Positions 1-64,000 of a stretch of DNA of 64,000 nucleotides are shown piece by piece. Positions within the stretch are counted from its first letter, which is position 1, and the number at the start of each line of letters is the position of its first letter. This stretch comes from Sabellastarte sp. h YS-2021 (taxonomy: Eukaryota > Annelida > Polychaeta > Sabellida > Sabellidae). Location: NCBI GenBank assembly GCA_964017235.1, contig OZ024930.1, positions 155,682,221 through 155,746,220 of the forward strand, written 5' to 3'. Made by a program: the position numbers and the translations under genes. The notes under the pieces are model-generated. The model did no database searches, had not been told where the DNA came from, and saw only the letters and a program-made list of their open reading frames with translations.

Positions 1-2122
1 TGGCTATCCTTGTTTGACCTTGAAGGAGGTCATTGAAGGTCAAATCTGACCACACCAAAAGATTCCCACCCCATGATTTCCTACAGGTTGGTTTATCATC
101 CCAAACCTCTAGGATCAATGATAAGGGAGATATAAGCACTTTTCATGACTGACAAAAAACACCTGTGGCGGCCATCTTGTTTCTCAAAATGAGGCCAAAA
201 ATATTCCCAGACAACATTTTATGGTTATTAATATATACTGCAAACTTAAGAAAGCTAGCTATAATATTTTTTTTCATCAGAGCAAATTCTCTAAATGCAA
301 TAGTTTTTAAGTTACAAGTGATTTTACTCATGATGGAAGTTACTGAAAAGCCCAAAAGTAGCTATTACTCACTTAGCTATTGAGACAGACACCCAACTTA
401 CCATATTGTAGCTATGAAAAAAGTAGCTGAATAACATATTTTAACAAAATGCTCTAAATGCAACACTTTTCAAGTTATAAGTGATTTACTCAACAGTGAT
501 AACCTAAAAGTAGCTATTACTCAGCTATGCCATGAGCTACAGGTCTGAAATTTTACTATGTTATAGCTGACCCAAAAGTAGCTGAATAACATATTTATAC
601 GAAATTCTCTAAATGCAATAGTTTTCAAGTTATAAGCGATTTACTCAACAGTGATAACCTAAAAGTAGCTATTACTCAGCTATGCCATGAGCTACAGGTC
701 TGAAATTTCACTATGTTATAGCTGGCCCAAAAGTAGCTGAATAACATATTTATACAAAATTCTCTAAATGCAATAGTTTTTAAGTTACAAGTGATTTTAC
801 TCATAATGGAAGTTACTGAAAAGCCCAAAAGTAGCTATTACTCACTTAGCTATTGAGACAGACACCCAACTTACTCACCATATTGTAGCTATGAAAAAAG
901 TAGCTGAACAACATATTTTCACAAAATGCTGTAAATGCAACACTTTTGAAGTTATAAGTGATTTAGTGCATGATTTCATGAATTTTAATGCATTAAAAAT
1001 TATTAAAAAAATTTATTAAAAAAAAAGTAAGACAGATCCAGGTCTCATACTCACACAAGAGAATCTACCTCTGGCCTAGTACATATATGCAAGATATGAG
1101 AGAAATCCCTGCAATAGTCACTGAGAAAATTGTGATAAAAAGTTGAAATTTTCACACTTTTGGTGGGGGTACCCCCCTTGTAATGTCTCTAGCAAACAGA
1201 CGAACAGACAGATTTGCAAGCCTTGAACAATTTTTCATCCTCGATAGATAAGGCATCTTTTAAAAAAAACAGCATGTCTCTAGGCCTTGTAGTTTTGGAG
1301 AAGAAGTTGTTCACGCGGACACGGACGCGTACGCCCACGCCGCAGAGTGATGACATAATGTCAGCTGACTGACAAGTCAGCTGACATAAAAATTAAATTT
1401 CATGGATCCAGAAGATCCAGACAGTGATCCGGATCACTCCCAAAATTTAATCACATCTTCCTTTTACCAATTTGGACATATCCTGAAAATTTTATCAAAA
1501 TCCGTCTGTCAGTTTTTGAGTTATCTTGTTTACAAACAAACAAACAAAGAGGGCCCAAAATGACCCTCGGTCAGGTACTTTGGCGGTCAGTGGATGACCT
1601 TCAACGAAGATCTGTAACCGGTCAGCCTGGATGCTGGTACTCCGTCATGTACTCAACCTCAAAAGCCATTTTCAATAGTTTCCACGCAATATAGTCAGCG
1701 TTAAGTGTGAAAATATCTCCAAAAAGGCCAAAAATGCCCCTCGGTCAAGTACTTTGGCGGTCAGTGGATGACCTTCAATGAAGAGCTTCAAGGTCAAATT
1801 TCTGCATGCTTATAGAGGACATATATATGTATTATATATACCAGCCATAGGATGATCTAACTTTCTGTCTTGGAGAACTGGGCCAAAATGTGCAAAAATG
1901 GCCAAAATCTGACCTTTAAGTGGCCACCAGTGACCTTGAGATTGAAGGTCAAGGTCACAAAACAATAGCGTTCGTGGCATTGCCCATATATACCCACATA
2001 CCAAATTTGAAAGTTCTAACTAAAATATTTTTTAAGTTATCGCGTCCAAAAGGAAATCTCTGCGGCGGCGGCGTGAGCATACTGAATCCTAAGTATCCCC
2101 GACTTTCGTCCGGGGATACAAT
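1..2122 (+). mobile_element. 3' part of a family-E-related hairpin-ended element
   Basis: The window opens inside one E-type monomer (1-150, with the TTTGACCTTGAAGGAGG and AATGATAAGGGAGATATAAG motifs). A 155-165 bp repeat array (270-965) and a spacer with ACAAACAAACAAACAA (about 1531-1546) follow, then a shared 3' module: TTATCGCGTCCA, a CGGCGGCGGCG tract (about 2063-2075) and a terminal hairpin at 2092-2118 (GTATCCCCG / CGGGGATAC). The 5' end lies outside the window. It abuts a second element's 3' end at 2123, so it appears nested in it. Confidence 0.6.
270..965 (+). repeat. Tandem repeat, about 155-165 bp, five units
   Basis: Anchored by CTCTAAATGCAATAG or CTCTAAATGCAACAC near 290, 450, 608, 763 and 930. 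Units also share AAAAGTAGCTGAATAACATA and AAAAGTAGCTATTACTCA. No coding capacity. Confidence 0.75.
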
Positions 2123-2212
2123 AAGGGAGATATTCAAGGGAGACAATAATGCGGCGGTGGCCGCGAGGAAACTGAGGCGAAAACAAATAAGCGCCCTTTC
2201 AGGGACACTTAA
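2123..2212 (+). mobile_element. 3' terminus of a family-G element
   Basis: Contains ATTCAAGGGAGACAATAATG, a degraded CGG tract and AAACAAATAAGCGCCCTTTC followed by AGGGACACTT, forming a hairpin at 2189-2210. The same parts occur inverted at 62985-63080. Its body should lie left of the window, interrupted by the element ending at 2122. Confidence 0.5.
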
Positions 2213-2321
2213 TTAAGTAAAAGAACATAATAGTTACAGCAATCCATATATATTTGTCATAAGAGAAATATGTCTGAATTAGTGACTTTCAAATATGGTA
2301 AGTGAACACTCTTTTACAGTG

Positions 2322-2622
2322 CCAAGGTTAAAGATCACACCATGACTTGGCATATCTACATTTCTCAGCCAATGACCCATCCAAGAATCCACTTCCTACA
2401 CCTTAGTGTATGGCCCAGACAAGATTTTAAATGTCAAGGTCACTACAGCAAGGTCAAAGGTCAAGTCGAGATGAAACCACGATGTTGTACACCTATACCC
2501 CCAACCAACGTCCCTATCCAGTATCAAGTTACTAAACCTTATAGTTTTCTAAGATACAGCCCAGATACACCATGGGTGAAAACAATACCCCCACAGCCCT
2601 CAAAGGCTGTGGGGTAAAAATG
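2322..2622 (+). mobile_element. Family-B element 3' end with terminal hairpin
   Basis: About two units of the 145-150 bp B repeat (motifs AAGGTCACTACAGCAAGGTC and CCAACCAATGTCCCTACCAAG-type text) followed by GGGTGAAAACAATACCCCC and a hairpin at 2586-2615 whose stem is CACAGCC/GGCTGTG. The same end recurs near 18969, 22973 and, inverted, at 50465. Confidence 0.6.
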
Positions 2623-4863
2623 GTATAAATACACAGTAAAAGGATGAAATTTTTTGTGAATAGTGATATTTATTAATAAAAAAAGAATACCACAAACTGC
2701 ACTTACACTGTGCACATGCAGTAACTATTTCCTTGATTATTTAACATATCTATCAATTTTTTGTTAAAACAGATGCTGCTGCTGCTGCTGCTGCTTTTAT
2801 GTTTCGCAAACTTTTGCTATTAAGGAATGCAAGTCCCGTTGTTCATGGGTGTTTTAAAAATCCCTCTTCACATGCAACAACATCAAGGATAAATGTAACC
2901 AACATTAAAATATACACTAAAACATCTCTGTAGTGTGAGATTTGTTCACAAAATACATTAAAATCTAAGTGTTACATTGTACTATTTCCCAGGTTTTAGT
3001 GTTGGGTGACATAATGGTGGTGGAGAAGATAACATTATAACAATAAAGTAATACATTCGCACACAGGGAACAGGAAATCTGCCTTACAAAAACCGATACA
3101 ATATTTCATTCTAAAAGTTAACCCCCAATATGTATGTAAAGTGCAAAGCTATAAAAGTTATGTTCAGTCAATTATCAAACACATACTATGTATACTCCCC
3201 ATATTGTGAGGGTTAATTGAAATCATCACCCTGTGTAGGACACACTCATCACAATTTAGATAATGAATCATGTGTAGATATTTCAAAGCAGATCAATACA
3301 GCTTCCTGGATTTTAATATCGATACCACAAGTGTTCAGTTCCATATTGTTTCCAATCCTCATCAGGTAGTATTTTTAAATGTTGTTCTATTTTACAACTA
3401 CTTCATGTTTGATAAGGAGCACTGTCTTACAGATCTTATGTACTCTGTAAAATCAGTCACTGGTTGATGTTAAAAGATGCATCTCATAGTATTTAAGTAC
3501 TTAATCGATTGTGATGGTCTATTGATGTTAAAATAACAGATGTTCAGGCCTTAATTTGTAGAAAATATAGTTCATGTTTCTTGATACTGTTGCTCAGGCC
3601 TTAATCTGGAGAAAATACAGTTCAAGACTAGATACTGTGACAATGTTGGTGACAATCTAGAGCTTCAATAAACACCTCTGACATAAAAACCCTCAGTAAC
3701 TATGAAATTTTTTACATAAACATAGTAGTTGTATATTGTTGAGACCAAGACCATTTTTACAGACTTTAGCTGTTCAAATATTATACAGTGAAATTCTCAA
3801 CTACTTGGGATTGATAAAATCTAAAAGCAAGAAAAGTGAGATGCAAACAGGCAAATTGCGTTACTTTTGTTAACACAGGTACTTTTTGTCCACTGGTGTT
3901 TTATTGGTGGAAAATATTAAAGAGTTGATACAAAAATACCCGTGAACAGAAAACATGTGAAAGACTTTGCTTCCACTCAATGTCCTAAATTTTCTAAAAA
4001 ATATTATCTGGGATTACATTAATTGCCCAATTTAAACATTCACAAGTAAATCATGTTCATCACAAGATCATTTTAAGTCTGCCAAAATTTCTTGATATTT
4101 CTAAATACTGGCAACACATGTGACAGCTTTGTCTTTCCGTAGGTTTGTGTTCTCCTAGTGTTCTTGTATTTTCTTTAAACATACAAAACTACCTGCAGTA
4201 GAGTTCCCATTGGACAACGCATTATCAATACAAAATAACAAGGTTTAATATGAAATGAAGTATTAAACTGATGAAACCAGTGGATTTTGTCAAACAGGCA
4301 ATTAATTTATGACGGGTCTTTAGAATTGTTCTTTTTAGACCCTTACCCCATATAGCTACTAAACCGTTACCAGGTTTTTAAGCAAAACTCACAATTTTTC
4401 TAATTTCAATTAAAGACGTGACTATCAATGAGAAAATCAATACACATAGTGACTGAAAACTTAAGAATACGATTTATTGGTTCTTTACTATTAGACATGG
4501 TAACAAAAATATGGAACTGCACAATATCAAATGAATCCAGACTATTGGTCATGAGAACTGGGATTTACAGTTTGTGAGTGCAAAGCATGGAGATTAAGTT
4601 TAAGAAACACCACATCAATTAAGAAATTCAAGATAAAAGTCTGTAGAACTCTTTTACTTCACACTCCTACCTTTTTACCCTATTCTTGATGCATGCATGG
4701 TTTATCAAAACAACACACACAATGTTATCTACCTTAGTGTTTTTTTATTTATTTTTTTTTTATTTTTAATTTACATAATTTACATTAGATGATATTCAAA
4801 ATGAATGATATACATCAGTAGCATATCCATCTACAACTGAGCTTTTGATGAGCCCACTGTGAA
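2623..4863. other. AT-rich non-coding stretch, no gene recognised
   Basis: No coding, RNA or transposon signature recognised. It holds a (CTG)7 microsatellite at about 2774-2795, and minus-strand AATAAA near 2662 and 4745. It could be DNAJA2 3' UTR or downstream intergenic DNA; the sequence alone does not decide. Confidence 0.4.
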
Positions 4864-7800
4864 CTAGATTGGGCCAACTCGGCGCCAACATATCCCCAGA
4901 CAGGTCATCACTCACGCCACAGGTTTTGATCGGGAATTTTTTAAAACATAATTACCCATTATTATATGAACTTCAGCACATCAATCTACTCTGTTTATAT
5001 CTTCCCAAGGAAGATGGTGTATCCCCAGACGCCGAATACATAACTCAAATTATATTTTCAATCTTCCTGCAATGATAACTCTAAACCTATTTTCAAAGTA
5101 TTTAAATGATTGATGATTGAATGTCCATTCTAAAATAATAATCCCAAAAGAGCATATCTGTTTCTATATTTGTTGACAAATAAAATATTATTTTTAACTC
5201 AACTCATCACATTTTTCAATCTTCCTTCAAAGTATTTAAATGATTGATGATTCAATGTCCATTCTAAAATTCATAATCCCAAAAGCGCATATCTGTTTCT
5301 ATATTTGTTCACAAATAAAATATTATTTAAAAAAAAATTATTTATATTATTATTTTATTATATTTTTTATTTTTAGAATTTGCAAATTGTTTTCAGTTAT
5401 TCATTTCCTCTATACCTATATATGTGGTCCATATATATGCAACCTAAATATGTGACACAATCTCAGTTCTGACTCCCCTTTGTGTTATATGTAATGAAGC
5501 CCACCACCTCCCACCCCCACCCCTCTCCCCTTCTCCACACCTCTCTCACTATTACACAAGATCTGCAACCCCATTGAGTTCTTTGTTTCTCATCTGATAT
5601 CATTAAATACCTTTGTTTATTTAGTGTCACTCAATATAGCTGGAGGTCCCAGAGGTGGGTGGGGGGAATCCGGGTGGGGGATGTGGGTTGAGCATAAATG
5701 GTAAACAAACAATCTATATAAAAGGGGTACTCAAATACAAAAAGAATTCAGAATTTTAAGTATGTGATTATCAACTGAAATGAGTTCATAACTGTAGGAG
5801 CTGTGCCAAAATTAACTGAGGCAAGTTGAATAAAACTGGGCTAGTTGAGGGTTAAAAATCCCCTAGTTTTACTACATAAGGATATAATTTCATTAATATT
5901 GGGACTTAAAGCTCACTTAAAGTGTCCATTTTGTCTACTTGAATATGTTTAACCAGTTTCATTTTAAAAAGTGAAAAACTCAGCAAGCAGAGGTATAACA
6001 CACAAAAATAAGTTCTTAAAAGACTAAGATAGCCATAACATTATTAATATTCAAAATTTAAATAGACAGGCATTTCCTTTTAAAAATTCAAAGATTTCAG
6101 CTCTATAACCCACATAGTTTGACAGTTACTGGGCTTTAAAGTGGCATAATATCCATAAATTGGGTTTCTGTGGGCATTTTACAATTGTTAAAGAGACCTT
6201 AGCAATTAAACTACAGATCTGAAACTTTTTGGGGGACATACATAACAAACAAAAATTATATATAATACAGTTTAAGACTTGTCACACTAAGCATTTCCAA
6301 ATAACAGGGCAAAATACGGAAAAAATGTCAAAAAAGGCACTTGGGCGAGTGTCTATGGCCCTCATACACAGGTTAAATGTCTACTAAAAACCTTGATTTT
6401 CGGCATATGTAAAAAGGACATAATAATGCATTCCCAGATGGGATTTCAGCTCCATCAATCACATAGTTTAACAGTTACAGGGCTTAAAGGTGGTAAAAAG
6501 TCCAAATATTGGGTCATTGTGGGCCTTTTAGAGATCTCGATGTGGCTTTCAAATTAAAGCTTCAGACTTAAAATTTGTTACATACTAAGATTACACATAG
6601 AATATGTATCTAATAAAGTTTGAAACTTCTGAGACTTACCATTTCCAAGTTACAGAGCAAAATATGTGAAAAATGTCTTAAAAGGGTCACTCAGGTGGGT
6701 GTTTAAGGTCCTCATACACAGGTTAAATGTCTACTTGAAGCCTTGATTTTTGGCACATGTAAAAAGAACATAATAATGTATTCCCAGATGAGATTTCAGC
6801 TCTATCAGTCACATAGTTTAACAGTCACAGGCCTTAAAATTGGCAAAAAGTCCAAATACTGGGTCTTTATGGGGCCTTCTAGAGACCTAAATGTGGCCTT
6901 CAAATTACAGCTTCAGACTTAAAATTTGTCACATACTAAGATTACACATAGAATATGCATCTAATACAGTTTGAAACTTCTTAGACTTACCATTTCCAAG
7001 TTACAGGGAAAAATATGTGAAAAATGTCTAAAAATGGTCACTCGGGTGGGGATTTATGGTCCTCATACACAGGTTAAATGTCTTCTTAAAGCCTTAATTT
7101 TTGGCACATATAAAAATAACATACTAATATCTTCTCAGATAGGATTTGAGCTCTATCAGTCACATAGTTTGACAGTCACAGGGCTTAAAAGTAGCAAAAA
7201 GTCCAAATATTGGGTCTTTGGGAGCCTTTTAGAGACCTCAATTTGACCTTCAAAATTAAAGCTTCAGACTTAAAATCTGTTACATACTAAGATTACACAC
7301 AGAATATATATCTAATACAGTTTGAAACTTCTCAGACTTACCATTTCCAAGTTACAGGGAAAAAGATGTGAAAAATGTCTTATAAGGGTCACTCGGGTGG
7401 CTGTTTATGGTCCTGATACACAGGTTAACTGTCTATTAAAGGCCTAAATGTTGGGGCACATATAAGAAAACACATAGATATATTCCCAGATGATATTTAA
7501 CTTAGATGAGAGACATAGTTTGAAAGCTACAGTGCTTGAAAGTGGCAAAAAGTGCATAAATTGGGTCTCTGTGGGCACTTTTGAGACCTTAAGTCGACCC
7601 CTTTGGGTAAACCTACAGCCCTAAAATTTTCTACAGACAAGGATTACATATCAAAGTTATACCTAGCGCAGTTTGAGACTCATCAGAATTATCACTTCCA
7701 AATTATAGGGCAAAATATGTGAAAAGTATAGCAAAAAATCCCTAAGTGGGGGTATTTATGGGCCTCAAACACAATTTTCTCCTCAACTTAAAGTCATGAT

Positions 7801-8138
7801 TTTCGGCACATGTACTAAGAACATATTAATGTGTTGTCAGGTAAAATTTCAGCCAGCTGAGCATCATAGTTTGTGACCTACAGGGCTCTAAGTGGCCAAA
7901 AGTGCAATTTCTGACCTTAAGGTGGCCATAAGTTCTTTTTTACTGGGAGTTTAAGGTCACCTTAAAATAGGGATCTTCCTTTGGGCACCCTTAACATGTG
8001 TACCAAGTTTGAAAAAAAAATATTAATTTGTTTTTGAGTTATCGCGTCCACAAGGAAATTTCTACGGCGGCGGCGGCGGCGGCGGCGGCGCGACGGACCT
8101 GAATCCAATATATCCCCGACTTTCGTCTGGGGATATAA
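4864..8138 (+). mobile_element. Family-A hairpin-ended element, copy 1 (complete)
   Basis: A 3275-bp non-autonomous element. It starts CTAGATTGGGCCAACTC after an A. A 12-bp motif ATATCCCCAGAC at 4890-4901 is the exact inverted copy of GTCTGGGGATAT at 8125-8136, the distal arm of the 3' hairpin. Inside are AT-rich sequence, GT/CT-rich sequence near 5500-5690, and a roughly 350-bp tandem repeat (about 6050-7960). Before the hairpin are TTATCGCGTCCA and nine GGC triplets (about 8066-8092). It ends ...GGATATAA before a T. There is no transposase ORF. The near-identical copy at 13675-17217 confirms the boundaries. The structure resembles Helitron/Helentron non-autonomous elements; that assignment is inference. 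Confidence 0.75.
6050..7960 (+). repeat. About 350-bp tandem repeat inside family A, copy 1
   Basis: Units are anchored by CCTCATACACAGGTTAAATG near 6360, 6710, 7065, 7410 (variant) and 7765 (variant). Each also holds a CAGTCACAGGGCTTAAA-type segment. Short open frames here are repeat artefacts. Confidence 0.75.
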
Positions 8139-8609
8139 TTATTAAGGGCAGCTATTCAATCAAATGTCTGGTCCAATTCACCGGGTCATATTTTGACGCT
8201 TTTGTTTTGAGACATTTTGTATTATTCTCTACAGAAATAAACTTAAAACCCTACTACCGAAGGACAAAATAATCTGGTTACATTTTAGATAATGTTTTAT
8301 ATAGTAACTACTCCCAATTCCACATATATATGCTATGAAGTTGCCAACTCCCCCAAAAATCTACTGTCAGTAAGGTAACTGCAATTCAGCTGATAAATTT
8401 CAGATGTGTGCAGTTATACCCAAATACAAATTGTACATCTGAAACCCAAATCTCTGTTGGTGCTGAGCGCATTGTCAATACGTTGCATTTTTCTTTCTCC
8501 ACATACACTAACTGGGTGATATTTCAACCAATCAATGGTTCTCTTAAAAATTTTATACATTACTACCCACACACAAATACATTACACACAATTAACCCTA
8601 CAAGTCCCA
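8139..8609 (-). other. Probable start of DNAJA2 3' UTR
   Basis: Repeat-poor sequence between the stop codon and the family-A element. No AATAAA on the minus strand was found close to the stop. The polyadenylation site may lie here without a canonical signal, or beyond the transposon (TTTATT on the plus strand near 4745 and 2662). Confidence 0.25.
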
Positions 8610-8786
8610 CTATTGATGGGCACACTGTACACGGGGTCCGCTGGCCCCATCTTCATCGTCCGAGTCCCCATTGTACGCCTCTCCTCGCTTGCTGGACATG
8701 TGTGGGTCATACTCCAGCAAGTGTACTTCCTCTGCCTCACCTGGTACAACCACCTTTTTCCTGGTTGGTAGCAGGCTCTCCAGCTT
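8610..8786 (-). CDS. DNAJA2: DNAJA2 exon 10 (C-terminus and stop)
   Basis: Encodes [20 protein letters not shown] through the acidic DSDDED stretch to GPRVQCAHQ and a TAG stop at 8612-8610. The acceptor CTTACAG ends at 8787. The 156-codon frame open on the plus strand here is its shadow. Confidence 0.95.
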   Translation of the reverse strand, partial: KLESLLPTRKKVVVPGEAEEVHLLEYDPHMSSKRGEAYNGDSDDEDGASGPRVQCAHQ

Positions 8787-11700
8787 CTGTAAGGGCAGAG
8801 AAGGACTTATATAATAGTGTCAATCAATGTCAACTTAGGGCTTTTTGGTCACTTCCAACAACCAGGTTCTGGGACTGATCTCTCCATATTTGCCACTCCA
8901 ATCCATGCAGAGGCGACAGATTGGAACCCCAAAGTTGCTTACCTTTATGCCACCGAGGACCTTCATAATGGTGTAAAGATTGGAAAGCAACTTCAATATA
9001 GAAGTTAAAGAACTTTAAAAATTGTAATAAAACTTTACAGTGAGATACACATATCTAATGATGAGTTTATTGTGGATATGTATTTCATGGTGGTCAGATT
9101 ATTCATGAAAATCAAAATTGGCTTTCAGGGCTTTCAAACCAAACATAAACAATATTTTTTATGTTTGTCACCGATATGGCGAAGTATACCTGTGACTGTA
9201 AATGGCCAACAATTTAAAACAGACTATCTGTTTAATAAACTTAATATGTAACAAATAAAAAGTAAAGTACATATTTCCTCATATGTATGTGATTTTTATT
9301 GTTTCGATGAAGTATCAGGAATAACTTGAACCTAAAAGATTGATGTTTGCAATCACTGGCTAAATAGTTTATTCAGTTTCATAGTTTCTGCCACGACAGA
9401 AGGAAAAACGGAAGCCATAATTAACACTGGTCTTAAAAGTTAAAGACCACCTCCAGCCAGTTTTGTGGCAATAAAAAATAAAACAAAGAGAAGACTAACA
9501 ACTTTCATAAATTGATTAAAGACAAGAACAAATGTCGCAGTTTTTGTCCAGTGTTATGACACAAAAGTATTAAACTTAAGCCAAAGACAAAGATAAGAAC
9601 TTTCCCTTGAACAAAGAACTAAGATAATGCACCTTAAACTCCATGCCAGAAACTGTGATTAAATACTGGGTTGTACGCAAATCTAAACTTATACAAATTA
9701 AGCATAATAATTATACATATAAAATTAAAAACAAATTTTACATTTTAATTTCTTACCTTTAGGGATCCTTCATCTATAAACTGATTTGGTGGGAATGTGA
9801 TATCAAACTTTACATAGAGATTTCCTTTCTCAAATGGATTTCTGTAAATGGGCATTCCCTCATTTTCAACACACCTCATAGCACCTGAAATAGAAAAACC
9901 ACTAGCATAATACCTAATAGCAGACTAAAGCCATGTTTACGATTTATAATTTATGTTACAGTTAATCTAAGAAATCAGTTAATAAAATTGAATAAAATCA
10001 AGTCTTGGCACACAAACAGTATCTCAAACAATGTCCATATAAATATAATATATGAGAGTATAAGTATAGTTATGTTTGACAATAATTATCTATTTGAGTT
10101 ACAAGTAGTATCCTATCTTCTGTATAACATTATATGTACATGAAGGTTGTATTCACAAAAGGGATTAGCAATGAATCAGCCAAAAATTCACTTAACCCAG
10201 GTAAAAAAGCTGCATAATTAAGCTGACTTTACGGGGATTGTTTGCCAATCAATTACGCAACTTTTGCACCCCCACCTTCCCTGAATATAATGTTGATTAA
10301 GTACATCAAGGGTAATTGTAGCTAAGAATGGATCAAGTTGTGGTCCATTGATTTTACCACTTTGATGGTAACATAACATTGGATGTCCAGGCTGTAAGTG
10401 TGGGAAGATCAGGGAAAAACAAACAAACAAACACTACCATGTCAGGAAAGTGGTTAAAAGGATATTAAAAATATTCATATGCACTTGAAGTCTACATATT
10501 CAAGCTTCTAATTTTGGCATTACCTGTGACTATAAATGATACAGGCTGGTTATTTCATTTACCTGGTTCAATAACCTTCCCCTTGGGATGCTTAATGACC
10601 AAATCCCTGCCATCTAGGTGTTTGACTGTGAACTCAAAGCCACATAGTGCTTCTGTGATGCCAATGTTGTATGTACAGGTCAGGTCATTGCCCCTCCTTG
10701 TGAAAAGATCATGCTCTTTCTGTTGCAGAACTATTATCACATCTCCTGGTTCCAGCCCAGGCTAAAAAATAAAATCATAACCTATCAAATCCTTTTCTTT
10801 TAAAGTTGTTACTGATCCTTGTTTTGAATGAAGAAATCAACAATTTTCCTACTTTACACTAATACTGCAGAAGTAGAATGCTTACCTGTGAGAAAATTTC
10901 TGTTGTTAAACATTCAAGCAAAAGAATAATAAATTTTGAGAAATGATGAGTATCTACTTACAAAACTCACAGATGTTTAACATTTCAACAGGTTTTAACT
11001 TTCACCATCTAAGACTTCTTTACTTGTTTACTTTATTACATACCCAGTGAAATTTTTCCATTTACAAATCGCTACAAGTGGCCTCAGACACAGTAATGAT
11101 AAAATTTCATAATTATCGTCCTGCTTTCATAACTGTGGTTACGAATCTGTGGTCCTGAACTTAAATCCAGGTGATAAAAACATGGAGGAAAGACTGACAG
11201 CCTTTGACCTGAGGCCACTTGTAACAATTGTATGTACATCTCACACATAAAAATGTTGCCTCGGCCCTTGATAAGCTGTCACACTGCCTTGAAGATGTAA
11301 AGAGATGGCTCTGTACAAATAAGCTCAAGCTAAATCCTGATAAGACCGAATTCATTGTGTTTGGCTCAAAGTCTCAGCGCGAAAAACTTAATCAGTCCTT
11401 CCCGGTCAACATACTTGGTAATCTTATATCATAAATAGATGTAGTTAGGAACCTTGGTGTCTGGTTTGATTCAGATTTCTCATTCTCTTGCCATGTTATG
11501 AAGGTCTGCAAGGCTTGTTTTGCTCATGTCCGGGATCTTAAGCGACTCCGAGGACATCTGACACATGAAGCGGCTCTTATGGCTGCCAATGCTCTGGTCG
11601 GAAGTCGACTTGATTACTGTAACTCTCTGTTCAGAGGTCTCTCAGTTCTAGATCTGCGCAAACTTCAATGTGTTCAGAATAGCCTTGCCAGAATTGTTGC

Positions 11701-14700
11701 CAACACCACCAAGTACTCACACATCACTCCAGTTAGAAAAGCACTACATTGGTTGCCGATTAAGTACCGTTCTATCTTTAAGACTGCCATGCTGGTATAT
11801 AAGTTCCTACACAGTGGTAACCCCAAATACTTTGAACCCTTCCTGATTCCCAGACATAGTGCATATAACACACGTCGAAGTCAATCTGATGGCATATTTC
11901 TTGAGGTTCCCCAGTTTGCTTCAGTTTTCAAGTCTCGAAAACATTTTGGACTCAGTGATGCACCTATGATTTGGAATGACCTTCCTGATGAGGTCCGCTC
12001 TGCAAACTCACTTGCCTCTTTCAGGTCAAAGTTGAAGTCATACCTCTTTGGAAAAGCATACCCACCCTAAATTTCCAATCTCCTTCTGCTTTCTCCGCGG
12101 TGCTGACCCCTGCAATGTCTCTGGTTTTTGAATATTGAACAATGTTTTTGTGTGATGCGCCTTAGAATCTGTCTTTTGACAGAGATTAAGCGCTATAAAA
12201 GTGCTATTAGAATTAGAATACAGTAGCTATATAACAGCAGCCTTACCGCCTGGTCTCCCTCTCCTCTGAATGGTACTTTCTGATTATCTCTCATGCCTTT
12301 ATCTACATGCACTTCCAGTATTTTTGACTGCTGTGTGACTTTCTTTCCTTTACACTCCTTACACCTGTCTTTCTCATTGATCATCTCACCTGCAATGAAA
12401 CAACAGAACCATGTACACAAATTTCACCTGCAACACTCAAAAAATTGGAAAGTAAAATGACAGTTTGTTAAAACTGTTTCTAGGATGTCCATTCAGGTGG
12501 TCAAGATTCAACACTTCAAACGATCTGGCATTAATTACCAATTTCCACACTTTGGGTCAGGGTTGGGAATTCAATGTTAAAAACCAATAACCTCAGTTGG
12601 GCAGGGGTAAATCTGTTACCGATTGTGCTTCCAATTTAGATCACAAACAAAATGAATTTTACTTCTTATAGAAAAGTGTATTATTTTTGAGAACATATTA
12701 AAACTTTATATTACTCACCTTCTCCTTTGCAATCAGGGCATACTGTCTGCATCTGCTGCACCATGCCTGGACCCAGCTGTCTGAGAGTAACCTTCACCCC
12801 TCGGCCACTGCAAGTCCTGCACGGATGCATGGCCCCAGACTTACCTCCCTCCCTAAAATAACGTGGTTGTGATAAGAATTACAAATAAACAAGGTCAAAA
12901 GGGGTTTTGGTCTACTAGCACAAGCGCGAGTAGTGCCCATTGCTGCTTAACTTCTGTAAAACACGGACACTCCTCATACTACGCCACAATTCATTAAATT
13001 CCAGAGACCATAAAAAAGTGATCTCTAGAAGTGCGAGCCAAGCTATAGCTCCTGCTTAAAAACTATGACCATACAAATGACAAGTGTTAAGTGAATGCAA
13101 GTCCCTAGCTTGTTTGCTTCACAAATGTAGCAAGTGGGATCATAGTAATGGATTACAGAGGAGTTTTAAGTTCTGAGGAGCATACTTACTATATAAACTG
13201 TAAAACCTTTTATCAAAAGTCTTTCAATTTTTATAGTCTATGGCATCTCAATACATGTAAAACACCTGGTCTTACTATGACAACAGTTTCAATAAAACAA
13301 TGAAGAATGAATGTACAACAATCAGAGATGTGCAGTGCCCACTTGCAGACAGGGCACTGATAAATACAGTTTGGCGTTGACCACAGGCCAACAGATAAGG
13401 CTGCCTAGGGTTAGCCACACTATCAGACAGCTTATACATTAAACCATTTTCTTTGTACCATATTACAAAATGCTACAAAAAAAACAAAAAAAAAAACAAA
13501 TTTTCTTTATGGGAAACCTGATGTGTCGACACCTTTCTGAAAAAACACTATGTATAAAGCTTCATCATTACAAAACAAGATCTATTACAACCACAATAAC
13601 TATATTTCTCATTTATATTACATTAGGCAAATGTCTCAGCATTGTTCATTGTCACTGTGAATGTGATGTGAAAACTAGATTGGGCCAACTCGGCGCCAAC
13701 ATATCCCCAGACAGGTCATCACTCACGCCACAGGTTTTGATCGGGAATTTTTTAAAACATAATTACCCATTATTATATGAACTTCAGCACATCAATCTAC
13801 TCTGTTTATATCTTCCCAAGGAAGATGGTGTATCCCCAGACGCCGAATACACAACTCAAATTATATTTTCAATCTTCCTGCAATGATAACTCTAAACCTA
13901 TTTTCAAAGTATTTAAATGATTGATGATTGAATGTCCATTCTAAAATAATAATCCCAAAAGAGCATATCTGTTTCTATATTTGTTGACAAATAAAATATT
14001 ATTTTTAACTCAACTCATCATACTTTTCAATCTTCCTTCAAAGTATTTAAATGATTGATCATTCAATGTCCATTCTAAAATTCATTATCCAAAAAGCGCA
14101 TATCTGTTTCTATATTTGTTCACAAATAAAATATTATTTAAAAAAAAATTATTTATATTATTATTTTATTATATTATTTTTAGAATTTGCAAATTGTTTT
14201 CAGTTATTCATTTCCTCTATACCTATATATGTGGTCCATATATATGCAACCTAAATATGTGACACAATCTCAGTTCTGACTCCCCTTTGTGTTATATGTA
14301 ATGAAGCCCACCACCTCCCACCCCCACCCCTCTCCCCTTCTCCACACCTCTCTCACTATTACACAAGATCTGCAACCCCATTGAGTTCTTTGTTTCTCAT
14401 CTGATATCATTAAATACCTTTGTTTATTTAGTGTCACTCAATATAGCTGGAGGTCCCAGAGGTGGGTGGGGGGAATCCGGGTGGGGGATGTGGGTTTGGG
14501 ACTACAAAGAGATGGAGAGCTACAGCATAAATGGTAAACAAACAATCTATATAAAAGGGGTACTCAAATACAAAAAGAATTGAGAATTTTAAGTATGTGA
14601 TTATCAACTGAAATGAGTTCATAACTGTAGGAGCTGTGCCAAAATTAACTGAGGCAATTTGAGTAAAACTGGGCTAGTTGAGGGTTAAAAATCCCCTAGT

Positions 14701-17700
14701 TTTACTACATAAGGATATAATTTCATTAATATTGGGACTTAAAGCTCACTTAAAGTGTCCATTTTGTCTACTTGAATATGTTTAACCAGTTTCATTTTAA
14801 AAAGTTAAAAACTCAGCAAGCAGAGGTATAACACACAAAAATAAGTTCTTAAAAGACTAAGATAGCCATAATATTATTAATATTCAAAATTTAAATAGAC
14901 AGGCATTTCCTTTTAAAAATTCAAAGATTTCAGCTCTATAACCCACATAGTTTGACAGTTACTGGGCTTTAAAGTGGCATAATGTCCATAAATTGGGTTT
15001 CTGTGGGCATTTTACAATTGTTAAAGAGACCTTAGCAATTAAACTACAGATCTGAAACTTTTTGGGGGACATACATAACAAACAAAAATTATATATAATA
15101 CAGTTTAAGACTTGTCACACTAAGCATTTCCAAATAACAGGGCAAAATACGGAAAAAATGTCAAAAAAGGCACTTGGGCGAGTGTCTATGGCCCTCATAC
15201 ACAGGTTAAATGTCTACTAAAAGCCTTGATTTTCGGCATATGTAAAAAGGACATAATAATGCATTCCCAGATGGGATTTCAGCTCCATCATTCACATAGT
15301 TTAACAGTCACAGGGCTTAAAGGTGGTAAAAAGTCCAAATATTGGGTCTCTGTGGGACTTTTAGAGATCTCGATGTGGCTTCAAATTAAAGCTTCAGACT
15401 TAAAATTTGTTACATACTAAGATTACACATAGAATATGTATCAAATAAAGTTTGAAACTTCTCAGACTCACCATTTCCAAGTTACAGAGCAAAATATGTG
15501 AAAAATGTCTTAAAAGGGTCACTCAGGTGGGTGTTTAAGGTCCTCATACACAGGTTAAATGTCTACTTGAAGCCTTGATTTTTGGCACATGTAAAAAGAA
15601 CATAATAATGTATTCCCAGATGAGATTTCAGCTCTATCAGTCACATAGTTTAACAGTCACAGGCCTTAAAATTGGCAAAAAGTCCAAATACTGGGTCTTT
15701 ATGGGGCCTTCTAGAGACCTAAATGTGGCCTTCAGACTTAAAATTTGTCACATACTAAGATTACACATAGAATATGCATCTAATACAGTTTGAAACTTCT
15801 TAGACTTACCATTTTCAAGTTACAGGGAAAAATATGTGAAAAATGTCTAAAAATGGTCACTCGGGTGGGGATTTATGGTCCTCATACACAGGTTAAATGT
15901 CTTCTTAAAGCCTTAATTTTTGGCACATATAAAAATAACATACTAATATCTTCTCAGATAGGATTTGAGCTCTATCAGTCACATAGTTTGACAGTCACAG
16001 GGCTTAAAGTAGCAAAAAGTCCAAATATTGGGTCTTTGGGAGCCTTTTAGAGACCTCAATTTGACCTTCAAAATTAAAGCTTCAGACTTAAAATCTGTTA
16101 CATACTAAGATTACACACAGAATATATATCTAATACAGTTTGAAACTTCTCAGACTTACCATTTCCAAGTTACAGGGAAAAAGATGTGAAAAATGTCTTA
16201 TAAGGGTCACTCGGGTGGGTGTTTATGGTCCTCATACACAGGTTAACTGTCTATTAAAGGCCTAAATGTTGGGGCACATATAAGAAAACACATAGATATA
16301 TTCCCAGATGATATTTAACTTAGATGAGAGACATAGTTTGAAAGCCACAGTGCTTGAAAGTGGCAAAAAGTGCATAAATTGGGTCTCTGTGGGCACTTTT
16401 GAGACCTTAAGTCGACCCCTTTGGGTAAACCTACAGCCCTAAAATTTTCTACAGACAAGGATTACATATCAAAGTTATACCTAGCGCAGTTTGAGACTCA
16501 TCAGAATTATCACTTCCAAATTATAGGGCAAAATATGTGAAAAGTATAGCAAAAAATCCCTAAGTGGGGGTATTTATGGGCCTCAAACACAATTTTCTCC
16601 TCAACTTAAAGTCATGATTTTCGGCACATGTACTAAGAACATATTAATGTGTTGTCAGGTAAAATTTCAGCCAGCTGAGCATCATAGTTTGTGACCTACA
16701 GGGCTCTAAGTAGGGCTGCCACGAGTAGTAATTTTACTACTCGAGTACTCTTTAACCATTACTCTACTCTTGAACGAGTACTCTTTTTTACAATGAAATC
16801 AAGAAAATGTACCATTTCACTGTAGAATTTGATATATTGCACATCATTTCTGACAAAAATATAGTGGAAAATTCAAAATTTTAATGCAGACGAGTACTCT
16901 TTTCCTGATTTTGTACTTTAAATAATCCAGTACTCTACTCTTTGACGAGTACTCTACTACTCTGTGGCAGCCCTAGCTCTATGTGGCCAAAAGTCCAATT
17001 TCTGACCTTAAGGTGGCCATAAGTTCTTTTTTACTGGGAGTTTAAGGTCACCTTAAAATAGGGATCTTCCTTTGGGCACCCTTAACATGTGTACCAAGTT
17101 TGAAAAAAAAATATTAATTTGTTTTTGAGTTATCGCGTCCACAAGGAAATTTCTACGGCGGCGGCGGCGCGACGGACCTGAATCCAATATATCCCCGACT
17201 TTCTTCTGGGGATATAATTATTATTAAGTGTAGGGCTGGGAGTGGTGATAAAAAACAGCCCCGAGTACCCACACTCAACCCAAATTCGAATAATCGCAAG
17301 ATATAATATCTGCCATTAGAAGTCTTCTGTAAACAAATGATAACTTTGGAAGAAAAACGTCTTCTATTTAAACAAGTATCATAGAATATGGATATATACA
17401 TTTTTTATACATTTTTAAACGGAAACCACAACTTAAATTGATATTATGTGGTGGAAATGTAGCATATTTTACACATGCGTTTCATTTCGTGGGCAATAAT
17501 ACAATAGGCTGCAAGTAATTGAATAGTTAAAATGGACTCAAGTCCTAACAAAAACCGACTCGTCCTTCAAGGTTCAAGTAACTGTTTGCAGCCCTAATCA
17601 AGTGTACTTTATTAAAGCTAAGAAAGTGATACTTACCCATTGCATTTAGGACATATAATCTGCTTACTAAGTTGCAATTTCGATGTCTTTCCATTGTATA

Positions 17701-20700
17701 AATCTTCCAATGATACTCTAAAAATAAGACAAAATAAGACCCAATGCAGGAAATAATATTCATAATACAAGAAATGACAATACTTTAAGAACGTGATTAG
17801 TTTTATACTTAAACAGGAATTGGTAAAACTAAGACTTACACTTAACTAGGTATTCTAGTTCACACGTTAAATCTCATTAGAAAAACGCTCTCTCAGGAAC
17901 CATTATCTTTTCTACTAAAAAAGGATATTTTCAATAAACACAGTTTTACATAAAAGGGCTTCTACTATATGTAGACTTAAAGATATTACCTGAGTGGATG
18001 CAGTGTATCTTCTCCTCTTCTTCTCCTGTGTCTACTGCTTCCACCAAAACCAAATGGTGAACCCCCAAACAGACCCCCAAATAACCCACCAAATATGTCA
18101 TCAGGGAAACCTAAACACGGATAACAAAGAGAATTTGATTCCATAGGTACTGCATGATGTATCTTTGTGATGAAAACAAATTCAGTTATTAGGGGTACAG
18201 TACAACCCTTTACAAAATCAAAACAGTACATCGAAAAACTATTTCTTTGCATATTTCTTGTGTGTGTGTGGCTTGTGTATGCAGCCAGAGCAATACAAAG
18301 GAAAAATAGCAATAGAGATGCCGACACCACACAGCCCAGGGAAATAGTTTTCAACACCATGAGATGCAGAAGTGACACAGTACAAAGATCAGGAGACTTC
18401 CAGAGTAAATAGTGTGACATGATGCTGCACACCTACACCCGCCATCCAATGTCCTTACCAAGTAGCAACTTTCTACACCTTATGGTTTCCAAGGTAGTAC
18501 CTGGACAAGATTTTAAAGTCAATTTCGCTACAGCAAGGTAAACAGTCAAATCAAGGCCACATCATGGGGTTACACAACCACAACCACACCCCCTAACCAA
18601 TGTCCCTGCCAAGTGTCAACTTCCTACACCTTATATTTTCCCAGATATAGAACAGACAACACTTTAAAGGTCAATGTCACTACGGCAAGGTCAAATCAAG
18701 GTCTCATCATGACATCGCATACCTACACCTTTGACCAATGTCTCTACAAAGTATCAACTTTCTATACCCTACATTTCCAAGGTATAGCCCAATCAAGATT
18801 ACAAAGGTCAAGGTCACTACAGCAAATGCAAAGGTCAAATCAAGGTCACATCATGACACTGCACAACGTCCCCCAAAAAGTATCAACATCTTACACCTAA
18901 GGGTTTCTGAGATACGGCCCGGAAAACCTTTTTCCTGCCACCCATCCAGACAATATGGGTGAAAACAATACCCACATAGTCCTTAGAAGCTGTGGGGTAA
19001 AAATAAAAATAGCATTGGAGATGCCCTTACCAATGCCGAAAATAGTTTTCAACACCATGAGATACATAAGAAGTGAAACAGTACAAAAATCAGGAGACCA
19101 AACAATGTCAGCTTTGTGAAGGTGAAAATAATGTGGAAGTAGAGAAAAGGATGTTACGTTTAAGACAGAAAATGTACTATGTACACCTACACCCCCCAAC
19201 TACTGTTCCTACACACTACGATTTCTGAGATATGACCTGCACAAGATTTTAAAGGTCAAGGTGACTACAGCAAGGTTAAAGGTCACACCATGATGTTGCA
19301 CACCTACAACCCCTAACCCATGTCCATAGCAATTATCATTTTCCTATACCTTATGGTTGCTGAGATATATCTCAAACAAGACTTTTTAAAGTTCAAGGTC
19401 ACTACAGCAAGGTCAAAAGTCAAACTAGACCTAGCGCATCGGAGAACCGATGCAAATTGTATCCACCGTAAAGACAATGCACCAAAACCTCTAGGACCAA
19501 TAATAAGCAAGTTATAAGCACTTTTAAGTTTGGCTGTCCTCATTTGACCTTCAAGGAGGCGCCCAAGGTCAAATCCGACCACACCAGAAGATTCCCAGAA
19601 GATGATTTTCTATATGTTGGTTTACTATCCCAAACATCTTCGACCAGTAATAAGCAAGTTATAAGCACTTTTAAGCTTGGCTATCCTTGTTTGACCTTGA
19701 CTAAGGGGCCCAAGGTCAAATCAGACCACATCAGAAGATTCCCTGCCCATGATTTCCTATATGTTGGTTTACCATTCCAAAACTCTAGGACCAATAATAA
19801 GCGAGTTATAAGCACTTTTTAGGTTGGCTATCCTCATTTGACCTTGAAGGAGGGGTCCAAGGTCAAATCTGACCACACCAGAAGATTCCCAGCCCATGAT
19901 TTTCTATATGTTGGTTTACCATCCCAAACCTCTAGGACCAATAATAAGCGAGTTATAAGCACTTTTAAGTTTGGCTGTCCTCGTTTGACCTTGAAGAAGG
20001 GGCCCAAGATCAAATCCGACCATGACAGAACATTCCCCGCCCATGATTTCCTATATGTTGGTTTACCATCCCAAACCTCTAGGACCAATAATAAGCGAGT
20101 TATAAGCACTTTTAAGTTTGGTTGTCCTCGTTGGACCTTGAATGAGGGGCCCAAGGTCAAATCCGACCACACCAGAAGAATCCCAGCCCATGATTTCCTA
20201 TAGGTTGGTTTACCATCCCAAACCTCTAGGACCAATAATAAGTGAGTTATAGGCACTTTAACCTTTGGCTATCCTCGTTTGACCTTGAAGGAGGGGCCCA
20301 AGGTCAAATCCGACCATGCCAGAAGATTCCCAGCCCATGATTTCCTATAGGTTGGTTTACCATCCCAAACCTCTAGGACCAATAATAAGCGAGTTATAAG
20401 CACTTTTAGGTTTGGCTGTAATCATTTGACCTTGAAGGAGGGGCCGAAGGTCAAATCCGACCACACCAGAAGATTCCCAGCCCATGATTTCCTATAGGTT
20501 GGTTTACCATCCCAAACCTCTAGGACCAATAATAAGCGAGTTATAGGCACTTTAACCTTTGGCTATCCTCGTTTGACCTTGAAGGAGGGGCCCAAGGTCA
20601 AATCCGACCACACCAGAAGATTCCCAGTGCATGATTTCCTATATGTTGGTTTGCCATCCCAAACCTCTAGGACCAATAATAAGAGAGTTATAAGCATTTT

Positions 20701-23700
20701 TATGTTTGGCTATCCTCATTTGACCTTGAAGGAGGGCCCAAGGTCAAATCCGACCACACCAGAAGATTCCCAGTACATGCTTTCCTATATGTTGGTTACC
20801 ATCCCAAACATCTAGGACCAATAATAAGCGAGTTATAAGCACTTTTAAGTTTGGCTGTCCTCATTTGACCTTGAAGGAGGGGCCCAAGGTCAAATCCGAC
20901 CACGCCAGAAGATTCCCAGCCCATGATTTCCTATAGGTTGGTTTACCATCCCAAACCTCTAGGACCAATAATAAGAGAGTTATAGGCACTTTTACCTTTG
21001 GCTATCCTCGTTTGACCTTGAAGGAGGGGCCCAAGGTCAAATCCGACCACACCAGAAGATTCCCAGCCAATGATTTCCTATATGCTCGTTTACCATCCCA
21101 AACCTCTAGGACCAATAATAAGCGAGTTATAAGCACTTTTAAGTTTGGCTGTCCTCGTTTGACCTTGAAGGAGGGGCCCAAGGTCAAATCCAACCACGCC
21201 AGAAGATTCCCAGCCCATGATTTCCTATATGTTGGTTACCATCCCAAACATCTAGGACCAATAATAAGCGAGTTATAAGCACTTTTAAGTTTGGCTGTCC
21301 TCATTTGACCTTGAAGGAGGGGCCCAAGGTCAAATCCGACCACGCCAGAAGATTCCCAGCCCATGATTTCCTATAGGTTGGTTTACCATCCCAAACCTCT
21401 AGGACCAATAATAAGAGAGTTATAGGCACTTTTACCTTTGGCTATCCTCGTTTGACCTTGAAGGAGGGGCCCAAGGTCAAATCCGACCACACCAGAAGAT
21501 TCCCAGCCAATGATTTCCTATATGCTCGTTTACCATCCCAAACCTCTAGGACCAATAATAAGCGAGTTATAAGCACTTTTAAGTTTGGCTGTCCTCGTTT
21601 GACCTTGAAGGAGGGGCCCAAGGTCAAATCCAACCACGCCAGAAGATTCCCAGCCCATGATTTCCTATATGTTGGTTTACCATCCCAAACCTCTAGGACC
21701 AATAATAAGCGAGTTATAAGCACTTTTAAGTTTGGCTGTCCTCATTTGACCTTGAAGGAGGGGCCCAAGGTCAAATCCAACCACGCCAGAAGATTCCCAG
21801 CCCATGATTTCCTATATGTTGGTTTACCATCCCAAACCTCTAGGATCGATAATAAGCGAGTTATAAGCACTTTTAAGTTCTGCCATCCTCGTTTGACCTT
21901 GAAGGAGGGGTCCAAGGTCAAATCTGACCACATCAGAAGATTCGCAGCACATGATTTCCTATAGGTTGGCTTCATATTGTAAACCTCTAGGACCAATAAT
22001 AAGGGAGATATAGGCACTTTTAAAGTCCGCTATGTGGGTTACTTCGGCACTCCGTGGATGACCTTGAATTAGGAGCTTCAAGGTCAATGAGTGCAAGTTG
22101 GTAGAGGACATGTATATGTGTCATACATATCACCTATGAAGAGATTCAACCTTCTACCTATGAGGAACAGCCAGTAGAAAAATGTAGATTATTTTCAAAG
22201 AAATGCCCGTGGCGGCCATCTTGTTTTTCAGAATGAGGCTATTTTCCTTCCCAGAGAAGCTTACCCCCCAATGAAGATATCCTGCAAATTTGGTGAACCT
22301 AGCTGCTGTTGTTTTCCTCCTAGAGCGTTAACGCTGAAAATCTCTCTACGTGCGGCGGCGGCGTAGCGGACGCTAAACCAAAGTATCCACCGGATGCTTC
22401 CGGTGGATACAATTAAGGTCACACCATGACATGGGACACCTACACCCTCAAAAAACCAATGGCCCTACCAAGTACCAAGTATCCACTTCCTATACAATAT
22501 GGATACCAAGATATAGCTCAGACAATATTTTAAACTTCAAAGTCACGACGGAAAGGTCAAATCAATTTCATACCACAATTTTGCATACCTACAGGGCCTA
22601 ACCAATTATTGCACCAAGTATCAACGGATTCAGAGATATAGCCCTGATAAATGTTAAAGGTCAAGGTCACTACAGCAAGGTCAAAGGTCAAATCAAGATT
22701 ACACCATGACGTTGCACACCTACACCCTCTAACCAATGTTCCTTCAAAGTATCAACATCCCACACTTTATGTTTTCCAAGACATAGTCTGGACAAGATTT
22801 CAAAGGTCAAAGTCACTACTGCAGGGTCAAATAAAGGTCACACCATGATGTTGCACACCTACACCCCCTAAACAATGTCCATACCAAGTATCAACTTCCT
22901 ACACCTTACAGTTTCTGAGATGCAGGCCAAACAAAACTTTTCCTGTTGCTCATCCATCATGTGTGAAAACAATACCCCAACTGTGGGGTAAAAATGCAAG
23001 ACATACCCACAAGTCACAGTAAAAAACAGCTGAAAATATTTAAAATCTGCGAGGGTAGTATTGTGTTTATAATTGGATAACAAAAATTTGAATAATATAG
23101 GTTCCCCTGTCCTACATATACAACTGAGAATCTGAGATTACCCTAAAATTAATGATGTAAATAAATTCTGAATAATACAAGATCAGCATATTTTGGCAAA
23201 GTCCTTTGGGTGGAGATTGTAGATGGTGACAGAACACTTACAGATAGTGCTGGGAGATCGCTTGGATTTTCCGTGTCGATGTTCGTATCGGACATTTGTA
23301 ACCAAACTTCGAACATTTCCAATTATGGAGTCGAAGTGTTAAAAAGATAGATAAAATATTAAATTATATGAAGTAAAATACACACAAATTACCACAAATA
23401 TGACCAAAATATAATCTAAAAGCCATTCACAGACGTCTCCCTCACTAACAGACTATGCTTGATGTATCCTCACTTGTGATTGGCTGATTTTATTATTACC
23501 TTGACAACAGTTGGAAAACCCCAAGGTGTTTCTATTTACGTTATTTTTATTGCATTCACGGCTAGTTTTGTGATTTTAACTGATGGATATTTCAGATTTT
23601 TACAAAATATTATTAAGGTTAGCATTTTATTGTGACCAAAAGGCTGCAAAGAAATGGATTTAGAAATATCGGTTTTACTTAAATTTTACCGATCATTGAT

Positions 23701-26700
23701 TGGCAATGAGCCAGCGAGCGATAATACCGAAGTTTGCGAACATCGTCCCAGCACTACTTACAGATGATAAAAAAATCTCTTATAGAACCAACTGTTGTGA
23801 AATCTGGTTACATCATAGAAGAAACCCATGTCACTTTTAGTCATTGGTCCAATACAGTTGACTAATTTTACTCTGGTTTAAATCAGTGATATGACGATAG
23901 CATATTTAGCCTAGTGTATCCTGATTATGAAAAACCATTTTAAATTTGGAAGACAGAAAATGGTACGATTTTAGTGTTCTGGCAATGCAACAATGGACTC
24001 AATGAAGGTTGAAATTATTTTACATTTATTAGTGGTGTGAACAGTAAACCGGTATACCGCATTTCGTTTCGTTTAGGTAGAAATGATGAAATCCGCAAAG
24101 AATATTTAAGAACCGGTTATCGAAAACGTCATAATACTTTGCTTTCTACTGGTTAATACTTCATCAAAACAATAAAGAATGTATATATTTGAGGAAACAT
24201 CTTGCCTTTTTACTTTATATTCATGGTAAATGAAGTTTACAAACTTCAAAGTATCTCAGGAATGCATATTTCCTCCTGACAATATAACTCATGTACGCTT
24301 GTGTAAAACTTTTTACCATATCAATGCACACCATCAAAATCCTGGATTTTGTTCGGTTTCAAAGCCCCGAAAACCAGTTTTTATTTTCAGAACCGGTCCG
24401 ACCACTAACATATATATATATATTGCAGTATTTTAATATTTTTAGTTTTCCCACAATTTTATGTTCAATCGACATGCCAGTAATAATATTTTGGTATTTC
24501 AACTAAATGGTCTCAATACTGTAAACCAGTAATATACATTATCATCCAACATATACCAGTATCACGTTTATGTGAATTTTTTTTTTTTTTTTTTTTCAAA
24601 AGTTACCTCCTCCACCTGTTCCTTCCTTGAGACCCTGTATTCCATGCCTGTCATAGGTGTCTCTCTTTTCTGGATTTGTTAATACTTCATAAGCAAAACT
24701 GATTTCTTTAAACTATAAAATACAAATTTGTCAATTTATTAAAGGAAACTATAAAATACAAATTCGTCAATTTATTAAAGGAAACTATAAAATACAAATT
24801 TGTCAATTTATTAAAGGAAACTATAAATACAAATTCGTCAATTTATTAAAGGAAACAGTCTAAAATACTTTAAAAACATGCGGCTATTGAGATACCTAAG
24901 GAAAGGTAACTGTAAATATTATGAAATTGTCAGTAACAATGATGAATCAATGTGTACTAGTGATTAACTACCAAAACCAGCAACAACAAAAATATTATGA
25001 TGGAAGCAATTTTTACCTTATCTCCCGCTTCAGGGTTTTTATCTGGATGAAACTCCTTTGCTAACCTATGATAGGCCTGAAAAATATACAAAACATATGC
25101 ATTAGAATTTCTTGTCTATAGTTATCCTTGGAGGAGCATAATTTTGTGGGTTGGTTGGAACATATCAAAGTAATAGTTATTAATTGGCATTAGCCACGGA
25201 GATATTAGCCTCATCTGTCAGATACTGTCTAACCTGCCTGGGATCAAGCATCTCAATGAAGCAATTCTTATAAATATTGCAATCACAGTCAGCACAGGAA
25301 AAATTTGGTGATTAGACTGGCTCCTTCAAAGTCCTTACCAACATCAATTCTATGCATACAGCTAAGCAAGTGAAGTTTGTCATCCCATTGAAGTTCATCA
25401 CTTACATTTTATGATAAGATTTCAAATTTTTTACTGTGACTTTCCACTTATTTAAACATGGATATTATTGCTCTTTTGCATCTTGTCACAATGTTATATA
25501 TTATGATTTGGATGGCAAAATATCATACTTGAATGAACAGGTCTGTGTAAAACACACGGGATATATGGGACGAGACACCTTATTTTCAAAATTAACTAGA
25601 AAAAGGTTTTTGCTGACAAAAACGAGTGGCCTGGATGGAGACTTGGGTTAATAAAACTGTAGTGGTTGCACTTTGAGACTGTAAGCAGAATGTAAGCTTT
25701 ACTGTGTTTTGTATCTGATGAAAAAGTGGATTATTTAAAAATTGTAGCAGTTGCAGTATCAAACTGTAAGCAGAATGTCAGCTATTACTTCCAGAAGGAT
25801 CCACTTCCATGAACCTAAATATAAATGTCCTTGTTTGAATTGTTTACCCCCAAGAAGATTTACTTTAAGCATACCCCTTAATGAAAGGAAATGAATACAT
25901 CTTGATATCCCTTATCAACCTTTTCACTCAGTGTGCTCAAGGGGATGAATAGCAGTGCACAGCAGGCCATAAGTGAGTCAGTGGGACTTGCTATGAATGT
26001 GCCTCCAGATAGATATCACACAAAAGCAAATACAGAGTTGGATGAGAAGGAAAGAGACAAGATGCCATAACTTTATAAACAGTAGGAGCTTAGCTTTGCC
26101 AGATAACAGAAATGTTGTTTTAAGTATACATGTGCCAGGTGTGGTTTTAAAAAGTCTAAAAATAAATGGGGTGGGAGCAAGAACTATATATTTATAAGGT
26201 CATAAAAATCTTCCTTAAGCTTAATCAATGTGTTAAGTTGAACTGATGTTATTGAACAGTAAGTCAGTTGGCGGCTGAAAACCCTCCTTTTTACTTCAAG
26301 ATAGCCATGATTGTACTTGTATTGGAACTCCAAGGTGGAAAGAAAATAAGAATGTACCTATTGTCATTTTTAATTAGTGTGCAAAATTTAACTGAGGTAA
26401 GCTGAACAATATGATAGCTGGAGATGAAAAAGAGGCCAAGGCCCGCTGCTTACTGCCAAAAGTGGCAGGAAAACGATTTTTGCAAAAAGCCGTTAGTAGA
26501 CTCTGCAGACACCCTAATGGTAAAAAATTTTGTCGAAATCGCTCTAGCTCGCTCCATTTCTGAAATGAACGCGTTTTTGCATTTATACAGAAATTCAAGA
26601 TGGCCACCAAAAGTGGTGGGAAAAAGAGTTTTGGGTAACGTCACCAGTAGACTCTACAGATACCCTGTGGGTCAAAAATTTTGTTGAAATCGCTCTATCT

Positions 26701-29700
26701 CACTCCGCTTCCGAGATAAACTAGTTTTTGCATTTAACGCAGAAATTCAAGATGGCCGCCAAAATTGGCGGGAAAATGGTTTTTTGTTTTCAAAAAGAGT
26801 CTGAAGATACCCTGTGGGTCAAAAATTTTGTCGTAACTGCTCTATCTCGCTCCATTTCCGAGATTAACATATTTTTGTGTTTTACACAGAAATTCAAGAT
26901 GGCCGCCAAAAGTGGCGGGAAAACGATTTCTGCGAAAAGTTGCCAGGACATTCAGCAGATACCCTGTTGGTCAAAAATTTTGTTGAAATCGCTCTATCTC
27001 ACTCCATTTCTGAGATAAACGCGTTTTTGCTTTTTCAGCGTTAAGAAAAATCATGGCGTTTAGTTAATCGTTAATAAGTCAGCCATTTTGTACTTGATCA
27101 ATTCTAAAAGTTAATGATGTCCAGACATCTATATAACGAATCTACTTGCAAAATTTCATGTGAATAGGTGAAGCGCTTTTTAAGTTATCATCTGGACAAG
27201 CACACCCTTTTGAAAAACATGTTTTTGGTCATGTGACTTCTCTGATTGGTTGAAAAACAATCCAATCAAAATGCAATGAGGAAACATGATAGTCCTCTAC
27301 CTGAGGAAGCTCAATACCAAATTTTAAAAAAATTGGTGCAGTAGTTTCTGAGGAGAAGAGGCTGGAAAAATTGTTGACGACGCTGACGAAGATGACACCA
27401 ACCCATGCTAATAGCTTATGGCCAATGGCCAGTAAGCTAAAAACTCCAAATTTTCACTGCTGGGTGGCCATAAGTTCATTAATATTGGGACTTTAAGGTG
27501 ACCATAAAATAAGAATGTCCCTTTTGTCATCCTTTATAAGTGTAAAAAGTTTAGCTGAGGTCAGTTGAACAAGATAGCTGTAGGCTGAAAACTTCCTTTT
27601 CTCACTGTAAGGAGACGATAACTTCATTCATATTGGGACTTTAAGGTGACCATAAAATCAGAATATCCCTTCTGACAACCTTTATAAATGTGCCAAGTTT
27701 TATTTTAAAAATTTAAACATTAACTGAGCTTAGGGCTGAAAAACCCTATATTTTAAGTTTAAGATGACCATAACATTATTAATATTTAAATCATTCAGTA
27801 GTAAGAGTCTTCTTTTGATCTACCTCAATATCAATATAAGTTAGATTATAAAAAAAATGAAAAAATAAAGGTCAAACAAGGATAGCCAAACTTAAAAGTG
27901 CTTAAAACTCGCTTATTATTGGTCCTAGACGTTTGGGATGGTAAACAGACATATAGGAAATCATGGGCTGGGAAAATGAAAAGCTCTCAAGGCACCAAAG
28001 GAGTGACTACAAGAAAGTGAGTCAAAGCATAAACAAAGAATGGGATGATTTTAACCAGGGCCACATCAGCAGTCTTCAGCTTCTGACCTCTGCTTCAAAA
28101 ATATATGGACCAGTGGAAGAGGATGGGACACAACAACCAGAAATATAGGAATGTTAGTGTTTGATTAAAATGTACCAGAAGTCACTTTAAGTGACATGCA
28201 TCTGTTATATCCTTTTTGTTGTTTTTGAACTCTCTGTATCTTTTTATTGTCTTGTAGCATTATCAACTTAAGATAGTTTTATTTCTTATAATAACATGTA
28301 TTTTTTTAATCTTTTTGAACTTTTTGTTCTTTTTGTATTCTCTGTATCTTTTTATCGTCTTGTAGCATTGTCAACTTACGATAATTTTAATTCTTATAAC
28401 ACATATTTTTTTAATTTGCCTTTTAATCTAATAGTCTTCTTTTCAGTGTCAACATACAATAATCTAATAACCAATCAGCAATTTTTTTTATATTTGTCTA
28501 TCTCTTTTGCATCTTCTATCAAAGGTTACCGCTAAACTTCCAGAATACCAACCGCTACCCTTCCAAATAAACCGCTAAACTTCCATACTCCTTTATGGGG
28601 TTCACTGGTTCAGCAGCAATGGGCTAATTTCACAGAATGCATAAAAAATTATCCAATACAACACTTAAATAAATGTCGTTAAACTAAACTACATGTTTGT
28701 GTTATGTTATGTCGCGTTCAGAAGGCCCGTACACACGACCTGCGAGTACCCACCAGTGGAAAGTTTTGACCGTTCTTAACAATTCACCGCCTCTGTTTAT
28801 GTGTGTATGTAAGCAAACACAAATCATAAAGAGAAAGAAAATAAAGAGATCACAATATTTCGCTATCCACCATGCAAAAGTAGATATATATTTCATTTGT
28901 TATACATTCTGAGGTTATTTATCAAAATCCTGAGTACGAAACACTTCATTTAACATAACGAAAGCATGTGTATTCTGCATCTTTGTCATTACTGCTCAGC
29001 CAGTGAAGTTCGTCACCCACATTTTATGACAATATTAAAGAGTTTTTACTGTCCAGTCACGGCATATATGTATACCTTGCCGTTGAAAGAAGCTATTCCA
29101 TTTCTTTAAATGTGAATATTGCCTGTCCTTAAGCATTTTTACGGCAAGTGACAAAATTCACTGGCCGACCAGTAGAGGTGAAGGTCAAAGTTTGGAAAGC
29201 CTCTGGAGGCACCCAACTCACCAGTCGTATATATGACCCATGAGACCGTTCTTGACCAATTTACAGGCTGCGAGGTCGTGTTTACGGCCGGTGTGAACAC
29301 TACTGTTCAGCCAGTGAAGTTCGTCACCCCAGTATACCTTGCCGTAGATGTGGTTACCTTGGCTCTACTTGCGTGTAGAGCCGTGGCACGACCCCACATA
29401 AAACTAGAGATTTGAATAAAACACAAACACCGTAAAAATTATACACACAACTGTTTCCACAACTATTTTGTTACATATTAACCTCAACAGTCAGTCAACA
29501 TGCAAACATATTTGACAAAAAATAAATTATATTTCCTCATTTTCAATACTTTTTGGACCATTTCTCCAAAAATTTGAAAATGCTCTTGTTATAAAAGCTG
29601 CATAAAATAGCATATCCTTGCACGTCCAATTATCAACCACGTAAGCATGAAAATCGACAATAAATAATATGAAATAACATACATTTGCATATATCCAGTT

Positions 29701-30698
29701 GGTTGTTGTCATATTAGGTTATCCATCTATTGATATGTATATATCCCGGTTTGATATGATAGTTTGCACAGAAACTACAACTAATTCAAAGGAACAAGAA
29801 TAATTAGGCACTAGAACAGAAATATGTAGAAAACAAGTACATGTGAGGTCTGTCCCTCGCCATTGTGTCCATCATGGCGACGGGACAGAAACTCTGTCTA
29901 TTATGTGACCTGAGAAAGGAAAAATTGCTCCCGGTCGATAATAGGAAGTGGTTGATAATGGGACGTGCGGCGATATATATTATACTGCTTCTAGGCATAA
30001 GTTGGCCGCGGTCATAAGTTGGCCACCACTCATTTAAATGTGTCAAACAGACAAATGTGTGGTTGCACAGGGTTTAAAAGTTTTCTTTATCATAAATCTT
30101 ATTATAATAGACCATTCAATAATGATACAGGGCTTTAGATTTATAGAAACTTCAAAATATGATGATGGTGGCCAACTTATGCCTAGAAGCAGTACACATT
30201 TTGTATTTGTTGTGTCCTTGGCTTAATATAAACTGCTTTTAAATACATCAAACCATTTTGAGTCATTTTATCAAGTTTTATTCAACAGAAAATGATTTTT
30301 TGCAAATCTCTAGTTTTACGTGGGATAGTGCCACGGCTCTACACGCAAGTAAAGTAGAGCCGAGGTAACCACGTCTAACCTTGCCGTTGAAAGAAGCTAT
30401 TCCATTTATATAAATGTGAATATTGCCTGTCCTTGAGCGTTTTTACGGCAGGTGACGAACTTCAATTGGGTGACGAAATTCACTGGCCAACCAGTACATT
30501 ATTTTCGTTTCTATGACATTTACTTTGAGGGTCAGGTAATTTGATCCGGGAAAAAAAAGAATATTAACTGAGGTGGTTAAGAACACATCGGACGATTTCA
30601 AATGAAAGGGATCTCTAGGAATTTTCTACCTTTTTAATATCACCAGTTCCAGCATTTTTAGATACGCCTAATAACGAATAAAGGTCTGGTTCAGACAT
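8610..30698 (-). CDS. DNAJA2: DnaJ homolog subfamily A member 2-type co-chaperone, ten exons
   Basis: Type I Hsp40: it delivers unfolded clients to cytosolic Hsp70 and stimulates its ATPase. The spliced product is 405 residues (human DNAJA2 is 412). Visible parts are a J domain (about 5-68) with HPD at 33-35, a Gly/Phe-rich linker with FGG repeats (about 75-103), a basic RHRRRRGED segment, a zinc finger with four cysteine pairs (C141/C144, C157/C160, C184/C187, C200/C203), two C-terminal substrate-binding domains (motifs [28 protein letters not shown]) and an acidic tail ending CAHQ. The CAHQ end is the CaaX-type prenylation site known in this family and favours DNAJA2 over A1/A4. The start was chosen because [12 protein letters not shown] lies directly before the J helix and has A at -3. 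All nine introns are GT-AG. Exons join as 23 codons, 20 codons, then 106, 121, 81, 134, 143, 199, 128 and 177 nt (1218 nt in all). Introns are 5553, 304, 6496, 272, 4784, 329, 1485, 678 and 970 nt, and the long ones are swollen by transposons. No frameshift or lost residue was seen. Confidence 0.96.
9757..9884 (-). CDS. DNAJA2: DNAJA2 exon 9 (CTD II)
   Basis: Encodes [40 protein letters not shown] and LK, with the family signature [12 protein letters not shown]. The acceptor is TTTCAG (AG 9886-9885), the donor GTAAGA at 9756. It ends in phase 0. Confidence 0.95.
9885..10562 (-). other. DNAJA2 intron 8, no element recognised
   Basis: GTAAAT...TTTCAG intron of 678 nt. AT-rich, with an AAACAAACAAACAAACA run near 10420. 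No transposon ends or coding segments were identified. Confidence 0.5.
10563..10761 (-). CDS. DNAJA2: DNAJA2 exon 8 (CTD I-II)
   Basis: Encodes [59 protein letters not shown] and KGKVIEP, the most conserved part of the substrate-binding domains. The acceptor TTTTTTAG ends at 10762; the donor GTAAAT begins at 10562. Confidence 0.95.
11228..12222 (+). pseudogene. 5'-truncated LINE remnant: C-terminal part of a reverse transcriptase
   Basis: In one frame, broken by a TAA at 11432-11434, it encodes the thumb/C-terminal region of a CR1/L2/jockey-type LINE polymerase. Recognisable text is [67 protein letters not shown] and [20 protein letters not shown]. The palm (FADD) part is missing, so it was dead on arrival. 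The 3' end has GCGCTATAAAAGTGCTATTA and a short ATTAGAATTAGAATA tail. It lies in DNAJA2 intron 7 on the opposite strand, ending about 25 bp from the exon 7 donor. Clade assignment is by motif memory only. Confidence 0.85.
12247..12389 (-). CDS. DNAJA2: DNAJA2 exon 7 (fourth zinc motif, CTD I)
   Basis: Encodes [20 protein letters not shown] then [18 protein letters not shown] and PFRGEGDQA. The fourth motif is CKECKGKK, lacking the final G as in vertebrate DNAJA2. The acceptor is TGCAG, the donor GTAAGG at 12246. A LINE remnant on the other strand ends about 25 bp inside the following intron. Confidence 0.95.
12719..12852 (-). CDS. DNAJA2: DNAJA2 exon 6 (zinc-finger core)
   Basis: Encodes [38 protein letters not shown] and CPDCKGE. 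It carries the second and third CxxCxGxG motifs. The acceptor TTTTAG ends at 12853 and the donor GTGAGT begins at 12718. Confidence 0.95.
13675..17217 (+). mobile_element. Family-A hairpin-ended element, copy 2 (in DNAJA2 intron 5)
   Basis: Nearly collinear and nearly identical to 4864-8138: same CTAGATTGGGCCAACTC start, 5' motif ATATCCCCAGAC (13701-13712), about 350-bp tandem repeat, TTATCGCGTCCA, CGG tract (four GGC against nine) and hairpin end. One base of the 3' arm is changed (TTCTGGGGATAT). Removing the hAT MITE at 16711-16975 and its 8-bp duplication leaves 3270 bp against 3275. Left flank A, right flank T. Low divergence means recent activity or recent segmental copying; flanks outside the element differ, which favours transposition. 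Confidence 0.75.
16711..16975. mobile_element. hAT-type MITE (265 bp) inside family-A copy 2
   Basis: Starts TAGGGCTGCCACGAGTAGTA and ends ACTCTGTGGCAGCCCTA, giving an imperfect terminal inverted repeat. It is flanked by 8-bp target duplications GCTCTAAG (16703-16710) and GCTCTATG (16976-16983). The intact family-A copy 1 shows the empty site near 7883. It has GAGTACTC-rich subterminal repeats and no coding capacity. Confidence 0.9.
17231..17596. mobile_element. hAT-type MITE (366 bp), DNAJA2 intron 5
   Basis: Begins TAGGGCTGGGAGTGG and ends TGTTTGCAGCCCTA. The 8-bp flanks are ATTAAGTG (17223-17230) and ATCAAGTG (17597-17604). The ends match the MITE at 16711. The right end is 40 bp from exon 5, within reach of the splice donor context. 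Confidence 0.8.
17637..17717 (-). CDS. DNAJA2: DNAJA2 exon 5 (first zinc cysteines)
   Basis: Encodes [19 protein letters not shown] then IICPKCN. The first CxxC pair (residues 141/144) is at the 3' end. The acceptor is TTTTTAG, the donor GTAAGT. A hAT MITE ends 40 bp inside the following intron (17596). Confidence 0.94.
17990..18110 (-). CDS. DNAJA2: DNAJA2 exon 4 (G/F linker)
   Basis: Completes a Gly codon, then encodes [20 protein letters not shown] and the basic [14 protein letters not shown] segment. The acceptor GTTTAG ends at 18111 and the donor GTAATA begins at 17989. The duplicated LFGG motif is a short internal repeat in the linker. Confidence 0.94.
18298..18395 (-). repeat. Dispersed repeat, copy 1
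   Basis: On the minus strand it contains ATGGTGTTGAAAACTATTTC and GGCATCTCTATTGCTATTTT. Related copies are at 19012-19100 (minus) and 52090-52197 (plus), the last abutting the DIRS left end. Function unknown. Confidence 0.55.
18422..19003 (+). mobile_element. Family-B element 3' part (four units and degraded hairpin)
   Basis: Diverged 145-150 bp units anchored by CACACCTACACC and CAAGATTTTAAAGGTCAAGG-type text, ending in GGGTGAAAACAATACCC and a degenerate hairpin near 18969-18999. Contains multiple AGGTCA half-sites. Not coding. Confidence 0.55.
19012..19100 (-). repeat. Dispersed repeat, copy 2
   Basis: Same family as 18298-18395: minus-strand ATGGTGTTGAAAACTATTTT and GGCATCTCCAATGCTATTTT. 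It sits immediately after a family-B hairpin, as copy 1 sits immediately before a B body. Confidence 0.5.
19425..22412 (+). mobile_element. Family-E hairpin-ended element (complete, 2988 bp)
   Basis: Begins CTAGACCTAGCG after an A. A short stem (GCATCGG-AGAA-CCGATGC) follows, then TTGTATCCACCG at 19457-19468, the exact inverted copy of CGGTGGATACAA at 22401-22412, the distal arm of the 3' hairpin. The body is a 146-bp minisatellite (19530-22020) plus a unique 3' portion with AAGATATCCTGCAAATTTGG and a CGG tract (about 22355-22365). No ORF of a transposase was seen; long open frames come from the repeat. It lies within DNAJA2 intron 3. Confidence 0.75.
19530..22020 (+). repeat. 146-bp minisatellite, about 17 units, with a 440-bp higher-order duplication
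   Basis: TTGACCTTGAAGGAGG-type starts recur about every 146-147 bp from 19548 to 21893. A block of three units is duplicated with a 440-bp offset: the rare variant TATGCTCGTTTACC occurs at about 21081 and again at 21521. Each unit holds TTTGACCTTGA and CCCAAGGTCAAAT. Overlapping open frames of 60-170 codons on both strands are artefacts. Confidence 0.9.
23245..23756. mobile_element. hAT-type MITE (512 bp), DNAJA2 intron 3
   Basis: Ends are TAGTGCTGGGA and its inverse TCCCAGCACTA. It is flanked by perfect 8-bp duplications CTTACAGA at 23237-23244 and 23757-23764. AT-rich interior without coding potential. Confidence 0.92.
24030..24407. mobile_element. hAT-type MITE (378 bp), DNAJA2 intron 3
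   Basis: Starts TAGTGGTGTGAACAG and ends CGGTCCGACCACTA. The 8-bp flanks are ACATTTAT (24022-24029) and ACATATAT (24408-24415). Interior has several AACCGGT-like motifs near both ends. Not coding. Confidence 0.8.
24607..24712 (-). CDS. DNAJA2: DNAJA2 exon 3 (residues 44-78 plus 1 nt)
   Basis: Encodes [20 protein letters not shown] and [16 protein letters not shown]-domain helices III-IV and the start of the Gly-rich linker. The acceptor ATAG sits at the edge of a 36-bp tandem repeat, so copies of the acceptor recur upstream. The donor GT is at 24606-24605 and the exon ends in phase 1. Confidence 0.95.
24710..24852 (-). repeat. 36-bp tandem repeat (four units) carrying the intron 2 acceptor
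   Basis: Units at 24710-24745, 24746-24781, 24782-24817 and 24818-24852 (35 bp). On the minus strand each ends TATTTTATAGTTT or close to it, so the real exon 3 acceptor (AG at 24714-24713) has up to three look-alikes at 36-nt steps upstream. Confidence 0.9.
25017..25076 (-). CDS. DNAJA2: DNAJA2 exon 2 (residues 24-43, HPD loop)
   Basis: Sixty bases encode [20 protein letters not shown], helix II and the HPD loop that contacts Hsp70. The acceptor is TTTTTCAG (AG at 25078-25077) and the donor GTAAAA starts at 25016. Phase 0 at both ends. Confidence 0.95.
25350..25480 (+). repeat. Degenerate copy of the GTGAAGTTCGTCACCC repeat
   Basis: Resembles 28995-29175 and 30377-30500: AGCAAGTGAAGTTTGTCATCC, then a fragment of ACATTTTATGA, TTTTTACTGTG and ATTTAAACATGGATATT. 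Function unknown; in DNAJA2 intron 1. Confidence 0.4.
26290..27440 (+). mobile_element. Family-F hairpin-ended element, 3' portion (DNAJA2 intron 1)
   Basis: Four units of a repeat with AAGATGGCCGCCAAAA and CGCTCTATCTC (the inverse of the 58320-60270 array), a linker with GGTCATGTGACTTCTCTGAT matching the inverse of 58100-58180, then a hairpin at 27412-27439 with stem TAGCTTA/TAAGCTA and GGCC/GGCC. The 5' end was not located. Confidence 0.5.
27441..27860 (+). repeat. About 170-bp repeat, two to three units
   Basis: Units share ATTGGGACTTTAAGGTGACC and GTTTAGCTGAGGTCAGTTGA. Related monomers occur near 5800-5960 and 26310-26420 and inverted at 63700-63920, so the module is shared between families. 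Confidence 0.55.
27867..27976 (-). repeat. Isolated family-E monomer
   Basis: A single inverted copy of the 146-bp unit: GGTCAAACAAGGATAGCC, then CGCTTATTATTGGTCCTAGA and GGAAATCATGGGCTGGGA. Confidence 0.7.
27977..28727. other. AT-rich intronic stretch, nothing recognised
   Basis: Part of DNAJA2 intron 1. It has two diverged copies of TCTTTTTGTATTCTCTGTATC-like text near 28220-28350 and a CCGCTAAACTTCCA repeat near 28530-28580. No coding similarity recognised. Confidence 0.4.
28728..28990 (+). repeat. Family-D dispersed repeat, uninterrupted copy
   Basis: Runs from GGAAAGTTTTGACCGTTCTT and CAATTCACCGCCT through CACAATATTTCGCTATCCAC to AAAGCATGTGTATTCTGCAT. It matches 48064-48118, 49483-49619 and 50102-50170, so it supplies the empty sites for the two transposons there. 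Confidence 0.75.
28995..29175 (+). repeat. Dispersed repeat with GTGAAGTTCGTCACCC
   Basis: Contains CAGCCAGTGAAGTTCGTCAC, CCTTGCCGTTGAAAGAAGCT and TTTTTACGGCAAGTGAC. A second copy begins at 29303 and is split by the MULE-like element at 29346-30376, resuming at 30377-30500. Confidence 0.65.
29346..30376. mobile_element. MULE-like TIR element (1031 bp), DNAJA2 intron 1
   Basis: Inverted ends of about 70 bp begin AGATGTGGTTACC (left) and AGACGTGGTTACC (right, read inward) and include a hairpin GGCTCTAC/GTAGAGCC and AAAACTAGAGATTTG. The flanks carry a 10-bp duplication ACCTTGCCGT (29336-29345 and 30378-30387). Long inverted ends and a 9-11 bp duplication fit Mutator-like MITEs. No transposase. 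Another copy of one end is at 47645-47765. Confidence 0.7.
29985..30192. mobile_element. TA-flanked MITE (208 bp) nested in the MULE-like element
   Basis: The ends CTGCTTCTAGGCATAAGTTG and the exact inverse are flanked by TA on both sides (29983-29984, 30193-30194). An internal second copy of CATAAGTTGGCCACCA lies near the left end. TA duplication and short TIRs fit a mariner-like MITE. Confidence 0.8.
30630..30698 (-). CDS. DNAJA2: DNAJA2 exon 1 (residues 1-23)
   Basis: Encodes [19 protein letters not shown] and DIKK, helix I of the J domain. ATG is at 30698-30696; the donor GT lies at 30629-30628 after AAAAAG. It ends in phase 0. No upstream in-frame coding is needed to complete the J domain. 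Confidence 0.93.
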
Positions 30699-30900
30699 TT
30701 TAATACTTTTTCGTCTCTCTTTTTTCCTTGTGGAGAAAACGGAAGTTGGACACAAGAAAGCACGAGGCGAATACTAATCCTCTGCAACCTAGGGTTTTGT
30801 CAAATCATTAAAATCTAAAAACCGCAAAAATAGAAGTCTGAAATCTAGTTGTCAATTTTATTTGTACACATATCAAATCTAGGAGCATCTTACTCATGCT
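30699..30900 (-). promoter_or_regulatory. Probable 5' UTR / proximal promoter of DNAJA2
   Basis: The 200 bases upstream of the start codon are free of recognised repeats. They hold an ETS-type ACGGAAGT (30739-30746 on the plus strand) and a pyrimidine-rich tract on the plus strand at 30711-30727. No TATA box, CpG island or clear heat-shock element array was seen. Placement rests only on position upstream of exon 1. Confidence 0.25.
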
Positions 30901-31500
30901 GGAAACTTACATACACGTGTAAAAATTTCATCTTCATTTTTTGCATAAAAATAACAATCCTCCTCAATAAGGTTATGAACTTTTTATTGTTGAAAACCAC
31001 AGGTTTTATATGGAATATTATGATCTCAAATCTTATTGCAACTCTACTACATATTTTAATTTGACAGAAATTATGTAGTGCTGGTCATGCATCAAGTTAT
31101 CTGCATTTAATTTATAGTTTACTTTTACCTTTATATTTCATGTAAATTTCTCAGCATTTCTTACCTTTAAACTTACTATCTTATTTTTCTTATTTTTTTT
31201 TCATTTTGTTTGTGAATCCTAGACATAATTTTTTTTGCTTAAAGTTCTCTCGTTTATAAAGTTTATTACTGGAAAGCTAACCTAATAAGCCAGACTCAGT
31301 AAATAGTCAACATTAAAAAAAACACAATACTTTAACTTACAGTTTAATGTCTGTCAGCAAGTATAAAGCTTTATGAAGCTGACAAATGTGAATCCAAATA
31401 GATCAATCAGAACATTAAATGTGGAAGCATTCAGGTAGCCCTATATGTGAATCTAAGTTTCTTCTGTATACTTGTAACAAATTACTCATTTTAAACACAC
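30901..31500. other. Intergenic AT-rich stretch upstream of DNAJA2
   Basis: No coding, RNA or transposon signal recognised on either strand. Confidence 0.4.
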
Positions 31501-31513
31501 ATACAGACAAAAA

Positions 31514-31746
31514 GGGACCATGGTGGCAGAGTGGTAACACTCTTGCCACCCACCTCTGAGGCCGGGGTTCGATTCCCGTCACAGCCTCAAGTGGGAAAGC
31601 TGGTAGTTGTTTCCGTTGGTCAGCAGTTTACAGTACAGAACCCTGATGAACTGTAGATACTGGTTTCCTCTGCCCTTCCAACTACCCATCATGATATGAC
31701 CTGTACAGTGTTGAAAGCAATGTAAAACCCCAAATAAATAAATACT
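31514..31746 (+). mobile_element. tRNA-derived SINE, full copy
   Basis: A tRNA-like head has an A box (TGGCAGAGTGG) and B box (GGTTCGATTCC), then a body with GTGGGAAAGCTGGTAGTTG, TTACAGTACAGAACCCT, CTGCCCTTCCAACTA and ATGACCTGTACAGTGTTGAA, ending in CCCCAAATAAATAAA. Perfect 13-bp target duplications ATACAGACAAAAA lie at 31501-31513 and 31747-31759. This is a retroposed element, not a tRNA gene. Confidence 0.92.
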
Positions 31747-31759
31747 ATACAGACAAAAA

Positions 31760-33229
31760 TATACAAACACAGTTTAAATCACCATAATGTTCCTTTAAAA
31801 TACAGTTGTATGATTATGTCAGTAAGGACTTAAGCACACATTAAGCGCATTGTGAGAATTGATACTTGTGTCTGTCTCAATTGTTTATTATAATAACATC
31901 AATCTTTAAACATCAGAAATGTCAAAATTGTCAGTCAGCATTAGAAATTCAGTAACTTGAACGAACATCATCATATGTAGAGTTGAAAGATTAGATATTA
32001 ATCATGCAGCCCATTACTTACCCACCCAGAAATGTTTACTGTATTTTAATGGCATGATACTGTCGTGCATGGAAAATATATTACAACAATGAGGGGGAGG
32101 GGGGGGGGGGGGGGGTATTCCATTAATTTGGTATCCTATTTTTAACAAAAAAAAGGACATAGTGAAAACTATGCATTCTTCTTTCCCTATTTGGTTTTTG
32201 TCACCTGATAAAGAATTCATGAACGCCCTTTATTATTTGTTCTACATAAACTAAAATATTACTAAATTTCAACTCAGTTTATATTCTATTAGATCAAGAC
32301 AACTTATATAAGTAAAAATAAAATCTTTTCATTATGCCTTTTTTTACTTTCAAGAATGAACATAGGATTCCCAGCTTAATTAATCAATAAAGTACATGGG
32401 TAACTCATTAGAATCCTGAGATGTCAGTCAAATCATTTCGGGACGGTGAACGCAGTCACATGAATGTTTATATGAATTGAAGCTTGTAGAAAGAAGTTCA
32501 AAGGTCTGTGATCTAATCACACATGCATGGTGATAATGTGACAATGCAGTGGGATTTATACTATGATACATGTGATAAAGTGATACTTGTGTGATCGATT
32601 AAGTGACAAATACAATTAAATTTTAGTGAATATTAAATTTAATTTTATCTAGGTTGATCAGATTATTACATTTGAGTCTTAGTAATTGGTTGACGGATAA
32701 AAATCAATTTATTTTTTTGAGTCACTGTATCAGATCATAAATATGTTAAAGTTATGGAAATCTTAAAGCTTGAGTATCAAATATATATAGCATCTACAGT
32801 GTAACTCTGAAGCTTTGATGTAAGACATAATACTTTTGGATAATAAAATAAAGAAACTGATGTAGTTTCAGTATCCAACGACAAGTATATCCACAGAAAT
32901 AATAATTTTCTTTCCTTGCAATAAAAGGCACGTATTCCATTATTTGCAGCCAACTCAAAAAGAGGAAGTGGAGGGCTACGTCACTACTGGGGTCACCTGG
33001 ATTTCAAGGCATCTCGCCACTATTATTGGTCCATTTTTCTTGGACGTTGGCCAAATGCCTGCTGCCTCCCGAGCATTCAGTTTCACATGGGAAGCTATTG
33101 TAGCGCAATAAAATTTACGTTTTGGCGAATGGAAATATTGTTTCTTTTCATCCCGAATTTCTCATAGAGGCAGTTTTCTCACGAGACCGTGAATTGGCTT
33201 ATGGCTGATTATAATTTTAAAGCAATAAG
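31760..33229. other. Intergenic stretch with a poly-G tract
   Basis: A G-rich run lies at about 32091-32116. Near 32940-33110 is a more GC-balanced patch with TACGTCAC and a CCAAT box in inverse (ATTGG), but no exon could be supported. Otherwise AT-rich. Confidence 0.35.
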
Positions 33230-34270
33230 TTCATTGAAATTTGTCAACTGACAAACCTTGCCTAGTATAACGAACATCAGACAAACATTAATTTGACACA
33301 GATTGACAATGGCAGGGGAAGGTATAGTCAGTTGACAAAATTTGGTCTTTTCCGTGACTAAGTTGTGACAACTAAAATTAAACTGACAATTGAAATAAAT
33401 AATATAAAGAAGATATATATTGTTATCTTACCCATTGTGGGTAAACTTTTGGGTAAATTCTGTCCAAATCTTTACTTGAAAACCTGCAGCCCACTTCATG
33501 AACTTCCCGACTTTCCTGCGCGCATCAGGTGATCACCGAACGTTCAGGAATTGACTGAGAGAAAAACAAAAACAAACTACGATAAATACTTTGACTGCGG
33601 TTTCAGTGCAGGTAACTGTAAGTAGGTCAACTACAATAGGTGTGTGGTACCTACGATTGGTATGCACCCATTAGCCACTGATTATGTTTCTGACGAACAT
33701 TGATTTGACTGTAGAATGACAATGACACAGGAAGTTAGTCAACTGACAAACTTTGCTCTATTTCGCAACTAATTTGTGACAACTAAAATACATACATGGT
33801 CAACTACAAAAGTAACACTAAATTAAACTAACAGTTGAAACATATAGCATAAAGAAGATAACAATTGATATGCTACCCATTCCAAATAAGTCTATGCATC
33901 TATTTCTTTCCAAATTTTTGGAAAACAATCCGCAGCAAGTCACTTTATTATGATGGGTGACAATAGAGGATTCTATCCAACTCACATTTACAACTGTCTG
34001 TAAATTGCCTATTTCTCATTTTCAGCTTCAAATATTCATTTCAATTCAACCTATACATCAAGTAGCAATTAATATTAGCTATTACTTTACTGTATATGCA
34101 GATATTTTGTTTAAAACATACCTACTTCATAAACTCCCTTCTGTAAACTTCTTCAACCATGCCACATGGGTAATACTAAAAAGAAAATAGTGACAAACAT
34201 TAATCGGTGACAATTCGAGAGACAAATAAATTACAAACGTTAATTCGACCGCGGTTTTCAGTGTATTATC
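33230..34270 (+). repeat. Diverged tandem duplication, about 450 bp
   Basis: Segments near 33240-33620 and 33690-34260 share, in order, GTCAACTGACAAA, TTTGTGACAACTAAAAT, AAAGAAGATA, CTTCATGAACT/CTTCATAAACT and GCGGTTTTCAGTG-like text. Much diverged; not coding. Confidence 0.45.
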
Positions 34271-34479
34271 AAACTGCTAGTCATATGCCCATATAAGTTA
34301 AAGCACTGTGCAACATGATTCCTGTTTTGTCTGCCTCCTCTGTTCAGAGAGGAAAGAAGGAACTACTTATATTTGTCAGCTATTTTGTGGGACAGCAAAC
34401 AAGCCAGATCATTGTCTAATCTTGTGGAGTGAAAGGTCACTTAACCCTACAGATCTTCTTCAGGACTGTTTATATCCAC

Positions 34480-35760
34480 AACCTAAAACCAGAAAAAAGT
34501 GTTTCAATGGCAATAGTTGCCAGGTACTGCCAAAAATCTAATCAGTTTCAATCTGTGCAAGGGTATGGAATGCATAGAACCCATAAAAATATTTGTAAGT
34601 CCATTGCCTTGGCAACACTTGTTGCGAGTTATTGATGAAAACTAATCAGCTCCAATAAGTGCAGGGGTATGGAATGCAAAGAGCCCATCAAATTATTTAT
34701 AAGTTAAAGGAACAAAAAAGAGTGTTGCCATGGCAACACTTGTTGCCATGTACAGGGGTGCAGGGGTTTGGAATGCAAAGAACCCACAAAAATATTCATA
34801 CTTAGGTAAAAGAAACAGAAAGAAAGTGTTGCCAGGTAGTGTCGAAAAACTAGTCAGCTCCAATCTGTGCTGGGGCTTGGAATGCAAGGAAAAAACCTCA
34901 AAAATATTTATATATAGGTAGAAGAAACAGAAAAAGTGTTGCCATGACAACAATTGTTGCCAGCTATTGCCAAAAAACTAAGCAGTTCCAACCCATGTAG
35001 GGGTATGGAATGCAATGAACCCACAAAATGTGTATATATGGGTCCAAGAAACAGAAGAAAAGTGTTGCCATGGCAACACTTGTTGCCAGATATTGCCAAA
35101 AAATCTAATTAGCTCCAATCTGTGCAGGGTTATGGAATGCAAAGAACCCATAAAATTATTTATAAGTCCAAGAAACAGAAAAAAAATCTTGGCACTTGTT
35201 GCCAGGTATTGTCGAAAACCAGTCAGCTCCAATCCGTTGGGGGTTGGAATGCAAAGAACCCACAAAATTGTTTATATATAGGTCCAAGAAAAAGATAAAG
35301 TGTTGCCATGGGATTTGGAATGCAAAGAACCCACAAAAAGATTTTTAAACCCAAGAAACATGAGAAACTGTTGCCAAGTACCCACAAAATCACAATTTGA
35401 AAAACAATACAGAAAAAGTATTGCCATGGCAACAGCTGTTACCAAAAACTTGCAAAAAAGCATCATCACTACTCTTGTAGTTCCCCTGGCAAGAAATACA
35501 TCCTGAAAATACTGGTTAAAATCTTTGCATGGGTTCTATTTATAAAGATTCCACCAATTTAAAGGTGAAAAACAACAGGAAAAGTGTTGCCATGGCACCA
35601 GCTGTTGGCAAATGTTGCCTAAAACCAAATCACAAGTTCCTCTTATAATGAACATATGTTGAAAATTTTGAGCAATGTTAAATGCCCACAAATAAAAGAC
35701 CAAGAAACAGAGAACGTGTTGCCATGAAAACACTTGTTGCAGAAATTGCCAAGAGAGCAA
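34480..35760 (+). repeat. Minisatellite with X-box-like palindromes
   Basis: About ten units of 110-145 bp with TATGGAATGCAAAGAACCCA, ATTTATAAGTCCAAGAAACA and AGTGTTGCCATGGCAACACT. The palindrome GTTGCCATGGCAAC is perfect at 34724-34737 and 35064-35077, and near-perfect near 34936, 35418, 35583 and 35717. Confidence 0.85.
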
Positions 35761-35859
35761 TCACATACAAGTTTTCATGCCATTAAACCTCCACAGTTAT
35801 ATATACATGCAAAATTTTAATGAAATTTCTCAAGTTATTTCAGTATACTCTATATATAC

Positions 35860-38800
35860 TATACTATATACTAAATAAAAAACTGAAAATCAACATAATT
35901 CTTTTATACATGGGAGTTTAAGGGCATCTTAAAACAGGACACACCTTGAATACCAGTTACAACCACATGCCAAATTTGAACTGAATCCGTCAAACCATCT
36001 TTGAGATACTGTCTGGAAATGGAAAAACTTAAAATCAATATAAGTATGTTACTAGTGGGAGTTTGAGGTCACCTTAAAACAGGGCACACCTTGATCACCA
36101 GTTACATCCACATGCCAAATATGAATTTAATCCATCATTCCATTTTTGAGATACTGTCTGGAAAGGAAGTGTGATGATGACACTCACAATGTGTTATTAC
36201 TGGGAGTTTAAGGTCACCTTAATGTGTGGCACTTTTTTATGGTCAGTTACATATACATGCAAAATTTGAATGAAATTTCTTAAGTTATCTTCAGTATACT
36301 CTTCTGAAAAGTAAAAAAATTTAAACTCAACATAATCATTTTACTTGTAGGAATTTAAGGTCACCCTAAAATAATACACACCTTGAATACCAGTTACATC
36401 CACATGCCAAATTTGAATTTAATCCATCAGGTCATTTTTGAGATACTGCCTGGAAAAGAAGTGTGACGACGACACTGACAATGTGCTATTACTGGGAGTT
36501 TAAGGTCATCTTAATGTATGGCACTTATCTATGCCCAGTTACATATACATGCAAAATTTGAATGAAATTTCTCAAGTTATCTTCTGTGTACTCTATGGAA
36601 AAATAAAAAAACTTAAACTCTACATAATTCTTTTATACATGGGAGTTTAAGGTCACCTTAGAATAGGACACATCTTGAATACCAGTTACAACCACATGCC
36701 AAATTTGAATTGAATCCGTCAACCCATTTTCGAGAAACTGTCTAGAAATGGAAAAACTTAAAATCAATATAAGTATGTTACTAGTGGGAGTTTAAGGTCA
36801 CCTTAAAACAGAGCAGACCTTGATCACCAGTTACATCCGCATACCAAACTTGAATTTAATCCATCATTCCATTTTTGAGATACTGTCTGGAAAGGAAGTG
36901 TGATGACAACAATGACAATGTTTTATTACTGGGAGTTTAAGGTCACCTTAATGCATGCACTTATTTATGGCCAGTTACATATACATGTAAAAATTTGAAT
37001 AAATTTTCCTAAGTTATTTTCAGTATAATCTATGGAGAAATAAAAAGCTTAAACTCAGCCTAATTCTTTTATACATGGGAGTTTAGGGTCACCTAAAAAT
37101 AGGACACGCCTTGAATACCAGTTATATCCACATCCCAAATTTGAATTGAATCCATCATGTCATTTTTGAGATACTGCCTGGAAACGAAGTGTGATGACGA
37201 CACTGACAATGTGCTATTACTGGGAGTTCAAGGTCATCTTAATGTATGGCACTTATCTATGGCCAGTTACATATACATGCAAAATTTGAATGAAATTTCT
37301 CAAGTTATCTTCAGTATACTCTATGGAAAATAAAAAACTCTACATAATTCTTTTATACATGGGAGTTTAAGGTCACCTTAGAATAGGACACACCTTGAAT
37401 ACCAGTTACAACCACATGCCAAATTTGAATTGAATCCATCAACCTATTTTTGAGAAACTGTCTGGAAACGGAAAAACTTAAAATCAATATAAGTATGTTA
37501 CTAGTCAGAGTTTAAGGTCACCTTAAAACAGGACATACCTTGAGCACCAGTTACATCCACATGCCAATTATGCATTTAATCCATCATTCCATTTTTGAGA
37601 TACTGTCTGGAAAGGAAGTGTGACAATGACACTGACAATGTGTTATTATTGGGAGTTTAAGCTCAACTTAATGTATGCACTTATCTATTGGCCAGTTACA
37701 TATACATGCAAAAGTTTGAATGAAATTTCTTAAGTTATCTTCCGTGTACTCTATGAAATAATAAAAAGCTTAAACTCAACATAATTCTTTTATACATAGG
37801 ACACATCTTGAATACTAGTTACGACCAAATGCCAAATTTGAATTGAATCCTTCAACCCCTTTTCGAGATACTGTCTGGAAATGGAAAAACTTAAAATCAA
37901 TATAAGTATGTTGCTAGTGGGAGTTTAAGATCACCTTAAAACAGGGCATACCTTGATCATCAGTTACATCCACATGCCAAATTTCAATTTAATCCATCAT
38001 GCCATTTTGAGATACTGTCTAGAAAGGAAGTGTGACAACGACACTGACCATACTTGTCCTCCAACATAGCTGCTAGTGACACAAAAGTAATACAACCTTA
38101 AAGTCAAAAGTTTATGAAATATCAGGAATTTCTATAACCTTACAAAAGAATTTTTTTTCCTGGAGACAGATGTACATGATAAATATCAAAGAATAAAGTC
38201 TTAATTAGCACATCAAATATCTTTTAAACACCAAAAAATTGTCCCAACCTTAAAACCAAAGTTAGTTCGCAGCTGTGAGGGAGTTTAAGGGAATATTTTC
38301 CTGTAGGTTTTATTCATAGTTTGTTACATCCACAACTTGAAAGATGCTTAGAACTGCACAGTGTTTGAAATACTGTTGAAAAATTGCCAAACTTAAAGTG
38401 AATATAATTCTGTTATCACAGGGAATTTAAGGTTACCTTATTGTATGGCACTTACCTGTGGACAGTGACTCATATATACATGCAAAATTTGATGAAACTT
38501 CTCAAGTTATTTCCAGTATACTGTATGGAAAAATAATGTAAACTCAACATAACTTTTTAATAGATCACAGTTTAAGGTCACCTTAAAATAGGGCACATCT
38601 TGAAAACCAGCTACAACCACATGCTAAATTTGAATTGAATCCGTCAACCCATTTTTGAGATACTGTCCGAAACGAAAAACCTTCAACTCAATATACGTAT
38701 CCTACTACTGTTAGTTTTAGATCACCTTAAATAGGGCACACCTTGAGGAACAGTTACATGCCAAATTGGAATTTAATTCATCAAGCTAGTTTTGAGTTAC

Positions 38801-39640
38801 TGTCTGGAAAGTAAGTGTGATGATGACACTGACCATGTATGTTTTCCATCATAGCTGCTAGTGACACAAACTAATGCAACCTTAAACTCATAAGTTTATA
38901 AAATATCAGCAATTTACTATAACCTTACAAAAGAGACCATTTTTGGTGGAAATATATGTATATGATGAATATCAATGTAAAAAGTCCTAATTAGTATATA
39001 AAATATCTTCCAGACACCAAAAATATTGTCCCAACCTTAAACTCAAAGTTACTTTGCACTGCTGTATATTGTAGCGACTTTAAGGTAATCTTTTTCTGAA
39101 GGTTCTGTTCAAGGTTTGTTACAATCCACAACTAAAATATGCCTAGAATTGCACAATATTTGAAATACTGTTCAAAAATTACCAAACTTAAAGTGAATAT
39201 AATCCTGTTATTACTGGGAGTTTAAAGTCACCTTATTGTGACACTTATCTATGGCCAGTAACATATACATGCAAAAGCTGAATGAAATTTCTGAAGTTAT
39301 TTTCAATATACTCCATGGAGAAAGAAAAAACGTAAACTGGACATAAGTTTTTTATACCTGGGAGTTTAAGGTCACCTTAAAATAGGGCACACCTTCAAAT
39401 CTAGTTACAACAGCATGCCAAATTGGAATTGAATCCATCAAGTCATTTTTGAGATACTGTCCGGAAACAAAAAAAACTTAAATTGAGTTTAAATATGTTA
39501 CTCATGGGAGTATAATGTCATCAAACTATACAGCACACCCTCAGTATCAGGTACATCCACATGTCAAATTTGAAATAAATCTGATAAGCCATTTTTGAGA
39601 TACTGTCCGGAATACAAAGTGTGACGATGAAGCCGGTGAT
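35860..39640 (+). repeat. About 145-bp minisatellite, over 20 units, alternating monomer types
   Basis: TGGGAGTTTAAGGTCACCTT recurs about every 145 bp from 35925 to 39505, with variants and small deletions. Three monomer types follow one another: one with ATGGCCAGTTACATATACAT, one with GGACACACCTTGAATACCAG, one with CACCTTGATCACCAGTTACA ending TGTGATGACGACACTGACAA. This gives a higher-order unit of about 440 bp. No coding potential. Confidence 0.85.
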
Positions 39641-39740
39641 GACACCACAAAATTGGATGAAGAAGCAATCCCTATATGCCACACAGCATAAATGCTGGTG
39701 ACACAAAAACAATGAGGAAGAAAAAAGAGCAGTAAACAAT

Positions 39741-42700
39741 GTTTTTTTTTTTTTTTGTTTTTTTTTTTTTTACCTTCAATATACTTTTTATTCACCCTTT
39801 TTTCACATCAGTGCAAAAGAATCTGGGAGGGCGAGAGTGGCAAACCTTCCATCAGATCTATTTACAAGTGCAGTGTATTGCAAAGACAACAAGGTCAACA
39901 TTTTTGCTATTTTATATACTTTTAAATAGAAAAATAACAACTGATTTTTTTTTGCAATTGCATAACTCCACAAGGTCTTCTGTGTGACAGAAAAATGAAA
40001 TAAAGCAAGAAAAAAAACATAATACCTAGACGAAATATCAAACTAAAAGTAAATGACCAATAAGTGGTTGCCACTTTTTCCAAATTTTATTAAAATAAGT
40101 TTCTTTATGATATAACTGACTTAACAACTTTTGTTCCGAGTATACTTGATGTAATCGATGGATAAATCCATTTAGATTAAGATTTTGACATTTATTTGAA
40201 GACTCAAATATATATTTTTTAGCAACAAGAAGAATTGTATTGATGGGTTGCTGATTGAACTCCGCTAAAGTATAGCCTAATATAATATTAAAAGGTGTAA
40301 GTGACAATGTTGTTGTGACCTTACTTTTGATATATGTTAGAACTAGGTTCCAAAACTCTTTTACCTTCGGACAAAGGACAAACATATGAATTATATTTTC
40401 CATTTCATTTCTGCATCTAAAGCATCTAGCGTCTTCACTGATATTTACTTTAGATAAATATGACCTTGTTCCCAGTATTCTATACAAAATTCTTAATTGG
40501 AACCATTTATATGTATTGTCTCTAATTGACCCATGACAAATTTGGAATATACGTTTCCATATTTGATTATTGATTGTAACATTTAATTCATTTTCCCATT
40601 TGCCTCTTGCAACATGGTCATTTTGATGCTTAACAAGTAAACTTTTATAAAAACCGCTGGTGTCGTTATTCTTGAGTATCCAATAATTCAGTGGCATAAT
40701 AGGGCCAATTATTTTATTATAATCTCCATGCTTATGTTTGTTAATAAATTTATGGACAACAGTTGATAAACGAAGGTAATCTAAAAAATTCAACGAATCC
40801 AGATTGTAACGATCTTTCAATTTCTGGCTTGTGAGAACCTTTCCCTCATTGTCTATTATATCAGAAATCATTATTATTCCTTTAGAATACAATTTCGGGT
40901 AAAACATAGCTTTAACTGATAGATCCTCATTGTACCAAAGATGACTTGATGCAATTTGTAAATTGGAATTTATTTGTTTTTCCTTTGTTAATTTTTTCCA
41001 TGCAGCAAGGACATCTAACCAAAATATATTACTTGTTTTCATTTGTATAGCATTGCTGTAGTCAGGCCCAAAGTCTGTAAGTCGTCTTAAGTCCCAAAGG
41101 ATTGTTAGTTGGAATAATTTTGTCCATGGGGAGGATTTACTGATCAGTCTATTTATCCATCTGGCCTTTATAGCCACCAGAAAGTACTGCAAGTGTGTCA
41201 TTTTCAGTCCTCCCATTGAATGATCTAAAATTGTTACATCCCTATTTATTTTATCTGGATTATTTGACCACACAAATTTAAAAAATATATCATTTAATTC
41301 CTTCAATAAAGAATTAGTTGGTGTAGGTAAGCTTGAAAACAAATGGTTTAACTTGGATAAAAGAATTGTTTTGACCACCACTATTTTTCCTAATGGAGTT
41401 AAGTGTCTTTTACTCCAAATGGATATTTCTCTTTTTATTTGATTTATTTTCTCTGTTAGATTAAGATCAAGCATTTCAGACAGATCTACTGAAAATTTTA
41501 GTCCTAGCAGGTCAAATTTTGTAGTATTCCACTCAAACTTTTTTGGAATTAGTTGATCTTGAGAATATCTTTTTTTACCAATCCAAGTTACCTTGGTTTT
41601 ATCTGTATTAATTTTCAACCCTGATATGCTACCAAAAAGTTCAAGAGTATTTAAAGCTGCTACCATGGACTCACGTGAGCCATTTAATATGAGTGTGGTA
41701 TCATCTGCGAATTGAGATATTTTGAATTCACAGTCTTTTATAGTGATCCCTTTTATTTCTACATTTTTGATTATAAGAAGGTTTAGTATCTGAGCTGCTA
41801 TAATAAATAAATAAGGGGAAATGGGATCCCCTTGTCGACAACCACGGCCAATGCTAATAAATTCAGACATGAAACCACTTTGTAATACTGTTGCTTTAAT
41901 CTCAGTATTGAATAATTTTATCCATTTCAAAAATTCATTTGAAAAGCCCAAAAAAGATAAAGTCTTGTATATAAAATTCCAAGATATCGAATCGAAAGCT
42001 TTTTAAAAATCAATGAGGATGAGGAGCCCTGGTATTTGTGCCTTTTGAGTATAATGCATTATATCGTATATTAGTCGAGTTGATTCACCTATAAATCTGC
42101 CAGGCACAAAACCTGTCTGCTCATTATTGATTAAAAAGTTTAAAAATGGTTTTATTCGATTGGCTATTGCTCCTGAAGCTAATTTATAAACAACACATAG
42201 CATTGATAGAGGACGCCAATTGCCAATACAATCCCTTGGTTTTCCAGGCTTTGGCAGGCAAGTGATAATACACTGTCTCAATGACAAAGGCATTGTGCCA
42301 CTTCTGAAACTGTAGTTTAAAGCTCGTAGAACCCAAAATTTAATTCTATTCCAAAAAACCTTTAAGAATTCAGCTGGTAAGCCATCTATGCCGGGACACT
42401 TATTGTGTTTCATATTTTTTAAAACTGTGTTCAACTCCTCAAGTTGAAGCTCTCCTTCAAGAGATTTAGCTTGTGATTCATTAAGTTTGTTAATTTCAGT
42501 GTCACAGAACAAATGTTTAAGGTTTAAGTCTTCAAGTTGATTGTCATAAGATTTGAATAATTTCTTATAATACATTTGGAATTCAGTCAAAATGTCTTTT
42601 TGTTTGGTAATATAAGTGCCATCATACCTCTTGATTCGTTTTAAAGTTTTATTTATATAGTTTCTCTTTTCAAGCGAACAGAAGAATTTGGTAGGTTTTT

Positions 42701-43853
42701 CCCCATCTAGTAACCACTGCGCTCTAGATCTGACATAGTGTCCTTTCATTTTCTTTTCCCTAATCTCCAACAATTCATATTGTTTTTGGTTTATTTTGTT
42801 GTGACTATCTGCCATGTCTTCTTCATTTTCAAGTTTTTCTAGATCGGATAACAACTCAGATTCACGTGAGACCTCCAGTTTATTCTTTGTACTTGAATAC
42901 CGTACAGTTTCCCCTCTAATACGAAGGAAGAGCATTTCAAGGAACAGATTTTCAGATATTGTTATTTGTAGCTCATTTTCTGGGATTGTATTTATAGATT
43001 GCATATTATACACTGGAACAGCATATTTTATCACCTCATCCTTTATACATTGGTTTATTAATTCTAAGTAGGCCTGATCTCGTAATAAATTTGTATTAAA
43101 TTTCCACACTCCTTTTCCCCTTGTAAACTTGCTTTGTAAAATATTTACCTCTAACATAGAATGATCTGTTCTGTAGCCAGGTTTAATATTTACACTTTCG
43201 ACTAAATCTATTACACTCTCTGATACTATGAAGTAGTCAAGTCTGGCTTGTTTTAGGGGTTTGTATCTGCGCCAGGTGTAACGCCTTGTGTCTGGGTGAA
43301 AATGCCTGTACAGATCAAATAAACTATGATCTTTTATAATATCTAAGGTGACACAACGTGAATTTGGATTGTTGATATTTGAGTAATTGTAACTATCTAG
43401 TTCAGGGTTCAAGGTCATATTAAAGTCGCCACACCAAAGTATATAATCTTGCTCATTATCATTTAAATTCTGATTTAAAGAATTATAGAAACTTACTTCA
43501 TCTTTGTTTGGACCATAGAAATTAATCAATTTAAGGTTAAGGTCATTAACCTGTATATCAAGTACTATTTTATTTCCCTCCTTGTCCTTGATCATGTTTT
43601 TTGTAGTATAATTTAATGTGTTACTTAGTAAAATTGCAACCCCCCTTGAATTTGTACTTTGTCCATGTAAAATAATTTCCCCATTCCACAGTTGTTTACA
43701 ATCCCCAATGTCAGTTTCGATTAAGTGTGTGTCCTGAAGACATATTATTTGTGCATTTTGGTCTTTTAGATAGTTAATGATGTCATATCGTTTTACTTTA
43801 TTTCGTAACCCTCTGCAATTCAAACTTATGATTTTCATGACATCTTTTGGCAT
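39741..43853 (-). mobile_element. Tx1-like L1 (LINE) retrotransposon, 5'-truncated or lacking ORF1
   Basis: The minus-strand ORF2 reading frame is followed by about 265 bp of 3' UTR and an A-rich tail (T tracts at 39741-39770 on the plus strand). No ORF1 was found above 43853. The tail end abuts the 145-bp array. No target duplication was recognised, so the 5' boundary is uncertain. Confidence 0.8.
40038..43853 (-). pseudogene. LINE ORF2: AP-endonuclease, reverse transcriptase, C-terminal zinc knuckle
   Basis: One open frame of 1271 codons has a single TAA at 42005-42003 (codon 617). Before it are an AP-endonuclease (residues 1-about 235: ISLNCRG, LQDTHL, WCGDFN, LDYFIV, TDHSMLE) and the start of the reverse transcriptase (KCPGIDGLPAEF, WRPLSML, NNEQTGFVPGR). 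After it are AFDSISW, GCRQGDPISPY, the catalytic FADDTTLIL and a CxxC-H-C knuckle (CFRCRNEMENIIHMFVLC). The stop falls between LLILIDF and KAFDSISW, so it is a point nonsense, not a frameshift. The endonuclease has D where many relatives have the catalytic E (QETH). This enzyme pair performs target-primed reverse transcription. Clade (Tx1/L1) is by motif recognition. Confidence 0.9.
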
Positions 43854-44153
43854 CTCTGCAAGAATTTTTTACAAGAAAATTTACAATCCATATCAATCAC
43901 TATCACACTAAAGCCAAATGGAAGCATGCAACTGCCATAACAACACTTGTATTGTATTTTTTGACATTTCCAATTTTTATTATGCATTTCAAAGAACAAG
44001 GCACTGATGCCATAGATGGTTCTAATAACCAAATTTGCTGTACTGAAGGAATTTTTAAAAAAAGAAAGAACTTGACTATATAACAACAAAAGACAAACAA
44101 TATAAACATATATACATTTGTACATTATGGTGTCTGATAGCCCAAGACACATT

Positions 44154-45060
44154 GGTTTTGGTGAGGTAAGACGGAAGGAATGGAAAAAAATTTTTAAATT
44201 TAGAAAATTATAAAAAAAATAAAAAAAAAATAAAAAAATTCAGGCATCTGGTAACTTAAACCTGTCAAAAGGACATGTCATATTTTCTTTGATATTTTGT
44301 ACTTAAGTACTTGTGTATTTAACAATGTGTTGAGTTTGTTAAATTTCTTGGTCATAATTAACACTATTTCCATACTTTACAGCCTGCGGTGACTTCCCAT
44401 TATTGATATTTTATGCACATCTAATAAGTCGAAACCAGTGATCTTTATACAGAAATGTCAGTTACGTAGCAGATTAATTGATCATCAATCTACTCTTGAA
44501 GTTCGTACTATTCAAGTTCTAATTATTGTTGGAGTAAGTGAAACAGCAATGTACCTTTTGCTGTAAAATAGGTACAAAACACTGCAAAATTTTATATCAA
44601 AGCATTATGTTGTAATTCTATGTCTAGACATAAAAGTAGCATATTTTTGTAGGAATACAATGTATACATTTTTTTCAGATGCAATCAGTGTATTACACCT
44701 AACACTTATTATATTGGACCATGTAGAGGCTATTTTCGAATACTGACATGACTAAAATTGCTTTTACAGCTTTTATCAAACCATTTGCCAGTTCTCTGAT
44801 TTTGAGACAAGGGTCCTAATTTTCACGAGTGTCATATTGGGACTTGCCTCCAGCAAGTTAAAATCATGCAGGATGGATCTTTCTCTAACATTGTTAAAAG
44901 TTATATCCCTTAAAAAACCTGGATTGTTATAACAGCCCATATTCTGAATGTATATATTTAGAAGTACTTTACTACACAATGACAGCACAATATTAAATTA
45001 TTAGGATTTAGAATCTTACAACATGTAGACAACAATGTCAAGAAAATTTCAAATGACAGA
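44154..45060. other. Non-coding AT-rich stretch
   Basis: An A/T run at 44180-44240 may mark older element ends. No gene or transposon ends recognised. Confidence 0.35.
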
Positions 45061-45140
45061 TCTTATTTGGGGTTTTACGTCGCTTTCAACACTGTACAGG
45101 TCATATCACGACGGGTAGTTGGAAGGGCAGAGGAAATGAC
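45061..45140 (-). mobile_element. 5'-truncated SINE tail
   Basis: The inverse reads ATTTCCTCTGCCCTTCCAAC, TACCCGTCGTGATATGACCT and GTTGAAAGCGACGTAAAACC, the 3' body shared with the SINEs at 31514 and 60617. The tRNA head is absent. Confidence 0.85.
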
Positions 45141-47338
45141 AGAACTTAGTTTTTCAATTCCAGTGTAGCTATTATGACCCATAAAGACGCAGCTTATCAT
45201 AAACATTTTTTGATCATAACCAATGTAAAATACTTTTATTTATAATTATGCATGTACTGCATAGTAATGCTCAGTAATTAATTGTCTAAACAGCAGCAAT
45301 TGTGAACTGCAAGCGAACCTTTTTTTCTTGCAACCAAAGTAACATTTTTTCCCCACCAATATATTCAAGTTAGTTCTCAGTATAATACATAATTTTATTG
45401 GTATAGTAGGTATTAATTGATTTGAGAAACATAGTCATCTTGTAACATTATTTCAAGAAACAACCACATTGCAGGGATAGTAAATGTTACAAATAATACG
45501 CCGAGTTTAACTATTATCAGGATAGATCTCTGTATACATTGCAACAATATTTACATTCTAAGTACTCTGTACAGTGATACAAGAGAATTCAATACATTTA
45601 TCAACCACATCTAGTAAAACTAATTAGGATTTGAGCATCAACATTTATAAAACTTGATGCAATACTGCATTCAAAGTGCTAAATGCATCGAAGATGTCGA
45701 TTATAGAACAATAAATTTTCAATATGTCCAGGCCATAGTATGCAAAAGTTTGTCAGAGATAAGCCTTCAAATTAAGCAAGAGGTCACTTTCACTGCAAAT
45801 GTGCTTTTAGTAGCAGTGGGAATGAATAATGAGAGATAAATTAGACTTCTGATAAATATTTCAGTATCAGATGATTCATTTGCTCATTGCTGTATACTGA
45901 TACATTCCATAAAAATGTAATGCCAAGTACAATAATGGGCAGTTTACTTATTGGTAGATTTCATATTTCTTTCTCTGATACAAAATATCAAAACTTCTGA
46001 ATCCCATGTTCATCATACATGTGTATACATGTATTTCTATTCATGCTACAAAAATTACCAGTATCACCAACTATTTGTATTTTCACTTACTATACATCTA
46101 TGCTGCAATAGCTACACAAACAACTAAGCGTAGTTGGTAGATAAATGCTTTAATACATCACATAAAAGTTATTTGAAAATGAAAAAGACATTTTGTATTA
46201 CCACCAAATCAGACTCATTGAGATAAGTATAAACAATGTTAATATAATTTCGATCCAGGTTACGTTTTACATATTAAAAGTCAAATGTAAAACTCATTCT
46301 AAAACAGAAAGCCACACAAAATATTCTTTTCTGATTAGCATCCATTAACATTAACTATATTAGAATCCATATAAGTTCTTACAACAATGGTTTGATCATG
46401 TATTTCTTTAAAAATATTTTGTTTTACAAAATTCCCACCAGTTATACATGCTCTCATTCCTTAGAGAGCATTATTCATCATAAATAAGCACTATTTCATT
46501 GGCCTATTAGTTCTTCATCATAGTGGTGTTATGGGATTTTTTGGGAATCCCTGATACCTTTTTACAATAAAAACATTTAACATTTAAACTCATAAAAATG
46601 GTTTAACTAATATAACATAGGATACAACTTTGAAAAACAAAGATTTATTCTGTGATTTTTTATTGCCTATGTTGCTTAAACTATTTAAGTAGAAAAGGCC
46701 CAATCACTGTTACAATCAAATCTCTTTCGCCCCATCTATTATTCTCATTCTTAGAAATTGCAAAGAAAAATTTCTATGAACAAGATTTTGTATATTCATG
46801 GGAAATTTAGACTTGTGAAAGGTAAAAACGACAAAAATGGATGCAATAGCTGTTCTGAAAACAGGTACCCTGAATATTTTATCTGTTAAACACCATGAAG
46901 GTGTGATTTATTTAAAAAAATGGATTGTAAATAGACTTTCTCTAAAAGTTTCAGAAAATCTGTACTGTTAGAATTTTTTCATTCTAAAATGTATTTTTCC
47001 TAATTCCATTCTCATTCTGAAGTTGGTGAATTAGACCTATAGTATTTAAATTTAGTCCTGTCAAACTATATTAGGATTTTTATTGAAGATTCGGTAAACT
47101 GTTAAACGTTCGTTTTTCGCTTTGAAAACAACCCAAGGGTAGAAAAATATTAGCTATTTATATTTCCACCCCACAAACCGTTCGTTATTATATTTTGTAC
47201 AGTGATCCCTTTTTGTTGTAAGAGAGTCTTTGGATCAAGTGAAGAGAGAGGCGCATTCAGTCGAAACGCCACTAAAACATGGGTCGAGGGGGGAGATGTT
47301 CCGTCGGTTTGCCACACCACCTGTGAATTGGTACCTAC
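45141..47338. other. Intergenic AT-rich stretch, nothing recognised
   Basis: About 2.2 kb without supportable coding, RNA or transposon features. Short open frames have no recognisable similarity. Confidence 0.4.
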
Positions 47339-47340
47339 TA

Positions 47341-47405
47341 CCTGGTGGTGGACCAGTTCATGCCCGCGTGAATAGGTACATGGGCGTGAACTGGTCCACC
47401 ACCAC
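47341..47405. mobile_element. Tiny TA-flanked palindrome (65 bp)
   Basis: A near-perfect stem (TGGTGGTGGACCAGTTCATG / inverse with one mismatch) of 23 bp surrounds a 16-nt loop. TA dinucleotides lie at 47339-47340 and 47406-47407. Either a minimal MITE or a hairpin with unknown origin. Confidence 0.5.
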
Positions 47406-47407
47406 TA

Positions 47408-47826
47408 GTGGCTTTCTGCCAGGAAACGCCCACCTTATATTTCTTTGTTGGAGGTCAAGGACAAATGCTTCTATAAGTATACAAAATGGGTGTTCACTGG
47501 TATTTCCAGTTTGCGGTAAAAATGGCCGATAATAGAGATAAATTATGAAAATATAAAGCTTTGAAACAAATGTAGCAACATGGTCCTCGATTATTACTTG
47601 TAGTGTATACCTTTTGACAATATGTTGGTAGAAGAATATAATATGTAGACGTGGTTACCTCGGCTCTACTTACTTGCGTGTAGAGCCGTGGCACTACCCC
47701 ACATAAAACTAGAGATTTGCTAAAAAATCATTTTCTATTGAATAAAACTTGATAATATGAAGCTGTTAATATAATTTAAATTCAATATATTATCTTCAGC
47801 ATGGGCGTTTACTGGTAGAAAGCCAC
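47408..47826. mobile_element. TA-flanked MITE (419 bp)
   Basis: The inverted ends are GTGGCTTTCTGCCAGGAAAC (left) and GTGGCTTTCTACCAGTAAAC (right, read inward). TA lies at 47406-47407 and 47827-47828. It contains a fragment of the MULE-like end at 47645-47765. Confidence 0.65.
47645..47765 (+). repeat. One end of the MULE-like family
   Basis: GTAGACGTGGTTACCTCGGC, the GGCTCTAC/GTAGAGCC hairpin and AAAACTAGAGATTTGCTAAA match both ends of 29346-30376. No partner end was found nearby. Confidence 0.7.
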
Positions 47827-47828
47827 TA

Positions 47829-48061
47829 CACAGGTGGTCACAGTTATGTCTGGGTCATAATTGTGTCCTTTAATTTTTTACTAAATGTACTACATTTATT
47901 TGGCTGATGGTTCAATTTTTAAAACTTTCATGAAATAAAATTGATTTCGAAGGAAATAATTTGAAGAAAAATATTCAAAATTCTGGTTGTAACATTTTAA
48001 AAACAAGCTCCAATAAAAATCGGACATTATTATGAACCGGACATAATTACGACCACCCGTG
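47829..48061. mobile_element. TA-flanked MITE (233 bp)
   Basis: The ends CACAGGTGGTCACAGTTATG and CACGGGTGGTCGTAATTATG (right, read inward) form an imperfect TIR of about 40 bp. TA lies at 47827-47828 (shared with the neighbour) and 48062-48063. Confidence 0.65.
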
Positions 48062-48118
48062 TACCATTGGAAAGTTTTGACCGTTCTTAGCAATTCACCG
48101 CCTGTGTGTTTATGTGTA

Positions 48119-49482
48119 CAGGGGGGACAGCAATTCGCGGCAGACAGCAATTCGCAAATTTCTATTGTACCTCATTTAAAACTAACATCTGTGTTGACAC
48201 TGAAGGAGCTTATAGCATAGAAGAGTGTGCAATATGTCTTGATACTTTTCTAAGATTTTAGAAGTGACAGCATGCAGGATTATAAAGATGAATAAAAAAG
48301 TTTATATGTCAGTGAGAAATATGTCTAACAAACTGTATCTGACTGATGCAAAGAGCTGTATGTTCTCTAAACTGTGTCTGGGGTCAATATAAATACTATT
48401 TATAACTTCATTAAGTGCTAGAATACAATTAGAAGAATTGATCTTTAGCTTTAATTATTGTTTGCAAAGTGTTTAACAGTTTTTGTAACTTTCTTGGGAA
48501 CAGTATAAAATAATCGGCGAAATGCTGTCCACTTTCCAACAGCCCTAATCTTATTGACCTTTTGCATTCACGTCACTATATGACGTCAGGATGACGTTTT
48601 TATTGAACAACGTCCATTTTGGAGGGCAAAACACGGATTATTAGTGCTGTACTTTGATAAAAAAAATTAGACTTACGCCTTTTAAAATCATATATTTGAG
48701 TTCAGTAAAAAGGGAAATAATTCTAAATATACTCCTTAATGAAGGCACAGCTTTTAAAAAAATATTATTTTGTCTTTAATTATTATTTTGATATTTATAG
48801 GAACTTTTGTCAGTTTTTACTTGCGAACGAGAAACACTTACACTAAACAATTTTATCAAAAATACACAACTTTTAAATTATTATTACTCTTTGAATAATT
48901 TGTTATTTTTAGTTCTGTAAAAACTATATTGATGTAAAGGAAATCAACAGTTTGGTAAAATGAAAATAAGGAATTCTTCTGTAGTCTAACATTTTTATAT
49001 TCGCCTGTACTTAGGACACACATTACAGAAAAATGGATATTTTGCATTTTACTACAAGTTTAATACTCTATATCTAATGTTATTTTTGAAACAGTACCAG
49101 ATAGACTAGTGCTTGTACATTTATGTGTGCAATTTTAAAGTCAATAAGATGCATATTTATTTTATAATTCATTTTTAAAATAAGGTATCTCTTCTCATAT
49201 ATCCAGTCTGTTTTACACAGACATGTGCGTTCAAGAGTGATGTTTTGCCGTCCAAATGATGATACGTAACATTGTGACGTAGGATGCAAAGGGTCAATTG
49301 TCATGGGACAAGTTCTGTCGTTGTATTTGTACTTATCACAAAATACATTTTATGTTGCTACCATCATTTTACAGTTTGAGGAACCTCTCTTCATTCTGAT
49401 CACTTTTATGAAACCACACTGCATATTTGTTCTCAAGAAACTGCATTTTGCTGTTTTTATGGGCGAATCGCTGTCCCCCCTG
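48119..49482. mobile_element. TA-flanked TIR transposon (1364 bp) inside family D
   Basis: The left end is CAGGGGGGACAGCAATTCGC; the right end is GGGCGAATCGCTGTCCCCCC followed by TG. TA lies at 48117-48118 and 49483-49484. The uninterrupted family-D copy near 28803 supplies the empty site. No transposase-like ORF; non-autonomous. Tc1/mariner-type target choice, superfamily otherwise unassigned. Confidence 0.85.
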
Positions 49483-49619
49483 TAGATGTAAACAAGCACA
49501 AATCACAAAGAGAAAGAAATAAAAGAAATCACAATATTTCGCTATCCACCATGCAAAAGATACGTATATATTTCATTTGTTATACATTTTCTGAGGTTAT
49601 TTATCAAAATCCAGAGTAC

Positions 49620-50100
49620 TAGACCGTGTTTTCTCACTTTTCTGTCCCAAAATATGCCTTTTTAAAACTGATGGATGGCATTTTGGGACAGAGTTCCTCG
49701 CCACACAAAAAACTTCAATATCTGAAAATTACTGTCACTTTAAAATATCCACTTAAATGTATTAACAGTATAAAGCATTTAGATGCAGGAACACAATTTT
49801 CTGTGTTTTCAGTAATAGAGACACTTTTTCTGCACTTCCTGTTTGTATAAACAATGATGAAATTTTGCAAGTGAAATAAATTGTGCTAAATATATCCATT
49901 AACTAGGCAAAAAGTTTATTTCTTTTAATGCGGGGCACATCCTTGATACTCAAGGTGGTAGCCTAGTACATGTTTAATGTCCGGATGTGTGCCATCTGTT
50001 GCCCTTCAGGACGTTTATGTTTTTTGCATACTTCTGCCATTTGTCTCTCGCCAATACATCCATCTTTTAAATATTGGCTGAGAGACAGATTAATCGGTCC
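49620..50100. mobile_element. hAT-like MITE (about 481 bp) inside family D
   Basis: Starts TAGACCG and ends CGGTCC(A). Flanks CAGAGTAC (49612-49619) and AAGAGTAC (50101-50108) are a 7-8 bp target duplication. A subterminal inverted repeat GTCTCTCGCCAATA/TATTGGCTGAGAGAC is near the right end. The empty site is CTGAGTACGAAACAC near 28930. Confidence 0.7.
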
Positions 50101-50464
50101 AAGAGTACCGAAACACTTCATTTAACATGTTTTTTATAACAAAAGCATGTGTATTCTGCATCTTTGTTGTCATTAGAGGAAATGGGGTTTCTTAACCTGT
50201 ACAGTTACTTTTGGAGATGATTTTTATTGATTATTTAAATTACAAGCATATGTTTTTAAAATTATTGGGGTTTCAGATATTTTTTTATGTGAAGAAAAGT
50301 ATTAACTAATAAATTTGGACAATTGTTAAGAAAACCAACAGTTGCATATGTTAATTACTTGAAAATAGTTGTGTACATATTTGCTCAATATTTTTGATAA
50401 AATGTTGTACTCACTAGAGGTATGCAGTTGAAAAAAAAATAGTTTCAATAAATTTATTAGTTTT

Positions 50465-51715
50465 TACCCCGCAGCCCTTAAGGGCTGTCGGGGTATTGTT
50501 TTCACTCATGGTGTCCGGATGGGCGGGCGTCCTGGCGGGCAGGCGGCAGGAAAAAGTTTGTCCGGGCTGTATCTCAGAAACCGTAAGGTGTAGGAAGTTG
50601 ATACTTGGTAGGGACATTGGTTAGGGGGTGTAGGTGTGCAATGTCATGGTGTGACCTTGATTTGACCTTGCCGTGGTGACCTTGAGTTTGAAAATCTTGT
50701 CCGGGCTATATCTCAGAAACCGTAAGGTGTAGGAAGTTGATATTTGGTAGGTACATTGGTTAGGGGGTGTAGTTGTGCAACGTCATGGTCTGACCTTGAT
50801 TTGACCTTTGACCTTGCCGTAGTGACCTTGACCTATAAAATCTTGTCCGGGCTATATCTAGGAAACCGTAAGGTGTAGGAAGTTGATATGTGGTAGGGAC
50901 ATTTGTTAGGGGGTGTAGGTGTGCAACGTCGTAGTCTGACCTTGATTTGACCTTTGACCTTGTTGTAGTGACCTTGACCTATAAAATCTTGTCCGGGCTA
51001 TATCTCAAAAACCATAAGGTGTAGGAAGTTGATACTTGGTAGGGATATTGGTTAGGGGGTGTAGTTGTGCAACATCATGGTCTGACCTTGATTTGACCTT
51101 GCTAGTGACCTTGACCTATGAAATTTTGTCCGGGCTATATCTCAGATACCGTAAGGTGTAGGAAGTTGCTACTTGGTAGGGATATTGGTTAGGGGGTGTA
51201 GGTGTGCAACGTCATGGTGTGACCTTGATTTGACCTTTGACCTTGCTGTAGTGACTTTGACCTATAAAATCTTGTCCGGGCTATATCTCGCAAACCGTAA
51301 GGTGTAGGAAGTTGATATTTGGTAGGTACATTGGTTAGGCGTGTAGGTGTGCAACGTCATGGTCTGACCTTGATTTGAGCTTTGACCTTGCTGTAGTGAC
51401 TTGACCTTTAAAATCTTGTCCGGGCTATATCTCAGAAACCGTAAGGTGTAGGAAGTTGATACTTGGTAGGGACATTGGTTAGGGGGTGTAGGTGTGAAGC
51501 ATCATGGTCTGACCTTGATTTGACCTTTGACCTTGCCATAGTGACCTTGACCTATAAAATCTTGTCTGGTCTATATCTCGAAAACCGTAAGGTGTAGGAA
51601 GTTGATACTTGATAGGGACATTGGTTATCAGCTATAAGTGTGTATTGTCATGGTGTGACCTTAATTTGACCTTTGACCTTGTCGTAGTGACCTTGACCTT
51701 TAAAATCTTGTTGCA
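50465..51715 (-). mobile_element. Family-B element, minus strand, with terminal hairpin
   Basis: Begins (3' end on the minus strand) with a hairpin at 50465-50495 (stem CAGCCCTT/AAGGGCTG within ACCCC/GGGGT) and the GTGAAAACAATACC-type end, then eight units of about 145 bp anchored by CCGTAAGGTGTAGGAAGTTG. Each unit has TGACCTTGATTTGACC and often TGACCTTTGACCT. It stops where a LINE tail begins at 51718. Confidence 0.8.
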
Positions 51716-51775
51716 CCTTTGGGTCTGTCTTTTGATGCAGATTAAGCACTGTTAATTCATATTAGAATTTATTAA
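51716..51775 (+). mobile_element. LINE 3' tail fragment
   Basis: GGGTCTGTCTTTTGATGCAG, ATTAAGCACTG and ATATTAGAATTTATTA resemble the 3' terminus of the LINE at 11228-12222 (AATCTGTCTTTTGACAGAGA, TTAAGCGCT, TATTAGAATTAGAATA). Only the last 60 bp remain. Confidence 0.6.
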
Positions 51776-52089
51776 GAATTTTACTTTCATAACTTTCCAT
51801 TGTAAGAGATAGAATTTTATCAAGTGAGCCACAGATTTTGCTCCAACACCGCACATAAGGATTCATTAAATGTATTACCACTTCTGTATGCATGGTAATA
51901 TTCAAAACCTCTAAACCATAATTCGGCCATGCAGATGTAGATAAAGATTGTTGAATTTTAGTTTACTGATTAATGCTGTCATCTTGTTATTGAATTATCT
52001 TGTTTTAATACTTCATCTTTACATGCATTATCTTTCTTTTAAACATTATTTTCTCCATTTAAACATTGTTTGGAACTTTATATAACTGA

Positions 52090-52197
52090 CAGTGCTCTGA
52101 AAGTATCCTGAACTTTGTACTGGTACAGTACTTCTATATCTCGTGGTGTTGAAAATATTTCCCTAGGCTGTGGGGTACGGGCATCTCTGATGCTATT
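52090..52197 (+). repeat. Dispersed repeat, copy 3, at the DIRS left boundary
   Basis: GTACTTCTATATCTCGTGGT, GTTGAAAATATTTCCC and GGCATCTCTGATGCTATTTT match the inverse of 18298-18395. The match stops where the DIRS inverted end begins, so this is the insertion site of DIRS. Confidence 0.6.
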
Positions 52198-52503
52198 TTT
52201 TATTGCGTTAATACATCCTATCCAATGGACAATTGCTTTACCGGTCGGCGCGACCGGTCCCGCCAAACGCCAGAAAAAGACGTCCTGTATAGAATACCGG
52301 CAGGACCGATCAGGAGAGTGCATTCGCCAGGTGGCGCATCATACTTCCTCTTCCTGTCTAGACATCGTGACGTCATAGCATCTTTTTCGTTTGGCGCGTG
52401 GAGAGTGAAGACATGTTTTCAACCACAAGGAAATTTTGGTTTTATACCGAACTCATCCGTTTTATTTCATATTTGAAGTAATTCAGAAGTTTTATCTACA
52501 ACC

Positions 52504-54420
52504 ATGTCATCACCAGGACAAAGACGAGGTTCATGCGGACACGCTATGGCTGGGTTCGACACCCATTCCAAGTGTGCACATTGTAGGGACAAAGGGCTAG
52601 GCGATGACCCCTGCGTCCTGAAGAAGGAATGCGTGGTTTCTAAAGGGTTTACCCCTGAGCAGTCCCTTCAGCTGGCTACGCCTACCTATAAGGACAGAAA
52701 AGATAAGAAGACGACCTCCAATGCCACGACCTCATCCACCCCCACTCTCGTGGACCCAGCACACGTTAGCGTACTGGGTAAAGTGGAAAAGGTCAAGGCT
52801 GTGCAGACGACACCTTCCAAGAAGACGAAACGTAGTGAGTCTCCCAAGCCGTCTACCAGTAAGAAAAGATCTTCAAGCAGTAGACCTACCCCTGAAGATC
52901 TCCATCATCTGGATGACAAGTGGGGAGAAAGATTTTCCAGACTTGAAGCTATGCTGCTAGCCAAGGCTTTCACAGTGCCGGTTGAACCGGTTGTGAAGCC
53001 GGCTTCAGATGTGACTCCCTCTCAGAAGCCATTTTTTGACCCTGGTGTCACCACCAGCAGTCTTCCTGTGGAGAAGAGTCTACCAGCTGAGAAATCCGGT
53101 CCCTGCCTTGACCAGGCTACCGGTAGTGCTGTAGAGGAGATGTAGACTGCCACCCAGCCCCTTGGGGCTCCCGGTGCAGGGATAGCAACCCAGCCTGTTT
53201 AGGCCCCCGGTTCATTCCCAGAGGTTCAGCCCACCGGTGATGTGGATCTAAGTGCAGCCTCTGACAGTGAAGCTGACCAGTGCAGTGAAACCGGTTCCCT
53301 GGATGGTGACATCCACCGGGACCGGTCAGCAGACAAGGATGCCTCCAGAGATGATCCTGAGACTGAGCCCACTGAGGAGGCTAACTACAGGGAAACAATG
53401 AGGGGTGTGAGGAGTTTCATGAACTGGCACAGGGTTCCTGAGTTTGAAACTGTCCTCTACTGCAGATGGCAACCCCTTTGCCGGTACCCGTGTCCAGCCA
53501 ACCGGTAAAGTCAGTGTGAAACTTCCTGTGGATGACTGGTTTTGCAGGAAGATGTCCAGTCTTAACCTCACAATCAAGGAAGGCTACCCAACCAGAAACA
53601 CTGACAACACTGGCCTCCTCAGAGATCAGTTCATCAAAACCCCTAGACCGTTTAGATGGTATGGGATGCATGCTGAGAAAGACAGTGACAGTTCTGCAGT
53701 TCGTACCTGGTTACCGGAACCGGCCAAACTCAACCACTCTTTCAGCAGGGTTGCCAGAATAAATTTGCCTTCTGCTCCACCCTCTCGAGCCTTCAGTCAG
53801 GATCTCCTCAGACGCTGGGAGAGGGCAGCTCGTGAACAGACAATAATGTGTAACCAGGCTGCTGGTTTGTCAAGGTGCCTGACCAGGGTTCAGGACTCGA
53901 TGAACTATCAGTTAAAAACCCTGCGTCTGGACAGTAAAGGCAAGTCATCTGAAAAGATGAAACAGGCTGTTAGTCAACTGGAGTACTTGACCACTTTCAA
54001 CCGGTCAGTGGCCAGGACTATGCAAGACCTTTCAGAAGCAGTTTTTATTAACATGGCCAACTTCACCCTGGCTCGCCGGGATAGTTACTTGGACTATCTT
54101 CATGCTGGAGTTAAGCAGGATACGTTGCACGCCTTGAGAACGTCACCAGTTCATTTGAATGCCTTATTTCTGGACCAGCTTCTATCAAAAGCTGAGGAAG
54201 AAATCTGTAAGAGCGAAGAGTGGCGTTCTTCCGGTACTTCACACCGACAGCCAAGTCGCTTCCACCCATATGCTGCAAGTGACAAGGTTACTAGCCATCA
54301 CACTGACAAGAAGAACGTCCCTGCTTGGAAACAGATAAGCAGCAGGCTAGGAAAGGTCGTGGCAAGGCCTCAACTTTCACACAGAAGCCTGTCAAGGGGT
54401 TCAAGTCTCATAAATGACAA
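52504..54420 (+). pseudogene. DIRS gag-like ORF (interrupted)
   Basis: Starts ATG at 52504 with a Cys/His segment (CGHAMAGFDTHSKCAHCRDK) and a Ser/Lys/Pro-rich linker. Two in-frame TAG codons (53143-53145 and 53200-53202) break it. The frame stays open to 53508, and a +1 shift near 53450 leads into ADGNPFAGTRVQPTGKVSV, WFCRKMSSLNLTIKEGYPTR and DQFIKTPRPFRWYGMH, text typical of the gag-like protein of DIRS elements. The gag product packages element RNA; here it cannot be made intact. Confidence 0.75.
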
Positions 54421-54606
54421 TCACTGTATATTTCCAGTGACCGGTCAGAAGAACTCTGTACTTATTACCGGTCAGGGAGACTTGAACCCAGCACCAGTGG
54501 TGTCAGAGAACAGCAAAGTGACTTTAAATTTCAATGTAGACTCTCATGTTGCAAATGCTCATATTGTCACCGGGTTGCCACAAAGGAGAGGCGTAAATCC
54601 CACCTT

Positions 54607-56713
54607 TTGTCAAATGTACACAGAAATAAAATATGTGAAAAATGTTTCTTGTGTAGGTCACTTGTGTTCTGTAAATCTTGTCACCAATGCCCAACATGCT
54701 GTTATAGATCCTCCTGTAGGGGCGAGGTTAAACCAGTGTTGGGAGAAATGGGAAGCCTTGGGTTCGAGTCCAAAAGTAGTCACCACACTGAGGGAGGGTT
54801 ATACTCTTCCATTCCGGTTCAGACCTCACTTAACAAGGTCACCGACTGTAATAAGCAACTACCACAATCCAACCAAGCAGTCCTTCCTTGTGGAGGCACT
54901 GCATCAGCTGATAAACAAAAATGCAGTCGAACCGGTGGAAAACCCAAACTCACTGGGGTTTTACAACCGGCTATTTTTGGTACCCAAACCCAACAACCGG
55001 TGGAGACCGATTCTGGACTTAAGCACCTTGAACACCTTTTTGAACACAGGGTCGTTCAAGATGGAGACCCCAGAGACAATAAGAACCTCCCTACAGTCAG
55101 GGGAGTGGGTCACATTCATAGATTTCAAAGAAGCATACTTCCACATACCAATGCACAGTCAGTCCAGGAAGTACATGCGTTTTCACCTTCAGGGTCGGTC
55201 CACAGCCCCCATGGAGTTCACAGTGGTCACCAAAGAGGTCAAACTCATGGCACTTCAAAAGGGTATAAGGATCCACCAGTACCTAGACGACTGGCTGGTG
55301 AGAGCCTCTACCCACGACACCTGTCTCCAGCATACTCAAACCCTGATCACACTGTTTCAGGATCTAGGGTGGCTGGTGAACAGGGAAAAATCAGAACTGG
55401 TCCCACAACAGGTCTTCAACTTCGTAGGTTACCAGTTCGACCTGAAAGTGGGCAGGGTCAGACCAACAGAGGAACGTTGACAGACCTTGACAGACAAGAT
55501 CAGATCAATACTGTCGGATCCGGTATGCCCGGTCCGGAAATTTATGTCCCTCATAGGGCTACTCACAGCAACAGAAAAACAAGTCCACTTAGGGCGACTC
55601 CACATGAGACCCATACAGTGGCACTTGAAAAACAACTGGAGGGTCCCAGAATCACTGGAAAAGGTGAAACCAGTTCCCAAGTCCCTCCACCCCCATCTAA
55701 GGTGGTTGCTGGAGGAAAGCAATGTGCTACTAGGTCAACCATTACACCCTCTAAAACATGCTCTGCAGATCTTTACAGACGCATCAAACGAAGGGTGGGG
55801 CGCTCACTTGGACGACCATACTGCAAGAGGAACTTGGTCCCTTCCAGAGAGCAAGTTACACATAAACCACTTAGAGCTAAAGGCTGTATTTCTAGCTCTA
55901 AAAGAGTTTCGAACCCTGGTCTGCAACAAGACAGTGTTGATAGCTACAGACAACACGACAGTGGTTGCCTATATCAACAAAGAGGGGGGGATGAAGTCGG
56001 GCTCACTGTGTGCCCTACTGTGGAGAATCCTGTCCTGGTGCACCAGACAACAGGTGACCCTCAGGGCACGTCACATCCCCGGCCGGCTGAACGTGATAGC
56101 AGACAAGCTATCCAGACTTGGCCAGACCATTCAAACAGAGTGGTCACTTCATCCAGCAGTGTTCCAGGCTGTATGCTCAAGGTGGCACCAGCCACAAGTG
56201 GACCTGTTTGCCACCAGATTCAACAACAAACTGCCACAGTTTGTGTCACCGGTGCCAGACCCCCAGGCTTGGGCAGTGGATGCACTCAGCCTCTCCTGGG
56301 AGGACCCGGACCCATACGCCTTCCCACTGGCAGCCATCTTGGGCAAAGTGGTGGAGAAGCTTCAGGACTACCCCTGCAACAGAATAATTCTGATTGCTCC
56401 AGGGTGGCCCAACATGCCTTGGTTTTGGGACCTGGTGGCAATGTCAAGCCAGATCCCACTGTGTCTGCCCTGCATACCAAACCTAGTGTCTCAGCCTTTC
56501 AACCAGGTCCTTCACAGGAACCTGTCGAATCTGAACCTACATGCCTGGCTCCTAGAGCCTCAGCGATCAAGGAGCAAGGTTTCTCTGAGGCAGTGGCAGC
56601 ACGAATTGAGGCTCCTCAAAGAAGATCAACCAGATCTGTCTATGAGGCAAAGTGGACCATTTTTACAAAGTGGTGCCTCAGTAATCAGGTGGACTTCAGG
56701 GCACCACCTTTGA
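54607..56713 (+). pseudogene. DIRS reverse transcriptase-RNase H-C-terminal domain (broken)
   Basis: A Cys-rich segment (ICEKCFLCRSLVFCKSCHQC, 54631-54690) is in one frame. The reverse transcriptase follows in the frame open 53444-55480: TLPFRFRP, LFLVPKPNNRWRPILDLSTL, VTFIDFKEAYFHIPM and the catalytic HQYLDDWL. Just after YMRFHLQGRS the conserved block before TAPMEF is missing, an in-frame deletion of about a dozen codons. A TGA at 55478-55480 interrupts. RNase H follows in the same frame (IFTDASNEGWG, HINHLELKAVF, LIATDNTTVV, VIADKLSR), then a domain with VDLFATRFNNKLPQFVSPVP and IILIAPGWPNMPWFWDL, the position of the methyltransferase-like part of DIRS. Confidence 0.85.
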
Positions 56714-57626
56714 AAGCCATTGCTGACTTCCTCCTGCACTGTTTCAGGACAAGAAGTTGCAACCAGGCACTATTGATGGCTACAGATCAGCCATTGCTGA
56801 CAAACTGGGCAATTCCGCCATTAATGTCAGTAAGGATGAAAATCTCACTCGTCTCCTGGATAGTTTCCATAGAGACAGACCCAAGGGCAGGAGGGGCATA
56901 CCCTCCTGGAACCTTTCTCTGGTGCTTCACCAGCTGACAAAGGCTCCCTTTGAACCCCTAAAAGAGGCCTCCTTGAAACATCTGACTTTCAAGACTGTTT
57001 TCTTGTTGGCCTTAGGTTCGGGTAAATGCAGGAGTGAGATCCATGCTTGGTTACATAAGAACATCAGACACCAGTCAGACTGGTCTAAGGTGTCTTTGTA
57101 CCCCTCACCCAGCTTCCTATCCAAGAACCAGCTGGCTAAGGAAGGTCCAGATAGTGTGGCTCCAGTGGTCATTCCAGCCCTGGCACCATCTCTGGATAGG
57201 TCACTCAAGGGCGACAGGTCCTTATGTCCAGTTAGAGCCCTGCGCTACTACTTGGACAGGACTGCAGATCTCAGGCAGAATAAGGAGTTAGTCTTTGTCT
57301 CCTTCAAGAAGGGTTTTGACAAAGACATCTCACCTGCCACCATCTCCTCATGGATCAAACAGACTGTGATTCTGTGCTATGAGCTCTCTGACCAGGCGGC
57401 CCTCACCTTACATCAGGTTAAAGCCCATGATGTTAGGGCCTTTGCTGCATCTAAGGCTTTCCAATCAGGGATCTCCTTAGATCAGATCTTGTCAGCCTGT
57501 CACTGGAAGTCTCACAACACCTTCACCCAATTCTATTTGAAGGATGTTGCCTGGGCTGATTCAGAGCTTTTCCACCTGGGACCTGTAGTGGCTGCCCAAC
57601 AGGTGCACCACCAGGCCCAGAAGTGA
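56560..57626 (+). pseudogene. DIRS tyrosine recombinase (one frameshift)
   Basis: The SAM-like N-terminal part (TRSVYEAKWTIFTKWCLSNQ, LKAIADFLLHCF) is in the frame of 54607; a one-base shift near 56740-56745 puts the rest in the frame 56757-57626 (LQPGTIDGYRSAIADKLGNS onward). The catalytic set looks present: R in GSGKCRSEIHA, HxxR in KAHDVRAFAAS, W in CHWKSHNTF and Y in FTQFYLKDV. The enzyme would integrate the circular DNA intermediate. It ends at a TGA at 57624-57626 after HHQAQK. Confidence 0.85.
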
Positions 57627-57936
57627 GGAGATATTGTATATATGTAAAAATGTACATATTGTAAATATGTAAAATATGTACATAATGTAAATATTTGTTG
57701 TACATATATTTAAAAAAACAAAACAAAACTGTGACTTGCTTCCCTTGGGAAGTTTATTCTTCTGGGACTGAACTCAGCCCCTCTCTCTCTATCTTTCCCT
57801 TCTCAAACCAACTCTGGAAGGAAAGAAAAAGGGGGGGGGGGCAACGTCGGTAGACTCCCGGTTAACCGGTGAGTTGGTGGCCGACCTTGACCTGTCAGGG
57901 TTCTCTGACCCTAGGTCAAATGGGCTTGTACTATTT
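57627..57936 (+). other. DIRS 3' non-coding region
   Basis: A TGTAAATATGTAAAATATG-type repeat (57640-57715), a pyrimidine-rich segment, a G tract (57829-57841) and ACCGGTTAACCGG-like text. It belongs to DIRS by position. The internal complementary region expected in DIRS was not identified. Confidence 0.5.
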
Positions 57937-58319
57937 AAGCGTCCCGCAAGGGACGCTTGTTTGTGTATGGGAGACCTTCAGGCTACGCCGTCTCCTCCGC
58001 CGGCTCCGCATTTTGTTTTCCTTATAACTCTGTAACCGTTAGGCGGATTCTTTTCAAATTTGGCAGGTTTAGGCAGTAGCCTTGGGGAATTTTTTTGAGT
58101 ATGCTGCAGTGACATTTCAACCAATCAGAGAGGTCACATGACCAAAAATGTCTTTTTTCGATGGGGAAGCTTGTCCGGATGATAACTTGAAAGGAATTTT
58201 ATCAATTCACCTGAAACTTGGCAAATACATTCATTCTATTAAAATCTGGAAATCATTAGATTTTGGCATTGATTGGTTAAGAAATGGCCGAGTAATTAAT
58301 GATTAATTATTCATTATGA

Positions 58320-60270
58320 ATTTTCCAAATAAGGTAAAACACAAAAATGCTTTTATCTCGAAAACTGTGCTAGATAGAGCGATTTCGATGAAATTTTTGA
58401 CCCACAGGGTAGCTCTGGGGAGTAGTTATCTCAATTTTGAAAAATTTTTTGTCTCGCCAAAAATGGCGGCCATTTTGAATTTTCAAATTTTTCACAAAAA
58501 TTGCAAAACATAAAAATTCTTATATCTCGAAAACCCTGCTAGATAGAGCGATTTCGACGAAATTTTTGACCCACAGGGTACTTCTGCAGAGTAGCCATGC
58601 CAATTTTCAAAAAAAATTTTCTCACCAAAAATGGCGGCCATTTTGAATTTTCGAATTTTTCGCAAAATTGCAAAACGTAAAAATGCTTATATCTCGAAAA
58701 CCCTGCTAGATAGAGCGATTTCGACGAAATTTTTGACCCACAGGGTACTTCTGCAGAGTAGCCATGCCAATTTTCAAAAAAAAATTTTCTCGCAAAAAAT
58801 GGTGGCCATTTTGAATTTTCGAATTTTTCGCAAAATTGCAAAACGTAAAAATGCTTATATCTCGAAAACCCTGCTAGATAGAGCGATTTCGACGAAATTT
58901 TTGACCCACAGGGTACTTTTGCAGAGTAGCCATGCCAATTTTCAAAAAAAAATTTTCTAGCAAAAAATGGCGGCCATTTTGAATTTTCGAATTTTTCGCA
59001 AAATTGCAAAACGTAAAAATGCTTATATCTCGAAAACCCTGCTAGATAGAGCGATGTCGACAAAATTTTTGACCCACAGGGTACTTCTGCAGAGTAGCCA
59101 TGCCAATTTTCAAAAAAAAATTTTCTCGCAAAAAATGGCGGCCATTTTGAATTTTCGAATTTTTCGCAAAATTGCAAAACGTAAAAATGCTTATATCTCG
59201 AAAACCCTGCTAGATAGAGCGATTTCGACGAAATTTTTGACCCACAGGGTACTTCTGCAGAGTAGCCATGCCAATTTTCAAAAAAAAATTTTCTAGCAAA
59301 AAATGGCGGCCATTTTGAATTTTCGAATTTTTCGCAAAATTGTAAAACGTAAAAATGCTTATATCTCGAAAACCCTGCTAGATAGAGCGATGTCGACGAA
59401 ATTTTTGACCCACAGGGTACTTCTGCAGAGTAGCCATGCCAATTTTCAAAAAAAAATTTTCTCGCAAAAAATGGCGGCCATTTTGAATTTTCGAATTTTT
59501 CGCAAAATTGAAAAACGTAAAAATGCTTATATCTCGAAAACCCTGCTAGATAGAGCGATTTCGACGAAATTTTTGACCCACAGGGTACTTCTGCAGAGTA
59601 GCCATGCCAATTTTCAAAAAAAAATTTTCTCGCAAAAAATGGCGGCCATTTTGAATTTTCGAATTTTTCGCAAAATTGCAAAACATAAAAATGCTTATAT
59701 CTCGAAAACCCTGCTAGATAGAGCGATTTCGACGAAATTTTTGACCCACAGGGTACTTCTGCAGAGTAGCCATGCCAATTTTCAAAAAAAAATTTTCTCG
59801 CAAAAAATGGCGGCTATTTTGAATTTTCGAATTTTTCGCAAAATTGCAAAACGTAAAAATGCTTATATCTCGAAAACCCTGCTAGATAGAGCGATTTCGA
59901 CGAAATTTTTGACCCACAGGGTATCTGCAGTATCAGTAGCCATGCCAATTTTCAAAAAATTTTTATCTTACCAAAAATGGCGGCCATTTTGAATTTTCGA
60001 ATTTTTCGCAAAAATTGCAAAACACAAAAATGCTTATATCTCGAAAACCGTGCTAGATAGAGCAATTTCGACGAAATTTTTGACCCACAGGGTATCTCTG
60101 CAGAGTAGTTATCCCAATTTTGAAAAAATTTTTGTCTCGCCAAAAATGGCGGCCATTTTGAATTTTCGAATTTTTCGCAAAAATTGCAAAACACAAAAAT
60201 GCTAATATTTCGAAAACAGTGCTACATAGAGCGATTTCGACAAAATTTTTGATCTTCAGGGTATCTCTGC
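58320..60270 (-). repeat. 168-bp minisatellite, about eleven units
   Basis: AAAATGGCGGCCATTTTGAA recurs every 168 bp from about 58457 to 60141. As 168 is divisible by three, long frames stay open on both strands (for example 380 codons at 58539-59681), all made of repeated 56-residue blocks. Two more monomers lie at 61960-62240. Confidence 0.92.
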
Positions 60271-60284
60271 AGAGCAGCTATCCC

Positions 60285-61870
60285 AAAGAGCTTTCACTTG
60301 GTGAAGTTTCAGACCTATAGCTAATTGCTCACCTACTCAAAATGAGTAAATGCGAATTACTTCTAAAAGTATTGCAGATAGCCAAAGTTTCTGAAATAAC
60401 TCATTCACCTACTTTTGGGAGAGCTTTCACTTGGTGAAGTTTCAGACCCGTAGCTAATTACTCACCTACTCAAAATGAGTAAATGCTAATTATCTCAAAA
60501 ACTATTGCGGATACCCAATTTTTATCAAATAACTCATTCATGTACTTTTGGGAGAGCTTTCACATGGTGAAGTTTCAGACCCGTAGATAATTACTCACCT
60601 ACTCAAAATGAGTAAAGGGGCCACGGTGGCAGAGTGGTAACACTCTCGCCTCCCACCTCTGCGGCCGGGGTTCGATCCCCGTCATGGCCGTAAGTGGGAA
60701 AGCTGGTAGTTGCTTGCCGTTGGTCGGCAGTTTACAGTACAGAACCCTAGCGAACTATATGTACTGGTTTCCTCTGCCCTTCCAACTAGCCGTCGTGATA
60801 TGACCTGTACAGTGTTGAAAGCGACGTAAAACCCCAAATAAAAAAAAAAAACAATGAATAAATGCGAATTATCTCTTAAAAGTATTGCAGATAGCCAATT
60901 TTTCTCAAATAACTCATTCACCTACTTTTGGAAGAGCTTTCACATGGTGAAGTTTCAGACCCATAGCTAATTACTCACCTACTCAAAATGAGTAATTGCG
61001 AATTATCTCTAAAAGTATTGCAGATAGCCAATTTTTCTCAAATAACTCATTCACCTACTTTTGGGACAGCTTTCACTCTGTGAAGTTTCAGACCCATAGC
61101 TATTTATTCACCTACTCAAAATGAGTAAATGCTAATTATCTGTAAAAGTATTGCGGATACCCAATTTTTATCAAATACTCATTCATCTACTTGTGGGAGA
61201 GCTTTCACATGGTGAAGTTTCAGACCCATAGCTAATTACTCCCCTACTCAAAATGAGTAAATGCGAATTATCTCTAAAAGTAGTGCAGATAGCCAATTTT
61301 TCTCAAATAACTCATTCACCTACTTTTGGGAGAGCTTTCACTTGGTGAAGTTTCAGACCCATAGCTAATTATTCACCTACTCAAAATGAGTAAATGTGAA
61401 TTATCTCTTAATAGTATTGCAGATAGCCAATTTTTCTCAAATAACTCATTCACCTACTTGTGGGAGAGCTTTCACTCTGTGAAGTTTCAGACCCATAGCT
61501 ATTTATTCACCTACTCAAAATGAGTAAATGCTAATTATCTGTAAAAGTATTGCGGATACCCAATTTTTAAGAAATACTCATTCATCTACTTGTGGGAGAG
61601 CTTTCACATGGTGAAGTTTCAGACCCATAGCTAATTGCTCACCTACTCAAAATGAGTAAATGCGAATTATCTCTAAAAGTATTGCAGATAGCCAATTTTT
61701 CTCAAATAACTCATTCACCTACTTTTGGGAGAGCTTTCACTTGGTGAAGTTTCAGACCCATAGCTAATTATTCACCTACTCAAAATGAGTAAATGTGAAT
61801 TATCTCTTAATAGTATTGCAGATAGCCAATTTTTCTCAAATAACTCATTCATCTACTTTTGGAAGAGCTT
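60285..61870 (-). repeat. 133-bp minisatellite, about eleven units, split by a SINE
   Basis: GAGCTTTCACTTGGTGAAGT or a variant occurs at about 60288, 60421, 60555, 60931, 61067, 61199, 61332, 61467, 61600, 61732 and 61866. Each unit holds the palindrome TACTCAAAATGAGTA. Confidence 0.9.
60617..60852 (+). mobile_element. tRNA-derived SINE inside the 133-bp array
   Basis: Same family as 31514-31746, with A box TGGCAGAGTGG, B box GGTTCGATCC and a tail CCCCAAATAAAAAAAAAAAC. Flanks AATGAGTAAA (60607-60616) and AATGAATAAA (60853-60862) form a 10-bp target duplication with one difference. The tRNA-like head is better preserved than in the other copy. Confidence 0.9.
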
Positions 61871-62464
61871 TCACACACGAAAATGAAAAATTGTGAATAT
61901 CTCGGAAAAGCTATTTCTTCTCCTTTAATGCTCGGCGGGAGATACACACCGCGGCAGTGGTCTTGACAAAAAATTTTGTCTCCCCAAAAATGGTGGCCAT
62001 TTTGAATTTTCAAAGTTTTTGCAAAACACAAAAATGCTTATATCTTGAAAACCATGCTATATGGAGCGAACTCAACAAAATTTTTGACCTGCTGGGTATC
62101 TCTGCAGAGTAGCCATGCCAATTTTCAAAATATTTTTTTCTCGCCAAATATAGCGGACATTTTTAATTTTTTAATTTTTTGCAAAACACAAAAATGCTTA
62201 TATCTTGAAAACCGTGCTAGATAGAGCAGACTGTGCTGACTTTGGTTGCCACAACAGTATAAGGCTAGAAACGAAGCATTTTCTTAATACTTTAGCACTC
62301 ACCTTTATATCCTTTTCGGGACGCAAAAACATTATCTTTTTTTTTTGCGAGCGTTCCTCTAGTTTGTTTTATTATGAGTTCACATAAGTCCCTAGCTGCT
62401 TACCCGCCTACCAAGCGGTAGTTATTCAGCAATTGTCCATTGGATAGGATGTATTAACGCAATA

Positions 62465-62803
62465 AAATTGCAAATTTAATAAGTAAATTAAATTTTTATA
62501 AGTTAATACCCTATCCAATGGACAGGCAAGGCCCACCCAACCGGCCCCGCTATCAGCTTACTAGGGGTCTTACTAGGACTAGACACGAAAAAGATGCTAT
62601 GACGTCACGATGTCTAGACAGGAACAGGAAGTACGATACGCCACCTGGGGAATGCACTCTCCTGACCGGTCCTGCCGGTATTCTATACAGGACGTCTTTT
62701 TCTGGCGTTTGGCGGGACCGGTCGTGCCGACCGGTAAAGCAATTGTCCATTGGATAGGGTATTAACTTATAAAAATTTAATTTACTTATTAAATTTGCAA
62801 TTT
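62465..62803 (-). mobile_element. Palindromic DIRS derivative (about 340 bp)
   Basis: Perfect 60-bp inverted arms lie at 62465-62524 and 62744-62803. The inner part of the arms (TTAATACCCTATCCAATGG) is a variant of the DIRS end. Positions 62585-62765 are an inverted copy, about 95% by eye, of the DIRS left region 52208-52388. It directly abuts the right end of DIRS. Likely a non-autonomous deletion derivative of a sister DIRS. Confidence 0.7.
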
Positions 62804-62984
62804 ATTTATGGGCTGATTTTAATGGAATGAATATGAGGAGAACCGATATTGGGGTGTGTAAATAAAAATATAAAAAAATTGTGGGCAAAAGATGGGTATT
62901 TGTGTACATGCATGATCCATTTTCTTAAAAATTGGACAAAAAAATTAAAAATAGGGATTACAATTCCTTAAAAGTGAAATAATT

Positions 62985-64000
62985 AAGCGGCCTGTCAGGG
63001 ACGCTTATTTGTTTTCACTTAAGTTCGACTGATCGCCGCCGCCGCCGCAGGATTATGGTCTCCCTTGAATAACTTCTTAGCCTTTCAAATTTTTCTTTCC
63101 TTCTTATCTTTCTTTAAAACTATAGGGGCGGGAAAAATTTTTGGGATACTTTGCGCAGACCTTAAGCTTTACTTAAGGTAACCTTAAACATAAGTCCAAA
63201 ACACCCCGTCATCGCGTTTCGGAAAAAAACACACACACCTGTGCTGTAAAATTCATCAGGTACATTCTAGACCAAATTTCCAAGGTCGGAAAGGATTTTC
63301 TTATCAATCGGACCATAGATGCCTGAATGGCAGGCGTTTTATTTTCGTAAATTTTTTAAAAATGGGTACTTGGTCTGTATCTCAAAAACAGTTAGGATTT
63401 CGGCATTTTGTTGGAATAACTTATTCACCTACTTTTTGATAATCTTTCACATGCCGAAGTTTTAGCCCTGTATCTGCGATCTTAAGGTCACCTTAATGTC
63501 CAAAAAGGGGGTTTTAGTCTTCCAGTTCACTTAGTTTTTCACTTTTTTCAACCAAACTTGGCACATATATCAAGATTCACCAAAGGAATATTCTGGCTTT
63601 ATGGTGACCTTAAACTGAAAATGTTAATGGACATATGGCCTGCTTAAAGTCATCAAATTGGAATAAAATCCTCTGGCTCCTTTCTTTTTCATTTTTTTTA
63701 CATTGAAATTATCACTGGTATTAAAGTAGATAAAAATAATACTTATGGTCACCTTAAACTCTCAGTATGAATGGAGTTGTAGCCACCTTAAAGTGAAATA
63801 AGGGGGTTTTCAGCCTCCAAGTATCTTATTGTTCGGCTGACCTCAGTTAACCATTGCACATCTATAAAGGATAGCAAACCAAAGGGTTATCCCGACTTTA
63901 TGGTGACCATAAACTGTTAATATAATTTTGGCCTCCCTAAAGTCATAACATTTGAATAAAGCCGTCTGGCTCTTTTCTTTTTCCATATCTAACATTGATA
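62985..64000 (-). mobile_element. Family-G hairpin-ended element, 3' part
   Basis: On the minus strand the 3' end is a hairpin at 63006-62985 (GGGACGCTT arm shared with family C), preceded by AAACAAATAAGCGTCC, a CGG tract (about 63036-63049) and ATTCAAGGGAGACCATAAT. The body to the right holds monomers with TTTATGGTGACC and GGCTGACCTCAGTTAACC, shared with 27441-27860 and 5800-5960. It runs off the window. Confidence 0.55.

Follow-up and report, generated by a model that had tools for sequence, protein, structure and literature searches.

Rolling-circle transposons of the Helitron2 group carry ATIRs of 8-15 bp, the 5' one lying 0-2 bp from the 5' end within a hairpin and the 3' one being subterminal, upstream of the 3' hairpin; their 5' end is T, and related elements show compensatory changes (Bao & Jurka 2013, PMC3627910). 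The plan of DINE-1/HINE elements consists of a subTIR near the 5' end, an IR, a microsatellite, tandem repeats, a 3' subTIR and a 3' palindrome, with no target-site duplication (TSD; Thomas et al. 2014, PMC4067079). CTAG as a term is absent from the main text of the former paper (PMC3627910), and the sole CTAG in the main text of the latter is that of proto-Helentron (PMC4067079). In oyster, CTAG, A^T insertion and subTIRs are known in combination: the intact Helitrons have CTAG 3' ends, A^T insertion (86%) and, in 257 out of 751, subTIRs, and have been termed possible evolutionary intermediates (PMC7992393). For FoHeli1/2 of Fusarium oxysporum the target is given as TNAT, followed by T (in the legend) or by A (in the text) (PMC5148889).

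The elements found in the window, which is the whole 64,000-nucleotide stretch of Sabellastarte sp. DNA analysed here, are further members of an already described kind of transposon. They are very probably non-autonomous rolling-circle elements of the Helitron2/Helentron kind (HINEs), with a polarity opposite to the one first read from the sequence. The earlier note had rightly placed them in a Helentron-like non-autonomous group. Its further proposal, that a CTAGA start and a 5' motif copied from a 3' hairpin mark a lineage not yet described, is not supported: CTAGA reversed is a CTAG 3' end, and the copying rule is the published ATIR/subTIR plus IR of Helitron2 and DINE-1/HINE. The end-matching rule is real, yet it is an already published hallmark of the group, seen from the wrong end. 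Judged by published Helitron2/Helentron anatomy, the hairpin and motif that had been reported are genuine, but their polarity is the opposite one: CTAGA is read here as the reverse complement of a 3' end in CTAG followed by TT, and the supposed 3' hairpin as the 5'-terminal hairpin.

Family A is represented in the window by two copies. Copy 1 (A1; 4864..8138, minus strand, which is the Helitron sense) reads TTATATCCCC...CTAG followed by TT, and is a complete, non-autonomous, Helitron2/HINE-like element with ends common to many genomic copies. Its 5' terminal hairpin (8109..8138, minus) contains the 5' ATIR ATATCCCCAGAC and the complementary IR (-9.7 kcal/mol, z -4.3, 0 of 200 shuffles equally stable), and directly inside it, in the place of the HINE microsatellite, lies a (CGG)n microsatellite (8065..8090, minus; 8.7 copies by TRF, 100%). 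The 3' ATIR (4890..4901, minus), 26 nt from the CTAG terminus, is the inverse of the 5' ATIR (exact over 12 nt, a length reached by 0 of 2000 shuffles), and is followed by a weak 3' terminal hairpin with the CTAG terminus (4864..4889, minus; stem TTGG/GCC...GGC/CCAA, -5.2 kcal/mol, z -1.25, 21 of 200 shuffles equally stable). Copy 2 (A2; 13675..17217, minus), likewise complete, contains a nested insert (at about 16712-16975) and shares 97.7% identity with A1 across 3058 aligned columns. The family E element (19425..22412, minus), also complete, sits in a pearl-like repeat array and holds internal 147-bp repeats (17.3 copies by TRF). Its 5' terminal hairpin (22383..22412, minus) is TTGTATCCACCGGAAGCATCCGGTGGATAC (-14.2 kcal/mol, z -8.9), its 3' ATIR (19457..19468, minus; 12-nt match) lies 32 nt from the terminus, and the 3' hairpin GCATCGG/CCGATGC (19436-19453, minus; z -3.7) is followed by CTAG at 19425-19428. 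Family C (57935..62362, plus), described by comparison with C-type ends, has a 5' hairpin TTAAGCGTCCCG..., arrays of 168-bp and 133-bp repeats and a 3' end in CTAG followed by TT; its remnant 3' ATIR (62317..62324, plus) is CGGGACGC, corresponding to CGGGACGCTT in intact relatives. The positions and motifs initially assigned to A1, A2, E and C were confirmed in the sequence. The window also contains a family G 5' end (2090..2123, minus; TTGTATCCCCGGACGAAAGTCGGGGATAC and a GCC run), nested in an F-like element whose 5' hairpin (2188..2212, minus; TTAAGTGTCCC...GGGCGCTTA) was read by eye from the sequence, and the 5' part of a family F element (62983..64000, plus; TTAAGCGGCC...GGGACGCTTA and a GCC run), which extends past the window end. 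The window shows no enrichment of CTAGA alone (101 matches vs a shuffle mean of 94).

Read from 5' to 3', the elements have a common plan. They start with TT and an ATIR of 10-12 nt, which forms a terminal hairpin with its complementary copy; next come a GCC-rich stretch and, in A, E and C, tandem repeats. The inverse ATIR lies 24 to ~53 nt before the 3' end, and a second hairpin precedes the final CTAG, after which the flank reads TT. Between families the ATIR pair varies, while CTAG and the overall plan are constant. The 5' ATIR copy is located 2 nt from the element end in A and E (window) and in C (intact relatives); the 3' ATIR, at 26 nt from the terminus in A and 32 nt in E, lies at ~53 nt in C and, by predicted 3' ends, at 24 nt in G and 29 nt in F. 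When the first 60 nt are compared with the last 45 nt, inverted matches extend to 12 nt in A1, 11 nt in A2, 12 nt in E and 8 nt in C, lengths reached by 0, 1, 0 and 23, respectively, of 2000 dinucleotide shuffles of each 5' 60-mer. Because 23 of 2000 shuffles reach 8 nt, the match of the window C copy is weak by itself (~1%). Inverted matches across different families are 4-7 nt long, and between A and G an A:T to G:C change affects the 5' ATIR, its IR and the 3' ATIR together.

For family C, comparison with C-type ends in seven other loci (L019, L026, L030, L041, L044, L048 and L050) indicated that the window copy is without 16 nt at the 3' ATIR/hairpin. Five C-type 3' ends were found outside the window, four of which (L019, L026, L030, L041) have CGGGACGCTT, the second C-type 3' end in L019 being TGGGACGCTT; a divergent end (GGGATGCTTTG, also with CTAG followed by TT) and a chance match, both in L023, were left out of this set. 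By position, the L026 3' end pairs with the L048 5' end and the L030 3' end with the L050 5' end, with an inverse match of 10 nt (AAGCGTCCCG), and the L019 3' end pairs by position with the L044 5' end (9-nt match). The claim that the motif is the inverse of each element's own hairpin arm stands, with A1, A2 and E exceeding the shuffles and C upheld by these intact relatives, and the paired-end rule is supported directly in A, E and C and through predicted 3' ends in G and F. A structural scan of the loci and the window yielded 201 merged pairs, to be taken as leads only, many of those among the pairs listed stemming from tandem repeats. When a loose hairpin rule was applied with each tetramer in turn standing for CTAG, CTAG came 13th; tandem repeats and overlapping starts confound this ranking.

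In the 1.79-Gb genome, the CTAG-end of family A occurs 8,255 times and its hairpin-end 8,296 times, and the two ends of family E occur 3,680 and 2,801 times, with 0 matches to the controls (reversed patterns for A). Since the two ends of A are equally common, there is no excess of 3' ends, and the polarity adopted here rests on published anatomy. For G and F, the 5' hairpin was the sole basis for predicting the 3' end, which was then found 1,878 times (controls 2) and 704 times (controls 0), respectively, with a search pattern that itself required CTAGTT; the own 3' ends of the window G and F copies were not reached in the sequence beyond the window. The 3' end predicted for family H was not upheld (12 genome matches, four with a G-type interior). 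Regarding the relatedness of the families, the pairs A-E, A-C, A-G and F-G beat 300 of 300 shuffles when 5' flanks including the GCC run were compared. Beyond the GCC run, the score was reached by 0 of 500 shuffles for A-G, 18 of 500 for A-C and 15 of 500 for A-F, and A-E, with E cut to 54 nt, was indistinguishable from shuffles (160 of 500). A and G are clearly related, and the A-C and A-F similarities are weak; the families had been called unrelated, and similarity beyond the GCC run is clear for A-G only.

All five 5' hairpins folded are stable (z -4.3 to -8.9). The CTAG end bears a hairpin too, which the first reading had missed: E, intact C and F have a clear one (z -3.0 to -4.0), A (values above) and G (z -0.86, 31 of 200 shuffles equally stable) a weak one. 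The Helitron2 feature of hairpins at both ends is therefore present, though the 3' ones are weak for A and G, and so is the HINE plan of subTIR, IR, microsatellite, tandem repeats, 3' subTIR and 3' palindrome (weak in A), the microsatellite being the GCC run, irregular in C.

The genome contains 24 matches to PF14214. In the ten of these places that were partly read, TT...CTAG ends beside RepHel were not found, nor did any CTAG-type end with a convincing hairpin lie next to the RepHel tails; the autonomous Rep/helicase copy with such ends that the earlier note had suggested looking for was not among them. An autonomous Helentron of the same genome (L051/L052) has PF14214, PIF1 and, below cut-off, Exo_endo_phos; its 5' ATIR precedes the gene, and its 3' ATIR lies 25 nt from the 3' end. 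It terminates in CTTG and has other ATIRs. The endonuclease domain lies on the C-terminal side in five RepHel families or loci, above the Pfam cut-off in L057 and L064 and below it in L051, L059 and L063, and an endonuclease frame was not seen in L056, L065 and L066. The E-like 3' end that precedes the endonuclease frame in L063 has the appearance of a nested insertion. A second Helentron, Hel2, with copies at about C2:115,873,000-115,893,000 and C1:175,354,000-175,368,000, bears an endonuclease and has C-type minisatellites. Its gene lies in the originally read orientation relative to these minisatellites, and would be antisense to the adopted polarity if Hel2 is a relative.

As to mechanism, RepHel acting in trans would nick the element ends, one strand would be displaced via rolling-circle replication, ATIR pairing and the hairpins would fix the end points, and the freed strand would be joined to an A^T site. 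The two ends may have co-evolved with a cognate replicase, as the earlier note proposed. It is conceivable, though doubtful, that the elements belong to a Helentron-clade lineage combining Helitron1-type chemistry (CTAG, A^T) with Helitron2 ATIRs, in several families whose ATIR pairs change in step, as between A and G, Hel2 being its autonomous member. Complementarity rather than sequence would then be the end code, and Hel2 would link both Helitron types. Considerably more improbable is the undescribed lineage, with a 5' CTAGA, a motif copied from the 3' hairpin, the originally read orientation and its own replicase. The paired-end rule is real and the Hel2 gene has that orientation relative to the shared minisatellites, but each of its components has already been published for Helitron2/HINE or proto-Helentron, some Helitron2 elements are likewise reported to have their RepHel gene reversed (Bao & Jurka 2013, PMC3627910), and the resident Helentron L051, with the same plan, has the opposite orientation.

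In 30 family A loci, CTAGA is preceded by AA in 29 and by CA in one, and similarity starts exactly at CTAGA in 30/30; in Helitron sense, CTAG is followed by T in 30/30 and by TT in 29/30. Over 19 distinct 5' flanks (18 A, one G), the target is T (19/19), A/T (19/19) and A (16/19), then TT. The family A target is TWA^TT, and with TT in both flank and element A^T and T^T are indistinguishable. The canonical Helitron 3' end, CTRR with an upstream hairpin and A^T, was found, with CTAG seen directly in A, E and C and A^T at 16/19 A/G 5' flanks; the canonical 5' TC was not, the first two places being TT in 19/19 distinct A/G 5' ends. In L007/L008, one A end is duplicated in tandem along with its flank. 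Paralogous empty sites were identified for six of 22 complete copies (2.9-4.7 kb, retrieved with a TT-starting 5' pattern at up to 4 mismatches), and none of the six has a target-site duplication. Four are clean, namely A in L048 and L050 and E in L031 (best 98.6-99.3% for these three) and the window E (best 83%; ...GACCTTGA^TTTGACC...), and two, A in L032 (84%) and L047 (82%), are approximate and differ at the junction. MITEs or other cut-and-paste (DDE) transposons with subterminal inverted repeats, which would share the high copy number, the lack of visible coding capacity and the short inverted repeats close to both ends, are made very unlikely by the 0/6 empty sites with a TSD, the asymmetric termini (TT vs CTAG), the unequal distances of the repeats from the ends and the fixed TWA^TT target of family A. 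Satellite or segmental-duplication blocks with incidental common ends, suggested by the tandem-array interiors and the L007/L008 duplication, can practically be dismissed, as the same ends occur in thousands of copies, flanks differ in the loci read and empty sites exist.

A rule inferred on the strength of four copies is thus able to predict ends not yet seen across the genome, as it did in two of the three cases tried. This genome also holds several ATIR variants that share the CTAG ends, a natural set for testing recognition by rolling-circle transposases. A sequence-only reading can easily lead to a polarity error, here corrected for these elements.

Compared with described systems, the elements resemble Helitron2 in ATIR layout, end hairpins and 5' T, whereas the example Helitron-1N1_CRe inserts after TTTT and family A at TWA^TT (PMC3627910). 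They share the plan of DINE-1/HINE and the absence of a TSD, but HINEs have T-rich targets with a variable number of Ts, in contrast to the CTAG ends and the A before TT found here (PMC4067079). Proto-Helentron-Pi of Phytophthora infestans likewise has a 5' TT, a 3' CTAG and insertion between A and T without TSD; it is autonomous, with a RepHel without endonuclease and a reported Helitron-type structure, whereas the present elements combine subTIRs with tandem repeats, and genes were not seen in them (PMC4067079). FoHeli1/2 also have hairpins at both ends, with a 12-bp inverted repeat within them, but their ends are TCAG...ATTTT instead of TT...CTAG and autonomous RepHel copies are known (PMC5148889). 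The intact oyster Helitrons start with TC and average 1,092 bp, compared with the TT starts and greater lengths observed here (PMC7992393). Finally, Cg_HINEs of the Pacific oyster favour TT sites and show the same arrangement of satellite-like central repeats between subTIR/IR/microsatellite and subTIR/palindrome (PMC7492417).

The coordinates proposed in the earlier note for four elements of the window, namely two copies of family A (A1, 4864-8138; A2, 13675-17217) and one each of families E (19425-22412) and C (57937-62362), were borne out from the sequence at every start and end. The longest inverted match between both ends of an element was 12 nt in A1, 11 nt in A2, 12 nt in E and 8 nt in C, and cross-family inverted matches were only 4-7 nt long. 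Shuffling (2000 times each) equalled the end match in 0, 1 and 0 cases for A1, A2 and E, so that the claim of a motif inverse to the element's own hairpin arm holds for these three, while the window C copy is weak by itself, its 8-nt match being reached in 23 shuffles. Compared with C-type ends outside the window, this copy lacks 16 nt at the 3' end motif. CGGGACGCTT was present in four of the five outside C-type 3' ends (loci L019, L026, L030 and L041), and the fifth (second in L019) carries one change. Paired by position, the 3' ends of L026 and L030 showed a 10-nt inverse match with the 5' ends of L048 and L050, respectively, and that of L019 a 9-nt match with L044. CTAGA by itself was not enriched in the window (101 vs 94 expected).

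The genome searched comprises 1.786 Gb in 647 contigs, with the window at positions 155,682,221-155,746,220 of contig C4. The CTAG end of family A (38-mer, <=3 mismatches; reversed-pattern controls 0) gave 8,255 matches (4,065 + 4,190) and the opposite end (38-mer) 8,296 (4,247 + 4,049); 44-mers of the E ends gave 3,680 and 2,801. Comparison of 30 family A loci confirms the proposed boundary: similarity sets in precisely at CTAGA, with AA in front of it in 29 loci and CA in one. In L037 (at 297 and 2194; also L007/L008) a pair of A ends, 1,897 bp from each other, share their flank and represent a tandem duplication of end and flank.

Reverse-complemented, the elements read 5' to 3' as TT, an asymmetric inverted repeat (ATIR) forming a hairpin with its complementary copy (IR), a GCC-rich stretch, tandem repeats, the inverse ATIR, a 3' hairpin and CTAG before TT. 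This anatomy is that described for Helitron2 (PMC3627910), DINE-1/HINE (PMC4067079) and oyster Cg_HINE (PMC7492417); thus the ends and paired motif of the earlier note stand, but its orientation is reversed relative to published elements. The 5' hairpin folded with z-scores of -4.3 to -8.9 against shuffles; the 3' hairpin is clear in E, C and F, and weak in A and G. The inverse ATIR lies 26 nt from the terminus in A, 32 nt in E and about 53 nt in intact C. End counts gave no independent support for polarity. The reversed orientation is supported by a resident autonomous Helentron (L051/L052), whose L051 copy encodes a 2,245-aa ORF that matches PF14214 and PIF1 and, below cut-off, an endonuclease. 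L051 and L052 have 164-187-bp repeats in common. Upstream of the gene their 5' ends carry GGCGGGTTGCG together with its complement (the outermost L051 copy has one change), and at their 3' ends CGCAACCCGCC lies 25 nt ahead of a terminus CTCTTG before T. A, E and C have other ATIRs and another terminus.

A1 has a second copy of the 3' ATIR (GTATCCCCAGACG) farther in, at 5019-5031 and some 155 nt from the CTAG end; it recurs at the same place in A2 and, by structural scan, in several other A copies. A2 also contains an insert at 16712-16975 with inverted ends TAGGGCTGCCACGAGTAG / CTACTCTGTGGCAGCCCTA, which resembles a small hAT-type MITE. A short repeat that contains tRNA-like B-box text (GGTTCGATCCCC) and is perhaps a tRNA-derived SINE occurs twice, at 60614-60846, nested in C, and at 31511-31742; the copies are 89% identical.

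Paralogous empty sites were sought among the window and genomic loci for 22 complete elements: 18 A (2 window, 16 loci), 2 E (window, L031) and 2 C (window, L044). They were found for six and, within these sequences, not for the other 16; none of the six showed a target-site duplication. The host was a 133-bp C-type repeat for A in L048 and L050, A-type sequence for E in L031 and a pearl-like repeat for window E; two were approximate (A in L032, 84%, and L047, 82%), with differences at the junction. In 19 distinct 5' flanks (18 A, 1 G) the first target base is always T, the second always A or T and the third A in 16 of 19, after which comes TT; CTAG is followed by T in 30/30 cases and TT in 29/30, and with TT common to element and flank, A^T and T^T insertion are indistinguishable. 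The few C 5' ends vary more in T number.

For two further families known from 5' ends in the window (G, 2123, minus strand; F, 62983, plus strand), the expected 3' ends were written down ahead of the genome search. The G prediction, GTCCGGGGATAC-N(15-45)-CTAGTT, had 1,878 matches (993 + 885; controls 1 + 1), and among the matches listed nearly all had a 20-nt gap and a GCGTC/GACGC-type hairpin. The F prediction, CAGGGACGCTT-N(15-45)-CTAGTT, had 704 (341 + 363; controls 0), among the matches listed nearly all with a GCTTTTG/CAAAAGC hairpin. The window's own G and F copies were followed, and neither 3' end was reached. The prediction from a third 5' hairpin end, H (GTATCCCCGACGCGAAGCGGGGATAC; L060, about 1,955 bases before the window), was not upheld: it had 12 matches (8 + 4; controls 0), four with a G-type interior.

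Relatedness was assessed on 5' sequence beyond the hairpin and GCC run (500 shuffles; only 54 nt for E); a comparison including the GCC run looked better. A-G homology was clear (0/500 shuffles as good), A-C (18/500) and A-F (15/500) were weak, and the remaining pairs did not differ convincingly from chance (37 to 402/500), so that the description of A, E and C as unrelated is not refuted. A and G differ by an A:T to G:C change in the 5' ATIR, its IR and the 3' ATIR (for G, the predicted pattern), which fits an ATIR pair that may have diverged in step.

A profile search for PF14214, a marker of the Rep-helicase protein (RepHel), gave 24 genomic matches, of which ten places were read, each in part. 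The autonomous copy with such ends that the earlier note proposed to look for did not emerge, as none of these stretches had CTAG ends. For an endonuclease domain, L057 and L064 passed the Pfam cut-off, L051, L059 and L063 gave matches below it, and no match was seen in L056, L065 or L066. A second endonuclease-bearing Helentron, Hel2 (L058/L059 on C1; L062/L067 on C2), is 99.9% identical between its two loci over 884 bp, spanning the endonuclease, the 3' region and part of 155/133-bp minisatellites that resemble the arrays in C and at window 419-965. Hel2 is therefore a candidate relative, unless both loci are a segmental duplication. Its gene runs in the orientation of the earlier note relative to these repeats and would be reversed in the polarity used here, as recorded for some Helitron2 elements (PMC3627910). 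Among 43 matches to the L051 protein, 29 (e.g. C3:84895440, C5:69618316) are 98-100% identical in the middle part only, from about query position 865, about ten of them in 823-aa frames; they are apparently a truncated Helentron derivative, itself multiplied. A repeated block with CCTATCCAATGGACAAT (window 62,585-62,775 and 52,197-52,390; also L052 and L059) is apparently a piece of another mobile element, adjoining C and both Helentron families.

The end structure, the target and the lack of target-site duplication at the empty sites found are direct observations. Following established Helitron biology, RepHel would act in trans, the element would replicate by rolling circle and a single strand would be inserted at the target; Bao and Jurka proposed that pairing of the ATIRs opens the 5' hairpin and fixes the end point (PMC3627910). 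A search limited to open-licence literature turned up no element combining TT starts with all the other features. The suggestion of an undescribed lineage is not supported: TT...CTAG ends with A^T insertion are in print for proto-Helentron-Pi (PMC4067079), and CTAG, A^T insertion and subterminal inverted repeats for oyster elements, which were called possible intermediates (PMC7992393).
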